Source of the DNA: Ralstonia sp. ASV6
GTDB taxonomy: Bacteria; Pseudomonadota; Gammaproteobacteria; Burkholderiales; Burkholderiaceae
Direction: 5' to 3'
DNA: 53,757 bases
Assembly: GCF_016429285.1 (NCBI RefSeq)
Contig: NZ_JAELUI010000018.1
Coordinates: 1-53,757, forward strand
The translations under genes were made by a program, and so were the position numbers. The stretch's first letter is position 1. Every line of letters begins with the position of its first letter. Of the stretch, positions 1 to 53,757 are shown piece by piece. The notes beneath the pieces were generated by a model. The model did no database searches. It worked only from the letters and a program-made list of their open reading frames with translations, and was not told the origin of the DNA.

Positions 1-891
1 CTCCAGGCGCGGGCGATTCAGGCGGCCACGCGCCAACGGCTCACTCCACGTCGAAGCCTCAAACTGCGTCCACAACGACTCATACAACTCTGCCGCATCA
101 TTGCCGGCTTTCAAGAAGATAAAGTTACGGATGAGGTCTGTGGCATGCAACTCAGCGCCCCGACCATTGAGCGTTTCGAAAATGATCTGCGCATCGTCCT
201 CCTCGCCGAGCGAGATGCAGACAATTGAAAGGTCAGATAGGACAGCACTGGCCAGGGCATTCTGGCGATCAATCGTGGCATCAGGATCCTGCGGCTCTGA
301 CAACCAGTTCGAAATCAATTCGTGGAACAGCAGAATCGCTTCCAATGCAGGCGGGTGAATGACGCCGATCTTGCGAAGCGATCCTGTGGCAGTGAAGCTC
401 GCGGGAAAGCGTTGGAGATAGTCGACGATCGAATCGGCCGTCATCGCCTTCTCGTACTGGCCCCGGTCACGAAACGTCGGCCACAGTTTGAATTTCTCCA
501 CAGACGGGTCTTCCATCGTCTGCGGGTTATCGTTCATGAGACAGGCTTGTATGAGGGGCAGAAGCTTGTCTGCGCCAGCCTCCCGAAACGCAAGAAGCAT
601 GGCCATTAAAACGTACTGAAGCGTCGTAAGACGCTGCTGACCGTCGATGATGTGGTGGCGCTCAACCCCGATGAGCCCATCCTTCTTCTGCGGCTCAAGA
701 ACCACTGCGCCCATGAAGTGCGGTACCGGCTTTGCCCCGATCAATCTGCTTTGGGCTTTGTCTCGGATGTCATCCCAGAGCGGCAGCCATTGCTCGTCGC
801 GCGACCAGACGTACGGTCGTTGAAAGAACGGGACGACATAACGACGCCGGTCCTGGAATACCTGCTGCACACTGAAGGTTCTGGATTCCAT
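1..891 (-). CDS. DUF262 (GmrSD-like) protein, 3' part cut by window edge
   Basis: The first 297 codons are present, from ATG at 891, and no stop occurs before the left edge, so the C-terminus is missing. The N-terminus carries the DUF262 signature: QRPYVW (residues 24-29), DGQQRLTT (83-90), and near residue 235 a segment reading IIFETLNGRGAEL followed by TDLIRN. In the family this region is a ParB/Srx-like nucleotide-binding fold, often followed by a DUF1524 HNH nuclease domain as in GmrSD modification-dependent restriction enzymes; that part would lie outside the window. It sits beyond the terminator that closes the upstream array, so it is probably its own transcription unit. Family assignment is firm; a defence role is inferred from the family. 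Confidence 0.88.
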   Translation of the reverse strand, partial: MESRTFSVQQVFQDRRRYVVPFFQRPYVWSRDEQWLPLWDDIRDKAQSRLIGAKPVPHFMGAVVLEPQKKDGLIGVERHHIIDGQQRLTTLQYVLMAMLLAFREAGADKLLPLIQACLMNDNPQTMEDPSVEKFKLWPTFRDRGQYEKAMTADSIVDYLQRFPASFTATGSLRKIGVIHPPALEAILLFHELISNWLSEPQDPDATIDRQNALASAVLSDLSIVCISLGEEDDAQIIFETLNGRGAELHATDLIRNFIFLKAGNDAAELYESLWTQFEASTWSEPLARGRLNRPRLE

Positions 892-970
892 GGGGATGCG
901 CTTTGACGAGTGGAATTGTCGGGAAACTTATCACACCCGGGCTGCGCGGCCCATGGCCAGGCGCACAAGC

Positions 971-1008
971 AAAAAGACCCGCCGTTCTTCCGGTTTTGAG
1001 GACGGCGG
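971..1008 (-). terminator. Rho-independent terminator closing the 1-24 kb array
   Basis: On the minus strand an imperfect 11-bp stem (CCGCCGTCCTC against GAAGAACGGCGG, one G-T pair) is followed by GTCTTTTT. It lies 23 nt after the stop of the 241-aa gene and separates the array from the DUF262 gene. Confidence 0.75.
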
Positions 1009-1030
1009 ATCTGATCGAATTGCAAGGCAT

Positions 1031-1756
1031 TCAGAAGCCCGGTGCGGGGTCTACGCTTACAGATTCAGCGCGCTTGGTGGCGATTGTCTCAACCACCTGG
1101 ATCTTTCCGAAATCGATCCCCGTCGCGAGCCGTGCATCCTTGTGATCAACCTCCTTGTCTTCCAACGTTGAATGCGCGTCTGCGACTCCAATGTCAATCA
1201 GTTTTTCAACAATGTCCGCCAACTCTTGCGGGGTCGCTCGCATCTCGGTCTTGATAGGAATGGTCACCATCAGTGTCCTGTCAACCGAATCCTGCAACCC
1301 GTTTGCCTTCCCTGCCGCCTCTACACTAGAACCTTCCAGGGCCACTTGCGCGCGCACTCGCTCGCGCAGCGCAAAGAAGATTTCGGTTCTGCTTTCGAGA
1401 TCGTCTGAAGCGTTTTCAATGAACCACCACAATGCATCCTGAAGTGGCAAGCCATTAACGTAATCGAGGTACTTCGGCGCGCCAGGACCTGCAGATGTCC
1501 TTGACATTACGATGCCCCAAGCCTCCGGGTTCTCCACGCCTTCCGTCTCGATCGCGTCCAGCAAAGCCGCGCGCTCGCTGGCGAATGGCCCGTGTTTCGT
1601 CGGCGCCTGATCTTCGGTGTCTCGCCAGTAATGCTGCCCTTCAATAACTTCCGACCGAACACAGGGGAGCCATAGCTCGCCTCGTGTCAGCCCAATGACG
1701 CACACCTCGCGCAGTTCCTCGTTCGACAGCGCATGGCAGTTGTATTTCGATTCCAT
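1031..1756 (-). CDS. Unknown 241-aa protein, last gene of the array, tail VDPAPGF
   Basis: Starts at ATG 1756, with GAGGGG lying somewhat far upstream. No family is recognised. It is mixed alpha/beta, acidic and has no signal peptide or membrane segment, so it is likely cytoplasmic. It lacks the shared N-terminal GEDP domain but ends in SVSVDPAPGF, one of the clearest examples of the acidic-Pro-hydrophobic tail seen across this array. It is separated by 32 nt from the 249-aa gene upstream and is followed by a terminator, so it is the last cistron of the block. Coding status is secure; function is unknown. Confidence 0.85.
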   Translation of the reverse strand: MESKYNCHALSNEELREVCVIGLTRGELWLPCVRSEVIEGQHYWRDTEDQAPTKHGPFASERAALLDAIETEGVENPEAWGIVMSRTSAGPGAPKYLDYVNGLPLQDALWWFIENASDDLESRTEIFFALRERVRAQVALEGSSVEAAGKANGLQDSVDRTLMVTIPIKTEMRATPQELADIVEKLIDIGVADAHSTLEDKEVDHKDARLATGIDFGKIQVVETIATKRAESVSVDPAPGF

Positions 1757-1788
1757 GGTATGAAATTCCCCTCTGAAGACTGAATACG

Positions 1789-2538
1789 TTATAGGTCCGG
1801 CGACGCGGCCGGGCTCGATGCGGGATCGCTCTGGATCCGTTCGATATCAGTCCTTGGGCTGACCAGTGCCCCTTGCGCGCCCCCATCGACAGCCGGCGCC
1901 GCAGCTTCCGAAGCAAGCAGGTCCTGCGCGCGCTGCTCCAGATGCGCATAAAGCGGTACGCTCTTCAGCAACTCCACAGTCTTCTCTGCGAGAACGATTC
2001 GGTCGTTCCAGCGCCTTAGATCATCCGCCGAATAGTCACCGTTGATTTCAATCTTCATGTCCCGCAGCTCATGCGCATCGGACACGAGCGAGTCCAGCGA
2101 ACCTAAGCCCGCGGATTCGAACTGACACGACGTCTCTTGCTCGTAGTGACGGACAGCGCGGCCCATCTCCACGATGAAATCCAGCCCCGCGCGATCACAG
2201 TGGTGCATGAGGTTCGTCAGCAGGTCAGCCACTGCGTCTTCCTCATCGCAGCGCGTTTCCGCCTTGAACGTCGCGAGGGCCTCGCGAGCCCACGACGGGC
2301 GCTCCGAGTTCATCCCCTCAGGATCGGGAACTTCAGACAGCTGCGCCAGCATGCCCATCTCCTGCCTTGCACTTTCTACAGCTTGGCGAATCACCTCCTC
2401 GCGCTTGCCGGCCGGCAGATCCTTCCCACCCACCAGCCGGTGCACCGCCTCCACCCGGCTTGCACTGGGGTCTTCCCCCATCGCCGTGAGGGCTTGGATG
2501 ACATCTTCTTGCGTGACGTCGTTTGTCTTCTGGTTCAT
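1789..2538 (-). CDS. GEDP-domain protein, 249 aa
   Basis: ATG 2538 has AGGAAAGAG upstream. Residues about 8-60 form a near-consensus GEDP domain: TQEDVIQAL, then GEDPSASRVEAVH, then a basic segment ending IRQAVESARQE. The remainder is acidic and helical, without a recognised family, and ends SSPAASPDL, a member of the common tail class (Pro plus terminal Leu). It is 29 nt downstream of the 536-aa GEDP gene. The resemblance to its neighbours is confined to the first 60 residues and the tail, so it looks like a distinct cargo region behind a shared module. Function unknown. Confidence 0.87.
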   Translation of the reverse strand: MNQKTNDVTQEDVIQALTAMGEDPSASRVEAVHRLVGGKDLPAGKREEVIRQAVESARQEMGMLAQLSEVPDPEGMNSERPSWAREALATFKAETRCDEEDAVADLLTNLMHHCDRAGLDFIVEMGRAVRHYEQETSCQFESAGLGSLDSLVSDAHELRDMKIEINGDYSADDLRRWNDRIVLAEKTVELLKSVPLYAHLEQRAQDLLASEAAAPAVDGGAQGALVSPRTDIERIQSDPASSPAASPDL

Positions 2539-2567
2539 GTCTCTTTCCTCAGTGCAAAGGGCCCGGC

Positions 2568-4178
2568 TTACAGGTCTAATGAAGGTTCGGCCAGGTCATT
2601 GATGCTCTTCCCCTCAGAAACCTGCGAGGCCGCTTGATCCACCTTGGACATCATTTGCTGAAGCATCGGGAACAGATGGTTTCCTGCGCCAACGATAAGT
2701 GGACCCTTCAATCCCAGGGCATCGTCGATACCTTGGCGACACGCTTCCGCCTCAGCAGGCGAAGAAAAAACAAACTCCACGATATCGGCGTCCGCTGTGA
2801 TATCCGTCTCGCGTGTGAATGTCACTTTGCTGCCGACCACGTTCAGGCCATCGATCTCATCGAATTCGTCCTCAACGGCACCGATCCCTTCTTGATAGGC
2901 CCTGAGTTCGTTTTGCGTAGCGAATTTGCGCTCCAACATGTTGTCCGGACGAACGCCGTTTCTGGCTTGGGAAATGTCCTCCTGTGTCGGAAGAATAAAC
3001 ACGACGATTTCCGGCGACTCCTTCGCGCCATCGGTCAAATCATTCTCCGCGGCAAATGCCAAGCTAACCTTCTCCCAGCACCAGCCCGAAGAACCCACGC
3101 TAAACACCTCAACACGCTGACCATCGACTTCAATATGAGTCGCCTTTTCGATGGCCACTTCCTCGCCTTCGTCCTTGATGCGAACGACGTTGTTGCTTAC
3201 ATCAAACTCAACCTCGTCGGGCATCAGTTCGGCGATCATCTGCACCGAGGCCCTGGGGAAATACGGCTGCTGGAAACCGTTCCAGAGCAGTCCACACGTG
3301 TACGCAGGAATACTGACGTCACCGTCAAACCATTCCCCCGTGACGTTCACGGCCTTGAACAGCATGTCAGGCTCTTTTGGGCGCCCATTGGTGCTACCTG
3401 CATTGGCCACCTCGCCACCGTCATATAGTCGTGCCGCGTATGTCTGCCCGACAATCTTGACCGCGTTGTCAGAGAATCGGCGCACGAGATCGACGGTCGT
3501 GGACGCGTCGTCATGCTTCGAAATTCGGACGCAATGAGGTTCAAGCGCGTTGCGTCCCTCTGAGTAGTACTCCCCTTGCAGCTGGTAAACGTCTTCACCA
3601 CCAAAGCCCACGAGATACACCACAGCTTCCTTCTTGCCAACGGCGGTATCGAAGGCTCGGCTTGCGATGGCCGTGCCGTCTTTCGCCTGCCAACCGCAAG
3701 ACACCAGCGTGTCGGTCACACGAGCGATGAATTGCGCCTTCGGCTCCAACACATCGACGTCATGCTGGGGAACGGCTACGCCACTCTTCATGCGAATGGC
3801 ACCCCAGGCAAGGGCATCACCAAAGGCGGCAGCCCACGCCTGCTCCTGATTCGGATACTTCCCGTCGGCGTACACTTTCGCCTTCGGGAAAATCGTATGG
3901 CGCGCCTGCACACTCCAAACGTATTGGTCGGCTGCACTTTTAGCCAACTCGACGCTGTAACCCATCCCCGCCAACATCTGCGGCAACGTCTCGACTTGCC
4001 TACGCATTGCGTCCACCGCAAGCCGTTTCGCCTGATCGCTTGAACCGACACGAAAACCTTGCACGTTGACAAACGCGCGCACCGCCTCGACACGCCCTGC
4101 ACTGGGATCCTCGCCCAAGCTCACCAGCGCGGCGATGACTTCTTCATTGGACATCTGTGTACTCAGCGAGCCAACCAT
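2568..4178 (-). CDS. GEDP-domain protein, 536 aa
   Basis: ATG 4178 is preceded by GAGGAG at good spacing. The GEDP domain occupies residues about 8-68 (NEEVIAALVSLGEDPSAGRV, with AKRLAVDAMRRQVE at its end). The long C-terminal part is rich in predicted beta strands and acidic residues, and no catalytic motif could be recognised. A segment around residue 105 (KYPNQEQAWAAAFGDALAWG) looks like a helix-forming surface motif. The protein ends LAEPSLDL, the acidic/Pro/Leu tail class. No membrane segment. It follows the 470-aa GEDP gene with a 77-nt gap, among the larger gaps in this half of the array. Function unknown. Confidence 0.87.
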   Translation of the reverse strand: MVGSLSTQMSNEEVIAALVSLGEDPSAGRVEAVRAFVNVQGFRVGSSDQAKRLAVDAMRRQVETLPQMLAGMGYSVELAKSAADQYVWSVQARHTIFPKAKVYADGKYPNQEQAWAAAFGDALAWGAIRMKSGVAVPQHDVDVLEPKAQFIARVTDTLVSCGWQAKDGTAIASRAFDTAVGKKEAVVYLVGFGGEDVYQLQGEYYSEGRNALEPHCVRISKHDDASTTVDLVRRFSDNAVKIVGQTYAARLYDGGEVANAGSTNGRPKEPDMLFKAVNVTGEWFDGDVSIPAYTCGLLWNGFQQPYFPRASVQMIAELMPDEVEFDVSNNVVRIKDEGEEVAIEKATHIEVDGQRVEVFSVGSSGWCWEKVSLAFAAENDLTDGAKESPEIVVFILPTQEDISQARNGVRPDNMLERKFATQNELRAYQEGIGAVEDEFDEIDGLNVVGSKVTFTRETDITADADIVEFVFSSPAEAEACRQGIDDALGLKGPLIVGAGNHLFPMLQQMMSKVDQAASQVSEGKSINDLAEPSLDL

Positions 4179-4255
4179 TGCATGCTCCTCAATCCAGAAC
4201 TGGCCGCGCGTCAGCCTGCCGCGCCTAAGCCGAAATCAACCGCCAATGCGGCGTC

Positions 4256-5668
4256 TCACACGCCAACGTCCGGCGAGACGTTTTCCTCGCGGGCTCGGTT
4301 CTTGTCGTTGACGTATTCCGTGTAGGCCTCGCGATCGAGCCTCCCAAAATTGAGCCCGTGCACATCGCAGTAGTGCCGCAGATCTGCGAGCATCAGTACA
4401 ACCGCATCGCGCTCATTGGGACCGGCCACGAGGGAGGCAGACTCGTCGGCAACACGCCATGCCTTCATCGCCTGTTCGAATCGAGCAACCTGCATCTTCG
4501 GATTGAAGGACTGCTCTGCGCTGAACTCCGGCATCTGCGCCGGAATGCTGATGGCAACGTTCACGCGGGCCGGGTTGCCCAGATCGTTCAGCATTTCCTT
4601 GCCACGTGCTACCCAACGATCCGCTTTCTCGGCACCCATGTGTTCGCGATCGGCGCTGCACGGATCTGCCAGGAGCTCCGTCAGGTTCCCCAGCGCGAGT
4701 TCGACGATCTTCACGTCCTCACTCGCATCCTGTTCCAGCAGGCTGTAGTACTCCTCGCGCTGTTGCTCGGTGTACTGAAAGCATTCGTCCAAGCCAAAAT
4801 GCTCACACACGAATTCCCAGGACGGGCGACCTTCGTGCGTGGCATCCTGCTCTTCATCGTCGCGCTTGAAATCTTTGACGAACTCTCCCAGCTCCGCCGA
4901 GCCCTCTGCGTCCCCCTCGTAGTAGACACGGCCGCCCGAAACAGCCTTCACGAAGACCGTGCCTTCGAGCTCGTCGTCGGCGAACCGATACGGGGCACCG
5001 ACTTCAGGCTCGACCGGAGCAGCCGCAACTACGTTGTATCGGGCCGGGTTCGGCGTCATTTCCAAGACCCAATTGAGCACCTTCACACGCGTATCGAGTT
5101 CCACACGAGCATCGTCACCGACACGCGGAAATTGAGCTACCGATAGATCATCACTGTTGAGGGAGTCGCGGAATTTCGCGAGCTCCTTTTCAAACAGGTC
5201 CCTGCCCCAATTGATTTCTTTGGCCATCACTTCAGGCGTCAGCGGAATCGATACCTCGCCCTTCTTGACCGGCGTTGTGTTGACGTCAGGAAGCATCTCC
5301 AGAACCCAGTTCAAGCACGAGGCGCGAGTGTGCAATTCAATGGCTGCAAGCACGCCAGTACGGGGGAATTGCACACCCGAGTAGTCCTTCGAATTCAGCC
5401 CTGCATTCGCCTTGGCAAGATGTTGCTCGAAGAGAGAGCGCGCTTGCCGAAGGTCAGCCGCCATCGGCGGCAAGATCTGGTTCGGCTGCACGTGAACACG
5501 CTGCTCGTCGACGGCGCGGCGAATAGCATCCTCCCCAACCAGGTCGCCCTGCGCTGCGACCAGCGCGTGAACGGCATCAACCCGGCTGCCGCTCGGATCC
5601 TCGCCGTGAAAAATCAATGCAGCGAGTACGTCTTCTTTGCTTACACCGTTGCCATTGTTGGCTTGCAT
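4256..5668 (-). CDS. GEDP-domain protein with internal tandem duplication, 470 aa
   Basis: Two starts are possible, ATG 5680 and ATG 5668; the second is chosen because GGA lies 7 nt upstream of it. The GEDP domain (SKEDVLAALIFHGEDPSGSRVDAV) is followed by two copies of a roughly 59-residue unit, 79 residues apart. Unit 1 contains ARSLFEQHLAKA, VQFPRTG and NWVLEMLPD; unit 2 contains GRDLFEKELAKF, AQFPRVG and NWVLEMTPN. The C-terminal half is acidic and of unknown fold. The last residues are NVSPDVGV, a Pro/Val version of the shared tail. The duplication suggests a binding repeat, but no ligand can be named. Confidence 0.86.
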   Translation of the reverse strand: MQANNGNGVSKEDVLAALIFHGEDPSGSRVDAVHALVAAQGDLVGEDAIRRAVDEQRVHVQPNQILPPMAADLRQARSLFEQHLAKANAGLNSKDYSGVQFPRTGVLAAIELHTRASCLNWVLEMLPDVNTTPVKKGEVSIPLTPEVMAKEINWGRDLFEKELAKFRDSLNSDDLSVAQFPRVGDDARVELDTRVKVLNWVLEMTPNPARYNVVAAAPVEPEVGAPYRFADDELEGTVFVKAVSGGRVYYEGDAEGSAELGEFVKDFKRDDEEQDATHEGRPSWEFVCEHFGLDECFQYTEQQREEYYSLLEQDASEDVKIVELALGNLTELLADPCSADREHMGAEKADRWVARGKEMLNDLGNPARVNVAISIPAQMPEFSAEQSFNPKMQVARFEQAMKAWRVADESASLVAGPNERDAVVLMLADLRHYCDVHGLNFGRLDREAYTEYVNDKNRAREENVSPDVGV

Positions 5669-5704
5669 GATTCGATCCATTGTTGTTTGTCTGGGAAGGG
5701 TTAC

Positions 5705-6610
5705 TCACAAGCCCGGAGCGGGCGTGCTGTCGTCCGGAGTGCTTGCGCGCGCAATCGCTGCGTCAGCGTGCATGCCCGCAAAGACGTTGGTAGCGGCATC
5801 GCGGCGGCGCGCGATCCATTCGGCGCTGGGTCGCTCATTCGAAAGTCGAATTCCCTCGCCCCACTGCATCAGAGATTCACCCGTGCGGCGATCCCACACG
5901 CCGTACGCTCCAACCGTGCACGTCACGATCTGAAGGTTGGAGACAGCCACCACCGGGTATTCGCGCCCAGCATGATCAAAGAGCGGCCGGGTAGGATCCA
6001 ACGGAGCAACAGGTCGCGGATCCGCCTCGCGCAGGACCGTCATTGCTTCGTCTGGGATGCTGCTCGGCGCGGCCTTGGCAGTTCGCTCGTGCCCCGCTCG
6101 CCCTGCTTTCGCGCGGATATCGAGTACTGACCCGAAAACGGAGTCCTTCATTGCATGCTGCTGCAGCAGATCCGTTACGCAAGCGGTGAGCTCCGCCAGC
6201 TGCAGCGGCAGCTCAAAATCTCGCGGCAGTTCCTTCGGCAGATCCGTCACCTCGATAACCTTGTCCGGATAGAGACCGGTACGGGAAAGAAGCTCAACAA
6301 GCTCCTGATGACCAAACGGCGCGCCAACAGCCAAGATCAGATCATCCGTGGCATCTGTGCCACCGTCGAATCCGGCCAGCGTCAGTTCAAAAGCGAAGTC
6401 ACCGGCAGCCGCCGGAATCTGCTGGCGCACGGCATTGACCGCCAAGCGAATCACGTCCTCACGCTTGCCGACATCCAGCACCATCTCAGCCAGGTGTGCG
6501 TGCACCGCTTCCACCCGGCTGGCGCTCGGGTCTTCACCAAGCGCACTCAGCGCAATCAGAACCTCTTCTGAGGTGACGTCCGTGACGGGTTGGGGAGAAT
6601 TAGGTTTCAT
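5705..6610 (-). CDS. GEDP-domain protein, 301 aa, tail PDDSTPAPGL
   Basis: ATG 6610 is preferred; an in-frame GTG at 6619 is the alternative and would overlap nothing. The GEDP domain is close to consensus (TSEEVLIALSALGEDPSASRVEAVH) and ends in IRLAVNAVRQQI. The C-terminal domain contains a beta-rich stretch (REYPVVAVSNLQIV ... GAYGVWDRRTGE) of the kind seen in small phage or plasmid modules. The end, PDDSTPAPGL, is one of the best tail matches: acidic pair, two prolines, Gly and a terminal hydrophobic residue. Gap to the next gene upstream is 14 nt. Function unknown. Confidence 0.87.
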   Translation of the reverse strand: MKPNSPQPVTDVTSEEVLIALSALGEDPSASRVEAVHAHLAEMVLDVGKREDVIRLAVNAVRQQIPAAAGDFAFELTLAGFDGGTDATDDLILAVGAPFGHQELVELLSRTGLYPDKVIEVTDLPKELPRDFELPLQLAELTACVTDLLQQHAMKDSVFGSVLDIRAKAGRAGHERTAKAAPSSIPDEAMTVLREADPRPVAPLDPTRPLFDHAGREYPVVAVSNLQIVTCTVGAYGVWDRRTGESLMQWGEGIRLSNERPSAEWIARRRDAATNVFAGMHADAAIARASTPDDSTPAPGL

Positions 6611-6624
6611 GGCAGCCACTCGGG

Positions 6625-8391
6625 TCAGAATTCAAGGCCTTGCTGCGCTTGCACAGCGAGCGCCGGCTGATCACGATTCGCGATGGCCGCGGCGGAACGC
6701 ACGCTGTGGTGCGCATCGTTTAGCAATGCGTGTTGCGCCTCCTCGCTGCAGCGCGCGAACAGCGCTTCAGCGACCTTGAAGCGCGCGCCGCGATCCAATG
6801 TCTGCAGGTCAGCGGCTTCGATCGTGTCCTGGCCCGCCAGGTGGTTGACCTCGTTGTCGCGCAGCGCGTAGAAGAACTGCACAACCGGCGCCGGCATGCC
6901 GCCGCGCGCGTGATAGCGGTCGCTCAACTCGCGGGAAGAAGGAAGCTTTTCCGGGGCGGGACGCTTTTCGGGGGATACCTGATCCTGCTCGGTGAGGATC
7001 TCGGCCAGCGCGCGCGCCTGCGAAACCGGCGTGGCCGCGAATTTGTCCGTCAGCACCTTGCCTGCCACGGCTTGGCGCAGTTCGGCCATCAAAGTGGGGT
7101 TCTCGTCCGCCCATTGACGCCAGAGCCCTGCGTACGCTTTCCAGATCTCGTCTTGCGTCATCGGCTGCAGCGGGCTCTTGCCCTTGCCCAGGCGCCAATG
7201 GTTGCCCTGCACCCGGTACCCTTTCACATCGAGCTGGTACGCCTCCTCAATGGTTCGGCCGTCGGCAAGGCGCGCATTAAGGGCGCTGAAGCGCTTGTCA
7301 CCAGCACTGGATATCTCATAGCCTTCGACGCCGGCAAAGGGGTAGCGCGACCAGGCAAATGCCGAGCGGCGTTCCAGCTGCAGCGCCTGCAGCTGCTTTC
7401 GGACATCGACGCTGTAGACGTGCAAGTCATTCGCATCGACGACGTGCGACTCGCGTCCTTCGTCCAGGAAACCATTGCACGACTGCACGGCCTGGAGAAG
7501 CGAATCGGTCTTGTGCGAGCAACCTTCATCGCACCACACGGAAAACTGCCCGCTCACCTCCGTTGGCCGGACTGCATCGGCAGCTTCAAGCTGAGCACGT
7601 GCCTCACCGCCGTCGGCCAACGACGGCTTGAGATAATTCGAATCGTTCGGCACTGGCGACCATGTCACACCATGGATTTCTACAGTCTTGTCGTAAAGCA
7701 GCTCCCTGAGCGGCACCTCAAACCGGATCTGCTTGCCGTGGTTACTGGTGTCGCCCGGATGAACCGCGACGCCACCAAAAAGGGTTGCCTTCGCGTCGTG
7801 GATGACCACCACATCCGCATCAGCGACCGCGAACGGGTAGCCCTTTAGGCGCTCAACCAGTCGCACCGGATAAACGCCAGGCAGCACCGTATAGAACGCA
7901 TCCCATGCCGGCACAGGATTGCTTTCCCGGTATTCGGTCGGGGAAAGAACCTTGATGAATGCGGCGCCGCAAGCGTCGATGTGATTGCGCGCCGCGGAGA
8001 CGACCTGCTGAATGGCCTCGGCACGCTCGCCAGACGGCAGATCGCGACCGGCAAGCTGGAGGCTCAGAGCTTCCACCCGCGTGGCATCCGGATCCTCGCC
8101 AAGAGTCGCCAGCGCCTCAATCACTTCTTCAGGCGTTGGTTGAATCGTTGCATCCAACTTGCCTGGGTGTTGCCCGTTTGTGTTGCCGAGTTCGACAACC
8201 GGCACGTATGCCTTGCCGTTCCACGCCTGCAAGTCCTCCATCGTGGCCCCCTGCCTGCTGCGATTAGCTTGGAGCAACGCATCAGCATGATCAGTGGCGC
8301 CGATCATGATCCAGCCATACGCCGACCGGCAGCGGTAGGACAAAAGCCCATGAGCGGCCAGCGGCTTGTTGGTGAGAGAGATGTCTTTCAT
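6625..8391 (-). CDS. GEDP-domain protein with an extra N-terminal domain, 588 aa
   Basis: ATG 8391 is chosen because GGGGGC precedes it and because MKDISLTNK begins a plausible domain; ATG 8433, just after the upstream stop, is the alternative. It is unusual in having about 75 residues ahead of the GEDP domain. That part (SAYGWIMIGATDHADAL ... LQAWNGKAYVPV) looks like a small alpha/beta module that I associate with mobile-element proteins but cannot name. The GEDP domain then reads TPEEVIEALATLGEDPDATRVEAL. The rest is unrecognised, with one segment (GCSHKTDSLLQAVQSCNGF) holding two Cys. It ends AVQAQQGLEF, with a terminal Phe but no proline. Confidence 0.85.
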   Translation of the reverse strand: MKDISLTNKPLAAHGLLSYRCRSAYGWIMIGATDHADALLQANRSRQGATMEDLQAWNGKAYVPVVELGNTNGQHPGKLDATIQPTPEEVIEALATLGEDPDATRVEALSLQLAGRDLPSGERAEAIQQVVSAARNHIDACGAAFIKVLSPTEYRESNPVPAWDAFYTVLPGVYPVRLVERLKGYPFAVADADVVVIHDAKATLFGGVAVHPGDTSNHGKQIRFEVPLRELLYDKTVEIHGVTWSPVPNDSNYLKPSLADGGEARAQLEAADAVRPTEVSGQFSVWCDEGCSHKTDSLLQAVQSCNGFLDEGRESHVVDANDLHVYSVDVRKQLQALQLERRSAFAWSRYPFAGVEGYEISSAGDKRFSALNARLADGRTIEEAYQLDVKGYRVQGNHWRLGKGKSPLQPMTQDEIWKAYAGLWRQWADENPTLMAELRQAVAGKVLTDKFAATPVSQARALAEILTEQDQVSPEKRPAPEKLPSSRELSDRYHARGGMPAPVVQFFYALRDNEVNHLAGQDTIEAADLQTLDRGARFKVAEALFARCSEEAQHALLNDAHHSVRSAAAIANRDQPALAVQAQQGLEF

Positions 8392-8437
8392 GTTCAAGCC
8401 CCTTGAGCCCGTAGATTCAGTTCGTTGCGCCATGTTT

Positions 8438-10585
8438 CTAAGCCAGCCCCATCGCAGCAGCTTCGACTTCCGCCGCAGGGGCGCTGTCCGGCTCAGACAC
8501 GGCAGGCGCGATACCGATGAGGGCGGCGATCGTCTTCTCGCCCTCACTGATCGCATACGCGATGTGGTTCTGACCGGCCAGAACGACCGGCGCACCACTT
8601 GAGGTGTCAATCACAACCTCGAAATGCGGGAGCGTACGAGCAAGCTCATAGCGAAGATCGCCGAGCCCGTTGGCCGCGTGCTTTGCGTATTCCTCGGTCA
8701 GCAGGTCAGTCGCCTGCTTCTTCGTCATCATCCCTTTGATTGGGTACTCGCCATCGCGCTGCCACACGCGCGCTTCGGTATCCACTTCATCAGTGCGATA
8801 GCGCCGCACGTCTTCGAGCAGCGCGGCCTGGTCCTCTTCCAGCAGTGAGTACGGGGTCTGGCCACGGGCCGACTCATGTGTGAGATCTGCACCGAAATCT
8901 TCCAGCACCAGCAGGCAATTTGCGAAGCCGAGCGCGGCCGCATAGTGGGCCGCCGTTTGCCCTTCCCTGTCGGTCGCGTTCGGATCAGCGCCCGCTTCGA
9001 GCAGCGCTGAGACCACCGACGCCCGCCCGCCGCGGGCCGCTTCCATGAGGGCATTCATGCCGTTGCCGACATGCAGTTGATTGATCTCAATAGGCCTGGC
9101 AGCCAGCTTGGCGACGGCGCTTGCCGGCTTACCCGTCCACACGGCGTCATACAGCTTGTTCTCCGCGGTGCTCACACGCAGCAGCGAAGTTTGCTGAACA
9201 TCGCGATAGACGTCGTGCTTCTTGACAGTCGCATACAGGTGGACGCGATCGCCCACGTTGGCGACGTCACCGCCGGTGCTGAACCACACCAAAATGTTGC
9301 CCGCATCGTCACGGAACCGGTATAGCGTCTTGTCGCCATACTGGTCTCCCGGAATAACGGTGCGACCAATCACGACAACGGGGTGGTGCTCGATCTTTTC
9401 GTCGACCGTGCCGACGAACTGACTATCACGATCGCTGTCGCGCTCTGCAGCTTTGCGCTGCTGGTAGTCATACGAAGGCACAGCCGCAGCAACGATGCCG
9501 ATATGGCGATCTGCAACGTCATCAGCAGAACCCAGCACTGATAGGTTATGCATGAACGTCGAGCTGGCCCGAAGCGCGTCCACTTCCTCAGAACGAAGCC
9601 AGGCAATAATCTTTTTCGCCTTCTCAACATCTTCCGGACGGACAACCTCAGGCTTGATGATCGGGCGCTTAGCGAAGTGCTCGCGAACGATGTCGCTCGT
9701 CGACATGACCATCTGCTGATCCGCTTTCTCCTTCGAGCGGTAGCCGCTCACCCGCACTTCCGCACAGGCGGCTTGGAGCACACGCTCAATGGGAAGCTTG
9801 GCGTCCTCACCGTTCGCATATGCCGGCTCACGGAGCTCGTCGATCAGGTCGTGCATCTCGACCAGCAGCTGCAGCATTGCCGTTTGGTGATGCGGGTCGT
9901 CACCATTGAAAAAGTCAGTCAGACATGACTGCCCGACCTGCTTGTATTCGCCGCTGGCGACCTCTTGCAACACGAAGGTGTGGACCCGTTGCCGGTTCAG
10001 CTGACAGTGATCGCAGTTAGGTTCGCAGTGCATGTATGACTGCGGGAAATCGAGACCACGAACCAACGGCGCATCCGCACCGGGTATGTGTTCGAGCTTT
10101 CCGACGATCCTATGGCCGGCAATGACTGGCTTCTGCCCAGTCACTTTGACGTCGCATGCCTGAAGCTCCACGCGTTCGCCGCGAGTCTCGCCGTCGTAGA
10201 CGTGGACCTTCTCGAAGACTGCCAGCTTCGGCTCCGAAGCCTCCAGCGTAATCATCGGCATGCCCAGCTTGGCCGCACGCTTGTTCAGCCGCGCGATCAC
10301 CTCACGCAGGCGCCCCATGTGCTCCAGTGGAATGGTGAAGATTCGCGAGAATTCGCCGGCAGGCACCTCTACCGTGTTCGACTCGGACATTGCGTCGAGC
10401 CGTTCGCGCGCTTGCGTCACGGCGAGACGCACACCGGAGGCGCGATCGCCTTCTGCCATGGGGTCGCCGGTGATGAGGCCTCGGACGGCCTCCACGCGGT
10501 TGACATCGGGATCCTCGCCGAGGTCCACCAGGACCTCAAGCACCTCATCAGCTGTCAGTACATCTCCTCTTGTCACCTGGCTCAT
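8438..10585 (-). CDS. GEDP-domain protein with Cys cluster, OB-like region and ankyrin repeats, 715 aa
   Basis: ATG 10585. Residues 10-62 are the GEDP domain (TADEVLEVLVDLGEDPDVNRVEAV). Residues 187-225 hold HCEPNCDHCQLNRQR followed by YKQVGQSCLTDFF, a probable metal-binding module known from phage and plasmid proteins of unknown function. Residues about 385-475 (QFVGTVDEKIEHH ... YGDKTLYRF ... TVKKHDVYRDVQQTSL) resemble a nucleic-acid-binding beta-barrel module that often follows the Cys cluster. Residues 507-590 are two to three ankyrin repeats (NALMEAARGG, LLEAGADPNATDREGQTAAHYAA). The tail is weak (VEAAAMGLA). It is the most elaborate fusion in the array and suggests nucleic-acid plus protein binding; this is inference. 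Confidence 0.88.
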   Translation of the reverse strand: MSQVTRGDVLTADEVLEVLVDLGEDPDVNRVEAVRGLITGDPMAEGDRASGVRLAVTQARERLDAMSESNTVEVPAGEFSRIFTIPLEHMGRLREVIARLNKRAAKLGMPMITLEASEPKLAVFEKVHVYDGETRGERVELQACDVKVTGQKPVIAGHRIVGKLEHIPGADAPLVRGLDFPQSYMHCEPNCDHCQLNRQRVHTFVLQEVASGEYKQVGQSCLTDFFNGDDPHHQTAMLQLLVEMHDLIDELREPAYANGEDAKLPIERVLQAACAEVRVSGYRSKEKADQQMVMSTSDIVREHFAKRPIIKPEVVRPEDVEKAKKIIAWLRSEEVDALRASSTFMHNLSVLGSADDVADRHIGIVAAAVPSYDYQQRKAAERDSDRDSQFVGTVDEKIEHHPVVVIGRTVIPGDQYGDKTLYRFRDDAGNILVWFSTGGDVANVGDRVHLYATVKKHDVYRDVQQTSLLRVSTAENKLYDAVWTGKPASAVAKLAARPIEINQLHVGNGMNALMEAARGGRASVVSALLEAGADPNATDREGQTAAHYAAALGFANCLLVLEDFGADLTHESARGQTPYSLLEEDQAALLEDVRRYRTDEVDTEARVWQRDGEYPIKGMMTKKQATDLLTEEYAKHAANGLGDLRYELARTLPHFEVVIDTSSGAPVVLAGQNHIAYAISEGEKTIAALIGIAPAVSEPDSAPAAEVEAAAMGLA

Positions 10586-10897
10586 TTTCGGCGCCTTGTC
10601 CGTTCATGCTCTTGGCCAGGATCGTATGCAAACAACTTAAAAAGAGCAAATATACTGAGCTATTTTGCGTTTTACTCCATCAATGATCTTTTTTAATATA
10701 TTTTTCCGTTACCAAATCAGGGGGTGCGGTGTCGCTAGTGTGTGGCCCGGACCGCTATCCGTACGGCACGCGATCCGTCCACCGACCAACATGCACCTGG
10801 CTCCCAGCCCGATCCCGGGCAACAGTGCAAATTCGCTACAAGGTCCCGCACCGAATCCTCAAGGCGGCCAGCACCAACTCACCACATTCGCATCGGT
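10586..10897 (-). promoter_or_regulatory. 312-nt intergenic region with probable promoter for the 715-aa gene
   Basis: No convincing gene is seen on either strand. The first 120 nt beside the downstream gene are AT-rich. A candidate minus-strand promoter has -35 TTGCTC (10649..10644) and -10 TACGAT (10626..10621) with 17-nt spacing; another TATATT lies at about 10650. The rest (10740-10897) is GC-rich with no clear hairpin plus U-tract. It is one of the few large gaps in the array and probably begins a separate transcript. Confidence 0.35.
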
Positions 10898-12148
10898 TTA
10901 AATACCAGGAGACACGTCATCCCTCTCAAGCTGCCCACCCGGTGATTCCACTCTGATGAGTCCGCTTGGTAGCCTCCTCCACGTAGGATCCGCACGAACC
11001 CTATCGATATCTTCTTGACGGACAGACACCCCATGGCGGATCCCGTCCCGTACTACCTCAGGCGACGGGAAGTCCATTTTCCCCTCTCGCCCCCAACTAC
11101 CAGAGCACCAGTTCAATAAGCGATTCCCGTTGACCTGCAGCTCACGAATCCCCAACCACCCTGCATATGACGGCTGCTCAAGGTAGGAGAGAATCGCCTT
11201 CGTGTCCCTCTCAGGCAACGGATCCCCCTTTGCTGAGTAGCAGCCTTTGAACATACCCTCGCCAACTTCTTGGGCGCGGCGGAATTTATCCTCCTCGCTC
11301 AAGGCGTGTTTCAGCGACCCGGCCTCCGATTTCGTCAACTGACGGACAGGCTTGTACGGCTCGTTCTCGTCCAGAGCCTTCTTGATTTCCCTTGCGCATT
11401 GCACAAGTGTCGGATGGTAGATTTTGGCAATACCAGCGTCCTCCGATCCGAACCCCAGTGCTTCAAGCTCAGCCTTCGAGATCGGCCCCGACCAGCTGGA
11501 TGAAAACGGCAAACCGTTCGGGACCCGCTCGAACAGAAAGTATTCGAATTTGTCTGCACCCTTTTTATGTTCGCCGCGCTGCTTTGATCGCTGCACGCAG
11601 AATTCGCGTTTCGTCCGCGGATCAACAAATTCATGCTCCACCAGGTTGTGCTGGCCCTTCGCTGTTGCCACTAGTGCTTCACGAATTGCCTCCTCTGTAG
11701 CCGGCAAAGGCGGCGACTCAGGCTGATCTAGCACCAGCGCCTGCTTCAATGCCTCTCTTACCGCCTCAAGGACGAACTCTTGTCGCTGCTCGATGCCTGG
11801 AACCTGATCGAAGCCCACAGGGATCAGCGAACCGGCCACCAAACTGAAGTAGGCATAGTCCACGCCCTGCACCGCGAACTGAACGCCTTGCGAATCACCA
11901 ACAACGCGAAACACCTGTTCCTTGTACTCATCCAACGAAGTAGCTTGCGGCGCCACGTAGTGACTCGGGTGCCATTGCCCATCTACATGGTGGGCAAACG
12001 CAGTCGACAATCCATTTGGAAACCTCTTGTCTTTCAGCAGTTCATGCACCCTACGCACGCGATTCGCGACCGGGTCCTCTCCCAATTCGGACAACGCCAT
12101 CAAGACTTCGTCTTCGGTAATCGCGGCAATCGGCGATTTCTTCTTCAT
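10898..12148 (-). CDS. GEDP-domain protein, 416 aa, tail RDDVSPGI
   Basis: The start is set at ATG 12148 (MKKKSPIAAI, with AAAGAG upstream) because the GEDP domain follows at once: TEDEVLMALSELGEDPVANRVRRVHELL. An ATG further upstream would run into the hipA coding region. The middle contains charged helical segments (RTKREFCVQRSKQRGEHKKG) and the C-terminal third a Trp-rich stretch (SYAGWLGIREL, WCSGSWGREGK). No family is recognised. It ends ERDDVSPGI, a strong example of the acidic-Pro-Gly-hydrophobic tail. It lies 32 nt downstream of hipA, so it may be cotranscribed with hipBA. Confidence 0.86.
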   Translation of the reverse strand: MKKKSPIAAITEDEVLMALSELGEDPVANRVRRVHELLKDKRFPNGLSTAFAHHVDGQWHPSHYVAPQATSLDEYKEQVFRVVGDSQGVQFAVQGVDYAYFSLVAGSLIPVGFDQVPGIEQRQEFVLEAVREALKQALVLDQPESPPLPATEEAIREALVATAKGQHNLVEHEFVDPRTKREFCVQRSKQRGEHKKGADKFEYFLFERVPNGLPFSSSWSGPISKAELEALGFGSEDAGIAKIYHPTLVQCAREIKKALDENEPYKPVRQLTKSEAGSLKHALSEEDKFRRAQEVGEGMFKGCYSAKGDPLPERDTKAILSYLEQPSYAGWLGIRELQVNGNRLLNWCSGSWGREGKMDFPSPEVVRDGIRHGVSVRQEDIDRVRADPTWRRLPSGLIRVESPGGQLERDDVSPGI

Positions 12149-12180
12149 CGTGATTTCTCTTTGAACGGATCGCTTCGCAT

Positions 12181-13458
12181 TCAAGGCTCGTACGGCATCG
12201 AGCTGGGTGCCTTCAGTTTCGCCTTGGCCATGTTCTGGTAGACGTGATCCGGGGCCATGGACATCCGCCCGCCATCCCACTCTGCACGCATGTCATTGAG
12301 AAGCCTGGGATCGATCCGGTCTGCGTGCTGGCGCAGGACCTCCGCCATGGCATCACTGATGCGCTCGATCACTGCCTCCGGATTGGAAACACGGCACATC
12401 GTCTTGCCAAACGCGAGCACCTCCTCGCGCGACGGGTATTTGCGCTCCTTGTTCAGCTTGAGCGCCATCTGCCGATCCGCGAGTTCCACGCCGTGCCGAT
12501 TCTGGTACCGGTAGACCGTGGTCGTCACAACGTCATACAAAGGCGAGAGCATCGGTGAGCCCTGGGACGGATGCTCGTATGCCAGGCTGAAGTTCTTCAG
12601 GTGCGCATCGCTGTTGCGCACCATCACACTCAGTGCGAAGTACTCGAAAAATCGCTGCGCGCTCTCCGCGGCGTTCTCGCGGCAGTACGCGTCGATCACG
12701 CGTACAACGTTCTCGTAGCTGCCCTCGTACTTCTGCTCAGCCGAGCGGTTCATCAGCACGGTCATGTCCTCCTGCCCGAGCTGCTGGTCGCCATCGATGT
12801 CAAAGCGTTTCATCACGAACAGGTCGCCGGAATCGGAGAGCCAGAACTCCGGTACCCGAATCCCCGCGACGCGAGCCGCCTCCATGCAGAGGAATTCGTT
12901 TTGCGCCAGATGCGGGTAGTCGTCACCGCTGGCCTTCACGATCAAGTTGGGCGTGGCGATCGTAGCGCGCTCACCGAGATGCGAGTCGCCCTCCAGGTCG
13001 GGAATCATGACCTTCGGCTGGAACCCAGAGATGCCGGATTGCAGATAGGTGTCCACCAAGTACTCGAACAGCTCGGCCGACTGCTTACTCTTGAGCACCT
13101 CCGACAGCGCCACTTTGGCTGGATTGCCTTCCGGGCCGATGTCCGGCTCATAGAAGCGCAGGCGCCCAATCTGGTTGGACCCGGTCAGCGCCAACAGCCG
13201 CATGTCATCGAGGTTGTAGACCTTCGCGAACCGGCGCCGGATCCGCTCCAGCAGATAACCCTCCGGCCGGTTCATCGCAAAGATCGGGTGGAGCACCGAA
13301 CTGCCATAGCTCTCCGCGCGAAGCGGCATGCCAAGGCTCACCTCGCGCTCCCGCAGCGGAGTGTCATAGTTGAAGACGAAGCGGGAATCCTTGTGCAGGA
13401 TTCCCGACGAACCCTGCGGCGTGTAGATGCTGAGGCGTTTCAGCTTGTCATTCATCAT
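12181..13458 (-). CDS. hipA: HipA-family serine/threonine kinase toxin
   Basis: The product, about 425 aa, has the HipA hallmarks: SGFQPK near residue 144, an ATP-contacting LIVKASG (about 172-178), NSDAHLKN (282-289) with the catalytic Asp, and the metal-binding LYDVVTT near 307. Known HipA proteins phosphorylate glutamyl-tRNA synthetase and induce persistence; the substrate here is not established. Two adjacent ATGs (13458 and 13455) overlap the end of hipB, so translation is coupled. It lacks both the GEDP domain and the array tail. The pair probably stabilises the element. All key motifs look intact, so the kinase is likely active. Confidence 0.93.
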   Translation of the reverse strand: MMNDKLKRLSIYTPQGSSGILHKDSRFVFNYDTPLREREVSLGMPLRAESYGSSVLHPIFAMNRPEGYLLERIRRRFAKVYNLDDMRLLALTGSNQIGRLRFYEPDIGPEGNPAKVALSEVLKSKQSAELFEYLVDTYLQSGISGFQPKVMIPDLEGDSHLGERATIATPNLIVKASGDDYPHLAQNEFLCMEAARVAGIRVPEFWLSDSGDLFVMKRFDIDGDQQLGQEDMTVLMNRSAEQKYEGSYENVVRVIDAYCRENAAESAQRFFEYFALSVMVRNSDAHLKNFSLAYEHPSQGSPMLSPLYDVVTTTVYRYQNRHGVELADRQMALKLNKERKYPSREEVLAFGKTMCRVSNPEAVIERISDAMAEVLRQHADRIDPRLLNDMRAEWDGGRMSMAPDHVYQNMAKAKLKAPSSMPYEP

Positions 13459-13702
13459 CTTCGAGGAACGAAGCAATGGTGTCCACGGTGGGGCGTACGT
13501 CAGTGATGCCAACGCCCTTGCCAAGAAACAGCAGCATGTTGAACATCACGTGCGTGCCCACATTCTTGCCGGCCTCAAGGTCCGCAATGGTCTGGCGCCG
13601 CGTCTTCAGCGCGCGCGCGACGTCTTCCTGCGTTTTCCCCAACGCCTTACGCGTGTTCTTGAGCAGGGTTCCAAGATCCTTGGGTGTGAGTGCTGTGTCC
13701 AT
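13448..13702 (-). CDS. hipB: HipB-like XRE antitoxin
   Basis: An 84-aa protein with an N-terminal helix-turn-helix (LGTLLKNTRKALGKTQEDVARAL ... TIADLEAGK, split here by a short turn) typical of XRE/HipB antitoxins, and an acidic C-terminus (SFLEDDE). HipB proteins bind HipA and repress their own operon. It overlaps the hipA start by 8-11 nt. An inverted pair of 10-bp sites lies directly upstream, with one arm 6 nt before the start codon, consistent with autorepression. Identity as antitoxin rests on HTH type and position. Confidence 0.92.
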   Translation of the reverse strand: MDTALTPKDLGTLLKNTRKALGKTQEDVARALKTRRQTIADLEAGKNVGTHVMFNMLLFLGKGVGITDVRPTVDTIASFLEDDE

Positions 13703-13707
13703 AGGTT

Positions 13708-13758
13708 CGATTAAGCGGACATCTTAGAAGCCAGTATAGGCAAATGTTCGCTTAATCG
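13708..13758 (-). promoter_or_regulatory. hipBA operator pair and promoter
   Basis: CGATTAAGCG (13708-13717) and its exact reverse complement CGCTTAATCG (13749-13758) stand 41 bp apart, close to four helical turns. Between them, on the minus strand, is a good -10 hexamer TATACT (13738..13733). A repressor bound at both arms would cover the promoter, as is known for hipBA. The arms are likely HipB sites (inference). Confidence 0.72.
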
Positions 13759-13811
13759 CACGAGAAATGGATCAATCGCGGCGTCTTTAAAATAGACAAG
13801 CACCGATCGGA

Positions 13812-14894
13812 TCACATTTCCAGACTGTCTTCACCGCTTGTCGCAGTTGCAGCGGCCCCTTGCGACTCTTTTCGCACCGGAACGTCGAGGGTTGCGCGTT
13901 CTCGCTTGGCCATAGTGACCTCAAAGCGGACAACCAACTCACTGGGCTGTCGGAGCGGGTTAGGGATCTTCGCCGTGGCCGGATCCCCCTGGTATGAGTC
14001 CCAGAAGGACTTGATCTCAGCGAGCTTTGCCAGCCCTCCAGCCTTGCTGAAATATCCTGCCTGGTCGAAGTAGCGCACAGGCGCGTAACCGTTGATCTCC
14101 GGCTCGCCACGCACAATCCCATCGAACGTGCACCAGAGCAGCTTGCCATCTTCCAGCTCCTTGTATTCGCGAAGCAGCGACTTGGCGACCGTTGCGTCCT
14201 CCGGGGTATCCGGAAGGAAGCGCGCGCAGAAGTCGTCTGCATACATGGAGCCTCCAAAGGGCGAAGGCTTCTTGTGCTCACTGAGTCGAATGTCGACCAG
14301 CTGCCAGCACCCCGTGCCCTCATGTAGCGTCATGGCTGCAACGACGTCGCGCTCATCGCGAGCCTTCGACGGGTCGTCGATCACCAGGGAGATACGCCCC
14401 TTTTCCGTGATCAGCTTCGTTTTGACGCCGGTCGGGCCCTTCCCTTCCAGGCGCTCAGAAAGCCCCAAGATGGCCCGGAAGTCTTCCGCCTTGCGCATGG
14501 CCTTGGCTGACCCCAGATCGAGCGTCACGTCGAATGCTGAGCCATCCGCCCAGATCCTCAACCCACGCAGAACACGGGGCTTTTCATGCTTGGAGCGACG
14601 CACCAGGTCAACGCACGTTTCCGAGAATTCCGCGGCGTAGCCCGCCGCGATCGCGTCGTTGATCACTTGGCGCTTTGCTGCGGAAAGAACCGACAACATC
14701 TTTGGCACGCTCGCGCGAGCATCATCGACAGCCGAACGGATAGCTTCAAGCCGCCCCTCCGTTGGAAGCGACTGGCCAAGCAGATGCTTGTGCACGTCCT
14801 GTACGCGGGTCGCCGTGGGATCCTCCCCGGCTTGTACCAACGCGGACATGACCTCTTCCTGGGTGATCTCTCGTTGATCGGCTTCAACTGCCAT
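13812..14894 (-). CDS. GEDP-domain protein, 360 aa
   Basis: ATG 14894 has AGGGA upstream. The GEDP domain covers residues about 9-64 (TQEEVMSALVQAGEDPTATRVQDVHKHLL ... AIRSAVDDARASV). The following region has alternating strands and helices; RRSKHEKPRVLRGLRIWADG and ITEKGRISLVIDDP are its most regular parts. No catalytic signature was found. It ends ATSGEDSLEM, acidic with a terminal Met but without Pro. It is the last gene before the hipBA promoter region, so its transcript may end in the 100-nt gap there, although no terminator is obvious. Function unknown. Confidence 0.86.
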   Translation of the reverse strand: MAVEADQREITQEEVMSALVQAGEDPTATRVQDVHKHLLGQSLPTEGRLEAIRSAVDDARASVPKMLSVLSAAKRQVINDAIAAGYAAEFSETCVDLVRRSKHEKPRVLRGLRIWADGSAFDVTLDLGSAKAMRKAEDFRAILGLSERLEGKGPTGVKTKLITEKGRISLVIDDPSKARDERDVVAAMTLHEGTGCWQLVDIRLSEHKKPSPFGGSMYADDFCARFLPDTPEDATVAKSLLREYKELEDGKLLWCTFDGIVRGEPEINGYAPVRYFDQAGYFSKAGGLAKLAEIKSFWDSYQGDPATAKIPNPLRQPSELVVRFEVTMAKRERATLDVPVRKESQGAAATATSGEDSLEM

Positions 14895-14902
14895 GATTTT
14901 CC

Positions 14903-15351
14903 CTATGGAGACGGCGATTCATCGACATCACTCTTTGTGGCACGCTGCGATGCCAATTTATTGGCCATTTCGACCGGTTCGAAGCTCGCTTCGAGCGGCG
15001 ATGTCCAACACGTCAACCCTCGTTCTCTCGCGGTCCGAAACTGCTGACTCGTCCCGACACAACCGTTGAAGTAGCCACCGTCATACTGGTCGTACGAGAT
15101 TCCAATCTCTCTGAGAAGACCCGCATGCTCCGGCGTCCCCTCAATCACGCCTTCCCACTTTATGGTGGCGACCATGGGCACGAAGTCGACGCGCCCGTGG
15201 CCTGACGATGGCACTCGCTCCGAGATCGAGAGCTTGACCTTGATGTGGTCCCTCGATCCTAGGCAGGCATATCCGGATCCTCACCCGCGGCGACCAGCGC
15301 CAGCATGACTTCCTCTTCGCTGATCGGTTTGATCGGTGACTGATAGCTCAT
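14903..15351 (-). pseudogene. Decayed GEDP-domain gene (truncated domain, frameshift)
   Basis: From ATG 15351 the reading frame gives MSYQSPIKPISEEEVMLALV then AAGEDPDMPA and a stop at 15261..15259, so it begins exactly like a GEDP gene and breaks after GEDPD. The following DNA in a different frame encodes a beta-rich protein (VKLSISERVPSSGHGR, VDFVPMVATIKWEGVIEG) to the stop at 14903, ending DVDESPSP. That frame stays open upstream of its first usable start, a GTG at 15214, so the N-terminal module has probably been lost by deletion. A 103-aa protein could still be made from the GTG. The C-terminal domain may be a short carrier-like module. Confidence 0.75.
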
Positions 15352-15380
15352 TGTCTTTAGGCTCCTCGAAGACAAGTCGC

Positions 15381-16532
15381 TCACATGCCCGGAGACGGAG
15401 CGACATCGTCCTGTGTCGGAATCAACTTTTGCACTACGACCGGATCAAGTTCATATCGACGGGCGACATCTGCAAGGCCGGCACGTCCAAGCGCCTTCGC
15501 CGCCTCCTCCATCGCCTGATCGAAAGCATCCGTGATCCCCTCGATGTGAAGGACAGCATCCACCGCACCTGCTGTGTTGGCGCGCAAAAGAACCCCAACC
15601 AGGGACGACAGCGCAGCACCTGGCGCAGTCTGCAGTACCGCAGGCTTCGTCTTTTCGCCCAAAGCTTGCTCAACCAAGCTCTCGACCGTGCGCCGCAGAT
15701 CTCCAGCGAGCATTGGGAAGCGACCATCGTCGCCATGCTCTGCGAGCCAGCTGAGCTTTTCGATGTCTTCGACGCTGAGCGAATACTGGTGCCGCACCCC
15801 AGTCTCATCAGACTGGTCTTCCTCGGGCACGAGCCGCTCCTGCAGAAACGCGGCGTACTCGTACTGCCCTGCGATGAACGCCAGAGTGCGCTCATCGCGG
15901 GGCGTTAGCACCAGGAAATGCCGGTCGCGCAAATCCAGGGGCTCATCACTGATTTTCTCGACGCTCCCGGAATCGGTATAGGCGCCCTCTTCATAGTCGT
16001 CATCCTGCGCAACCGGCCGCCCACGCCAGTCAACCACGTCGATCTGGAAATCATCGAGGTTCTCGATACCCTGGCGCCCGTGGAAAATGTCCTTCGCGGC
16101 CCCAGCTCGCTGGCCATTCGACATCCCGGTGTCGTCGAAATCAAAGTTGACTGCCCAAATGCCGGCGAGACCTTCATCACTCGGGTCATCGAGCTCGTCC
16201 ACTACCTGCCTCACGTTCACACGCAAGCTTCGGCCGCAATCGACCATTGCGCCCGGCACAGGCCAACGAGGAGCCCCGTCTTTCACAAGATCGGGCCCCT
16301 GATCCGGCAACCGGGTCACCGTATGCGAATCGCCATCATGAGGGCTCTTCCAAGTGTCGCCCACTCGGAGGCTGCGGATGCCCGCCAGATCTTCGACAGA
16401 GTAGCCCGTCGCCTCGCTGAAAAACTCCACACCGAGCACCTGCGTGCCGGGCTTATGGAAATTCTGATCCCACGATGCCGAGTACTGTCGAAGGTGCATG
16501 TGGTGAGCCATCTCTGGAGAAATTGCCGTCAT
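15381..16532 (-). CDS. Unknown 383-aa array protein without GEDP domain, tail DDVAPSPGM
   Basis: ATG 16532 is chosen (GGAACGAG upstream); a Met at codon 8 is an alternative. The first 30 residues are not GEDP-like. The middle is acidic and carries a repeated DDY/DDS pattern; a Leu-rich helical region (QYEYAAFLQERLVPEED ... LSVEDIEKLSWLAEHG) follows. The end, PTQDDVAPSPGM, is the archetype of the array tail. It shows that the tail occurs independently of the N-terminal module. No enzyme motif or membrane segment was seen. Gap to the upstream gene is 24 nt. Function unknown. Confidence 0.86.
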   Translation of the reverse strand: MTAISPEMAHHMHLRQYSASWDQNFHKPGTQVLGVEFFSEATGYSVEDLAGIRSLRVGDTWKSPHDGDSHTVTRLPDQGPDLVKDGAPRWPVPGAMVDCGRSLRVNVRQVVDELDDPSDEGLAGIWAVNFDFDDTGMSNGQRAGAAKDIFHGRQGIENLDDFQIDVVDWRGRPVAQDDDYEEGAYTDSGSVEKISDEPLDLRDRHFLVLTPRDERTLAFIAGQYEYAAFLQERLVPEEDQSDETGVRHQYSLSVEDIEKLSWLAEHGDDGRFPMLAGDLRRTVESLVEQALGEKTKPAVLQTAPGAALSSLVGVLLRANTAGAVDAVLHIEGITDAFDQAMEEAAKALGRAGLADVARRYELDPVVVQKLIPTQDDVAPSPGM

Positions 16533-16556
16533 GTTCTCGTTCCAATAATCAAGAGG

Positions 16557-17321
16557 TCAGGGTTCAAGATCAGCAGGAACGTCGGCGCTGCGCGAAACTG
16601 CGATTATGTGCTCGCCGAGCTTCGTTTCCAGATCGGCGATCGCCTGTGCAACGGCTGCGGCGTCAGATGCAGCAACGCGCGCCTCGCCAACATGCACAAC
16701 CTCACCCGCCTCACCAATGGGGACGCCCTTATACTTGGCCGCAAAGAGAGCATCCGTACCATCAATGCGAGACTCCATCCATGCGGTACAGTCGTTGTAG
16801 AACCTGCAGAACACTCCCGGCTCAAATTCCTCTGTCCAGACACCTGGGAGCCGCAGCGTCAGCTCGCCTGCGCTGTTTTCCTTTTCTGCCTCTTGCGCCG
16901 CCGCAACCAATCGCTCCACATACTCGATCTTGGCGACGTCCTTGCCGCTGCACACCAAAACATCTGCAACAGTATTCAGGCGACTGACGACTTCGCGCGA
17001 TTGCCCGTGGAAATCGTCCGTCTCGCTGAAAAACATCCTGAGATCAGCTGTCGTCAGCATGAATTGATCGTAGAGAAACGCCCACGCCTTCTGCTTAACA
17101 TCGGGCAATACCTGGTCGTTCTCTACGGCGACTCGCGACTCACGCTCCAACACGTGAAAGCGGCGTGCCGCACGCAGCAGAAATTGCTCCATGACCGCGA
17201 CGCGCTGTATCCCTGCGAAACTCTCATTCGCCACATAGGCATCGAACGCCTCATCGTCCTTCGGCAATTCGTCGAAGGACCCTTCTTCTGTTTTGACCGG
17301 CACCGCAGCCTTCGCTTCCAT
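16557..17321 (-). CDS. Unknown 254-aa array protein without GEDP domain
   Basis: ATG 17321 has GGGAG at ideal spacing; a TTG two codons earlier is the alternative. The protein is acidic and mainly helical (FLLRAARRFHVLERESRV, EYVERLVAAAQEAEKE), with a possible small beta domain in the middle (ELTLRLPGVWTEEFEPGVF). No family is recognised. It ends SADVPADLEP: acidic and Pro-containing but with terminal Pro, a weak version of the tail. It sits 19 nt after the 473-aa gene, and together with it and the 383-aa gene forms a run of three array genes lacking the GEDP domain. Confidence 0.85.
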   Translation of the reverse strand: MEAKAAVPVKTEEGSFDELPKDDEAFDAYVANESFAGIQRVAVMEQFLLRAARRFHVLERESRVAVENDQVLPDVKQKAWAFLYDQFMLTTADLRMFFSETDDFHGQSREVVSRLNTVADVLVCSGKDVAKIEYVERLVAAAQEAEKENSAGELTLRLPGVWTEEFEPGVFCRFYNDCTAWMESRIDGTDALFAAKYKGVPIGEAGEVVHVGEARVAASDAAAVAQAIADLETKLGEHIIAVSRSADVPADLEP

Positions 17322-17346
17322 AATCAAGTCTCCCTAAGCCCAACGA

Positions 17347-18768
17347 TCACTGACCAAGCCCAGCACTGTTGTCCAGCGACCGGTCAAGGGTGGATTGATA
17401 CTTTGCTGCATTGGCCCGCGTCATCGTCACGGCATCCGGGAAGGCACGCTTCAGCTCGAAGAACGTCACGATGGCCGTTTCGCTCAGACCCCGGTCCGGC
17501 AGATTGCCCACGATGCCGTCGACCGGACACACCACCACATCCTTTGGATCCAAATGCTGGTCGATCAGGCTCACAACCCAATCCCACTCAGCCTCACGCT
17601 TATCGCCGAACGCGCCCATGAACTTCGCGAACGCACGTTCGCCGCGAAGGCCATCCGCATCCAGACGCTCCAAGCACGCGATCGAGCGCCAGTCACCATC
17701 GCGCCGATGCAATTCCGCGGGTAACTCTTCCGCGAACGTTTCGAGCTGCTCTTTGGCGGACTCGTCCAACCGCACCATGAACTGGCCGGAATCCTCGCGA
17801 TACCCCGAAATCTGAATGCCAAAGGACTCCAGCATGCTCATCTCCCAGCGCGGCGCCGTCACCGTGCCGTAATACGCGACCTTGCCGCTCGAACGCCACC
17901 CGGTGGGCGGCAAAATGCGTTCGCAACGCTGAACGTCGCTGAGCACCTCGATCACACGTGCGATCAAAGGCGATGAACGCTCAACCGCTTCGCGGTAGGC
18001 CGCATTGCGCATGTTTGCCGCGATGAACCCTGCGCAGTACTGCCGACGGTCGTCGTTCACGAGCACTGCATAGTCTTCCAAGTCAGCCTCTGCCATGCGG
18101 CGTGCCAGACCAGGCTGCAGGTCTTCAATGCTGCGCCCGTTCCTTGTGAGCTGCGCATGCCGTGAAATGATCGCCAGATCGGCTTGCGCTTCCGGGTTTT
18201 CAGCGATCAGCCGAGCAAGCTGCGCGCTTTTCAGGTCTTCCTTCTCCGCCACCAGCCGATCATGAGTGGCGTTGCACTCACGGATATCCGCGAGCACGTC
18301 GGGTGCGGCTTCTTCAAGCGCTTCCAGGTATCGGCGTGATCGGACTGACTCCATGCTGATGGCGAGATTGAATCGGGCTTCCGCGCCCCTCACTACCCGG
18401 AAGTCCGCTGCATCAAGCGCAGCCCACTCGCGGGCGATGCGCGTGGAGACCACCTCGACATCCTGCCGGCGCAGGATCTCAAGCCGAGGATTCGGCCCCG
18501 CACCCACCTGTGCATTCAACTCGGGCAGCTTCGCGTGGAAATACGCATCACTCCAGAGCGCGGCGCGCTTCTCGATCGCAGCGACCGCTGCCTCCTGGCG
18601 CTTGCTGGAACCATCTCGTGCCTGACGAGTGACCATTTCCTGCAAGGCCTGAGCGGCCTCATTACCATCAATGCACTCGCGAACCTGGTCAAGTGGGACG
18701 TCCAGATTCCCACCACCGACAATCATGCGGAGAGTGGGCTTCTTTTCGGTGGTGTGCGTCGTTTCCAT
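17347..18768 (-). CDS. Unknown 473-aa array protein without GEDP domain
   Basis: ATG 18768 follows GGAGTCCCC, a strong ribosome site, so the in-frame start 11 codons upstream is rejected. The N-terminal third is long-helical and charged (AAQALQEMVTRQARDG, AAVAAIEKRAALW), and the central region looks like a coiled-coil or helical bundle (LARLIAENPEAQADLAII). The C-terminal part is alpha/beta (DVVVCPVDGIVGNLPD). No signature was recognised. The tail RSLDNSAGLGQ is only loosely like the others. It is likely a cytoplasmic scaffold or binding protein by composition, which is a guess. Confidence 0.86.
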   Translation of the reverse strand: METTHTTEKKPTLRMIVGGGNLDVPLDQVRECIDGNEAAQALQEMVTRQARDGSSKRQEAAVAAIEKRAALWSDAYFHAKLPELNAQVGAGPNPRLEILRRQDVEVVSTRIAREWAALDAADFRVVRGAEARFNLAISMESVRSRRYLEALEEAAPDVLADIRECNATHDRLVAEKEDLKSAQLARLIAENPEAQADLAIISRHAQLTRNGRSIEDLQPGLARRMAEADLEDYAVLVNDDRRQYCAGFIAANMRNAAYREAVERSSPLIARVIEVLSDVQRCERILPPTGWRSSGKVAYYGTVTAPRWEMSMLESFGIQISGYREDSGQFMVRLDESAKEQLETFAEELPAELHRRDGDWRSIACLERLDADGLRGERAFAKFMGAFGDKREAEWDWVVSLIDQHLDPKDVVVCPVDGIVGNLPDRGLSETAIVTFFELKRAFPDAVTMTRANAAKYQSTLDRSLDNSAGLGQ

Positions 18769-18806
18769 GGGGACTCCAAAATAATCTTTCCGAGGCACCA
18801 CGCCTC

Positions 18807-19445
18807 TTAGCCCAACTCGGGTCCAGATTCCGCAACAACCTCAGGCGCACTGACACCGTGCGTGGCAAGGATCTGCGGAACCATTGGCGCAACCCAAATG
18901 GCGTCGCGCATCGCTGAGACGCGGCCTTTCAGCGCTTTTTCCAGAAAGTCCAATTCGTCCTTGTCTTGCGAGGTCCGCATACGCGAAACCATGTCGGAGG
19001 TGTCAGCCTGCATTTCGGACACCGACATCCAGTCACCGCGATCAATTTCGAAAACCATCTCGGCTGCGGCCTCGTAGACACGCACTCGGCTGTCGGTCAC
19101 ACCCAACACCACGCTGGGGGACTTCCAACTGCTCGGATCCGGACGGTAGAAACCAACGGCACCCGGCACAGGCACTGAAATGCCCATCGCCTCGTCTTCC
19201 TTGACAGCGTGATGAGCGCCCGCGTCCACCGCGCGGCGCCGCTCCGCTGACTCAGCGGCCTTTCGTTCCAGCAGTGCATTCCGGGCGGCTTCCACTTCGC
19301 GAATGACAGCGTCGCCTCGACCGTCCTCAGGTAGCACAACGCCTTGTCTGAGCGCGCCATGAACGGCTTCAGTACGCGACGCTGTCGCCTCTTCCCCAAG
19401 CTGAGCCAGCGCCAGCAACACTTCTTCTTTCGAAATCGGATTCAT
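18807..19445 (-). CDS. Divergent GEDP-domain protein, 212 aa
   Basis: ATG 19445 (MNPISKEEV) puts the shared module at the very N-terminus, which decides against longer starts. The domain is divergent: KEEVLLALAQLGEEATASRTEAVHGAL, with GEEA in place of GEDP and T for V, but the spacing and the trailing VIREVEAARNALL agree. The remainder has a beta segment (PSVVLGVTDSRVRVYEAA) and a helical C-terminus (LDFLEKALKGRVSAMRD). It ends VVAESGPELG, acidic with Pro but terminal Gly. It is 28 nt after the 313-aa GEDP gene. Function unknown. Confidence 0.85.
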   Translation of the reverse strand: MNPISKEEVLLALAQLGEEATASRTEAVHGALRQGVVLPEDGRGDAVIREVEAARNALLERKAAESAERRRAVDAGAHHAVKEDEAMGISVPVPGAVGFYRPDPSSWKSPSVVLGVTDSRVRVYEAAAEMVFEIDRGDWMSVSEMQADTSDMVSRMRTSQDKDELDFLEKALKGRVSAMRDAIWVAPMVPQILATHGVSAPEVVAESGPELG

Positions 19446-19473
19446 GTTCGACTCACCAACCTGTCCGTTGCGG

Positions 19474-20415
19474 TTACATAGCTGGCATCGGGGCATCGTC
19501 CGCATCCCCAATGCTCAGTTGCCGACCGTTCTCGCGCACGCGGAGCGTCAGGTCACCACGCTGAATCGTGAACTGTTCAGAAGAGTTCCGAGCCTTGAAC
19601 ACGAATGTTTCAGGCGACATCGGCGTACCGGCGTTGTAATGCGACAGGGAGACCGGGTGCCAGATTTGCAACGTGGGTCTGCCGGGTTGAATGCTCGACA
19701 CCTCATATTCAACGCCGTAGCGGACGGGCAGATTGGCTTCTTCACAGGGTGCGCCCGCAACGTCTGCGAGATCTGCGAAATGGGCTGGCAGTTTGCCGGT
19801 GCCGTATGGGTCAGCTTCGAAGTTGTCGAAATCGAACACTTCCACATCCACGCCCGGGTCGTGGAAGGTTTCCGCCACGCCGCCTCGAACCATCACGAGT
19901 ACACGCGGGTGCGACCGAGCAACATCCATTTCGGCCGAAGGCACCGCAGTCGGCACGACGAGTACTGCGCCTTCGTCACGCACACCAACCAAGTCGAAGA
20001 GATCGTTGTAGCTGTCGCCCGTCGGGGCGATCTCCCGATCATCGAGGCCCTTGTTGAAGGCTTCGACGCGATTCCGAACCGCGCACAGTTGCGCCAGGGC
20101 TTCCTTGCACGCCGCCACATTGAACGCGCCATCGTGTGATGTCGCCAACTGCAAGGCAGCAATGGCGTTGGCTACCGACGGCTGGGACGGAAGCGGCGCG
20201 GCACGACCGGCCTCCGTCTCAGACACGATCTCCCTTCGAACCTGCTCCACGGCGGCCTTGACCACAGCCGATCGGTAGTCGCTCGGCCCAAAAAATGGGT
20301 CCAGCCGCTTGCGCACGGCATCGACCCGGCTGACGGTCGGGTCTTCCCCCGACGCCACCAGCGCCTCCATGATGTCTTCCCGGGTTACCCCAGCGATGTA
20401 CGTGCGTTGAAACAT
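19474..20415 (-). CDS. GEDP-domain protein, 313 aa, tail DADDAPMPAM
   Basis: ATG 20415 with GAGG 6-10 nt upstream is chosen over an ATG 14 codons earlier. The GEDP domain occupies residues about 10-66 (TREDIMEALVASGEDPTVSRVDAVRKRL ... VKAAVEQVRREI). The C-terminal region contains strands with hydrophobic alternation (GAVLVVPTAVPSAEMDV, PRVLVMVRGG) and an acidic patch (DVEVFDFDNFEADP). It ends GDADDAPMPAM, a strong tail. It is the first gene downstream of the terminator at 20.6 kb, so it probably has its own promoter in the 190-nt AT-rich gap upstream. Confidence 0.87.
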   Translation of the reverse strand: MFQRTYIAGVTREDIMEALVASGEDPTVSRVDAVRKRLDPFFGPSDYRSAVVKAAVEQVRREIVSETEAGRAAPLPSQPSVANAIAALQLATSHDGAFNVAACKEALAQLCAVRNRVEAFNKGLDDREIAPTGDSYNDLFDLVGVRDEGAVLVVPTAVPSAEMDVARSHPRVLVMVRGGVAETFHDPGVDVEVFDFDNFEADPYGTGKLPAHFADLADVAGAPCEEANLPVRYGVEYEVSSIQPGRPTLQIWHPVSLSHYNAGTPMSPETFVFKARNSSEQFTIQRGDLTLRVRENGRQLSIGDADDAPMPAM

Positions 20416-20608
20416 GGCGATCCTCGATATTGAGATCAGGTGCGCCGAAACGGCCACCGAATATCCAACATCGTAGCAACTGCCTCATTAGCATTCAAAT
20501 CGACATGTATTTTATGTAATCACACCATTCGTGATGCATTTTCATATTTCTTTTTGCTCCTAAATGTCACCGTCTACGGGGTTCACCGCCATAGCAGCGC
20601 CAGGAACG
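20416..20608 (-). promoter_or_regulatory. AT-rich leader region of the 19.5-20.4 kb gene
   Basis: The stretch between the terminator and ATG 20415 encodes nothing convincing. Minus-strand sequence around 20505-20560 is AT-rich (ATTACATAAAATACATG), which fits a promoter, but no pair of hexamers with proper spacing stands out. Confidence 0.3.
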
Positions 20609-20636
20609 ACAAAGCCCCGCAGTGGCGGGGCTTTGT
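20609..20636 (-). terminator. Strong hairpin terminator inside the array
   Basis: ACAAAGCCCCGC and GCGGGGCTTTGT form a perfect 12-bp stem around a 4-nt loop, with the T-rich end provided by the stem (CTTTGT). It lies 38 nt after the stop of the GEDP-XRE gene and splits the array into a 20.7-24.0 kb unit and a downstream part. It could act in both directions. Confidence 0.82.
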
Positions 20637-20673
20637 AATGCTCGCAGCTAAGAGGACCGACCCGAATCGCCCG

Positions 20674-21351
20674 TCAGGGACGTGGGCCTGGGTCATCCAC
20701 CCCATTGACCATGGTCTGCCAATCATTCAACAGAGCCAAGCACCGATCATTGGAAATCAATCGATGGAGGAAAGCTTGCTTCAGGGCATCAAGCGCGGCT
20801 TGCTGCAGCGAGCTCAGCCCACGTTCGCCTACCCCGGGAACAGCCGCGGAAGGAGCAGGCGCCAGAACAGGCGGCTCTTTGGATCCCAAAACCAACCAGT
20901 CAATTGAAGCCCCCACCAACTTTGCAAGAGGCCCAACCTGCTCCAGGCTAGGCACCGTCAGCTCTTGCTCCCACTGGGAAACAGCCCCTTGGGTGATGCC
21001 GAGTCGATCGGCGATCGCCTTCTGAGAAAGCTTTGCCTGCTTACGCGCGTAGGCAATACGCTGACCGACAGTGTCAAGCCCCACCGCGTCGGCCGCATCA
21101 CCGCGCGCCACGCCGGCAACAGTGGAACTGGGTGCCGACACTGCCCCCAGCGCATCCAGCTCGCATCCTGCCCGCTCGATCGCGTCGCGAATCCCCGCAG
21201 CTCGATCACCCTCCGACAATGGATTCGATGCGACCCTGGCATGAACAGCGTCGACCCGGTTCGCAGTGGGGTCCTCGCCCATGGCAATCAGCGCTGCCAT
21301 GACCTCATCGCGAGTCACTTCGGAACCAGGCGAAGTGGCAACTACTCCCAT
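20674..21351 (-). CDS. GEDP domain fused to XRE-type DNA-binding domain, 225 aa
   Basis: ATG 21351 has GAAGGA at ideal spacing; the TTG five codons earlier is rejected. Residues about 12-68 are the GEDP domain (TRDEVMAALIAMGEDPTANRVDAVHARV). Residues about 90-155 are a classic XRE/Cro helix-turn-helix (RIAYARKQAKLSQKAIADRL then GITQGAVSQWEQELTVPSLEQV, with ASIDWLVLG after it), as in phage-type repressors. The C-terminus is helical and ends NGVDDPGPRP. It is directly followed by a strong terminator. The only array member with an identifiable DNA-binding domain, it is the natural candidate for the array's regulator; targets are unknown. Confidence 0.9.
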   Translation of the reverse strand: MGVVATSPGSEVTRDEVMAALIAMGEDPTANRVDAVHARVASNPLSEGDRAAGIRDAIERAGCELDALGAVSAPSSTVAGVARGDAADAVGLDTVGQRIAYARKQAKLSQKAIADRLGITQGAVSQWEQELTVPSLEQVGPLAKLVGASIDWLVLGSKEPPVLAPAPSAAVPGVGERGLSSLQQAALDALKQAFLHRLISNDRCLALLNDWQTMVNGVDDPGPRP

Positions 21352-21380
21352 GGCTTCGTCCTTCAATTACACGTTGACGA

Positions 21381-22520
21381 TCACATTCCCGGCGCCATGC
21401 CCTCGTCGGCCGCGGGCGCGGCGGCGGTATTTTCGCGATCGCCTTGTGCGAGCTCGACTGCCCGGGTATTGATTCGACCGATCAGCTCCTTCCAATAGGC
21501 CGCGGAATCGCTGTCGATGTCCTTCGCCGCCATATTCCACTCGGCCCACGCCAGCTGGGCGGCCTTACGGCGCTCCAGGTCGACCGCAGCACCAGTTCCT
21601 TGCCACGTGGCAATGCCTGCGTCGGTCTTCAGGTACTGATGGAGCTCCACGCGGAAGTCCTTAGGGAAGCTAGCCAGTTCAGCCAAGGCTGCCGCCTTCT
21701 GCGCCGGACTAATCTCGACGAAAACACCTTCGCGCTCTGCGTCATATGCCGCCACACGGAAGCCGTAGCCCTCCAGCATGCTGGCCTGGTCGGCACTGCA
21801 GCCCACAAAACCAACATGGAAATCAGCGTCCGGCTGAACCGCGAAGTCAATCTGCTCGGCCAGTTCCCGCTCCGCGTACTCGGTCCCGATGAGGCCCCAA
21901 ATTGCCTCACCCTCCCCGAGTCGCTCCCCATCGCGATCGAAGTGATACACACAGACGCCATACACATTGCCATTGGCCCAGTCGGAAAACTCTTCCAGGC
22001 TGCTGTTCGCCGACTTGATGAACTCCTGTGCCGCCGCCTCATGCGCCCGAGCACGCAACACCACCGGGGCTTCGCCGGTGGCCAGCGTAGCTTGAATCGC
22101 ATCACGCCGTTTCGCAAACTCTTCCTGCAGATCCTCGCACGGCACGAATACGCCCGACGGGGCAACATCCCACTGCTGGTCCACATAGGAGACGGTCCCG
22201 GACACCGAGTAGCTCACCAGACCGTGCTCGTACTTGTCCACGACAAACGCGAGCTTTCCCTCCTCCAGCACGGAGTTGAGGAAGGCATCCCGCTCGCCCT
22301 GCGACCCGAACTCCTTGAAGTCCCCGAACCCATCGTCGTTTGTGCGCGGATCCAAATGCCGGGAATCATTGTCGGGCACCAACACGCCCACCACGAAACC
22401 GCTGCCAACACGGACCACCTTCACCTCGATCGCTTCCGCGCAAAACGAAGGCACCTCCACGTCCTTGCCGTTCGGCAAGTCCACGGTTGCAACGGTGCGA
22501 CGGTTGATTTTGGCTCCCAT
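21381..22520 (-). CDS. Unknown 379-aa array protein without GEDP domain, tail ADEGMAPGM
   Basis: ATG 22520 has AGGA at 9-nt spacing; ATG 22529 would have no spacing and is the alternative. The N-terminus starts directly with a beta-rich region (VDLPNGKDVEVPSF ... VVGVLVPDNDSRHL), with no GEDP domain. Further segments (ANGNVYGVCVYHFDRDGERLG, FHVGFVGCSADQASML) suggest an alpha/beta fold. No family is recognised. It ends PAADEGMAPGM, a clear tail. It lies between two GEDP genes, 74 nt after the first gene of the operon. Confidence 0.86.
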   Translation of the reverse strand: MGAKINRRTVATVDLPNGKDVEVPSFCAEAIEVKVVRVGSGFVVGVLVPDNDSRHLDPRTNDDGFGDFKEFGSQGERDAFLNSVLEEGKLAFVVDKYEHGLVSYSVSGTVSYVDQQWDVAPSGVFVPCEDLQEEFAKRRDAIQATLATGEAPVVLRARAHEAAAQEFIKSANSSLEEFSDWANGNVYGVCVYHFDRDGERLGEGEAIWGLIGTEYAERELAEQIDFAVQPDADFHVGFVGCSADQASMLEGYGFRVAAYDAEREGVFVEISPAQKAAALAELASFPKDFRVELHQYLKTDAGIATWQGTGAAVDLERRKAAQLAWAEWNMAAKDIDSDSAAYWKELIGRINTRAVELAQGDRENTAAAPAADEGMAPGM

Positions 22521-22594
22521 GATGCTCATTCCTTATGTTGTCTGCCTTGCACGGCCGAATGGCCAGCATTATCTCACTCTGAAACCACGCCCAT

Positions 22595-24019
22595 TCACAT
22601 GCCAGGCAACGGGCCGTCTTCTTGTGCTTTCGTCTTCGCTCGGGCCGGATCGGGGTACCAATTGGTCGCATCGTCCACAGCGACCTGCAGATCGCTGTGC
22701 GTCTTCTGCTCAATCCAGCTGTTGCGCTCTGGGTGGTAGATTTCGACCTCATACCAAGTCGCATCAGACGTCACACGCTTGCTCACACGCATCGCTTCCG
22801 GGCGGAAATCGGTCACCGGCAAGAACAGCATCAGCTTGGATTCGACCGGCACGCGGTAGCGGTCCGCGTCGTCGAACCTCGCCGCGAAGTCAGGTACCAT
22901 CGCTGCGTCCGCCGACTGCTCGGCTCGCTGAGCGACCACTGTGCTGCCCGTCAACTCTTCCAGACTGACCGGATCCGTGACCGTCAACACCTCTTCACGA
23001 TCTTCTTCGAACTTGGCATCCAGCACGCCTTCCGCTTCCGCCTGACTCAGCTTCTGCTCAGACCAGGCCAGGTATCCGGTGGTACCGTACTCGTGCTCGT
23101 GGATGACCATGAAGGGCTTCAGACCATCCAAGGCGTGAGCCTGATCCAGAAGCTCACGCGCACGTGTTCGCAACGAGGCCGCTTCCATCAAGCGCGCCTT
23201 GGTCAGAGATGCCTGCGCCCATTGGGGAAGCTCAGAGGTCCGCTCCAGCCCGCACTGCTCCGGCTCGTCTAGGGCCTCTCCGTTGGCAGTCAGGATCGAA
23301 TCCTGCACATCCGCCACCTCGGATGCAGTGGCCTCCACCCAGCCACGCACCGAGTGCTGCAGCTGCAATGCGCTCACCTTGTGCTCAACGATGTCGAACA
23401 CCAGACGGCACGACCGATCGCCTTCACGCGCGCTGAAGATGTGGCTCCAGCCGCCCACGATGTATCGGGCGTGGTCTTCAGCGGAGCCAACGGGCGATCC
23501 CCCTGATGCCAGGCCAGCGCCGGCACTCAACGCAGTGACCGACTGACGCGAGGCCCAGGCAAAGACGGCGTTGTAGTTCCCGGTGACCGTCTCCGGCACC
23601 ACCATATCGCGCATGGGGCCGGAAATACTGCCCATGGCAATCCACCGTTTCAGATCGAAGTCTCCAGTCGAGTGCTCGATGTCTCCCAACACGATGTGTC
23701 CACTGACGTCCCGCCGGGCGCCGCTTCGAAGCACCCAGCACGCCTCTCCGCTGTCATCAAATAGCACAACCCGCCCTTTCACCGGCCATGTCATGTTGCC
23801 GCTGTCGATCTGTTGACGCGCATGGACCACGGCCGCACGAACGGCCTGGTCTCGACCGAACCCCTCAATTTCCTCGTCGTAGTGATCGGCGACTGCGCCC
23901 CAGTCAATGAACGCTCGCACGCCCTCGACTCGGCTCGCGCTGGGATCCTCGCCCAATGCGACCAGCGTCAACATCACTTCCTCGGCTGACCCCTGCTCTG
24001 CCTGATGTACCTTGCCCAT
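22595..24019 (-). CDS. GEDP-domain protein, first gene of the array, 474 aa, tail QEDGPLPGM
   Basis: ATG 24019 is preceded by GGGAG. The GEDP domain spans residues about 10-80 with an insertion: EEVMLTLVALGEDPSASRVEGVRAF is followed by an acidic loop (DHYDEEIEGFGRD) before VRAAVVHARQQI. The rest is beta-rich with many Trp and acidic residues; a segment (GCRLVFDIVEHKVSALQLQ, read with neighbours) could be a barrel strand. It ends AQEDGPLPGM, a strong tail. As the first cistron after the 24.1-kb promoter it begins the array. Function unknown. Confidence 0.87.
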   Translation of the reverse strand: MGKVHQAEQGSAEEVMLTLVALGEDPSASRVEGVRAFIDWGAVADHYDEEIEGFGRDQAVRAAVVHARQQIDSGNMTWPVKGRVVLFDDSGEACWVLRSGARRDVSGHIVLGDIEHSTGDFDLKRWIAMGSISGPMRDMVVPETVTGNYNAVFAWASRQSVTALSAGAGLASGGSPVGSAEDHARYIVGGWSHIFSAREGDRSCRLVFDIVEHKVSALQLQHSVRGWVEATASEVADVQDSILTANGEALDEPEQCGLERTSELPQWAQASLTKARLMEAASLRTRARELLDQAHALDGLKPFMVIHEHEYGTTGYLAWSEQKLSQAEAEGVLDAKFEEDREEVLTVTDPVSLEELTGSTVVAQRAEQSADAAMVPDFAARFDDADRYRVPVESKLMLFLPVTDFRPEAMRVSKRVTSDATWYEVEIYHPERNSWIEQKTHSDLQVAVDDATNWYPDPARAKTKAQEDGPLPGM

Positions 24020-24105
24020 CCGAGACTCCCTGCTCTCAACAATCCGTTTCCGATGCCGCAGTCTAGGGAATTTCCACGAAATCAGGCAACGTAATCTTTG
24101 ATTTC

Positions 24106-24134
24106 ATTAAAACCTTCTACGGACGACGAGACAA
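24106..24134 (-). promoter_or_regulatory. Probable sigma70-type promoter of the array
   Basis: On the minus strand, -35 TTGTCT (24134..24129) and -10 TTTAAT (24111..24106) are separated by exactly 17 nt. Transcription would start near 24099 and give a leader of about 80 nt before ATG 24019. It is the best hexamer pair in the 568-nt gap and points directly into the first array gene. Confidence 0.5.
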
Positions 24135-24587
24135 AATAGATTTTTTTGTGCTGATTTGTGCAGCCGGTTCACCATGGCACCGTCTTTCGCAGTTATGAAA
24201 CCGAAACGCGGGCAGTGAAAGGGACCAATACGGCAGCAGTTCGAGGTGCTGTGGAGGGTCTATAAAGCGCCGTAGGCGCGTTTTAGGAAACACCCCAAAA
24301 AAAGACAAAGAGTCTTTCCGCCTTTCATGGAACCCGAAGGGAGAAGAGAGAACAGTATTCCCCGACTTTCAAGGAGACATCGAACGAGGCATTCCCCAGG
24401 CTTCACCGAAGGAATACTCGCCAGAAATCGACACGCCAGCAAGTCAAGGGATCACGAACAGTGCAGTAAGCAGTCGGATCCACCAACCCTTCTGGTACGG
24501 CGAAACCTTCTCCATCCAGGCGGATGTGCCGGCTCCGTTACCCAGAACCCCAAAGTGACACACCCTCTGGGTATGGGTATAGCTGGG
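24135..24587 (-). other. Non-coding gap upstream of the array
   Basis: No credible gene. It contains short hairpins (GCGCC/GGCGC at 24267-24279 followed by TTTT on the plus strand; AAAGAC/GTCTTT at about 24301-24317), an 8-bp inverted repeat AGTATTCC/GGAATACT (24354-24361 and 24411-24418), and ACCCAGA/TCTGGGT (24540-24546 and 24566-24572). The last lies just after the stop of the next upstream gene and may weakly terminate it. No iterons or nick-site motif were recognised. Confidence 0.4.
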
Positions 24588-24959
24588 CTACCGCTTGCCG
24601 ACGCTGACATCCGCAGAGCCCCACAGTTCGCCTTGGCCATACAAGGCGACAAGCGTGCCCTCAGGCTTCAATTCTGCAGCTGTACCGGCGACAGGGAGGA
24701 CCCACGCATCGTAGGCGCCATGCACCGTACCCCGGCCGTCGAGCCAGCCACCGCGCAAACCGATCACGGCGACCTCTGCGGACGCAGCCTTTTCCGGAAC
24801 CACTCGATCCGAAACGACCAGGGTGGCGTTCGACATTCCACCAAGGGGGACCGCGGAGAACTTCGCGTGCGTACGACGACCGGTGTATCCGTCGCGCAGC
24901 GCCTCGACACTCACACCGCGGGCATCATCGAAATCGCATGCCAACGCGACCCCCCTCAT
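24588..24959 (-). CDS. Small unknown protein, 123 aa
   Basis: ATG 24959 is proposed (MRGVALACDF); ribosome-site evidence is weak and a longer start is possible. The predicted protein is beta-rich with many Gly and Val (AEVAVIGLRGGWLDGRG, TLVALYGQGELWGSADV), has no signal peptide and no recognised family. Codon usage is like its neighbours, and no good alternative exists on the other strand. It stands alone, well separated from the array to its left. Existence is likely, function unknown. Confidence 0.6.
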   Translation of the reverse strand: MRGVALACDFDDARGVSVEALRDGYTGRRTHAKFSAVPLGGMSNATLVVSDRVVPEKAASAEVAVIGLRGGWLDGRGTVHGAYDAWVLPVAGTAAELKPEGTLVALYGQGELWGSADVSVGKR

Positions 24960-25098
24960 TGAAAAGAGCCCATGCTGGCATCTTGCATGGGTCACTCCTC
25001 GCTTCTGGCGGCGCTGCGCCAAGCCAAATCAGCAAGCTTGCGAGAATGGCGGTCATTGTCAGTATCTCCAAATCGAGATGCGCTCAACAGTCGGCGCA

Positions 25099-25374
25099 CT
25101 AAGGCAGCTGTCTAGCCCAGAAGACAGCAAGGCCAAAGAGCGAGGCAGTCACCACAAGCCACGTCAATGCCTCCGGCAAGAAAACCCATGGGTTGAGAAA
25201 CTCTGCAACTTTCTCAAGTGCAGGATCGCGCTTCGCGAGCTCGACAGCGACCTCTCGGTCGCGTCGCAGCAGAATCATTCGGAAAATGCACTTGCAGGTG
25301 GCGAACGCCGCGGATACCGAAAACACGAAAAGCACATAAGGCACCCACCACAACACTGTAAATAGGTTCTGCAT
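25099..25374 (-). CDS. Small inner-membrane protein with two membrane helices, 91 aa
   Basis: Two hydrophobic segments (VLWWVPYVLFVFSVSAAF at about 8-25, and WLVVTASLFGLAVFW near the C-terminus) flank a charged, soluble loop (LLRRDREVAVELAKRDPALEKV). This hairpin topology fits a small inner-membrane protein. The family is not recognised. It is in a cluster of small accessory genes, possibly leading-region genes by analogy. The ribosome site is weak, so the start at ATG 25374 is moderately supported. Confidence 0.65.
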   Translation of the reverse strand: MQNLFTVLWWVPYVLFVFSVSAAFATCKCIFRMILLRRDREVAVELAKRDPALEKVAEFLNPWVFLPEALTWLVVTASLFGLAVFWARQLP

Positions 25375-25431
25375 GTTTCTGCTTATTCTTGACCGATGGA
25401 AAATTCATGGTCCAAAGTTGTCAGTGGTGGG

Positions 25432-25623
25432 TTAGGCGGCGCGGTAGCGTTTGAAGGAAGCGCGCACGTGATCGATCGCGTCGCGGCATTCCACGCACGT
25501 CACTAACTCGCCGGCTTCAGCAAACTCGACAGGCTCATCGGTATCGCCGGACTCATGCGCATCGCATGCAAGCCCACACAACGAATATTCACGACCCGCT
25601 ATTGTTCCTTTCGCGTGTTTCAT
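25432..25623 (-). CDS. Small Cys-containing protein, 63 aa
   Basis: ATG 25623 has GAGGAG upstream. The sequence contains CGLACDAH and, about 25 residues later, CVEC, which could form a small zinc-binding site (CxxxC...H/CxxC; inference). The C-terminus is basic (HVRASFKRYRAA). It belongs to a run of mini-genes whose 3' ends share a repeated junction (codons for Ala-Ala, TAA, then the linker). Related short proteins are, to my memory, common in Burkholderiales mobile DNA. Function unknown. Confidence 0.75.
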   Translation of the reverse strand: MKHAKGTIAGREYSLCGLACDAHESGDTDEPVEFAEAGELVTCVECRDAIDHVRASFKRYRAA

Positions 25624-25632
25624 GCCATCTCC

Positions 25633-25833
25633 TCAGTTATCAGTGGTTGCTTCTGCGATTAGGCTTTGCACCAGCTTCGATTGCTTCGCATCGCCGATAA
25701 CCCAGAGGCGGCGCCAGACATATTTCCTGCGCGCCATACGCACACCGCAACGAACCTCCGCTTCAACCATTGCAGGCCGACCGTTTGCAACTTCCACGCG
25801 GTAGATACGTTCACCTCGAATGATGGTGGGCAT
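25633..25833 (-). CDS. Small basic protein, 66 aa
   Basis: ATG 25833 (AGGA upstream). The N-terminal half looks like a three-stranded sheet (RGERIYRVEVANGRPAMVEA), the second half is basic and aromatic (ARRKYVWRRLWVIG). It is 9 nt ahead of the 63-aa Cys gene, hence cotranscribed. No family recognised; a nucleic-acid-binding role is possible from charge alone. Confidence 0.7.
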   Translation of the reverse strand: MPTIIRGERIYRVEVANGRPAMVEAEVRCGVRMARRKYVWRRLWVIGDAKQSKLVQSLIAEATTDN

Positions 25834-25864
25834 GTGTCCGGTTCCTGATGTTCAGTGGCAGCGG

Positions 25865-26023
25865 TTAGGCGGCGGCCCTACGCAACTTGATCGCCACGTT
25901 TCGAGCCTGCGGAATAAGCCACTCTTTGCGGTCCCTTACAGCTTCACGCCAGATGCGACGTGCAACCCGGTAATCGGACACGACCTTCCCGGCCAGAGCG
26001 AATCGAAGTGTTGTGCTTGTCAT
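25865..26023 (-). CDS. Small basic protein, 52 aa
   Basis: ATG 26023 is 5 nt from GAGGGG; an ATG 5 nt earlier meets an immediate stop. The 52-aa product (MTSTTLRFALAGKVV start) is strongly basic, with VSDYRVARRIWREAVRDRK as a likely helix, and ends KLRRAAA. Both its ribosome-site segment and its 3' junction match those of neighbouring mini-genes, which supports its reality despite its size. Confidence 0.7.
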   Translation of the reverse strand: MTSTTLRFALAGKVVSDYRVARRIWREAVRDRKEWLIPQARNVAIKLRRAAA

Positions 26024-26053
26024 GTCATCCCCTCATCAGTGAAGTGGCAGCGG

Positions 26054-26311
26054 TTAGGCGGCGAACAGCGGCACGCTGTTGAAGAAGTCGCTCGGCGCCA
26101 CGTTGTCGAGCGCGGCGCAGCGGACGATGCCGTCGGTCTTGGTACGCAGCCAAACCACGTCCTCGGCGTCTTCGGGTTCTTCGTCCTGCTGCACGTATCC
26201 AAATTGCACCCGTGTGCACTGGTGAAAAATGTCATCCGCATCGCGGTAGAAAACAGGTTTTTTGTCACGCAGCGCGATAGCAAGCGCGAGGCGTTGTTCA
26301 GCGTTCAACAT
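26054..26311 (-). CDS. Small unknown protein, 85 aa
   Basis: ATG 26311 is chosen because GAGGGG lies 6 nt upstream; ATG 26317 directly abuts that site. The product is acidic with a helical N-terminus (NAEQRLALAIALRDKKP) and strands (VFYRDADDIFHQCTRVQFGYV, shown here up to the turn). It ends FNSVPLFAA, using the same Ala-Ala-TAA junction as its neighbours. No family recognised. Confidence 0.75.
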   Translation of the reverse strand: MLNAEQRLALAIALRDKKPVFYRDADDIFHQCTRVQFGYVQQDEEPEDAEDVVWLRTKTDGIVRCAALDNVAPSDFFNSVPLFAA

Positions 26312-26341
26312 GCTCATCCCCTCATCAGTCAGTGGCGGCGG

Positions 26342-26491
26342 TTAGGCGATCAAGCCGCCCTTGTCCCTTTCGATCCAGCCGCCAACCCATGCGGTGCGCA
26401 GCTGCGGATCTGTGTAGGGGCATGCGTTGATTGAAACTCCGTTGATCCAGGCAACCCGCCCCTCCCGATACGCTCGCTTTTCGTTCACCAT
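26342..26491 (-). CDS. RMF/CrpP-like small protein, 49 aa
   Basis: ATG 26491 has AGGAG 10 nt upstream; ATG 26500 is the alternative. The 49-aa product has the pattern of the ribosome modulation factor/CrpP group: AYREGRVAWINGV, then NACPY, then RTAWVGGWIERD (Y-x-x-G ... C-P-Y ... W-x-x-G-W). RMF dimerises ribosomes in stationary phase; CrpP proteins on plasmids have been linked to ciprofloxacin modification, though that activity is debated. No resistance claim can be made here. It heads the run of mini-genes. Confidence 0.75.
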   Translation of the reverse strand: MVNEKRAYREGRVAWINGVSINACPYTDPQLRTAWVGGWIERDKGGLIA

Positions 26492-26660
26492 CTTCCCCAT
26501 ACTCCTGATCGTTAAGCGCATGATAAGTGCACATGTGCACCATGTCAACCACATCGTTGATCTCAGGCCGCAGCGCCGAAGCTTCTCACCACTTTTTCAA
26601 CTGCCGCCCCTCATCACTCACTCAAGCACTCAGTTGTCGACAAGCGGATCGCATACGCAA

Positions 26661-26710
26661 AAGCCGGGTACGCCTCTGCGTGGCCACAGCCACCGAGGCG
26701 TACCCGGCTT
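26661..26710 (-). terminator. Terminator after the lipoprotein gene
   Basis: A perfect 16-bp stem (AAGCCGGGTACGCCTC with GAGGCGTACCCGGCTT) encloses an 18-nt loop; on the minus strand it runs into TTTTGC. It lies 18 nt after the stop of the lipoprotein gene. Confidence 0.82.
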
Positions 26711-26728
26711 AACCGGAAGTACTGGAAC

Positions 26729-27544
26729 TTACTGGCAGCTCAGCACAACACTGCCGCTGGTGTCACCCGACGCAGAGCTCTTTGCGGTGAACACCACCGC
26801 GAGGTTCGGCTGCGTCGCGTTTGACCCGATCACGCTGGTCACCATAGCGATGCCGTTGCCAGAGGACGCACTACCGGCTGCGACCGTCTTATTGATGGCT
26901 ACCGATTGATCAGCCCCAATGCTGTAGGTGATGTTGATCGTCGCATTCAGCGTCGTCTTGTCGATCGTTGCCGTCGCGGATGTCACCGTACCCGGTGCAG
27001 TTGCACCGCTTACTGCCGTCGGTTTAGTCGCAGCTGCGAGCGTGCAGGCGAACGTGCCGGCAGTCTGCGAAGCCTGTAGCTGGATCGGTTTGCCGGCGAC
27101 ATAGTAGGCCCCCTGGTTGGCGTTCATGGTTGGGACGTTCTGCCCCTTGCCATTCGTCCAGCGGCCGATCTGAAAGTCAGATGTGCCGGCGAGGTCAGTG
27201 ATAGTGCCCTGCGTCAGCGAAACCGCGACTGCGCCGATGTTGAAAGCGCTGAAGCCGCCGCCATCGAGCTGCGTTTGACTCGAAGCTGCGGCAGACGATG
27301 TCGAACCCAGGGTATTTGCGCCGAACAGCGTGCTAGAACTCCCGTTCGGGCCCATGTAGATCAGCGCCAGCGGATCCGCTGTCACCTTCGTCGAGCTCCC
27401 CTGCACCGTGATTGCCGCAGCTACTGGCTGCGAACTTGACGTGGTCGTCGTGGATGCCGTGCCGGCCCCATCACCGCCGCCGCCGCATGCAGCCAGCAGT
27501 ACAGCCGAGGCCAACACAACCGCTCGAATCGAAAACAATCGCAT
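26729..27544 (-). CDS. Secreted lipoprotein, 271 aa, Ser/Thr/Ala-rich
   Basis: ATG 27544 has GGAGG upstream; longer starts would spoil the signal peptide. The N-terminus is a lipoprotein signal (SIRAVVLASAVLLAAC) with lipobox LAAC, giving a lipidated Cys followed by a GGGG spacer. The mature part is low in charge and rich in Ser, Thr, Ala and Gly, with repeated beta-type segments (LNATINITYSIGADQSVAI), compatible with an outer-membrane-anchored beta domain. The family is not recognised. It has its own terminator and may be an entry-exclusion or surface protein, but this is only suggested by location on a conjugative element. Confidence 0.85.
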   Translation of the reverse strand: MRLFSIRAVVLASAVLLAACGGGGDGAGTASTTTTSSSQPVAAAITVQGSSTKVTADPLALIYMGPNGSSSTLFGANTLGSTSSAAASSQTQLDGGGFSAFNIGAVAVSLTQGTITDLAGTSDFQIGRWTNGKGQNVPTMNANQGAYYVAGKPIQLQASQTAGTFACTLAAATKPTAVSGATAPGTVTSATATIDKTTLNATINITYSIGADQSVAINKTVAAGSASSGNGIAMVTSVIGSNATQPNLAVVFTAKSSASGDTSGSVVLSCQ

Positions 27545-27607
27545 CAAACTTCCTCCAAGATAAACAATGCGCGGCAAGTGCCGCTTGTGATGAACCTGCA
27601 ACTACGT

Positions 27608-28792
27608 TTAGTAAAAGGCCAGCCCGCTATCGTTGCGCGATGCAGGGCGTACCACATGCGGATCAACGCCCGGCACCTGCGCTTCGGCGTGCTTCGCGGC
27701 AGGGAGCCAACGGTCGTTCACTTCCTTGTGGATCGCGTGCAGTACGCAGCGACGGGTCAATGCGTCCCCCTTACCCTCACCGTTTGCGTCCTCGAACAGG
27801 ATCGCCTCACGAAGGCCATTGAGTTCGCTATCCGTGAGCTGCGAGTACACGCTCGTGTTTCCGGCGGCTTCGGACGCGAGCGCCAGATCGACAGTCCTCG
27901 CCGTGCACTTTTCAAGGCGCATGGGGAAGCTCTTCTCGTAGTCGAGGAGCTCGCAATATGCCGCAACGTCACAGCGCACCCGGAAGCAGCCCGTCTGATG
28001 GTCGTAAGGAGTGAGCTCAGCGCCCAGAGCGCGAAGGAAATCACGCTCTTGCTCAGGCGCCTGCACATAGCCGTGGAATACCGCCACATCAAGCGCAGCA
28101 TCCTGGGCCCGAGCGCCCGCTGCAAGAGCGTCGATCCCAACATAGGTGTGCAATCGCGACATCAGGTGCGCCGCCGCCGAGTGTTTGTTCTCTGCGTGTC
28201 GACCCAGGTAGTCGGCTAGGCCCGGCGTTAGCGACTTCGCCAAAGCAGCTTTGACGGCGTCGCGATGTGCCTGGCCAGAAAAGGGCACCCCATCGATTTC
28301 ATCAATGAGCCGCTTTGCCTGGGATTCATACCGATGGAACGCATCATTCACGTGCCGATAGAGCCGGGTAAAAAGCCCACCGCGCGTCGTTTGCCTAAGC
28401 GAGTCGCGCATGACTTCGTCGGCTGCCCCATTCAGCATCGCCTGCTGATCATTCTGAGCTCGCTCGGCCTTCGTCATGCGGATGCGCCGGAGAATAGCGC
28501 TAGCGACCGAATAGCCAACTCCGCCGGCAGTGATCGCTCCCGCAGCTGGCAGCGCTGCAGCACCCGCAGCGGCAATGACACCAACAGCGAGTAGCGGACT
28601 TCCTACCGCTAGCGTCTGCCCGCGCCGCGTGGCCGCCTCGGCCGATCGATCCAATTTCAATCGGTTGCTCCACGCTTCATCGCGCTTATTCTCGAAATAT
28701 TTGTAAAGGCCCTTGGAGTCGGCCTTGATGTGCTCCGGGGTCAGCCGCGCCACAATAGCCCCCAGATCCTGATCCAATTCGGCGTAGTTCAT
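27608..28792 (-). CDS. Unknown protein with central hydrophobic hairpin, 394 aa
   Basis: ATG 28792 with AGGTGAAG upstream is preferred; a GTG three codons earlier is possible. Residues about 60-100 form two adjacent hydrophobic stretches rich in Ala and Gly (GSPLLAVGVIAAAGAAALPA, AGAITAGGVGYSVASAIL), a probable membrane hairpin. They are followed by a long helical soluble region (DEVMRDSLRQTTRGGLFTRL). No enzyme motif was found. It lies 14 nt after the 125-aa gene, so the two are an operon. Such membrane-inserted helical proteins occur in toxin-immunity and exclusion systems, but no identity can be claimed. Confidence 0.8.
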   Translation of the reverse strand: MNYAELDQDLGAIVARLTPEHIKADSKGLYKYFENKRDEAWSNRLKLDRSAEAATRRGQTLAVGSPLLAVGVIAAAGAAALPAAGAITAGGVGYSVASAILRRIRMTKAERAQNDQQAMLNGAADEVMRDSLRQTTRGGLFTRLYRHVNDAFHRYESQAKRLIDEIDGVPFSGQAHRDAVKAALAKSLTPGLADYLGRHAENKHSAAAHLMSRLHTYVGIDALAAGARAQDAALDVAVFHGYVQAPEQERDFLRALGAELTPYDHQTGCFRVRCDVAAYCELLDYEKSFPMRLEKCTARTVDLALASEAAGNTSVYSQLTDSELNGLREAILFEDANGEGKGDALTRRCVLHAIHKEVNDRWLPAAKHAEAQVPGVDPHVVRPASRNDSGLAFY

Positions 28793-28806
28793 ATTCTTCA
28801 CCTGGC

Positions 28807-29184
28807 TCAGTGGTGGGTGACCGAATCCGCCATGCGACCCGTAACAGCTTCCGCCACCTTCAGGAGCGCCTGAACATCCGTGTCATCGGCGTCGACCATC
28901 GCTTCTGCGATGCTGTCTCGCATCAGCATCATCGAATCCACCAGTTCCAGGCTGCGGCCAACAACGCGGCGCATTGCCTCATCCTGCGCCGCGTTGGTCA
29001 CTGTCGAACCGATATCAGCGCCTTCAAGGATCTTGTCAGCCGCGGTCTTGAGCCGGCTGATTGCAACGTCGAGGTGCGAGACCGCGACAACGATTTTTTG
29101 CACCTGGGCGGTATCTGCTGCACGTCCCTGCGCGGAGAGCGCGGCTCGAACGGTGTCCGCGGAGATCAGTCGACCTGTCGTCAT
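28807..29184 (-). CDS. Small helical protein, 125 aa
   Basis: ATG 29184 has AAAGGTG upstream; a longer frame from 29307 is rejected for poor sequence character. The product is almost entirely helical with heptad-like spacing (VQKIVVAVSHLDVAISRLK, VGRSLELVDSMMLMRDS), so a helical bundle or coiled-coil oligomer is likely. It is the first gene of a two-gene operon with the 394-aa membrane protein and might be its soluble partner (inference from pairing only). Confidence 0.8.
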   Translation of the reverse strand: MTTGRLISADTVRAALSAQGRAADTAQVQKIVVAVSHLDVAISRLKTAADKILEGADIGSTVTNAAQDEAMRRVVGRSLELVDSMMLMRDSIAEAMVDADDTDVQALLKVAEAVTGRMADSVTHH

Positions 29185-29422
29185 CAATTCACCTTTGGAA
29201 TTTTTTGGGCCCTTTGGCCCGTATTCATGCCCCAGATCTGAGGCCTGCCCCCCCAGAATGGTACGCACTCTCAAATACAACCGCAAAACAAGCTTTATTT
29301 TTTGCACTATGTGTCGTATACGATTCTTTTATATATATTTTTTTGACTCGTCATTGGGCGTAATAATGGCGCCTCATCGGCGCCGCTTCAACCCTACTCA
29401 AAGGGGGCTTAGGCCACTGGGA
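29185..29422 (-). promoter_or_regulatory. AT-rich promoter region with TCGTATACGA palindrome
   Basis: Between two genes. It holds a 10-bp perfect palindrome TCGTATACGA (29314-29323) next to a run of TATATATA (about 29328-29338), a plausible operator and promoter for the 125-aa gene. A small GGCGCC-TCATC-GGCGCC hairpin (29368-29384), followed on the minus strand by ATTATTA, may end the upstream ATPase gene. No gene seen. Confidence 0.4.
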
Positions 29423-30559
29423 TCACACCGTAGCCCTAAACCCGACCAACGCCGGCGGAGGTGTCGGCTCCGCTGCGGCCAACGTTGCAGCAACCTCCTT
29501 TCGCCACTTCGCCCGCTCCCAACGCTGCGTCAATTCATCCAGCAGGCCTTGTACAGCTTTTCCGCGCTGGGATTCACTTAACTGGACCTGTTCGCCATGC
29601 ATGCCTCGATATACGACACCAGCGAACGCCTCCAACATCGATTCGTCTTGGTCCATGTCCGGAAGCCTGTCCGCCAGGTTCTCAAGCACAACGATTCGGC
29701 TAAGCAAAGGATGGGCAGGATGCCGTTCCTGGAATCGATCACGCATAGAGCGTGTGGCAATGACACGGTCAAGAGCAAGCTGCTCGCCGGGATGAACAGT
29801 CACGCCGTCGAAGAGCTGCGTGGAGGCGACGACTTCCGCACCGCCCGATGCGAATCGGGTAATCACGTCGCGGACAAGATCACGTGCTCCACCAAAACAC
29901 ACTCGGTGCGCCTCGTCTAGCAATACAAGGGAGATCGTATCGAGGTTTCCCCGGCCCCCTGCGCTACCGAGTAATTCTGGGAGCTTCGCCAACAACGCGA
30001 ACAAGTCCCGTCGCTCCCCATCGAACAAGACTTCCTTGTCTCGAATACGCAATGTCACCAGTAGGCTGGACTGCGGATTATCAAATTTAGGGTCACCCGA
30101 CCAAGTCACCTGGTGGTCAAGATCGCCGCCGGGTGTTCGCCATCCTTCAATCAAAATGCGGTGGTGGCCCCGCGACAGAAACGTGTCCTCAAGCGCCGAA
30201 GCCGCATCAGTAACCAGGCTCACAAAGATGCAACGCCCGCCGCGCACGTGTTCCGCTGCCATTCGCAAGCTGAGGATAGTCGTACTTCCGCCCCCAGGCC
30301 CACAACAAACAAGCGATGTCCTTCCGCCACGGCCGGCCCTATCGAGATGTGGCCGCTCTACGCCTCTGGAGGTGCGCACATCTGACTTACTCTCGGGCTG
30401 GCGCTTCTCAATCGCCGCCAGCATGCGATTCCAGTCGGGATAATTCTCCGCGGCTGCCAAGGCCTGCAGTCCGTGATTGGTGGAGAGGTCGTAACCGAGG
30501 GCGCGCAGGCGCGACGTAATGCGCGCAGCCCGTTGCTTCGCTTCTTGATGGGTGATCAT
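29423..30559 (-). CDS. ATPase-like protein with degenerate Walker A, 378 aa
   Basis: ATG 30559 with AGGACA upstream. Residues 1-50 (HQEAKQRAARITSRL ... LQALAAAENYPDWNRMLA) match a short helical module often found at the N-terminus of mobile-element proteins, sometimes annotated glyoxalase-associated. Next comes SLVCCGPGGGSTT, which has the position and glycines of a P-loop but Thr in place of the essential Lys, then a Walker B-like LVLLDEAH (about 222-229) and ASTQLF, as in conjugation ATPases of the TraD/PilT/VirB type. With the Lys missing, ATP hydrolysis may be lost or unusual. The exact family is unsure. Confidence 0.82.
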   Translation of the reverse strand: MITHQEAKQRAARITSRLRALGYDLSTNHGLQALAAAENYPDWNRMLAAIEKRQPESKSDVRTSRGVERPHLDRAGRGGRTSLVCCGPGGGSTTILSLRMAAEHVRGGRCIFVSLVTDAASALEDTFLSRGHHRILIEGWRTPGGDLDHQVTWSGDPKFDNPQSSLLVTLRIRDKEVLFDGERRDLFALLAKLPELLGSAGGRGNLDTISLVLLDEAHRVCFGGARDLVRDVITRFASGGAEVVASTQLFDGVTVHPGEQLALDRVIATRSMRDRFQERHPAHPLLSRIVVLENLADRLPDMDQDESMLEAFAGVVYRGMHGEQVQLSESQRGKAVQGLLDELTQRWERAKWRKEVAATLAAAEPTPPPALVGFRATV

Positions 30560-30793
30560 TCGTTGTCCTGTTACCAGCTACCGCAGCAATGCAGGGAATT
30601 GGCGCTCGCTTTTACCAATCGCTGGCGACAGAGTCGAACGATGATGGTGGAGGGACTGCTCCTGTCTTTACGCTACTGGAGGTCCAGCGCGAGCGGGCGG
30701 CGACAGGCTGCCTTGATGCAAGCTTCTCAGGATCGGCACAAAACCGCAAGACCATGGAGGAGGCATCGCGAACGGCAGCCGCCAAATGCAAAA
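30560..30793 (-). other. Gap with no gene recognised
   Basis: Open frames on either strand here have no ribosome site and poor composition. The part next to 30560 must hold the promoter and ribosome site of the ATPase gene; no hexamer pair stands out. Confidence 0.4.
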
Positions 30794-30823
30794 TGCCCCC
30801 GATGGACAGATCCATCAGGGGCA
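30794..30823 (-). terminator. Terminator after the 1111-aa gene
   Basis: TGCCCCCGATGGA and TCCATCAGGGGCA form a 13-bp stem with one mismatch around a 4-nt loop; on the minus strand it continues GCATTTTGC. It lies 31 nt after the stop of the LPD1-like gene. Confidence 0.78.
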
Positions 30824-30854
30824 CTCAAAGCTGCGTGGTGTCGGCCTGTTGAAC

Positions 30855-33800
30855 TCAGGGCCCGCCAACAACCTCCGCTCGTACCACAGACGGCGATGCT
30901 TCCGCGCCAAACGCGAACTTGCTCACAAGTTCTTCTCGATACCGATCAAAATACGCACCGAACGCCGCGTTCAACGTCAGCCGCTCGTCGCCTTGAGGAT
31001 ACCCAGACACCTCCTCGCTCTGCGTCACATCCGTGCCGTAGACCAGGTAGTCGCTGCGATGGCCAGCGTCCTTCTCGACGCGATCCTGAATCCAACTCTC
31101 GAAAGCACGCGCGAACAGTTCGACGTCCGTCGAGAAGTAGGGCTTGCTGCGATGCGAGTCGAAGAAAATCGCGTCGTCAAAATACGTCGAGTTCTTGCGG
31201 TACTCTTCAGGCGTGTACTTCTCGCGCACCAAGGTCAATCGGTCAATCATTCGCCGTTGCAGCGATGAAGTGATGAAGATCCTCCCGAGGGTCTCTTCCG
31301 CCCTGGCGGGGATGCCGGCGGCGCCACCAAAGCGTTCCAAAGCATTGCGGGTTGCTTCCACCAGGCCGGCAACATCGGCGAGCGGCCGAATATTCAGCAC
31401 TGCCAAGTCTTCGCGTACCGTCCGGTGCTCTTCGATGAGCTCCAGCACCTTCGCCTTGAAAGCGCCGTTCTGCTTGCCTTCCGGGAGCAGCCAATCCAAG
31501 GATGCCGCCCATTCATTGAGGCGCATGTCCATGTATTCGCCGAGCGGCACTTCCCTCTTATGAAGCGTGATCGTGCTGTTCGCAGCAACAGCTTCCTCGC
31601 GCGACATCGGCACAGTCTTGCTCAGGCGGACGATGTTCGTAAGGTCGGAGATGATCCCCGGGAACCGCACACCATGCTTCGAGCGATGGGAGCTTACGCG
31701 CTGAGCAAGCTCAGTCGCATACATCGTGTTGGACAGACCAACCACACCCGCCAGGGCATCGTCCAAGGCGTGCGCCCATTCATGCGCCACACTGCCAGCG
31801 CCGTGCATCCGGGTCAGATTCATTACCTTCCGGGGACGCTCGAAATGTGCCTCGGCTGCGTCTTTCCCACCCGACCCTCGCGCTCCAAACGCGATTGCAA
31901 GTGTGCCACCGAGACTCACCGCGGTCGGCGGAACATCCAGCACACGCGCGAGATCCATCCACGCATCGTAAGCGTGGTTGAGCACGGCCTGGCGCTCGGC
32001 TTGCGGCAACCAATTGCCATATTCGAGGCCGCGGAAACCGAACGTGGCCAAGAATCGTTTCTCGTCGACGTCGGCGCCCCCGCGATAGTCAGGGCCCTTG
32101 CGCTCGATGCGTTCGAGATGAGCACGCCTCGGCGTAGGCTTCTGTTGCTTGGTTTGCTTCTCGCGTGTCGTTGTCTCTTTCACGGTGACGGGCGACTTGA
32201 TCGCCCAGACCCAACCGCCTTCAGTATCGATGTGCGCCGCGGCTAGCAAGCGCGCGAGTTTGTCGCCGCAACGCAACTTCCCAGAAGGCTCCTCAACCAC
32301 CGTCGGCAACACCTGCTCCAGAAAGCGCTGGCCAGCGCCGTCAAAGAACCAGTGAGCCGGATCCCATTTGCCAAAGGCGTGGTACAGCTTGAACGAACCG
32401 CTGGAGAACGCGTCCGGATTCAGCAAATCACCATTACGGTGAATCTGAATACAGGCCAATTGCAGATCCGATTCGGTCTTCACATTGGCCAATGCATCTC
32501 GGACCACTGAAATAGCGCGCACAAAGCTCTCGCAGCGCTCAAGAGGCAGGCCTTCAAGCGCGCGGCGATCCAGGAAGATTTTTGTCCTGTTCCGCCCTCC
32601 ACGGAATGGCGTCACCGGGAGAGCATCCCGGATGGTCCGAATGACGTGAGCGACCGCCGGTTCGACGCCAGCTGCTCGCATCCCGTCAAAGTCGAGCTTC
32701 GGCCAAACGTGATCTTTCTTGACGAGTGCAACACGTTCGGCCTCGCCGATCGTCAGCAACTCACCCACAGCGAGCACCCGGGTTGCAAAATCCTTGCGCG
32801 CGCCGCCGATTTTTTCTCCCGCATCTTCCCGACGCGTACCGGGATGCACTTTGGCATCGAAGGGCGCCTTCATCAGCTTCTTCATGCCGTCCTGGAAGAC
32901 CGCTTCGGCCGAAAGCTCCGCGTCGCGGCGTTGCGCCGCGTTGTACAGCTCAGTACGGAACTCACCCAGGAAGGACAGGAAGTCCGCGGAATAGAACTGG
33001 TTGAAGCGTGCTGCACGCTGGCTGCCGAACTGCGCCAGGATCTCCACCGACAGGAAACCCTCGGTTGGCCGCAATGGAGCCAACGCCGCCTTCATTGAGC
33101 CAAACATGGCTTCGAATCGTGCTTTGACCTCCGCCGCGATTGCAGCACCGGTCCACAACGACTGATCCAGCAGCCCGTCTGCTTTGGCTGCATCGTAGGC
33201 GGCCACGACATCCGATACGTTGGTTAGGAAATCCAGATGGTGCTGCACGTTCAGCGCGGTGTGCGCCTCCAGTTCTGCGCGAACATGCTCGCCATATTCA
33301 AGGTAGCGAGCATCCTTCAGAATGAGCAGGCGACCTGTAGGATTCGTGAATGCAACGGGAATCCCATGCGGCAACTCCAACTGCTCTATGCCCTCGTCCA
33401 CACCACCATTTCCCGCAACGGCAGCGTCCCGCGTAGCATAGCCGGCCACCACTGCAGTCATTTTGGGAGCACGCAACGGCAATCCATCTACGCCAATTGC
33501 TTGACGGCGTACGGCCCGCTCAACAGCAACGACTGGATGAAAATCGAGGACTTCGGAATAATCCCCATTGAAATCCAGATTTAATGCTTCAGCGGGAGGA
33601 AGGTCCCGATATTCGAGCAGCTCATTAAGCGTATGCGCACATTGCGCAAGCTTCGCCGTAAATTCACGATCAGCCGGTGTCGTATACCAAATGCCGCGGG
33701 TCGAGCCGCGCAGATTCTGTTGCTGTTCGATAAACTGGGCCACCACACCTTCACCAACATAAACAGAGTCAAGGTGTTTAATCGTGGACAGCGGCATAGA

Positions 33801-34190
33801 CCGCATGTCGGTGATTTGTAGATCAGGAATGAACAGACGCAATCTTTCGCGGTTAAAGGGAACAACTGGAGAATAGAAGAAGACTTGCTGCCTCGCTTTC
33901 CGGCGAGCCGCTTCTGCGGCTTCCACGGTGCCGCCGTCACGCAGCACCTCGCCATAGACTCTCTCTTCGTTGGACCTTGTTTCGCTTGCGCAAAGCGAGA
34001 AGCCCGCCTCGCGCATCAGTACAGCCAGGTCGCCTGATGCGCCACTGTGCTGTGAATAGAGTTCCCGGTTCGTCAATGCGAACTTCAGGAAGCTCCGCCC
34101 GACGGTCGGATTGAAAGCCACCGTCAGTCGGCCCCCAAAACGTTCCAAGTCTGGCCAGAGCACGGTTTCGTTTCCCCTGCTAAACGACAT
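30855..34190 (-). CDS. Large polyvalent protein with LPD1-like metallopeptidase domain, 1111 aa
   Basis: ATG 34190 with GAGGGG upstream. The first 700 residues match no family I know, though a region near residue 130 (LQITDMRSMPLSTIKHLDS) looks folded. Residues about 725-1040 fit the LPD1 domain of polyvalent proteins: GFRGLEYGNWLPQAER, LDVPPTAVSLGGTLAIAFGARG, then a zinc-protease-like HEWAHALD (803-810) and ELFARAFESWIQDR (about 1025), whose Glu is the likely third ligand. Polyvalent proteins are large multi-domain proteins of conjugative elements and phages, thought to be delivered to the recipient and to act early. The protease role is inferred. Confidence 0.88.
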   Translation of the reverse strand: MSFSRGNETVLWPDLERFGGRLTVAFNPTVGRSFLKFALTNRELYSQHSGASGDLAVLMREAGFSLCASETRSNEERVYGEVLRDGGTVEAAEAARRKARQQVFFYSPVVPFNRERLRLFIPDLQITDMRSMPLSTIKHLDSVYVGEGVVAQFIEQQQNLRGSTRGIWYTTPADREFTAKLAQCAHTLNELLEYRDLPPAEALNLDFNGDYSEVLDFHPVVAVERAVRRQAIGVDGLPLRAPKMTAVVAGYATRDAAVAGNGGVDEGIEQLELPHGIPVAFTNPTGRLLILKDARYLEYGEHVRAELEAHTALNVQHHLDFLTNVSDVVAAYDAAKADGLLDQSLWTGAAIAAEVKARFEAMFGSMKAALAPLRPTEGFLSVEILAQFGSQRAARFNQFYSADFLSFLGEFRTELYNAAQRRDAELSAEAVFQDGMKKLMKAPFDAKVHPGTRREDAGEKIGGARKDFATRVLAVGELLTIGEAERVALVKKDHVWPKLDFDGMRAAGVEPAVAHVIRTIRDALPVTPFRGGRNRTKIFLDRRALEGLPLERCESFVRAISVVRDALANVKTESDLQLACIQIHRNGDLLNPDAFSSGSFKLYHAFGKWDPAHWFFDGAGQRFLEQVLPTVVEEPSGKLRCGDKLARLLAAAHIDTEGGWVWAIKSPVTVKETTTREKQTKQQKPTPRRAHLERIERKGPDYRGGADVDEKRFLATFGFRGLEYGNWLPQAERQAVLNHAYDAWMDLARVLDVPPTAVSLGGTLAIAFGARGSGGKDAAEAHFERPRKVMNLTRMHGAGSVAHEWAHALDDALAGVVGLSNTMYATELAQRVSSHRSKHGVRFPGIISDLTNIVRLSKTVPMSREEAVAANSTITLHKREVPLGEYMDMRLNEWAASLDWLLPEGKQNGAFKAKVLELIEEHRTVREDLAVLNIRPLADVAGLVEATRNALERFGGAAGIPARAEETLGRIFITSSLQRRMIDRLTLVREKYTPEEYRKNSTYFDDAIFFDSHRSKPYFSTDVELFARAFESWIQDRVEKDAGHRSDYLVYGTDVTQSEEVSGYPQGDERLTLNAAFGAYFDRYREELVSKFAFGAEASPSVVRAEVVGGP

Positions 34191-34227
34191 GCTGCTAGCT
34201 ACCCCTCTAAAGTGTTATTGCTTTTAT

Positions 34228-34596
34228 TCATTCGCTGATCCTTTCCCATTGGCCGCGAATGAGGGGTGCAAATTGCGCTAGGGCGTTGACCGCGCCCAGC
34301 TCGTCGATAGGACTTTCGTTATACGTTCCCGCAACATATTCGCCCTCTTTTGAGACGACCGCAGCAAGATAGGTCCTGATTTCTTCGCGAGCTTTAATCT
34401 GCACTTTTACACAATCTGCACCATCTACGCGCTCACAATGAACGACCAGAATCATCAAGTCGTCGTCACTATCCATCATTAGCACGGCCCCTTCCAATTG
34501 ACCTAAGTCAAAAGGAAGAGGCCAATGTCTAACGACACTTTCCCAAAAAACTTTACCGTTTGTTAACGCCGCATCGATCGAGGCGAAACCGATCAT
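34228..34596 (-). CDS. Small unknown protein, 122 aa
   Basis: The start ATG 34596 overlaps the stop of the 455-aa gene by 4 nt (ATGA), so translation is coupled. The product is acidic alpha/beta (LEGAVLMMDSDDDLMILVVHC ends its main strand region; an IRTYLAAVV helix follows). It has no membrane segment or signature. It sits between two large mobile-element proteins and may be a chaperone or partner of one of them, by position only. Confidence 0.8.
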   Translation of the reverse strand: MIGFASIDAALTNGKVFWESVVRHWPLPFDLGQLEGAVLMMDSDDDLMILVVHCERVDGADCVKVQIKAREEIRTYLAAVVSKEGEYVAGTYNESPIDELGAVNALAQFAPLIRGQWERISE

Positions 34597-35960
34597 CCGG
34601 TGATCTCCGGACCCGTCTGCGTTGCAGCGCGCCCAGTCAGGCGGGCCAACAGAGCGTTGAGAAGCTCCATGAACATACGGGCCATTTCACGCACGCGCTC
34701 GGCAAGCGTTGCCACGTACTCGCCCTCTTCCTTGCCGAAGCCCGGCAAGTCGCGGGTGCCCTCGATGACTTCCTGCATCGCACCGGTCACGCGGGAACGC
34801 AACGTTTCATCGCTGTTGGCGAACTTCTCACGGACATCGCGCAGGTGCTTCTCGAAGACGTCGGCCTCACGGCGGAAAGTCGCGACGGCACCAGGGTTCT
34901 CACGCCAGACGACATTCATCTGCTCGCGCAGCGGCGCAAGATCCGGGTCATGGCGCATCGCCGCGACGATATCTGCGGGGTTCTTGCCGCGCTTGCCTGC
35001 CTCGCGCACGACGGCGTCTTCCCAAACCACATAGCCAGTGATGTTCCGAACGTCGCGCGCGGCGTCCAGCACATTAGCCGCCGCACGTTCGATGAAGTCG
35101 CACTTCTGATTGGTGATCTTCTCCAGCGTCGTAAAGGCGGCCAACGGTGCGCCCTTGGTCGCAGCCAGGTAGGCACTGGTTGACGGCGTCGGCTGTGCTG
35201 GTGCGGGCGTGGCGCTGAACTTGCGGCGCAGATGGCGATGTGCATTGCTCAGAGCAAGGAATGGCAACGCCACCGTGCCAGCAATCACCTGCCCAGCGAC
35301 GTCACCGATCGTTGCAGCCGCCGCCGGCACAGCAGTCGGCCCGGCAGATTGGGGCGCTTGACCAGCGTTGGCCGGAGTCGCCTGTTCGCCACTCGACTGT
35401 GCCTTGGCCCCGGCCTCCTCCTTCGCTTCAGCCGACTGCACAGGGGTGGTCGGCATCGCATTGATCAGGAAGTCAAGGTCCTTGCTCGTCGACAACGGCG
35501 CACGAGCGTGCGCCGACTGCGCCTTCTCCGCAGCAGCACTGCGCGGCGTGCGCGGCAGGTCCTTCGGCGAGCGCTTACCTGCCGCGACCTCCATCATCTT
35601 TTCGAGTTCGCTCATCGGACGAAGCTGCTGATCGCCACCTTCTGCAGCCCAGCGCTCGATTTCCTGCTCCTCGTCCGGCTTTTCCGGCTCGTCAGCAGCC
35701 GTTGCACCCCCATCGTTGGGGGTAACCGCCTCTGCCTTCTGGGTCGCGTCAGTCGCTGCTGGCTCAACAGGTGCGCTAGCGGAAGCGCCAACGTCTGCTG
35801 CCGTGGTTGCCCCACCAGGCACAGGCTCTCCTGCCTTGCCGGGACGGGTCGTGCCCGCCCGCACAGCTGCCTCGATGGCCAACTGGCTCTCATGCATCCG
35901 ACGGTCGGATTCGTCCTCGTCGCCGGGGGCGGTTGCCAGGCTGTTCAGTTTCATTTTCAT
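34593..35960 (-). CDS. Large polyvalent-type protein with disordered N-terminus, 455 aa
   Basis: ATG 35960 (GGGGTATCAAC upstream). Residues 1-220 are low-complexity, rich in Ala, Pro, Glu and Thr, and probably disordered. A moderately hydrophobic segment (VIAGTVALPFLALSNAH, about 228-244) may associate with membrane. The C-terminal 190 residues are helical and charged (TLEKITNQKCDFIERAAANV, MNVVWRENPGAVATFRREAD, and a final AERVREMARMFMELLNALLA). The order disordered-linker then helical domain fits mobile-element polyvalent proteins. No enzyme motif found. Confidence 0.8.
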   Translation of the reverse strand: MKMKLNSLATAPGDEDESDRRMHESQLAIEAAVRAGTTRPGKAGEPVPGGATTAADVGASASAPVEPAATDATQKAEAVTPNDGGATAADEPEKPDEEQEIERWAAEGGDQQLRPMSELEKMMEVAAGKRSPKDLPRTPRSAAAEKAQSAHARAPLSTSKDLDFLINAMPTTPVQSAEAKEEAGAKAQSSGEQATPANAGQAPQSAGPTAVPAAAATIGDVAGQVIAGTVALPFLALSNAHRHLRRKFSATPAPAQPTPSTSAYLAATKGAPLAAFTTLEKITNQKCDFIERAAANVLDAARDVRNITGYVVWEDAVVREAGKRGKNPADIVAAMRHDPDLAPLREQMNVVWRENPGAVATFRREADVFEKHLRDVREKFANSDETLRSRVTGAMQEVIEGTRDLPGFGKEEGEYVATLAERVREMARMFMELLNALLARLTGRAATQTGPEITG

Positions 35961-36004
35961 GTTGATACCCCGTTTCTAGTATTCCCCCAGCCAAACGAGT
36001 ACGT

Positions 36005-37093
36005 TTACGGGCTTACCTTCTGACCCGCATTGGCCTGTGTAACCCGCTGATACGCTGCAGTAACCTGCGGAGCAACGTACTTGTTTGCTTTGTTTGCCAC
36101 CAGAATCGCCTGCATCGCGTCGATACGGCGTCTCTTCTCTGCAATTCTATTATTTAGCCATAACCGTGCTCCCGCAATACGGGCGATTTCCAACATCAGC
36201 CCGCGCTGGCTCCAACCGGTCAAATGCTCTTCCCATTCCGTGTCCAGCGCTCGCCGCGTCATTTCGGCGTCCACGATTTGGGATTCACTCATGCCTTCAT
36301 AGGATTGGTAAGGCGGCGCATCCGGAATCCCGTACCGCTCCCCAGGCGTTACCGTCGGCTGGGTCTGCACTGCCTCATACGACTGATCGGGCGCCGTTGC
36401 CCCGCCGCTGCTGCTGGGCCCCGATGGAGCAGGCGGCGAGCCGCCCTGCGCCTGAGTTACCGTTCCAGCACCCGCGGCATACGCTGGCGTCCGGCACATG
36501 TGTTCGACAGCGTTGCGCAAATAGCGACTGCGCGTCTGATTGGTGCCGTCGTTGGTCTCCCGCAGCCGAGTGCCCGCATAGTTGGTGACATATTCCAGAT
36601 GCAAGTGCACTGGCAAATCAGGGCGGTCCATGTGCCCGCCGGTGCCGCCGGCAACACCCACCAGATCCCCAACAGATACTTGGGTGTTGCCAACCGCGGA
36701 TCCACCAGTCTCGCGAAAACCGACCGCACCGCCAGATTTTAGCTTCGGCTCGACGGAGGCCAAGTGGTTGTAGAGAACGATGTCACCGTTGCTGCGCTTG
36801 AGCGCCACCCGGTTTCCGTAGCCAGAACCCCAGAAGCCGGCCCCAATCACCGTGCCATTATCTACCGCTTTGAGCTTCGCCCCCTGGCTGGGGTGGGCGG
36901 GGTCGCGCGCCTGAAAGTCCGTACCCCAGTGCACCTGAGGCGACTTGTACTGCGGCAAACTGCGCGTCTTGCCAAAGACGCTCGTGACCGTGTTGGTAGG
37001 CAGATCCACCGGGTCCGCCAAACATTGGGCCAGCGCCGGTGTTGAAACCAGTGCTGCACAACCGACCGCGGCGAGATGGCTCCACTTGATCAA
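36005..37093 (-). CDS. Exported M23 (LytM) peptidase, 362 aa
   Basis: A Sec signal peptide (HLAAVGCAALVSTPALA, cleavage near residue 22) leads to an M23 domain with the zinc pattern H55-x3-D59 (HWGTDF), H110 (YNHLAS) and H163-x-H165 (HLHLEY). M23 enzymes cut peptide cross-links in peptidoglycan; within this exported-protein operon it likely opens the wall for a type IV secretion channel. A Pro/Ser/Gln linker follows and then a helical C-terminal domain (RGLMLEIARIAGARLWLNNR) of unknown role. Its start overlaps the upstream gene's stop by 4 nt. All zinc ligands are present. Confidence 0.92.
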   Translation of the reverse strand: MIKWSHLAAVGCAALVSTPALAQCLADPVDLPTNTVTSVFGKTRSLPQYKSPQVHWGTDFQARDPAHPSQGAKLKAVDNGTVIGAGFWGSGYGNRVALKRSNGDIVLYNHLASVEPKLKSGGAVGFRETGGSAVGNTQVSVGDLVGVAGGTGGHMDRPDLPVHLHLEYVTNYAGTRLRETNDGTNQTRSRYLRNAVEHMCRTPAYAAGAGTVTQAQGGSPPAPSGPSSSGGATAPDQSYEAVQTQPTVTPGERYGIPDAPPYQSYEGMSESQIVDAEMTRRALDTEWEEHLTGWSQRGLMLEIARIAGARLWLNNRIAEKRRRIDAMQAILVANKANKYVAPQVTAAYQRVTQANAGQKVSP

Positions 37094-38226
37094 GGCTGCA
37101 CCTTCGATCGCACAATCCCATTCTGGACCTGCGCATCACCTTGCGCAGCGTTCCCAGCATGCAAAGCGAGCCGTGTCGCGACAATTGCTTCTTCGCGCTC
37201 GGCGGACTTGTAGCGCAGTTCCTGCATATAGAGGTCCGTTGCCATCATCTTTGCGAGCGAGATAAGCAAACCGCGCTCACTCTGCGACGCCAACGTCGTC
37301 GCCCAGGCATCGTGGTTGTTGCCGCCTGCGTACGTATTGATCTTGGCGCCCAGTGCATCGAGCACACTCTGTGCGTCTGAACCGCTGCCGCTGCGCGCAG
37401 TCGTCCAAGCCTGAATGGTTTTCAATGACGCCTGCGCCACCGACGCTACCGCATCTTGCTGACGCTTCTGCTCCAGAAAAGCCTGGCCCGTCGGGGTTGC
37501 TGCAGCCGCTTTGCTCAGCGCCACCTGTGGCACGCCGAACAGGTGGTTCAACAGAGCGGTCTTGGCCTTATCTTGGTCAGAACCCGCGGCTGCAGTCGTG
37601 AAGAAGTTGCTCGCGTCGACATCCTTTCCTGCCATGGGACCAGGCGCAGAGCACAACCCCGCCTTCGCCTCGTCTGCCGTGCAATACGTCGTGCGAGCCT
37701 GACGATAACGATCAGCGATGACGGCACCGCGGTCAGCCACATACTTACCAGGCCCCGCGTCAATCTCGCGAATGACCTTCTCCTGCATATCTGTGCCGGC
37801 CTCGCCAATCGCCACGGCGACATCCTTTGAGCGCTTTTGCTCACCACACGGATCAAATCCCTGCCCCGTCTCCGGCCCGAAATCGGCAAGAGTTTGCATC
37901 ACCGCTTTGCGGTTAGAAATCTCGACATCCAGCCCAGCTCGCGCCTGCTTCGCACTCATGTTCAGCTGGATCGAATTGTTGGTTGAGGCATTGGTCTGCG
38001 AGGTGATGATCCTGACCGCACCTTGCATCATCTGGGCGTTGTAGACCTTCAGTGCCTCAAACGCCTTCTGCATTGCCATGATGGCCGCAGTAATCGCCCC
38101 CTGAACACCGGAGAGGCTCCCCGTCCAGACCATGTCGTTGACTGCGGGACAGCCCGAAGCAAAGGCGGTCGATGCCGAGAAAGCAAGAACGACGACAGCA
38201 AAGATTCTTTTGAGGTTGCGCATCAT
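37090..38226 (-). CDS. Exported protein, paralogue 1 of three, 378 aa
   Basis: The signal peptide (RIFAVVVLAFSASTAFA) is followed by a long helical region (IMAMQKAFEALKVYNAQMMQ). It has GFDPCGEQ (about residue 124) and YCTADEAKAGLC (about 181-192) with the four Cys likely forming disulphides, then GKDVDASNFF. The same pattern recurs in the next two genes. Helical periplasmic proteins of this kind in T4SS loci include VirB5-like minor pilins, but no specific name is justified. Four-nt overlaps with both neighbours show a tight operon. Confidence 0.87.
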   Translation of the reverse strand: MMRNLKRIFAVVVLAFSASTAFASGCPAVNDMVWTGSLSGVQGAITAAIMAMQKAFEALKVYNAQMMQGAVRIITSQTNASTNNSIQLNMSAKQARAGLDVEISNRKAVMQTLADFGPETGQGFDPCGEQKRSKDVAVAIGEAGTDMQEKVIREIDAGPGKYVADRGAVIADRYRQARTTYCTADEAKAGLCSAPGPMAGKDVDASNFFTTAAAGSDQDKAKTALLNHLFGVPQVALSKAAAATPTGQAFLEQKRQQDAVASVAQASLKTIQAWTTARSGSGSDAQSVLDALGAKINTYAGGNNHDAWATTLASQSERGLLISLAKMMATDLYMQELRYKSAEREEAIVATRLALHAGNAAQGDAQVQNGIVRSKVQP

Positions 38227-39347
38227 TTCGCCACCTTGATTGCAGCCTGCGTCGCCAGTGCACGGTTCTGTGCCGCCTCGGTTGCACGGCCATTGATTTG
38301 TCGATTTTCCAAGGCCAGTTCCACGGCAGCGTTCGCCTCGCGGCGCAGCGACTGCTCCAGCTCACGCAGACCGATCTTCAGACCCAAGCCACTGATTTTC
38401 ACCATGTCGAGCACCACACCACGCTCGGCCTGTGATGCTTGGTCCTTCGCCCACGCTTCGGCTTGCGCCGTGCCGAAGTACTGACCAACGCGAGAGCCGA
38501 GGACGGCGTCGAAGTTCTCCACATCCGCCTGGATGGCTTTGAGCGAGTACGCAGAAAAAGCCAGCGTTGCGTCCTTTTCCTTCTTCTGCAAGACGTAGGC
38601 CATCCCCTGCGGGGTATTTGCCGCCGCCGCTGGCAACGGCTCATCCGGCATGCCGATGATGTTGTTGATCGTTGCATTCTTCGCCGCAACAGCGTTCGCA
38701 CTCGGATCCGAATTGAAGATCAACGACGCGTTCATATCCCCGCCTGGGACAGCCCCCACCGAGCTGCACAGCCCCGCATCCTTCTCGGACTGCGTGCAAA
38801 ACAACGCCTGGTGCTGGCGCTCGCGCTTCGCTAGCGCATCAGCGACTGAGGAATAGTGGCCACCAACGCCTTCAACCTCAGTGGACACGCGCCCCGGCAC
38901 ACTGGCCCGCGTAGCGACTTCGGTCTGCACCATCCGCTTGTTCTCGCTAAGTTGGTAGCACGGATTGAAGCCCTGGGATGAGAAATCGAGAATGGTCTTA
39001 TCGACCATTTCCTTATTCGCCAGATCCACAGCAACAGACGCAGCCGCTTGCTCGGCTTGCAGCACAGCCGCGTCCCGCTGTTCCGCGGCGACCTGGGTCT
39101 GCTTGGCAACAATCTTCAGCGAGCTCAGCATCTGGTTCGATTGGAAGTTCTCCAACTGAGCGAAATAGGTTTGCGCGGACGTCACAACGGCGAGCATCGC
39201 GCCTTGAGCACTGGCGAGGGCTGTGGAGACCATCACCTCCGTACCGCCGCATGATGCCCATGCAGCACCGCCTCCGGCCGCCAACAAAAGGGTAGCCGCA
39301 GCCAGCTTGTTAACCGTCAAAAGAACCTTCCCGGAGATCTTTTTCAC
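38223..39347 (-). CDS. Exported protein, paralogue 2 of three, 374 aa
   Basis: A signal peptide (KLAAATLLLAAGGGAAWA) precedes the mature protein. It shares with its neighbour a helical N-terminal part (FAQLENFQSNQMLSSLKI), GFNPCYQL (about residue 127), FCTQSEKDAGLC (about 184-195) and GGDMNASLIF, then a helical C-terminus with QASQAERGVVLDMVKIS matching SQSERGLLISLAKMM in paralogue 1. It is a tandem duplicate within the conjugation-type operon. Role in the secretion channel or pilus is inferred from position and export. Confidence 0.87.
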   Translation of the reverse strand: MKKISGKVLLTVNKLAAATLLLAAGGGAAWASCGGTEVMVSTALASAQGAMLAVVTSAQTYFAQLENFQSNQMLSSLKIVAKQTQVAAEQRDAAVLQAEQAAASVAVDLANKEMVDKTILDFSSQGFNPCYQLSENKRMVQTEVATRASVPGRVSTEVEGVGGHYSSVADALAKRERQHQALFCTQSEKDAGLCSSVGAVPGGDMNASLIFNSDPSANAVAAKNATINNIIGMPDEPLPAAAANTPQGMAYVLQKKEKDATLAFSAYSLKAIQADVENFDAVLGSRVGQYFGTAQAEAWAKDQASQAERGVVLDMVKISGLGLKIGLRELEQSLRREANAAVELALENRQINGRATEAAQNRALATQAAIKVAK

Positions 39348-40141
39348 TGTGCGCTCCCGGTACGGCCCAACTGCGTTGAATGCGCTTCCGTAAATTTCAT
39401 CAACGAATACCTTGCCATGGACATGTATGCCTCAGATTCCCTGCGCTGGCGCATGGCCGCGATGCATTCCGGGGTCGAGCACCGAGTCGAGTCCGCAACC
39501 GGGCGCACAGGAGCAATTCGCTTGACGAAATCCGCGGCGGCCTCGGTCTGATCCCAGCCGTACGTCTTCCCCGGCTGCAAGTGCAGAGAGAAATCCTGAT
39601 CTCCGCCCTGCATGCCATTGGCGTTCAGGGTGCAATACCCAAGTTGGGCCTCAGCTACCGTGCAGTAGTTGGACGCATGCCTGGCCACCCGAGACGCCAC
39701 ACTCGCCGCGTAAGGAAACTGCGTTACCTGGGTAGACAGTCCCAAGGCGCCGGCAACGCCGCCCGAGCTGGCGCGGCCACCGTCGGAAACCGTGTAAAGC
39801 CGCGCCATGGCGCTCATCGCACGGGTATCAGTGGAATCCACGGTCTTCCCCATTTGGCTAGCCATTGCCACTTGGTAGCAACCATCGACGAGCTGACCGG
39901 CCGAGCCAAACTGCTCCACCGTCTCACGCATCTGGTCACGCATGAAAATCTGAACTTGGTTGGAGCTGTACGCCTGTTGCGCTTGCATCATCGCGTCCTG
40001 CTCCTGACGCACGCTGGCGCTCATCTGCTTCGTCCAGACGCCGATCGAAGTAATAAGCGACTGGATTTGCGCGACGGCGGCCTGAGCATTCGCATTGAAT
40101 GAAAGCGAGACCGCAATCAGGAAGACACCAAGACGCCGCAT
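39344..40141 (-). CDS. Exported protein, paralogue 3 of three, 265 aa
   Basis: ATG 40141 gives a clear signal peptide (RRLGVFLIAVSLSFNANA). It is shorter than the other two paralogues but keeps VDGCYQVA, YCTVAEAQLGYC and GGDQDFSLHL, aligned with the Cys motifs of its neighbours. The C-terminus adds two Cys (DSTRCSTPECIAAM). The N-terminal helix (VRQEQDAMMQAQQAYSSNQ) is like the filament-type helices of minor pilins. Stop overlaps the next start by 4 nt. Confidence 0.86.
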   Translation of the reverse strand: MRRLGVFLIAVSLSFNANAQAAVAQIQSLITSIGVWTKQMSASVRQEQDAMMQAQQAYSSNQVQIFMRDQMRETVEQFGSAGQLVDGCYQVAMASQMGKTVDSTDTRAMSAMARLYTVSDGGRASSGGVAGALGLSTQVTQFPYAASVASRVARHASNYCTVAEAQLGYCTLNANGMQGGDQDFSLHLQPGKTYGWDQTEAAADFVKRIAPVRPVADSTRCSTPECIAAMRQRRESEAYMSMARYSLMKFTEAHSTQLGRTGSAQ

Positions 40142-40142
40142 T

Positions 40143-40904
40143 TCAGTTCCCGCTAAAGATGCGACTACCCAGGTTCGACACAGCACTCAGCCCGTTCGCG
40201 ATCGGGTTCGTGGAAGGAGCGGGTTGCGCCGCCGGTTGAACCGCAGGTTGCACTGGCGTCGGCGCAGGTTGCGCCACCGGCGCCTGGGTAGCCGCGTTGA
40301 ATGCCGACGCCGCGCTATTCGCCCCTTGGTTCAGACCGTTGGTAATCCCTTCGAGGGGATTGATCTGCGTTGGCACACCCGGCGGAGCGGAATAATTCGT
40401 ACCGTAGTTCGTGAGCGTCGTGCCGACGGCTTGGCCAATCTGCGTATTCACGAAGTTGACGGCAGTTTGGCCCGAATTGTTCAACATGCCAGCGGCGACG
40501 TTGTACTTCGAAAGCGTATCCGACAGCGACTGACGTACTGCGGTGCAGGCCGCACGGACGGCCGTATTGACCAACCCCTGCGCAATCGACGTCAAAAGGC
40601 CCATGGGGTCAGGAATCAGCTTGGACAGGTCGATGTTGGTCATCGAGCCGATACAGCTTTGAGCACCACCCACCGTGAAGTACTTGGCGGGGTCGGGCTG
40701 GGTCACGCCGATGATGGTCAGCCGGTTGTTAACGGCATTCTGCGCTGCCGTTGAGAGCGCGCAATCTGCAGACGAGGTCGGCGTAGGCGCCTGCTGGGCG
40801 CTCACCGCGATCACCATTGTCATAGCCGCACCAGCCAGTACCCATATGGCGTTTTTACCGACCAACTTACCGCGTAACACCAAAGCGCTCGAAAACGCGT
40901 TCAT
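40143..40904 (-). CDS. Exported or membrane-anchored protein, 253 aa
   Basis: ATG 40904 overlaps the upstream stop as TGATG; a GTG at 40907 is equally possible. One N-terminal hydrophobic helix (AIWVLAGAAMTMVIAVSA) ends at SAQQ, so it is a signal or anchor. The mature part has two conserved-looking Cys pairs (SADCAL and QSCIGSM, later RAACTAV), a helical middle and a Pro/Ala/Gln C-terminal tail (about 205-235), which suggests a periplasm-spanning or peptidoglycan-facing segment. It belongs to the same exported-protein operon. Family not recognised. Confidence 0.8.
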   Translation of the reverse strand: MNAFSSALVLRGKLVGKNAIWVLAGAAMTMVIAVSAQQAPTPTSSADCALSTAAQNAVNNRLTIIGVTQPDPAKYFTVGGAQSCIGSMTNIDLSKLIPDPMGLLTSIAQGLVNTAVRAACTAVRQSLSDTLSKYNVAAGMLNNSGQTAVNFVNTQIGQAVGTTLTNYGTNYSAPPGVPTQINPLEGITNGLNQGANSAASAFNAATQAPVAQPAPTPVQPAVQPAAQPAPSTNPIANGLSAVSNLGSRIFSGN

Positions 40905-41425
40905 CACTGAATCCCCAAAAGTGTCTTGTTGACGTAGTCGACATTCTCTTGACTGAGAATCCGATTGATCAGGCGGGACTTCGCTAGGGCCTGGAACCGG
41001 TTCAGCATCACGTTCGCGTTTGCGTCGTTCAGTCGATTGAGCTTGCAGAAGTCCATGAGCTGGGCGAAGAAATCCTGCTGGCAGCTTTGCAGGAACTCGA
41101 TCACATAGACCGATTGATCAATGCTCAGCCAGGACATGACTTGCAAAAAATCGGGATTGTCGGCCGGCAACTGATTGCGGAAATTGATGATGAGGTCATC
41201 CAGGCGCTGCAAGCGCACCTTGACCTCCTCTGCCATCCCCTCGCCCTCTGCCTTGAGACGATTGAGCACCCAATGCTCAACGCTAGACAGAAAGAGCATC
41301 GCGTGCAGCGTCTGCCCCGTCGAGTCCTTGGCATTGAAATGGGAGGCGAGATGCCCCGGGTCGGAGATGCTGAACGAAGTGGGCGAACCGGGTCCCCCAT
41401 CACCGCGCTTCTGATTTCCTGCCAA
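40904..41425 (-). CDS. Cytoplasmic helical protein, 173 aa, first gene of the exported-protein operon
   Basis: Starts at TTG 41425, supported by GAGGG six nt upstream; no ATG fits. No signal peptide. The sequence is helical with many hydrophobic heptads (LFLSSVEHWVLNRLKAEGEG, YVIEFLQSCQQDFFAQLMDF). An adaptor or chaperone role for the secretion proteins downstream is possible but unproven. The AT-rich gap behind it (41426-41508) likely holds divergent promoters, with a TATAAA-like element near 41462 for this operon. Confidence 0.78.
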   Translation of the reverse strand: MAGNQKRGDGGPGSPTSFSISDPGHLASHFNAKDSTGQTLHAMLFLSSVEHWVLNRLKAEGEGMAEEVKVRLQRLDDLIINFRNQLPADNPDFLQVMSWLSIDQSVYVIEFLQSCQQDFFAQLMDFCKLNRLNDANANVMLNRFQALAKSRLINRILSQENVDYVNKTLLGIQ

Positions 41426-41508
41426 AATGCCCTCGCATCAAGTCGACTTTCGGGGTATTTTATATGAACTGGTACCAATAAAAAAACTTTTATTTTTCTC
41501 TGTCGGGC

Positions 41509-41805
41509 ATGATTGTGCTGTCTTGGTCGCATAAGCGCCGCCATCTCCTCAACGCCTTAGCGAAGCTTGACTCGCAGGTCGCCGCGCGCACCGAACTGCT
41601 GGAGTCGTCTTGGGTCGAGCAATATCGACTGCATCCACACGAGCCGAGTCTGCCGGCTGATATCACGCCTGCACCCCAACCCACTGCCCCAACGCCCGTT
41701 GCCAAGCCAACAGCCGCTCCACCGGCTCCTGCTGCCCGCGTCACGGTCAAAGCGCCTCGCGCTCCCGACAACGACCTGGTGACGGTTCCGGACTACCTCC
41801 GCTAA
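41509..41805 (+). CDS. Small Pro/Ala-rich protein, the only plus-strand gene, 98 aa
   Basis: ATG 41509 has only a weak ribosome site. The N-terminal 35 residues are an amphipathic basic helix (RRHLLNALAKLDSQVAART), followed by a Pro/Ala linker and a short C-terminal segment ending VPDYLR. It is divergent from the conjugation-type operon and ends 7 nt before a terminator stem, which supports reality. No family recognised; the opposite-strand frame is less convincing. A small regulator or adaptor is possible. Confidence 0.5.
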   Translation: MIVLSWSHKRRHLLNALAKLDSQVAARTELLESSWVEQYRLHPHEPSLPADITPAPQPTAPTPVAKPTAAPPAPAARVTVKAPRAPDNDLVTVPDYLR

Positions 41806-41808
41806 ACG

Positions 41809-41831
41809 AAAAAGCGGGTCGAGCGACCCGC
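41809..41831 (-). terminator. Bidirectional terminator between convergent genes
   Basis: GCGGGTC and GACCCGC form a 7-bp stem with a 4-nt loop (41814-41831). On the minus strand T5 follows (41813..41809); on the plus strand CTTTC follows. It separates the plus-strand gene from the methylase-helicase gene. Confidence 0.7.
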
Positions 41832-41839
41832 CTTTCACC

Positions 41840-44800
41840 CTACGCTGCCGCCATTGCCGGCTCTCGTTCACGGTCCAGAGAAGCACGGGCCTTCAGAAGC
41901 TCTGCCCGCTCGACGGTATAGAACGTGTAGCCGTGCCCCTCGATAAGGTACTGCGCGAGCTCCTCCTCACGTCCGACAGGAACCGTCGCCAACATGCGGT
42001 CACCGGATGTGCGGAATTCCAGGTTGAAGCGGCACTTCTCCTTCTGACCGTCGATGGGCGTCAGCACGGGGTCAGTGAAGACTTTCCCGCCCCACTTCTT
42101 CGCGCCGGGGACCGACAACTCGATCTGGCCAACCCGCCCCATTCTGAGCTTGACACCACCGTCCTCACGATAGTCGCCACTGGGGTCCGTTGTGAATGGC
42201 CTCAGCCTGGACATCGCGATGACGAGCGCCGGGTCGCGAACCCGCTCAGGAATCGACGCGAGCGCCTTGTCGGAGATGTCCGAATACACCAGGATCCCAT
42301 GCTGACGCGCGCCGGTTTCGTCGGTGTACACGACCTTGCGCCCGACTCGTTGACGCAGATTCAACGACGTCGCCTCGAACAAATTCCCGTCCAACAACCG
42401 CGCACGGCGCAACACCGTTCCGTTGCGGGCTGAGTCAAAATCCTCACGGGCCTGTCGATGTTGCGCGAACCGTTGCTTGCTTAGGTCGATTGCGTTGGCG
42501 AACAACGAACTGGCCGTCTCCATCGTCACCACATCGCTACCGGGCTTCATGGTGTACACCACGTACTCCGACAGTCGAAGGTAGGCCTCCAGCTTGTTGG
42601 GTAACGACACGCGCAGAACAACAGTTTCTACGTTGTTACCCTCCAGGTCGCGCTGCTGGAAAACCGCGCCCGGCTGCAGCGACGCAAGATTGCGCTCCAG
42701 CCAGTCCAGCTTTGCCAGCGTCGTCTTGGCCTCATTCGGTTCTTTATCTTCAAGCGCCTGTTGCACCGACTCGAACCGCTTGGGGGTATGTCGTTGCAGG
42801 ATGTCTGCGCGGTGCTCCTGAAGGTAACTTGCGATGCCCGAGGGATTGGGGCTGCCGGCCGCAACAGCCATCGCAATCCGCTTGTCAATGGCATCGGCTC
42901 GTACAGCCTTCTGCTCCTCGCTGTACTCGACAACAGTAAGATAGACCGGCGAGTTGAACTGCGACCGCTTGGCCTTGCCGCCCACTTCGCCGCCCATGAA
43001 TGGCGCACGCGAAACAACCTTTGCGCGCCATTCATGGCATACCACCTCCAAGGGGTTCCGGCCCTCAGCCTTGAGGCGGTCCACCTTTTCGTGGAAGCGA
43101 GCTTCGAGATCCGCGTAGATTGCTCGCTGCTCGCTGACCTTCAGCAGGCAGATACGGCCCGTGAGGACCTTGATGTAGTAAAGCGGCTGACGATGGAAGA
43201 CGTCAGTGTCCTCCCGCATATCGATATCAAGACGATGAGCCAGCTCCGGATCCTCTTCGAGCAGATCGAGTGCGACCATGTCGCCTACGCTGTTGAGCAG
43301 GTCCGGCACCTCACGAACGAGGTCTGCACTATCTCGGTTCGCGACCGTACTAGCAGTCAGAGACCTGTTCTTGGAGTTGAACATCATCAAGCCTCGGTCA
43401 TCCGCCGGAAGTCCTGTCTGAGGGATCTTGTATTTCGGCTTCGAGATCTGACCCGTACGGTTTGGACGGCCATCCATCTGGCGCTCCATTGCGATGTCCG
43501 CCTGCATCTCACCCTTGATCATCGTGCGTTGACGCACATCGCTGCCAACGGCGGGACTCGCCTGCATCGAATAGCCAACGGCACCAGACACCGTCAAGAT
43601 GAGTGCATCCAAATCGCCGTTGTTGAACTCACGCACGGCACGGTTGGCACGCGTCTTATCCGTTTTGCCGGGGATTGCCTCGATGATCACTCGCCCATCG
43701 TCCAGCGTTCGCGTGCGCAGATTCCGCCCCGAGATTTCACCGCTCGAATAGCCGCGCTTTTCAAGCTCCTCCGTGATGTAGTCGATCGGAGTCAACGGCA
43801 GATCATCGGGCAATTCGTCGATCAGCTCACGCAGCCGCTTTTCCGCTGACCGCATTTCCTTGCTGTCAGCCCGGAACGTGTTCTTGTTGCCGTACCGGTT
43901 CACCGTGGAAACCCACAGGATCCGCTCCAGTGTCCGGTGCAAATAGTCCTTGAACGTGATCGGCCTGTCCAGAATGACATCGCCGAGATCCTTTTTCACG
44001 GCGCCGTCTTCGCTCTGTGCGAGCTCGTGGCGTTCCTCAAGAATGTCGGCCAACATCGATTCACCTGTGCGTTGCACGGCGATGATTGGCTTCTCATTCG
44101 CCTCCAATGCTTCGATGGCGAGATCCACGATCTCTGGCGCCTTCAGAGAAAGCAGCATCTGGCACATCAACGCGTGCATCCGCGATGGGAAGTTCATGCT
44201 TGTCGCGCCCATACGCTGACCAACCCGCTCCGCCTCAGGGACCGCTTCAAGCTCCTTTGCCATCTCACGATTTAGCTGCGTGACGATCTTGCCCACATCG
44301 CCAGCGATGAAGTTCATAGCCGAAAGGATGTCCGACATCTGATCGGCAATCTTTTCGTTACGCTCGGCATAGCGCGACAATACGAACTCCTTCTCCAAGC
44401 CGCTATTGTCGAGCTCACGCGAGATCAAGCAGCCCTGCGCAGCGACTTCGTAAGTGAATGCCTCCTGCAGAGAGATCGGGTCACTTGCCACTGCGTCGAG
44501 CAGCTCCTGAGGATTGACACCTGCCGGTAGGATCCGCTTGTAGAGCGCAAGATTCTTCGCACCTTTGATCGGCGTTCCAGATGAATAGAGAACATTGCCG
44601 CCATGGGCGGAAAGGTTGTCGATCATCCGGCCTAGATTCTCGCTGGTATTGCCCGAGCCCGCGCCGATGTGGGATTCATCAAGCAACAAGGACACCGGCT
44701 CGTTTGCGGTGATCGCATGCATGTAGCGAGTGGTGCGATGGCTTTCCGGGCGCCGATTGATCTGGGAGTAGGTCAGCAGCACAATGTCGGTGCCCTCGGG

Positions 44801-47095
44801 CAGTCGCCCTGTCTCCGCAGCGGCAACGTACTTCGGCCGGCTCAAGGCTCGGGCCACCACTTTGCCGGTCGCGTCTACAGTCTTCGCTCCATCATTGATG
44901 ATGAGTGGGTTTTCGAACAGATGTCGACTATCCAGCGCGACAAGGTCCCGCTCCATAAAGTCGGAGAACAGATTGTCTGTAAGCGTGACGAAAACGGGGA
45001 TCCTTCCTGCCAACTTCTCGCGTCGCGCACTGGCGGCAATAACGCGACCCTTGCCGATTCCCATCTGGTCAGCCAGCAGAAAACCCAGGCCCTTGTTGGT
45101 TGCGGCGCAGACCATTGCGACGGCATCAACCTGTTCCGGCGAAAAATACTTGCCCAGGTCCTCCAACGGGTATTGGAGCTCCTTGGCGACATACTCGTCG
45201 ATGTCACCATACTGCTCGCGGATTTCCGACAGCGCCTCATATACGGGGCCCGACAGGTTTGCCGGGATCATCGCCGTCGCCTCGCCAACATTCGAGAATG
45301 CCACGTAGCGCTGCTGATACTCCGACTCTTCACGCGTGTCTTCGCGCTTTGCAGTTGCCGCGGCCGCTGGAGCCACCACCGAGGGCACCGGGGGAGCCAA
45401 CGCAGGCTCAACGTCAGCGTTCACTATAGGCGCCTCGGCCGACTTTGTTTCCGCTTGCCGGGGCACGGTTGCCGGTGCAGGACGAGGAGCACCCTTAGCC
45501 GTTCCGCTGGAAGCGCTGGCCACCGCTTCCTGGGCGGAAGAGGCGTGTTCAGTTGCTGAGTGGACCGATTCTGGTGCTTGCGCGAGGAGCTTCACCGCCC
45601 AAGCACGGAGGCCCTCATACGACCGGATGATCGGCAACTGGCCGGGGATCTCCGCCTCAATTGGTTCCGGCCTGCGTGCGCCGACGACATAGATGCGCAG
45701 CGGATACGCTGCGCCTTGCTTCTTGTAGAGGTCGCCACTCACGTCAACCACAGACTCGACCGCGTAGTGGTCATAGAGATATGCGAGCAGATGCTTCGAG
45801 GCTCCAAGGATCTCCCCCGGCTTCATCACGTTGTCAGCGCCAGTAATGAAGACCGCGCGGCCGATGTCCTTGCGCGCGTGCAGGGACTTCAGAAGCAAGA
45901 AATGGTCAAGTCGACGGATCTGCATCGAATCCACGGCGCTGCCCGCCGGCAGTGACACCTCGACTCGCGTATCCATCGATCCGAAGGGTGGATTGGCGAT
46001 GACATAGTCAAAGCCCTCCGGCTGATTGAATTCCGCCCGGAAGTCCACTGTCGTGGCATCGCCGAGCGCCACAGCATCCGCGATCGCCATGGCTGCGTCC
46101 ACGCGCACGGGGTCAATCTCAACCCCGAATAGTCGATCGGGGGTCCCCGGGGTGCGCTCGCCGGCAATCGTCGAATACAGGCTCGCATTGCCGATTGTCG
46201 GGTCAAGGAAAGTACGGCCTGCGGTCGGCTCGCCACGCGTCAGAACCGCCTGCGCGATCGCAGACATTGGAGCGGGCGTGGAGTACTGTTGATTCGCGAC
46301 CGAGTTCGGGGTGCGCTCTCGGAGGTCAGGCATCCCTCGGTAGATCTTCTCGGCCACGTCATATGCGGCCAGTGGATCAGCAGACGCTGCCTGGCCCGCA
46401 CTCTGGAGCTCCCCCTTCAAGAGGACATTGAGCTCGATTTCGATGGCTTCCTGATAGTCACGCGGGGTGAATTGCCCCCGGTTCGAAATCTCCATCAGCG
46501 CCTGCACGTTCTCCCGGCGCAGTTGCTCATTGCGCACGGTAATGCGGCTTACGAATCCGCTCGCCACCTGGCGCAGATCCTCTCTGGTGTCGACGCGCAA
46601 GAAATCAGCACCGCCCTGCTCCTCCTCGCTGACAACACTCTTGCGTCCGCCCACGTCCCGAATGACATAGCGCCCCAACGGCGCTTCGAAAACGACTTCG
46701 CGCTTGTGGTTCAAGCCAATCGCGCGGGACTGCGACAGCATTGCCGTCGCATTGAGGTTCGATCGCTCTCGAAATTTCCTTTGGAATTCGTCGTGGAAAT
46801 GCCGCTCCGGCCCCTTCACAAAGCGGACATTCTCACGACCAAAGGCGTTGATCAGCATCGCGCTAGTCAGCGTTTTTTCCGGCCGCACGTAGATGCCAGA
46901 AGCTTTGATACCGACCATCGGCCTGAAGCCCAGGCTACGGATCGCCGCGTCGTGCTGACCAGTACTGTCAACCATCGCCAGCGGCAGCGATTTCGCTGGG
47001 TCGGTGGGGTGTGCCCACGACCCCATGCAAAGCCCGATGGCCGAGAGGTCAACCCATTGCACCAACTTTTCCTGTTGCTTCATGGCAGAGCGCAT
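41840..47095 (-). CDS. N6-adenine methylase fused to strawberry-notch-type helicase, 1751 aa
   Basis: ATG 47095; ATG 47083 is an alternative, and neither has a good ribosome site. An unknown N-terminal part precedes a methylase module with FLDPTIGNASL (about 297-307, AdoMet site) and NPPF (about 368-371, N6-adenine catalytic motif). A Pro/Ala linker (about 510-590) leads to an SF2 helicase: QMGIGKGR (Walker A, about 677-684), DESH (806-809), YSSGTPIKG, and a motif VI-like RQMDGRPNRTGQ. This order is known for large proteins of plasmids and phages; they are thought to methylate or remodel incoming DNA and may protect it from restriction. All catalytic motifs look intact. Confidence 0.9.
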   Translation of the reverse strand: MRSAMKQQEKLVQWVDLSAIGLCMGSWAHPTDPAKSLPLAMVDSTGQHDAAIRSLGFRPMVGIKASGIYVRPEKTLTSAMLINAFGRENVRFVKGPERHFHDEFQRKFRERSNLNATAMLSQSRAIGLNHKREVVFEAPLGRYVIRDVGGRKSVVSEEEQGGADFLRVDTREDLRQVASGFVSRITVRNEQLRRENVQALMEISNRGQFTPRDYQEAIEIELNVLLKGELQSAGQAASADPLAAYDVAEKIYRGMPDLRERTPNSVANQQYSTPAPMSAIAQAVLTRGEPTAGRTFLDPTIGNASLYSTIAGERTPGTPDRLFGVEIDPVRVDAAMAIADAVALGDATTVDFRAEFNQPEGFDYVIANPPFGSMDTRVEVSLPAGSAVDSMQIRRLDHFLLLKSLHARKDIGRAVFITGADNVMKPGEILGASKHLLAYLYDHYAVESVVDVSGDLYKKQGAAYPLRIYVVGARRPEPIEAEIPGQLPIIRSYEGLRAWAVKLLAQAPESVHSATEHASSAQEAVASASSGTAKGAPRPAPATVPRQAETKSAEAPIVNADVEPALAPPVPSVVAPAAAATAKREDTREESEYQQRYVAFSNVGEATAMIPANLSGPVYEALSEIREQYGDIDEYVAKELQYPLEDLGKYFSPEQVDAVAMVCAATNKGLGFLLADQMGIGKGRVIAASARREKLAGRIPVFVTLTDNLFSDFMERDLVALDSRHLFENPLIINDGAKTVDATGKVVARALSRPKYVAAAETGRLPEGTDIVLLTYSQINRRPESHRTTRYMHAITANEPVSLLLDESHIGAGSGNTSENLGRMIDNLSAHGGNVLYSSGTPIKGAKNLALYKRILPAGVNPQELLDAVASDPISLQEAFTYEVAAQGCLISRELDNSGLEKEFVLSRYAERNEKIADQMSDILSAMNFIAGDVGKIVTQLNREMAKELEAVPEAERVGQRMGATSMNFPSRMHALMCQMLLSLKAPEIVDLAIEALEANEKPIIAVQRTGESMLADILEERHELAQSEDGAVKKDLGDVILDRPITFKDYLHRTLERILWVSTVNRYGNKNTFRADSKEMRSAEKRLRELIDELPDDLPLTPIDYITEELEKRGYSSGEISGRNLRTRTLDDGRVIIEAIPGKTDKTRANRAVREFNNGDLDALILTVSGAVGYSMQASPAVGSDVRQRTMIKGEMQADIAMERQMDGRPNRTGQISKPKYKIPQTGLPADDRGLMMFNSKNRSLTASTVANRDSADLVREVPDLLNSVGDMVALDLLEEDPELAHRLDIDMREDTDVFHRQPLYYIKVLTGRICLLKVSEQRAIYADLEARFHEKVDRLKAEGRNPLEVVCHEWRAKVVSRAPFMGGEVGGKAKRSQFNSPVYLTVVEYSEEQKAVRADAIDKRIAMAVAAGSPNPSGIASYLQEHRADILQRHTPKRFESVQQALEDKEPNEAKTTLAKLDWLERNLASLQPGAVFQQRDLEGNNVETVVLRVSLPNKLEAYLRLSEYVVYTMKPGSDVVTMETASSLFANAIDLSKQRFAQHRQAREDFDSARNGTVLRRARLLDGNLFEATSLNLRQRVGRKVVYTDETGARQHGILVYSDISDKALASIPERVRDPALVIAMSRLRPFTTDPSGDYREDGGVKLRMGRVGQIELSVPGAKKWGGKVFTDPVLTPIDGQKEKCRFNLEFRTSGDRMLATVPVGREEELAQYLIEGHGYTFYTVERAELLKARASLDREREPAMAAA

Positions 47096-47170
47096 TGTTA
47101 AAACGTGAACACAATTATCGCGTCACAACCCAGCACATTTCACGTAAAAAGCCATGTTTTCAGCCAGATT

Positions 47171-47198
47171 TATATATTTACACCACTTTTGGTTACAA
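47171..47198 (-). promoter_or_regulatory. Probable promoter of the methylase-helicase gene
   Basis: On the minus strand -35 TTGTAA (47198..47193) and -10 TATATA (47176..47171) are 16 nt apart; TATAAA two nt further would give 18. It lies just downstream of the terminator of the 466-aa gene and gives a leader of about 70 nt. Confidence 0.45.
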
Positions 47199-47211
47199 AA
47201 ACAAAAATAAA

Positions 47212-47236
47212 AAAGGTCGCCACAAGGGCGACCTTT
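47212..47236 (-). terminator. Terminator after the 466-aa gene
   Basis: AAAGGTCGCC pairs with GGCGACCTTT (10-bp stem, short loop); on the minus strand a run of T's (TTTTTTATTTTTG) follows. It lies 22 nt after the stop. Confidence 0.88.
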
Positions 47237-47257
47237 CGAACCAAGCCGAGCTAGGAA

Positions 47258-48658
47258 TTACATCGACAGCTCAGCGGCCGCAGCCGACTTCGCCAGTTGC
47301 TCGTCCAATTCGTTCACCATGCCGGCATCGAACTCTTCGGGCTCAGCCTCAACGACTTGCGTGCTGGCGTCCGCCACGCGGGTGCGTGCCGCTTCAGCGG
47401 TGGCCGCATGATCATTGGGCGTGGCGACCGAGAACAGCGACGCCTTCTTCTCGTGCAGGTCCGCGCGACTGGCCTTGGTGAAGAAGCGATAGCCGTCCTT
47501 CACCACGCTGGTGACATAGGTGTCGAAGTACAGCTTGACGTTCTTACGCTCCTTGCGCTCGATCTTGCCGTCAACGTCCGTCGGCAGGTATTCGGTACCG
47601 CGGTACTGGTGAAACGGATGGTTCGGATTGTCTTCGTACGCCTTCAGAATGCTGGCGCGCGTCGCCGGACCAGCCGAGATGCGCTCACCCGGAATGGCTT
47701 CGGCCACGTAGTCGCCGCTGCGCACCGCGTCGCAGATCGTCTGGAAGTCTTGGCGCTTGCCGGCGTCCTCGATTTGCGACAGGTCCGGATAGCCTTCCTG
47801 CGTCGACAGGCCGAACAGCACGGAGCGCAGCACCACTTCATCACGCGTCACGGTTGCCGGATCGATGATCTTGGCCAGCGTCTCATCCGGCGTGCCGGTG
47901 CGGTACACCTCGGTGGGGACACCGTTGTCGTGGTCGAAACCTTCTTCCTTCAGCGTCGCAGCGTTCACGCGGATCTCGCCCGGCATACCGGCATAGACCA
48001 GACCAGTGTCCTTCTCGATCAGGCGCAGCAGCACGAAAGGCTTGCGACGAGCACCTTCAGCGTCCGTTTCGACGAAGGCATCCTTGAGCGTTGCAATGAT
48101 GTTGTCCTTGGTCAGGATCGTGGCGCTCTCGGGCTTCATCAGGTCAACGTTGACTGCCTTGCCGGTGATCAACTCGGGGTTGTCGCGATCACGGTAAATC
48201 GCCACATCCACGTTTGCCTTCACCTTTTGGCACGTCGCGCCCGGGCCCGATTCGAGAGTCTCGGCCCAGTGCGCACGGAATGCGCCCGGCTCGCCTTCGT
48301 TGCCGTCCGAAAGCACCTTCGTGAAGCTGATAATGCCGCCGGCTTCGCAGTAGACCTTGCTGCCCTTGGTGCCGAATTCCTTCGGCGTCGGGCGATGCTT
48401 GGCATCCGTGCCGATGTACTGGTTGCTGATACGCGCCTTGGCCTGCTCCAGCGTCTCGTTCGCACGCTTGTTGACCAGTGCGCCTTCGTCCACCGTCATG
48501 AGACGTACTTTCACCGGCTCATTGGTGTCGACATTGACGCCATGGAAGAAGGTCGGCTTCTTCGCGTCGCTGACGATCTCGACCAGGCGAATAACCAGAG
48601 TCTTCGGCACTTCGGCCTTGGCCGCCTTGGCGCGACCGTTCAGGGAATTGAGTTGCAT
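47258..48658 (-). CDS. Unknown 466-aa protein with biased codon use
   Basis: ATG 48658 has GGAG at 8 nt. The product is soluble, with strand-rich regions (FFHGVNVDTNEPVKVRLM, ANVDVAIYRDRDNPELITG) and an acidic C-terminus (EEFDAGMVNELDEQ ... AAAAELSM) closed by Met. Codon use is strongly biased to common GC-rich codons compared with the array, suggesting high expression. With its own promoter and strong terminator it is a monocistronic gene. I recognise no family; a structural or DNA-binding role would fit abundance but is speculative. Confidence 0.82.
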   Translation of the reverse strand: MQLNSLNGRAKAAKAEVPKTLVIRLVEIVSDAKKPTFFHGVNVDTNEPVKVRLMTVDEGALVNKRANETLEQAKARISNQYIGTDAKHRPTPKEFGTKGSKVYCEAGGIISFTKVLSDGNEGEPGAFRAHWAETLESGPGATCQKVKANVDVAIYRDRDNPELITGKAVNVDLMKPESATILTKDNIIATLKDAFVETDAEGARRKPFVLLRLIEKDTGLVYAGMPGEIRVNAATLKEEGFDHDNGVPTEVYRTGTPDETLAKIIDPATVTRDEVVLRSVLFGLSTQEGYPDLSQIEDAGKRQDFQTICDAVRSGDYVAEAIPGERISAGPATRASILKAYEDNPNHPFHQYRGTEYLPTDVDGKIERKERKNVKLYFDTYVTSVVKDGYRFFTKASRADLHEKKASLFSVATPNDHAATAEAARTRVADASTQVVEAEPEEFDAGMVNELDEQLAKSAAAAELSM

Positions 48659-48736
48659 GTGGTGCTCCGTAGGATGTCGATATGAAATCGACCGCGTAGG
48701 CCATTCATGCAACAACCTACCCGCGATCTGGGTGCA

Positions 48737-48765
48737 TTTTTAGCACCAGCGGAGCACACTTGCAA
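48737..48765 (-). promoter_or_regulatory. Probable promoter of the 466-aa gene
   Basis: On the minus strand -35 TTGCAA (48765..48760) and -10 TAAAAA (48742..48737) are 17 nt apart. Upstream, TTTTCGGC occurs twice (48779-48786 and 48790-48797), one helical turn apart on the plus strand, and may be a binding site. Leader about 72 nt. Confidence 0.42.
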
Positions 48766-48866
48766 AAATAAACGCCACTTTTCGGCCAATTTTCGGCGAA
48801 AGCACCGATTTATGTACCGAAATCATATTTATTTTTATATCGCTTTGTGCACAAGCGATCGTTCAC

Positions 48867-49316
48867 TCACTCCGGCTGCCGACCCCGGAATAGCGCGCGC
48901 TGCGCAGGCGCAATCTCAGGCGACACACCCTGCTCCACCGCCCAGTCACGGAAGTGCTCCAACAATGGAGCCACGTCCCACTCTTCGACGTTCACAAGGA
49001 GAATCTCGTTACGCAGAACGTCGCCGAAGATCAGCGTGACCATGGATGCCCAGTCGTCATTCGCCAAGACGTCGCTCAAGACGTAGCCGGTCAAGGCGTC
49101 ATCGCTTCGGTGGAAACGCAGGCCGGCAAACGGCAAGTCGTAGTCATCGGCGAATTCGCGGACCATCCAAAGCAGCGCCCCCAATCCACCAGTCGGCGAT
49201 GCCAGTAATTCCGGCGTGACAGGCACGTCGTTGTTCAGAAGGCGGCCACCGCGTACTACGAAGTCGGAGGCCACCCTGGTCGCCAGCTTCTGCAGGCCGT
49301 TGAGGAGGTCGGTCAT
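48867..49316 (-). CDS. Unknown 149-aa protein behind a poly-G tract
   Basis: ATG 49316 lacks a clear ribosome site; the upstream sequence is instead a C10 run on the coding strand. The protein is mixed alpha/beta and acidic (LGALLWMVREFADDYDLPFA, ASMVTLIFGDVLRNEILLVN), with no recognised family. It lies between two terminated units and is monocistronic. The homopolymer 10 nt before the start might vary in length and so affect expression; this is inference. Confidence 0.7.
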   Translation of the reverse strand: MTDLLNGLQKLATRVASDFVVRGGRLLNNDVPVTPELLASPTGGLGALLWMVREFADDYDLPFAGLRFHRSDDALTGYVLSDVLANDDWASMVTLIFGDVLRNEILLVNVEEWDVAPLLEHFRDWAVEQGVSPEIAPAQRALFRGRQPE

Positions 49317-49326
49317 ACATGCACCC

Positions 49327-49336
49327 GGGGGGGGGG
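49327..49336. repeat. Homopolymer of ten G (plus strand)
   Basis: Ten G's in a row (C's on the coding strand of the 149-aa gene), the longest homopolymer noticed in the window, 10 nt upstream of that gene's start codon. Length could be affected by sequencing. Confidence 0.9.
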
Positions 49337-49442
49337 ATGAAATTGTCTAGTTTTATTTTATCTCACTGGAAGATAAAAATTCTCATTTCCGAGCAGAAAA
49401 TGCCGATTTTTTTGAAATCATGTTCGATGCCTGGGCAGAAAA

Positions 49443-49464
49443 AAACCTAGCCGAAGCTAGGTTT
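49443..49464 (-). terminator. UUCG-loop terminator after the topoisomerase operon
   Basis: AAACCTAGC and GCTAGGTTT form a 9-bp stem with CGAA loop (UUCG on the minus strand), followed by T's. It lies 20 nt after the stop of the 134-aa gene. Confidence 0.9.
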
Positions 49465-49484
49465 CTCTCTTGCCGCGCGAGCCC

Positions 49485-49889
49485 CTAATCGCCAGACGCC
49501 ATCTCGGCGACTCGCGCTCGGCCATCCAGGATGCGCTGCGTAGCTTGTTGCCCCGCCTGCTCAAGGAGATCAGGGTCATAGATCTGCTGCTCGATCCCCG
49601 CGCGAAGCGCGCGCGCGATCGTCAACGCGTCGAGGTTGCGCGCTGTCAGCTCACGCCACGCCTCGCTGAGACCCTTAGCGAACTCTGGATCGAGCGCACT
49701 GAACCAGGATGTCACGGTCCCGAGCGAGCGAGGATCGAGCTCTCCGTGAATCGGCTTGGGCAACTCTCCCGCAGCATGGATATCGTAATAGCCGACCCCC
49801 GTTTCATCGACGCTGCCCAGTTTCAACCCATCGCTTACGGGGTCACGCATCTCGATGATCTCGCCTGGTGTCAATCGCAATACTGTCAC
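49485..49889 (-). CDS. Small unknown protein, 134 aa, last gene of the topoisomerase operon
   Basis: Starts at GTG 49889, supported by GGAGAGG upstream. The N-terminal half is beta-rich (VLRLTPGEIIEMRDPVSDG) and resembles a small barrel; the C-terminal half is helical (ARNLDALTIARALRAGIEQQ). It lies 29 nt after the topoisomerase and is followed by a strong terminator. No family recognised; cooperation with the topoisomerase is inferred from the operon only. Confidence 0.8.
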   Translation of the reverse strand: MTVLRLTPGEIIEMRDPVSDGLKLGSVDETGVGYYDIHAAGELPKPIHGELDPRSLGTVTSWFSALDPEFAKGLSEAWRELTARNLDALTIARALRAGIEQQIYDPDLLEQAGQQATQRILDGRARVAEMASGD

Positions 49890-49918
49890 GAGCTACCTCT
49901 CCAATGGACTTCTGTTCG

Positions 49919-51463
49919 TTAAAACGGTTCGGGACAGGCGTCATCCGGAGCAGCCACCTGAGCCGCGCGAACAACGCCCTGGACGGCGGACAGCATGCCG
50001 TGCTCCTTGAGGATGTCGCGTGCCCGCGCGTGCGCATCGTCGATGGGGCCAGCCATCGCAGCCTCAATACGGGTTGATGATTCCACCGAAAAACCAACGC
50101 TCTTTGCGTAGTCCAGCCAGCGCTTGCCGCGTTCATTGAGCGAGATGCCAATCCCATCTTCCAGCAGGCCTCGCTGCAAGAACTTCTGCACATGCGAAAC
50201 CACGGTGCTGGGTCGCCCGAGTCCGGCCTCCGCCACGTAGCGCAGCAGCGCCACCTCGCGCGGCATCGCCACATATCCGCGCTCGGGCAATGGGCGCTTC
50301 CAACAGGCCCTGGGTTGCTCGATGACCCGCGAAACACTCAACGGCGTACCCTCGACAACGATGTCGACTTTTCGCACGCGCGCCTTCTGCCCGCACTCGA
50401 TGACATTCCTGGCAACCAATACGGCGACAGCATCCGGCAGATCCAGCACCGAGAGTGGCCTGCCCAGCAACAACTCTTCATCGACCGGACCGGGCGCTTC
50501 GTGCGCTTGTGAATCCTCACCGCCGCCAGAGCGCAACGGCAAAATGCTCGGATCGAACCCACACCGGTTGTTGGCGGCAATGCGCGCAGCAACCTCAACG
50601 GCGTCGGGCGTGAATGCCGCGGCGCGAATGCGCGGGTAGCTCACACGACCCCGCTCATAGGCCTCCTGAAACGCCTGCGCCGCCTCATCGATACCAAGCC
50701 TCAAGCGAAGAGCCGCCTCACCAACGACATCTTCATAGGACCATGGCCGCGATACCGCAACTTGTGCTTCGGCAGATCCAACGACCTGTGCTCGCCCGTC
50801 CGCAAGGGCCTTGGCTACAGCTTCCGCCTGCGCAAGACTGTCTTTGGAGTTGACGGGAAGTTGGGCCAAATAGGTCTGCCCGTCGCTGAGCCGTACGGCA
50901 GCATGGAAGTGCCCGACTGTCGGCGCCTGGCTGTCAATGTGGCAAAGCAAGGCGCTTTGCACACGGCCGACTGGGACGGCGTTGTAGTCCCCAGACTTCG
51001 TGAACGTCGCACCAATCGCGCGATCGACAATCCGACGGCACATTGCATTGCGCGCCGGAGCTTCAAACTCTTGGGAAAGCTCGCCGGAAAAAGACTCTTT
51101 CAGCTCTCCTTCCGTAATGGCCCGCAACCGTACGCGGTAGAGACGATCCGCGTAGGGCGTCAGAAACCGGGAAACGTCGTAGGCGATCGCATCGCCCTCC
51201 TGGTCATCATCAGCGGCAATAAAGATGCGATCCGCCCGGAATGCGGCACGCTGGATCTTCTCGATCAACGCCGCCCGCTCGGGCCGGTATTCATATGAGG
51301 TCTCGCGTAGCGCTTCGTCCAGGGCAATCGGACGCAGCCGTTTTGGATTATCGGCAACATGGCCCACAGTAGGGATGACCTCGGCACTCAAACCGATTGC
51401 GCGAAGCTTCGCGCGAATCGACTCTGCCTTGCCCGATGCTTCGACGATGACGAGGTTGCCCAT
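49919..51463 (-). CDS. Type IA DNA topoisomerase (short), tail PDDACPEPF
   Basis: Type IA topoisomerases pass DNA strands through a transient single-strand break. Toprim motifs are clear: LVIVEASGKAES (E8) and ADDDQEGDAIA (D85, D87, E89). The active-site region is GRVSYPRIRA, with Tyr276 and Arg278 in the order expected; GRVQSALL (about 166) and GRPSTVVSHVQKFL (C-terminal) are also typical. At 514 residues it is shorter than most TopA/TopB and lacks C-terminal zinc fingers, as in some plasmid enzymes used to resolve conjugative or replication intermediates. The end, APDDACPEPF, matches the array tail and the SSB acidic tip. Confidence 0.9.
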   Translation of the reverse strand: MGNLVIVEASGKAESIRAKLRAIGLSAEVIPTVGHVADNPKRLRPIALDEALRETSYEYRPERAALIEKIQRAAFRADRIFIAADDDQEGDAIAYDVSRFLTPYADRLYRVRLRAITEGELKESFSGELSQEFEAPARNAMCRRIVDRAIGATFTKSGDYNAVPVGRVQSALLCHIDSQAPTVGHFHAAVRLSDGQTYLAQLPVNSKDSLAQAEAVAKALADGRAQVVGSAEAQVAVSRPWSYEDVVGEAALRLRLGIDEAAQAFQEAYERGRVSYPRIRAAAFTPDAVEVAARIAANNRCGFDPSILPLRSGGGEDSQAHEAPGPVDEELLLGRPLSVLDLPDAVAVLVARNVIECGQKARVRKVDIVVEGTPLSVSRVIEQPRACWKRPLPERGYVAMPREVALLRYVAEAGLGRPSTVVSHVQKFLQRGLLEDGIGISLNERGKRWLDYAKSVGFSVESSTRIEAAMAGPIDDAHARARDILKEHGMLSAVQGVVRAAQVAAPDDACPEPF

Positions 51464-51492
51464 TCAAGCCCACGGGAAAATGCCCGCCTCGA

Positions 51493-52356
51493 CTATTCGC
51501 TAACCTTTCCTGCCCGCTTCTTGCTCTTAGGCGGAGGTACGAGCGGAACCTTCTTGGTCAGGAAGTGGAAGTCTCGCAGCATTTGGTTGACCATTTGTGT
51601 GGTCGACTTCTTGTGCATACGACTGCCCTGCTGATCTTCAGCAGTGCGCTGGACATACTCCATCACGTCCGGATCCAGCGTGACACGGCTTTGCGGACTG
51701 CGCTTGTTCCGCGACGGATCAAAGATGCCCAACTCCATGGCGCGCTCACGCACACGGTTGTATTCGTGATCCTTGACGCTGTGCTCGATGCGCAGAACAT
51801 CCTTCGCCTCTCCGATGGTCTTGCCATCATTAACGAGGCTGACGAAGTGGTGCGCAAGCACCGTATCGCGATAGCGGCGCGCCAGGCGGTTAACCGCCGC
51901 ATCGATGCGCTTCAGGTGTATCTTGCGTGGCTTCTGAACTTGCGACACCACGAATTCCACGACCTTGGCCTGCTCGCGGTCCTCAATGTAGACCTCCACG
52001 GCAGCCTTCTCACCATCGGCCTGCCTGCGCGTCTCGCTCGGCGTCCAGAACTCGTACAACCCCTCCTTATCGAGGATGCGCAGACCGAACATCTTGATGA
52101 GGAAAACGAAGTCACGCTCCATCACCCTGATGCCCTCGGGCTCCAGAATTGCGCGCAAGAATTCGAGCGACGACCGGACCGGTGTCGGCGGGCGATCGAT
52201 CATGAAATCCGTATCGATCATTGTTCGCGCGAGCTTATACAAAGCGTCTTCGGACGTCGGCTCCAGAAAAGGGAACTGCTTTTCCGTCGCGCGGATCATC
52301 CCGCGCAACTGCACCTCACCAAGCTCTTTGTATCGGCTGCTTACCGGGGTCGTCAT
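51493..52356 (-). CDS. Regulator with C-terminal ribbon-helix-helix-like domain, 287 aa
   Basis: ATG 52356 (GAAAGAAC upstream). The first 200 residues are helical and unfamiliar. Residues about 220-272 (SRVTLDPDVMEYVQRTAEDQ ... TTQMVNQMLRDFHF) have the strand-helix-helix shape of MetJ/Arc-type DNA-binding domains, and the C-terminus is basic (PPPKSKKRAGK). A 14-bp palindrome lies in its promoter region, so autoregulation is likely. It precedes the topoisomerase by 29 nt. A partition or replication-control role is possible but not shown. Confidence 0.78.
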   Translation of the reverse strand: MTTPVSSRYKELGEVQLRGMIRATEKQFPFLEPTSEDALYKLARTMIDTDFMIDRPPTPVRSSLEFLRAILEPEGIRVMERDFVFLIKMFGLRILDKEGLYEFWTPSETRRQADGEKAAVEVYIEDREQAKVVEFVVSQVQKPRKIHLKRIDAAVNRLARRYRDTVLAHHFVSLVNDGKTIGEAKDVLRIEHSVKDHEYNRVRERAMELGIFDPSRNKRSPQSRVTLDPDVMEYVQRTAEDQQGSRMHKKSTTQMVNQMLRDFHFLTKKVPLVPPPKSKKRAGKVSE

Positions 52357-52390
52357 AGTTCTTTCGGATAGACGAAATATATGTTTTCGT

Positions 52391-52417
52391 ATTCTAACCG
52401 ATTCAAAATTAATTTTG
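52391..52417 (-). promoter_or_regulatory. Promoter with palindromic operator for the RHH-like regulator
   Basis: A near-consensus -10, TAGAAT (minus strand 52396..52391), lies 8 nt downstream of a perfect 14-bp palindrome CAAAATTAATTTTG (52404-52417), which would cover the spacer and -35 region. Autorepression of the following gene is the simplest reading. Confidence 0.55.
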
Positions 52418-52431
52418 TGAACTTATTCCAA

Positions 52432-52707
52432 CTAGGCGCCTTCTTCCCGATTTGGCGAAAAGAGCCGCTCGATCTCGGCGTCTAGGTATGCCAACGCCTC
52501 CCGCGGCGTTCGGCCTTCTGACTCGGCAAGAGCATAAATCCTATGTAAGCCTCGCATGGTTTCGAGCAACTTCCACTCCGGGAGATCCTGCAAGGCGTGG
52601 ATTCGCCTCGCTCTCTCCAGGAAAGGTGCCCAGGACCAGTCGGCCGCGACTGCCACAGGGAGCAGCGTCAGATTGGGCAGCTCGCGCTCAGACAATGCCC
52701 ACCCCAA
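52432..52707 (-). CDS. Small unknown protein, 91 aa, start uncertain
   Basis: The frame runs on directly from the stop of the 189-aa gene without an ATG or GTG; TTG 52707 is the first usable start, so the real N-terminus is unsure. The product is helical with Trp and Leu (ADWSWAPFLERARRIHALQD, PREALAYLDAEIERLF), with an acidic end. It is downstream in the same operon as the 189-aa gene. No family recognised. Coding status is suggested by composition. Confidence 0.6.
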   Translation of the reverse strand: MGWALSERELPNLTLLPVAVAADWSWAPFLERARRIHALQDLPEWKLLETMRGLHRIYALAESEGRTPREALAYLDAEIERLFSPNREEGA

Positions 52708-52746
52708 GGTTCGGCAAGCGAGGACGCTCCGACGAATCGCTGCAAC

Positions 52747-53316
52747 TCATTTGGCCACCACCCCAATTCCGGTGGCGGCGCTGCGCACCTGACCGACGTG
52801 AATAAGCTCCCTCCATGCAAGCGCCTGCTCCCGCTCCATTGCCGGGGAAAGAAACGTCAGCGCAAAGAAGCCCGGGCGATTCAGGATGTTTGTCGCCGCA
52901 TCCTGGTTCGCGTATCGCAAGAATGCCGCGAGCACCATCTGTCGCTTACGCAGCAGGTCAGTTGCCACACCGTCGATGCGCACCAACACCGCGCAGGGAA
53001 TGCGATCCTCCATGGCATCAGATCCCAGGTGCACATCGAGCAAGCCCATCGCACAGACAGTGTTCAACAGGACGTAGCCCAAGCGATGCCCAATCGCCTG
53101 CTCAATGTCGCGCCGCGCCTGCGCTTTGCTCACACCCACCTGCGGGAAATATGCGCCGTAAGCGATCGCAAACTCGCCAGCGTCGTCCGCAATGCTCTGC
53201 GAAGCCAGTCGATGCGCTTGCGTGCGCAAAGCCGACTCCTCCGCATCCGTCAGGAGAACTACACCCGTCGGCAACTTGTGCCGACGGATTCCCGAGCTGC
53301 GCGCGAGCGGCTTCAC
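52747..53316 (-). CDS. Unknown 189-aa protein
   Basis: GTG 53316 overlaps the upstream stop by 4 nt (GTGA), so it is preferred over a TTG seven codons before. The protein is alpha/beta and likely soluble (VVLLTDAEESALRTQAHRLA, VLLNTVCAMGLLDVHLG), with a helical C-terminal half (LLRKRQMVLAAFLRY). It is translationally coupled to the membrane-anchored protein upstream and may be part of the same apparatus. No family recognised. Confidence 0.8.
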   Translation of the reverse strand: MKPLARSSGIRRHKLPTGVVLLTDAEESALRTQAHRLASQSIADDAGEFAIAYGAYFPQVGVSKAQARRDIEQAIGHRLGYVLLNTVCAMGLLDVHLGSDAMEDRIPCAVLVRIDGVATDLLRKRQMVLAAFLRYANQDAATNILNRPGFFALTFLSPAMEREQALAWRELIHVGQVRSAATGIGVVAK

Positions 53317-53756
53317 TTGTGCACGCCTACCAAGCAACCGGTGTTTGCCTTACCCGGATCCAACCCCATTGCGCGCATGGTCTGAAGGTTCACGCTTTGG
53401 CCCTGGAGCAGACCGTCGCCATTGCTCGGCTGGCGTAGCGACGAGGCGATCGCGGCCTGCACTCGCGCATCCATGTCGGCAGCGTTCGATGCAACGAAGG
53501 GTGCCGGCGACTGGTTCGCACGCACACCCGCAAAAATCAGACCCCCACCAATGGCGACAACAGAAGCCAAGGCGATCCGCTTGAACGTCAGGAAGCGGCG
53601 CCAACCGGTCCGGTTGCGCGATGCTGGTAAGGCGACGTGAATCTTCGTGCCGAGAGAATCCCCGCTCCCAATGCCTCCCTGCGCCTGGCCGCGCGGCGAT
53701 GTAATGTCATCCTGTCGCACCGCCGCATTCGCCTGGTTGCGTAGCGCATCAAACAC
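53313..53756 (-). CDS. Membrane-anchored protein, 147 aa, probably 5'-partial
   Basis: The frame reaches the right edge; GTG 53756 could be a start, but the protein may extend beyond. A basic cytoplasmic stretch (ASRNRTGWRRFLTFKR) leads into one membrane helix (IALASVVAIGGGLIFAGV, about 60-77), with a periplasmic part rich in Gln and Asn containing MRAMGLDPGKANTGC. The single anchor and Cys near the C-terminus fit a small bitopic component of a conjugation or secretion system, but the family is not recognised. Confidence 0.72.
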   Translation of the reverse strand: MFDALRNQANAAVRQDDITSPRGQAQGGIGSGDSLGTKIHVALPASRNRTGWRRFLTFKRIALASVVAIGGGLIFAGVRANQSPAPFVASNAADMDARVQAAIASSLRQPSNGDGLLQGQSVNLQTMRAMGLDPGKANTGCLVGVHK

Positions 53757-53757
53757 C

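What the first reader, a model, noticed from the sequence alone, without database searches (positions are those of the whole stretch)
1789..24019. A new ~60-residue N-terminal module shared by twelve otherwise unrelated neighbours (GEDP domain)
Seen directly: genes starting at 2538, 4178, 5668, 6610, 8391, 10585, 12148, 14894, 19445, 20415, 21351 and 24019 all begin (or nearly begin) with T-x-E-[ED]-V-x-x-A-L-x-x-x-G-E-D-P-x-A-x-R-V-x-A-V, then 15-30 residues on a segment like IRxAVxxAR. A thirteenth copy is broken. After the module the proteins do not resemble each other. One conserved module in front of variable C-termini on one DNA segment is typical of a recruitment or export signal, as in polymorphic toxin or effector sets. 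No family known to me has this pattern. Function is inference.
Basis: partly seen in the sequence, partly recalled or inferred. Interest (0 to 1): 0.95.

Follow-up and report, generated by a model that had tools for sequence, protein, structure and literature searches.

The report
Tagged cargo proteins of conjugative plasmid
A plasmid-like stretch of DNA carries a row of otherwise different genes whose proteins share a small front module and, mostly, a short end tag, and the tag looks like an address label for sending proteins through the plasmid's own DNA-transfer machine into another bacterium.

Summary
Twelve genes on one strand between 1789 and 24019 carry a ~52-residue module, near the N-terminus in eleven; a thirteenth is frameshifted. 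An HMM from eight copies on another plasmid finds all twelve (E 6e-18 to 1.9e-9). No known family covers it. In what was searched it occurs only in this genome, plasmid pBVIE03 of Burkholderia vietnamiensis G4, and once in Trinickia.

The setting is a Dot/Icm-type (type IVB) conjugative plasmid: IcmW in the window, IcmB, IcmK, IcmL, coupling ATPase and DotM on other contigs.

It holds in held-out module proteins (AUC 0.82), in module-less neighbours, in five distant module-less type IVB plasmids (18 of 580 genes; chromosomal sample 0 of 304), but not in two nearer contigs (1 of 539), and ranks the presumed R64 Sog, whose kin are transferred proteins, first of 95. A Cupriavidus relative (54% over 620 aa) lacks the module but has a tail.

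Best reading: proteins delivered to recipient bacteria, the tail as address, the module as added adaptor domain. Translocation is inferred.

The parts
1789..2538 (-). module gene, 249 aa; module at 2362-2517; tail scores 9.3; residues 60-136 match phage family phrog_3963
2568..4178 (-). module gene, 536 aa; module 3999-4157; tail 8.1
4256..5668 (-). module gene, 470 aa; module 5498-5644; tail 4.3
5705..6610 (-). module gene, 301 aa; module 6422-6577; tail 11.6; C-terminal domain shared with a module gene of pBVIE03 (57% over 112 aa)
6625..8391 (-). module gene, 588 aa; module 7984-8142 (residue 84 on); tail 5.1; C-terminal domain shared with pBVIE03 (46% over 112 aa)
8438..10585 (-). module gene, 715 aa; module 10403-10558; ankyrin repeats; body is a phage-type protein (phrog_2319); tail weak (0.8). 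Cupriavidus pampae relative lacks the module
10898..12148 (-). module gene, 416 aa; module 11972-12121; tail 9.5
13812..14894 (-). module gene, 360 aa; module 14715-14870; tail 9.7; phrog_12911 match
14903..15444 (-). broken thirteenth copy: module N-terminus in ORF 15259-15444, tail-bearing remainder in another frame at 14903-15214
18807..19445 (-). module gene (GEEA variant), 212 aa; module 19278-19436; tail weak (0.1)
19474..20415 (-). module gene, 313 aa; module 20233-20388; tail 12.9
20674..21351 (-). module gene, 225 aa, with Xre-type HTH (PF01381); module 21169-21321; tail 9.9
22595..24019 (-). module gene, 474 aa; module 23813-23992; tail 10.4; internal domain shared with a module-less pBVIE03 protein, which in turn shares it with a module protein
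1031..1756 (-). tail-only gene of the array (no module), tail 8.1
12181..13458 (-). tail-only gene: HipA-like kinase (PF07804), tail 6.3; the 56%-identical C. pampae relative has no such tail
15381..16532 (-). tail-only gene, tail 13.6
16557..17321 (-). tail-only gene, tail 4.8
17347..18768 (-). tail-only gene, tail 3.7; carries a ~55-aa internal domain shared with several plasmid proteins
21381..22520 (-). tail-only gene, tail 10.0
40904..41425 (-). IcmW homologue, adaptor of type IVB secretion systems (PF23130 E 9.8e-19)
34593..40907 (-). block syntenic with pBVIE03 beside IcmW: M23 peptidase gene, three mutually paralogous genes and others of unknown function
41840..47095 (-). large N6-methyltransferase plus helicase protein (DarB-like by architecture, recalled); 63% identical in pBVIE03; no tail here, tails in the X. 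citri and P. syringae relatives
30855..34190 (-). CLCA_X / LPD1 protein conserved on type IVB plasmids; no tail here, tails in P. syringae, B. flabilis and X. citri relatives
47258..48715 (-). 485-aa protein of unknown function with tail 4.1; relatives in pBVIE03, B. flabilis and X. citri have tails 7.3, 9.0 and 8.1, the C. pampae one none

Best explanation
The array is a set of cargo proteins of a type IVB (Dot/Icm-type) conjugative plasmid. Shown: the genes share an N-terminal module (three helices in the predicted model) and/or a short C-terminal tail; the plasmid family encodes IcmW, IcmB, IcmK, IcmL, a TrbC/DotL-type coupling ATPase and DotM. Inferred: the tail (an acidic stretch, then small or proline residue, then E/D/G and a hydrophobic or proline end) is read by the coupling complex (DotL/DotM/IcmW) and the proteins are threaded into recipient bacteria with, or independently of, the DNA, as Sog primase is by an IncI1 plasmid. 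There they would help the incoming plasmid establish itself or act on the recipient. The GEDP module is a lineage-specific, negatively charged small helical domain that has been put in front of many unrelated bodies by recombination; most likely it is a protein-binding adaptor (for a chaperone such as IcmW, or a common hub in donor or recipient) rather than the primary signal.
For: Type IVB setting: IcmW in window (E 9.8e-19); IcmB 72% and IcmK 69% identical to pBVIE03 on own contig C664; IcmL and a TrbC-type coupling ATPase on C664 (the latter below NCBIfam's cut-off); DotM on own contig C182 (E 6e-52, below the cut-off), which also carries module genes. Tail: a matrix trained on the 12 window tails separates 18 held-out module proteins from 593 other genes (AUC 0.82, p 1.3e-6), while windows 8, 16, 24 and 40 residues further in give AUC 0.47-0.51; shuffling residue order within held-out tails reaches the observed mean in 0 of 5000 trials. 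Of the six module-less genes of the array five score 4 or more and one 3.7, against 2 of 304 genes of the chromosomal sample at 4 or more. Five module-less type IVB plasmids have 18 of 580 genes at 6 or more (order-shuffled expectation 3.4; 1 to 4 at four inner positions); the chromosomal sample has 0 of 304 (expectation 0.6), Fisher p 4.6e-4. In R64 the top of 95 scored CDS is the 1255-aa protein that I take to be Sog (score 5.9); a passage of PMC8406263 says that IncI1 ColIb-P9 transfers SogL in several hundred copies independently of the plasmid. The module is separable: a C. pampae protein aligns over 620 aa at 53.7% to residues 79-692 of the 8438-10585 protein, has no module and has a tail scoring 7.5. 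343 phage records match the same protein; in the 12 rows listed no match reaches the module.
Against: No translocation of these proteins has been measured, as far as I found. 6 of 18 held-out module proteins have tails within the ordinary range, leave-one-out gives 16 of 30 module proteins at 4 or more, and two window module genes score 0.8 and 0.1. The two contigs nearest in their transfer genes after pBVIE03 show no excess of tails: Trinickia 0 of 320 and Cupriavidus 1 of 219 at 6 or more; own contigs C68, C182, C581 and C664 have 0 of 116 among module-less genes. Tails are patchy among orthologues: at 4 or more in 2 of 8 sequences of the methyltransferase-helicase family, 3 of 8 of the CLCA_X family, 4 of 5 of the 47258-48715 family and 0 of 7 of the topoisomerase family. 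The R64 relaxase NikB, also a substrate, scores -2.0 (3.3 if shifted one residue, fifth of 95). IcmW is general to type IVB plasmids and so is not specific evidence for protein cargo. Genes were called with a simple script, and the matrix was trained on the same 30 module proteins.
Confidence: 0.55

Rival explanations
1. The N-terminal module is itself the secretion signal or chaperone-binding site, and the C-terminal tail is a secondary or unrelated feature.
For: The module is far better conserved than the tail and starts at residue 4-12 in eleven of twelve. IcmSW binds the Legionella effector SidG away from its C-terminal signal (PMC3441705 passages). An N-terminal Dot/Icm signal has been reported (title of PMC10100965 in a listing).
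Against: Tailed genes of the array and of other type IVB plasmids have no module. The C. pampae relative lacks it. In Trinickia the module is towards the C-terminal end (residues 330-380 of 413).
Confidence: 0.2
2. The proteins stay in the donor: the module is a scaffold or DNA-binding/partition-type domain and the tail is a degradation tag or docking motif for a cytoplasmic partner.
For: Recognisable bodies are cytoplasmic (Xre HTH, phage-type proteins, HipA-like kinase). Hydrophobic C-termini can serve as protease or PDZ-type ligands (recalled).
Against: The module is acidic (mean net charge -3.8, range -7 to 1, n 30), which argues against DNA binding; no DNA-binding family matched the module at E up to 1. 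The tail is enriched on type IVB plasmids and absent from 22 proteins of the transfer machine and its block that I picked (0 of 22 above 0).
Confidence: 0.15
3. The set is delivered to eukaryotic cells (Legionella-like effectors) rather than to bacteria.
For: Ankyrin repeats in the 8438-10585 protein and in a neighbour on C68, with weak NCBIfam matches to Dot/Icm Ank effectors.
Against: These matches are to the repeat stretch and far under the curated cut-offs. Bodies resemble phage and plasmid proteins. Similar tails occur on proteins of other conjugative plasmids and on the presumed R64 Sog.
Confidence: 0.08
4. Tail similarity is an artefact of composition (acidic, proline-rich ends) or of translational coupling at gene junctions.
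For: Module proteins have more acidic, less basic ends than other genes.
Against: Order-shuffled tails of the same composition score far lower (0 of 5000 reach the mean); positions 8-40 residues further in show nothing; stop-to-start gaps in the array are 14-486 bases, so the last codons do not lie in the next ribosome-binding site.
Confidence: 0.1

Closest known systems
Sog primase of IncI1 plasmids (R64, ColIb-P9)
   Same: Plasmid protein moved into recipients by a type IVB-related conjugation machine; the C-terminus of the presumed R64 Sog ranks first of 95 R64 proteins with a matrix trained on the module proteins (transfer by ColIb-P9 from a passage of PMC8406263).
   Different: Single large primase, no GEDP module, no array.
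F plasmid conjutome (pED208), PMC8406263 and PMC11288057
   Same: A set of plasmid-encoded proteins delivered to recipients during mating (passages).
   Different: F-type system; signals described as C-terminal or internal, positively charged ends generally supporting transfer; no common module or end motif in the passages seen.
Legionella Dot/Icm effectors with C-terminal signals (acidic Glu-rich class read by DotM; IcmSW-dependent class)
   Same: Related machine with DotM, DotL-type ATPase and IcmW; acidic C-terminal region (PMC5802825 and PMC3441705, passages).
   Different: The Legionella acidic signals in those passages are longer and Glu-rich; no shared N-terminal module is mentioned; targets are eukaryotic.
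Pseudomonas putida IsoF kib type IVB killing system (PMC9519443)
   Same: Type IVB system that delivers protein into bacteria (passages).
   Different: One effector-immunity pair on a genomic island; no array or module in the passages seen.
Icm/Dot system of Xanthomonas euvesicatoria (PMC10432156)
   Same: Type IVB system for which protein delivery is reported (passages); the X. euvesicatoria plasmid scored here, of another strain, has 3 of 173 genes with tails.
   Different: The substrates named in those passages are XVIPCD proteins and a relaxase shared with a VirB/VirD4 system; no GEDP module on the plasmid searched here.

Membership tests
Substrate of a type IVB (Dot/Icm, MPF_I) secretion system | Encoded on the same element as a type IVB system with coupling complex | tested here: met
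   IcmW in window; IcmB, IcmK, IcmL, coupling ATPase on C664 and DotM on C182 of the same genome, syntenic with plasmid pBVIE03, which carries both sets. That C137, C664, C182 and C68 are one plasmid is inferred from pBVIE03.
Substrate of a type IVB (Dot/Icm, MPF_I) secretion system | C-terminal translocation signal | tested here: inconclusive
   A shared end-anchored motif exists and generalises in part, but its role as a signal needs an assay.
Substrate of a type IVB (Dot/Icm, MPF_I) secretion system | Protein reaches the target cell through the machine | not testable with these tools
   Needs a translocation assay.
Polymorphic toxin or effector-immunity set | Recognisable toxin domain after a common N-terminus | tested here: inconclusive
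   Pfam on all twelve found none, but most bodies match nothing at all.
KfrA_N and other plasmid DNA-binding N-terminal domains | Match of the module to the family profile | tested here: not met
   No such match to the module at E up to 1 in any of the twelve (HMMER's filters drop most matches above 0.1); module acidic.
Xanthomonas-type T4SS effectors | C-terminal XVIPCD domain | not tested
   No profile was run for it by name.

The most novel reading that the evidence does not exclude
Type IVB conjugative plasmids across Proteobacteria carry a common C-terminal address label that sends whole batteries of proteins, not only DNA and relaxase, into recipient bacteria; one Burkholderiaceae lineage has added a new small adaptor domain (GEDP) that lets it capture phage and plasmid proteins as ready-made cargo, giving the plasmid a modular protein payload of twenty or more members.
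Probability: 0.4. Interest if true: 0.87.

Novelty: new variant of a known kind. Interest (0 to 1): 0.74.

Why it matters
If right, the end motif is a sequence rule for predicting which proteins a type IVB conjugation machine passes to recipients. It would make many IncI-like plasmids (3713 plasmid records held a relative of IcmB at E 1e-30 or better) directly searchable for delivered proteins, and it would turn an unannotated array into a list of candidate establishment or anti-defence proteins. The GEDP module would be a new, separable domain for the coupling or adaptor step.

Tried and rejected
Weak module hits in G001 (E 9.8e-4) and G156 (E 9.3e-4) were dropped; G156 did not repeat with the 30-row alignment, G001 had no match. 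In one search at most 16 candidates per genome were scored, so weak copies could be missed there.

Idea that IcmW marks the module plasmids: rejected, since 9 of 12 records or genomes searched have IcmW over the cut-off and seven of these nine lack the module. Idea that the tail is an effect of translational coupling or composition alone: disfavoured. Idea that the module binds DNA: disfavoured by charge and lack of profile matches. A relaxase was looked for among ten further proteins and none was recognised.

Of eight type IVB plasmids fetched besides pBVIE03 and R64, five were scored for tails; W05, W08 and W09 were not. Within 20 kb of IcmB in the X. citri and B. flabilis plasmids no gene scored 4 or more (0 of 43, 0 of 45, slightly different matrix); their tails lie elsewhere. 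X. citri and X. euvesicatoria share at least one related tailed gene, so the 18 may not all be independent. In Yersinia ruckeri only 42 genes were called because the simple caller suits G+C-rich DNA. The chromosomal sample is eighteen 20-kb stretches of large Cupriavidus and Trinickia contigs, taken as chromosomal by size. R64: 95 complete CDS of record 30000-120826 were scored, not the first 30 kb.

Papers: PMC8406263, PMC11288057, PMC5802825, PMC3441705, PMC9519443 and PMC10432156 were seen as passages found by term; PMC10100965 only as a listing; others only in listings. That the module and tail were not found in print rests on searches, of open-licence papers only, none of which could search for the motif itself.

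Full report
WHAT IS THERE. On the minus strand between 1031 and 24019 eighteen genes lie in a row, plus one broken one. Twelve carry a module of about 52 residues with consensus xxxEEVxxALxxLGEDPxASRVEAVxxx...AxRxAVxxAR. Invariant in the twelve are L12, G16, E17 and R23 of the alignment. With the likely starts the module begins at residue 4-12 in eleven and at residue 84 in one. An HMM from pBVIE03 copies only finds all twelve at E 6e-18 to 1.9e-9; shuffled proteins reach 0.0026 at best. The thirteenth copy (14903-15444) is frameshifted and left as it is.

WHERE ELSE IT OCCURS. In this genome the module is also on contigs C68 (5 genes), C182 (3) and C581 (1). Outside, there are 8 copies on pBVIE03 (Burkholderia vietnamiensis G4, CP000619.1) and 1 on a 372-kb contig of Trinickia terrae, where it sits at residues 330-380 of 413. 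In a survey of 398 genomes of the family, 3 had a match at E 0.001 or better: the own genome, Trinickia and one weak hit that did not repeat. Two module scans of larger collections found nothing, with narrow patterns. Of twelve records or genomes searched with the 30-row alignment, only pBVIE03 and Trinickia have it.

THE ELEMENT. The second half of the window is syntenic with pBVIE03 and includes an IcmW homologue at 40904-41425 (PF23130, E 9.8e-19; NCBIfam IcmW below its cut-off). IcmB, IcmK, IcmL, a TrbC-type coupling ATPase of 1132 aa (below NCBIfam's cut-off) and neighbours are on C664, and DotM/IcmP on C182 (E 6e-52, below the cut-off). pBVIE03 carries homologues of all of these. So the array belongs to a type IVB (Dot/Icm-like, MPF_I) plasmid family; that C137, C664, C182 and C68 form one plasmid is inferred from pBVIE03, and C581 is not shown to belong. 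By IcmB this branch is nearest to pBVIE03 (71-72%), Trinickia (59-60%) and Cupriavidus pampae (52%), with Xanthomonas, Pseudomonas and Bordetella plasmids at about 41%. IcmW is not special to it: 9 of 12 records or genomes searched have it over the cut-off.

THE SECOND FEATURE: A TAIL. The proteins end alike: acidic or polar residues at -8 to -6, most often P at -5, S at -4, P or L at -3, E, D or G at -2, L or M last. Test 1: a matrix from the 12 window module tails scored 18 module proteins of other replicons against 593 other genes: AUC 0.82, p 1.3e-6; 12 of 18 fall in the top tenth of the background, 6 do not. The same test 8, 16, 24 or 40 residues further in gave AUC 0.47-0.51. Test 2: shuffling residue order in the held-out tails reached the observed mean in 0 of 5000 trials. 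Leave-one-out, 16 of 30 module proteins score 4 or more. Test 3: the six module-less genes of the array score 8.1, 6.3, 13.6, 4.8, 3.7 and 10.0 with the matrix of all 30, against 2 of 304 genes of the chromosomal sample at 4 or more. Test 4: five type IVB plasmids without the module have 7 of 135, 4 of 119, 3 of 111, 1 of 42 and 3 of 173 genes at 6 or more, 18 of 580 in all, with 3.4 expected from order shuffles and 1 to 4 found at four inner positions; the chromosomal sample has 0 of 304 (Fisher p 4.6e-4). pBVIE03 has 8 of 222 module-less genes at 6 or more (expectation 1.75) and the window 4 of 32 (0.37). Against this, the Trinickia contig has 0 of 320, the Cupriavidus contig 1 of 219, and own contigs C68, C182, C581 and C664 together 0 of 116. 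Test 5: in R64 the first of 95 scored proteins is the 1255-aa LPD7 protein (score 5.9), which by size and place I take to be SogL (recalled); TrbA follows with 4.0; the relaxase NikB scores -2.0, or 3.3 one residue shifted, fifth of 95. SogL of the related ColIb-P9 is transferred in several hundred copies independently of the plasmid (PMC8406263 passage). Twenty-two proteins of the machine and its block that I picked on this element all score below 0.

ORTHOLOGUES SHOW THAT BOTH ENDS ARE SEPARABLE. The Cupriavidus pampae protein at 183166-185094 matches residues 79-692 of the 8438-10585 protein at 53.7% over 620 aa, has no module and has a tail scoring 7.5; the window protein's own tail scores only 0.8. 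The same protein is matched in 343 phage records; the 12 listed rows start at query residue 74 or later. A pBVIE03 protein without the module shares a domain with two module proteins. The window HipA-like protein has a tail that its 56%-identical Cupriavidus relative lacks. Tails come and go among relatives: at 4 or more in 2 of 8 sequences of the methyltransferase-helicase family (41840-47095), 3 of 8 of the CLCA_X/LPD1 family (30855-34190), 4 of 5 of the 47258-48715 family and 0 of 7 of the topoisomerase family (49919-51463) (window sequences counted). Outside the module 30 of 58 compared proteins (30 module proteins and 28 that I chose) share some domain with another: a mosaic family.

HOW IT MOST LIKELY WORKS. 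Shown: module, tail, type IVB setting. Inferred: the coupling complex reads the tail and the proteins are threaded into the recipient. This fits what is known of relatives of the machine: DotM binds acidic C-termini of one effector class and its authors suggest other specificities in other species (PMC5802825 passages), IcmSW binds an effector away from its C-terminal signal (PMC3441705 passages), an F-type machine delivers many plasmid proteins (PMC8406263, PMC11288057 passages), and a type IVB system can act on bacteria (PMC9519443 passages). The module model has three helices (mean pLDDT 87.1) and the copies are acidic (mean -3.8); a protein-binding adaptor role is my inference, and no fold family is claimed.

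WHAT THE CARGO MIGHT DO. Recognisable bodies are a phage-type protein with ankyrin repeats, an Xre-type regulator, proteins with phage families phrog_3963 and phrog_12911, and a HipA-like kinase with tail only; on pBVIE03 one is weakly acetyltransferase-like. These look like factors acting inside a bacterial cell, so recipient bacteria are the likelier target than eukaryotes. Function in the recipient is open.

VERDICT. The kind of thing (protein cargo of a conjugation machine) is known; the module matches no family in the libraries scanned, and seven literature searches, which could not look for the motif itself, turned up no description of the shared tail. Both the signal role of the tail and the adaptor role of the module need an assay.

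Noticed in passing
L024:4321-8883 (CP000619.1 54321-58883): In pBVIE03 the coupling ATPase gene (IcmO) is split into two ORFs by an integrase-type gene at 56942-57997, while the homologue on own contig C664 is one ORF of 1132 aa.
   Followed up: partly
window 37090-40186: Three neighbouring genes (37090-38226, 38223-39347, 39344-40186) are mutual paralogues also found in pBVIE03 and, at least in part, in the Trinickia and Cupriavidus elements; function unknown.
   Followed up: no
window 17347-18768 and 27608-28801; L027:2765-4321; further genes on pBVIE03, C182 and the Cupriavidus contig: A ~55-residue internal domain with YYGxI...E...L.SFGL..GPYD recurs in at least eight plasmid proteins of otherwise different make-up.
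   Followed up: partly
window 41840-47095: 1751-aa N6-methyltransferase plus helicase protein with relatives in all five module-less type IVB plasmids, in pBVIE03 and in Cupriavidus; candidate anti-restriction protein.
   Followed up: partly
L066 (G028 contig C34 122497-123738): The only Trinickia copy of the module lies towards the C-terminus of a protein whose first third looks hydrophobic by eye, not at the N-terminus.
   Followed up: no
NC_070769.1 4013-4105: Arthrobacter phage MargaretKali portal/MuF fusion protein has a 31-residue stretch like the module (55%, E 0.1); probably chance.
   Followed up: no
L060:8663-10447 (own contig C182): A PcfJ-like protein (PF14284) is encoded about 5 kb from the DotM gene on the same contig.
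   Followed up: no
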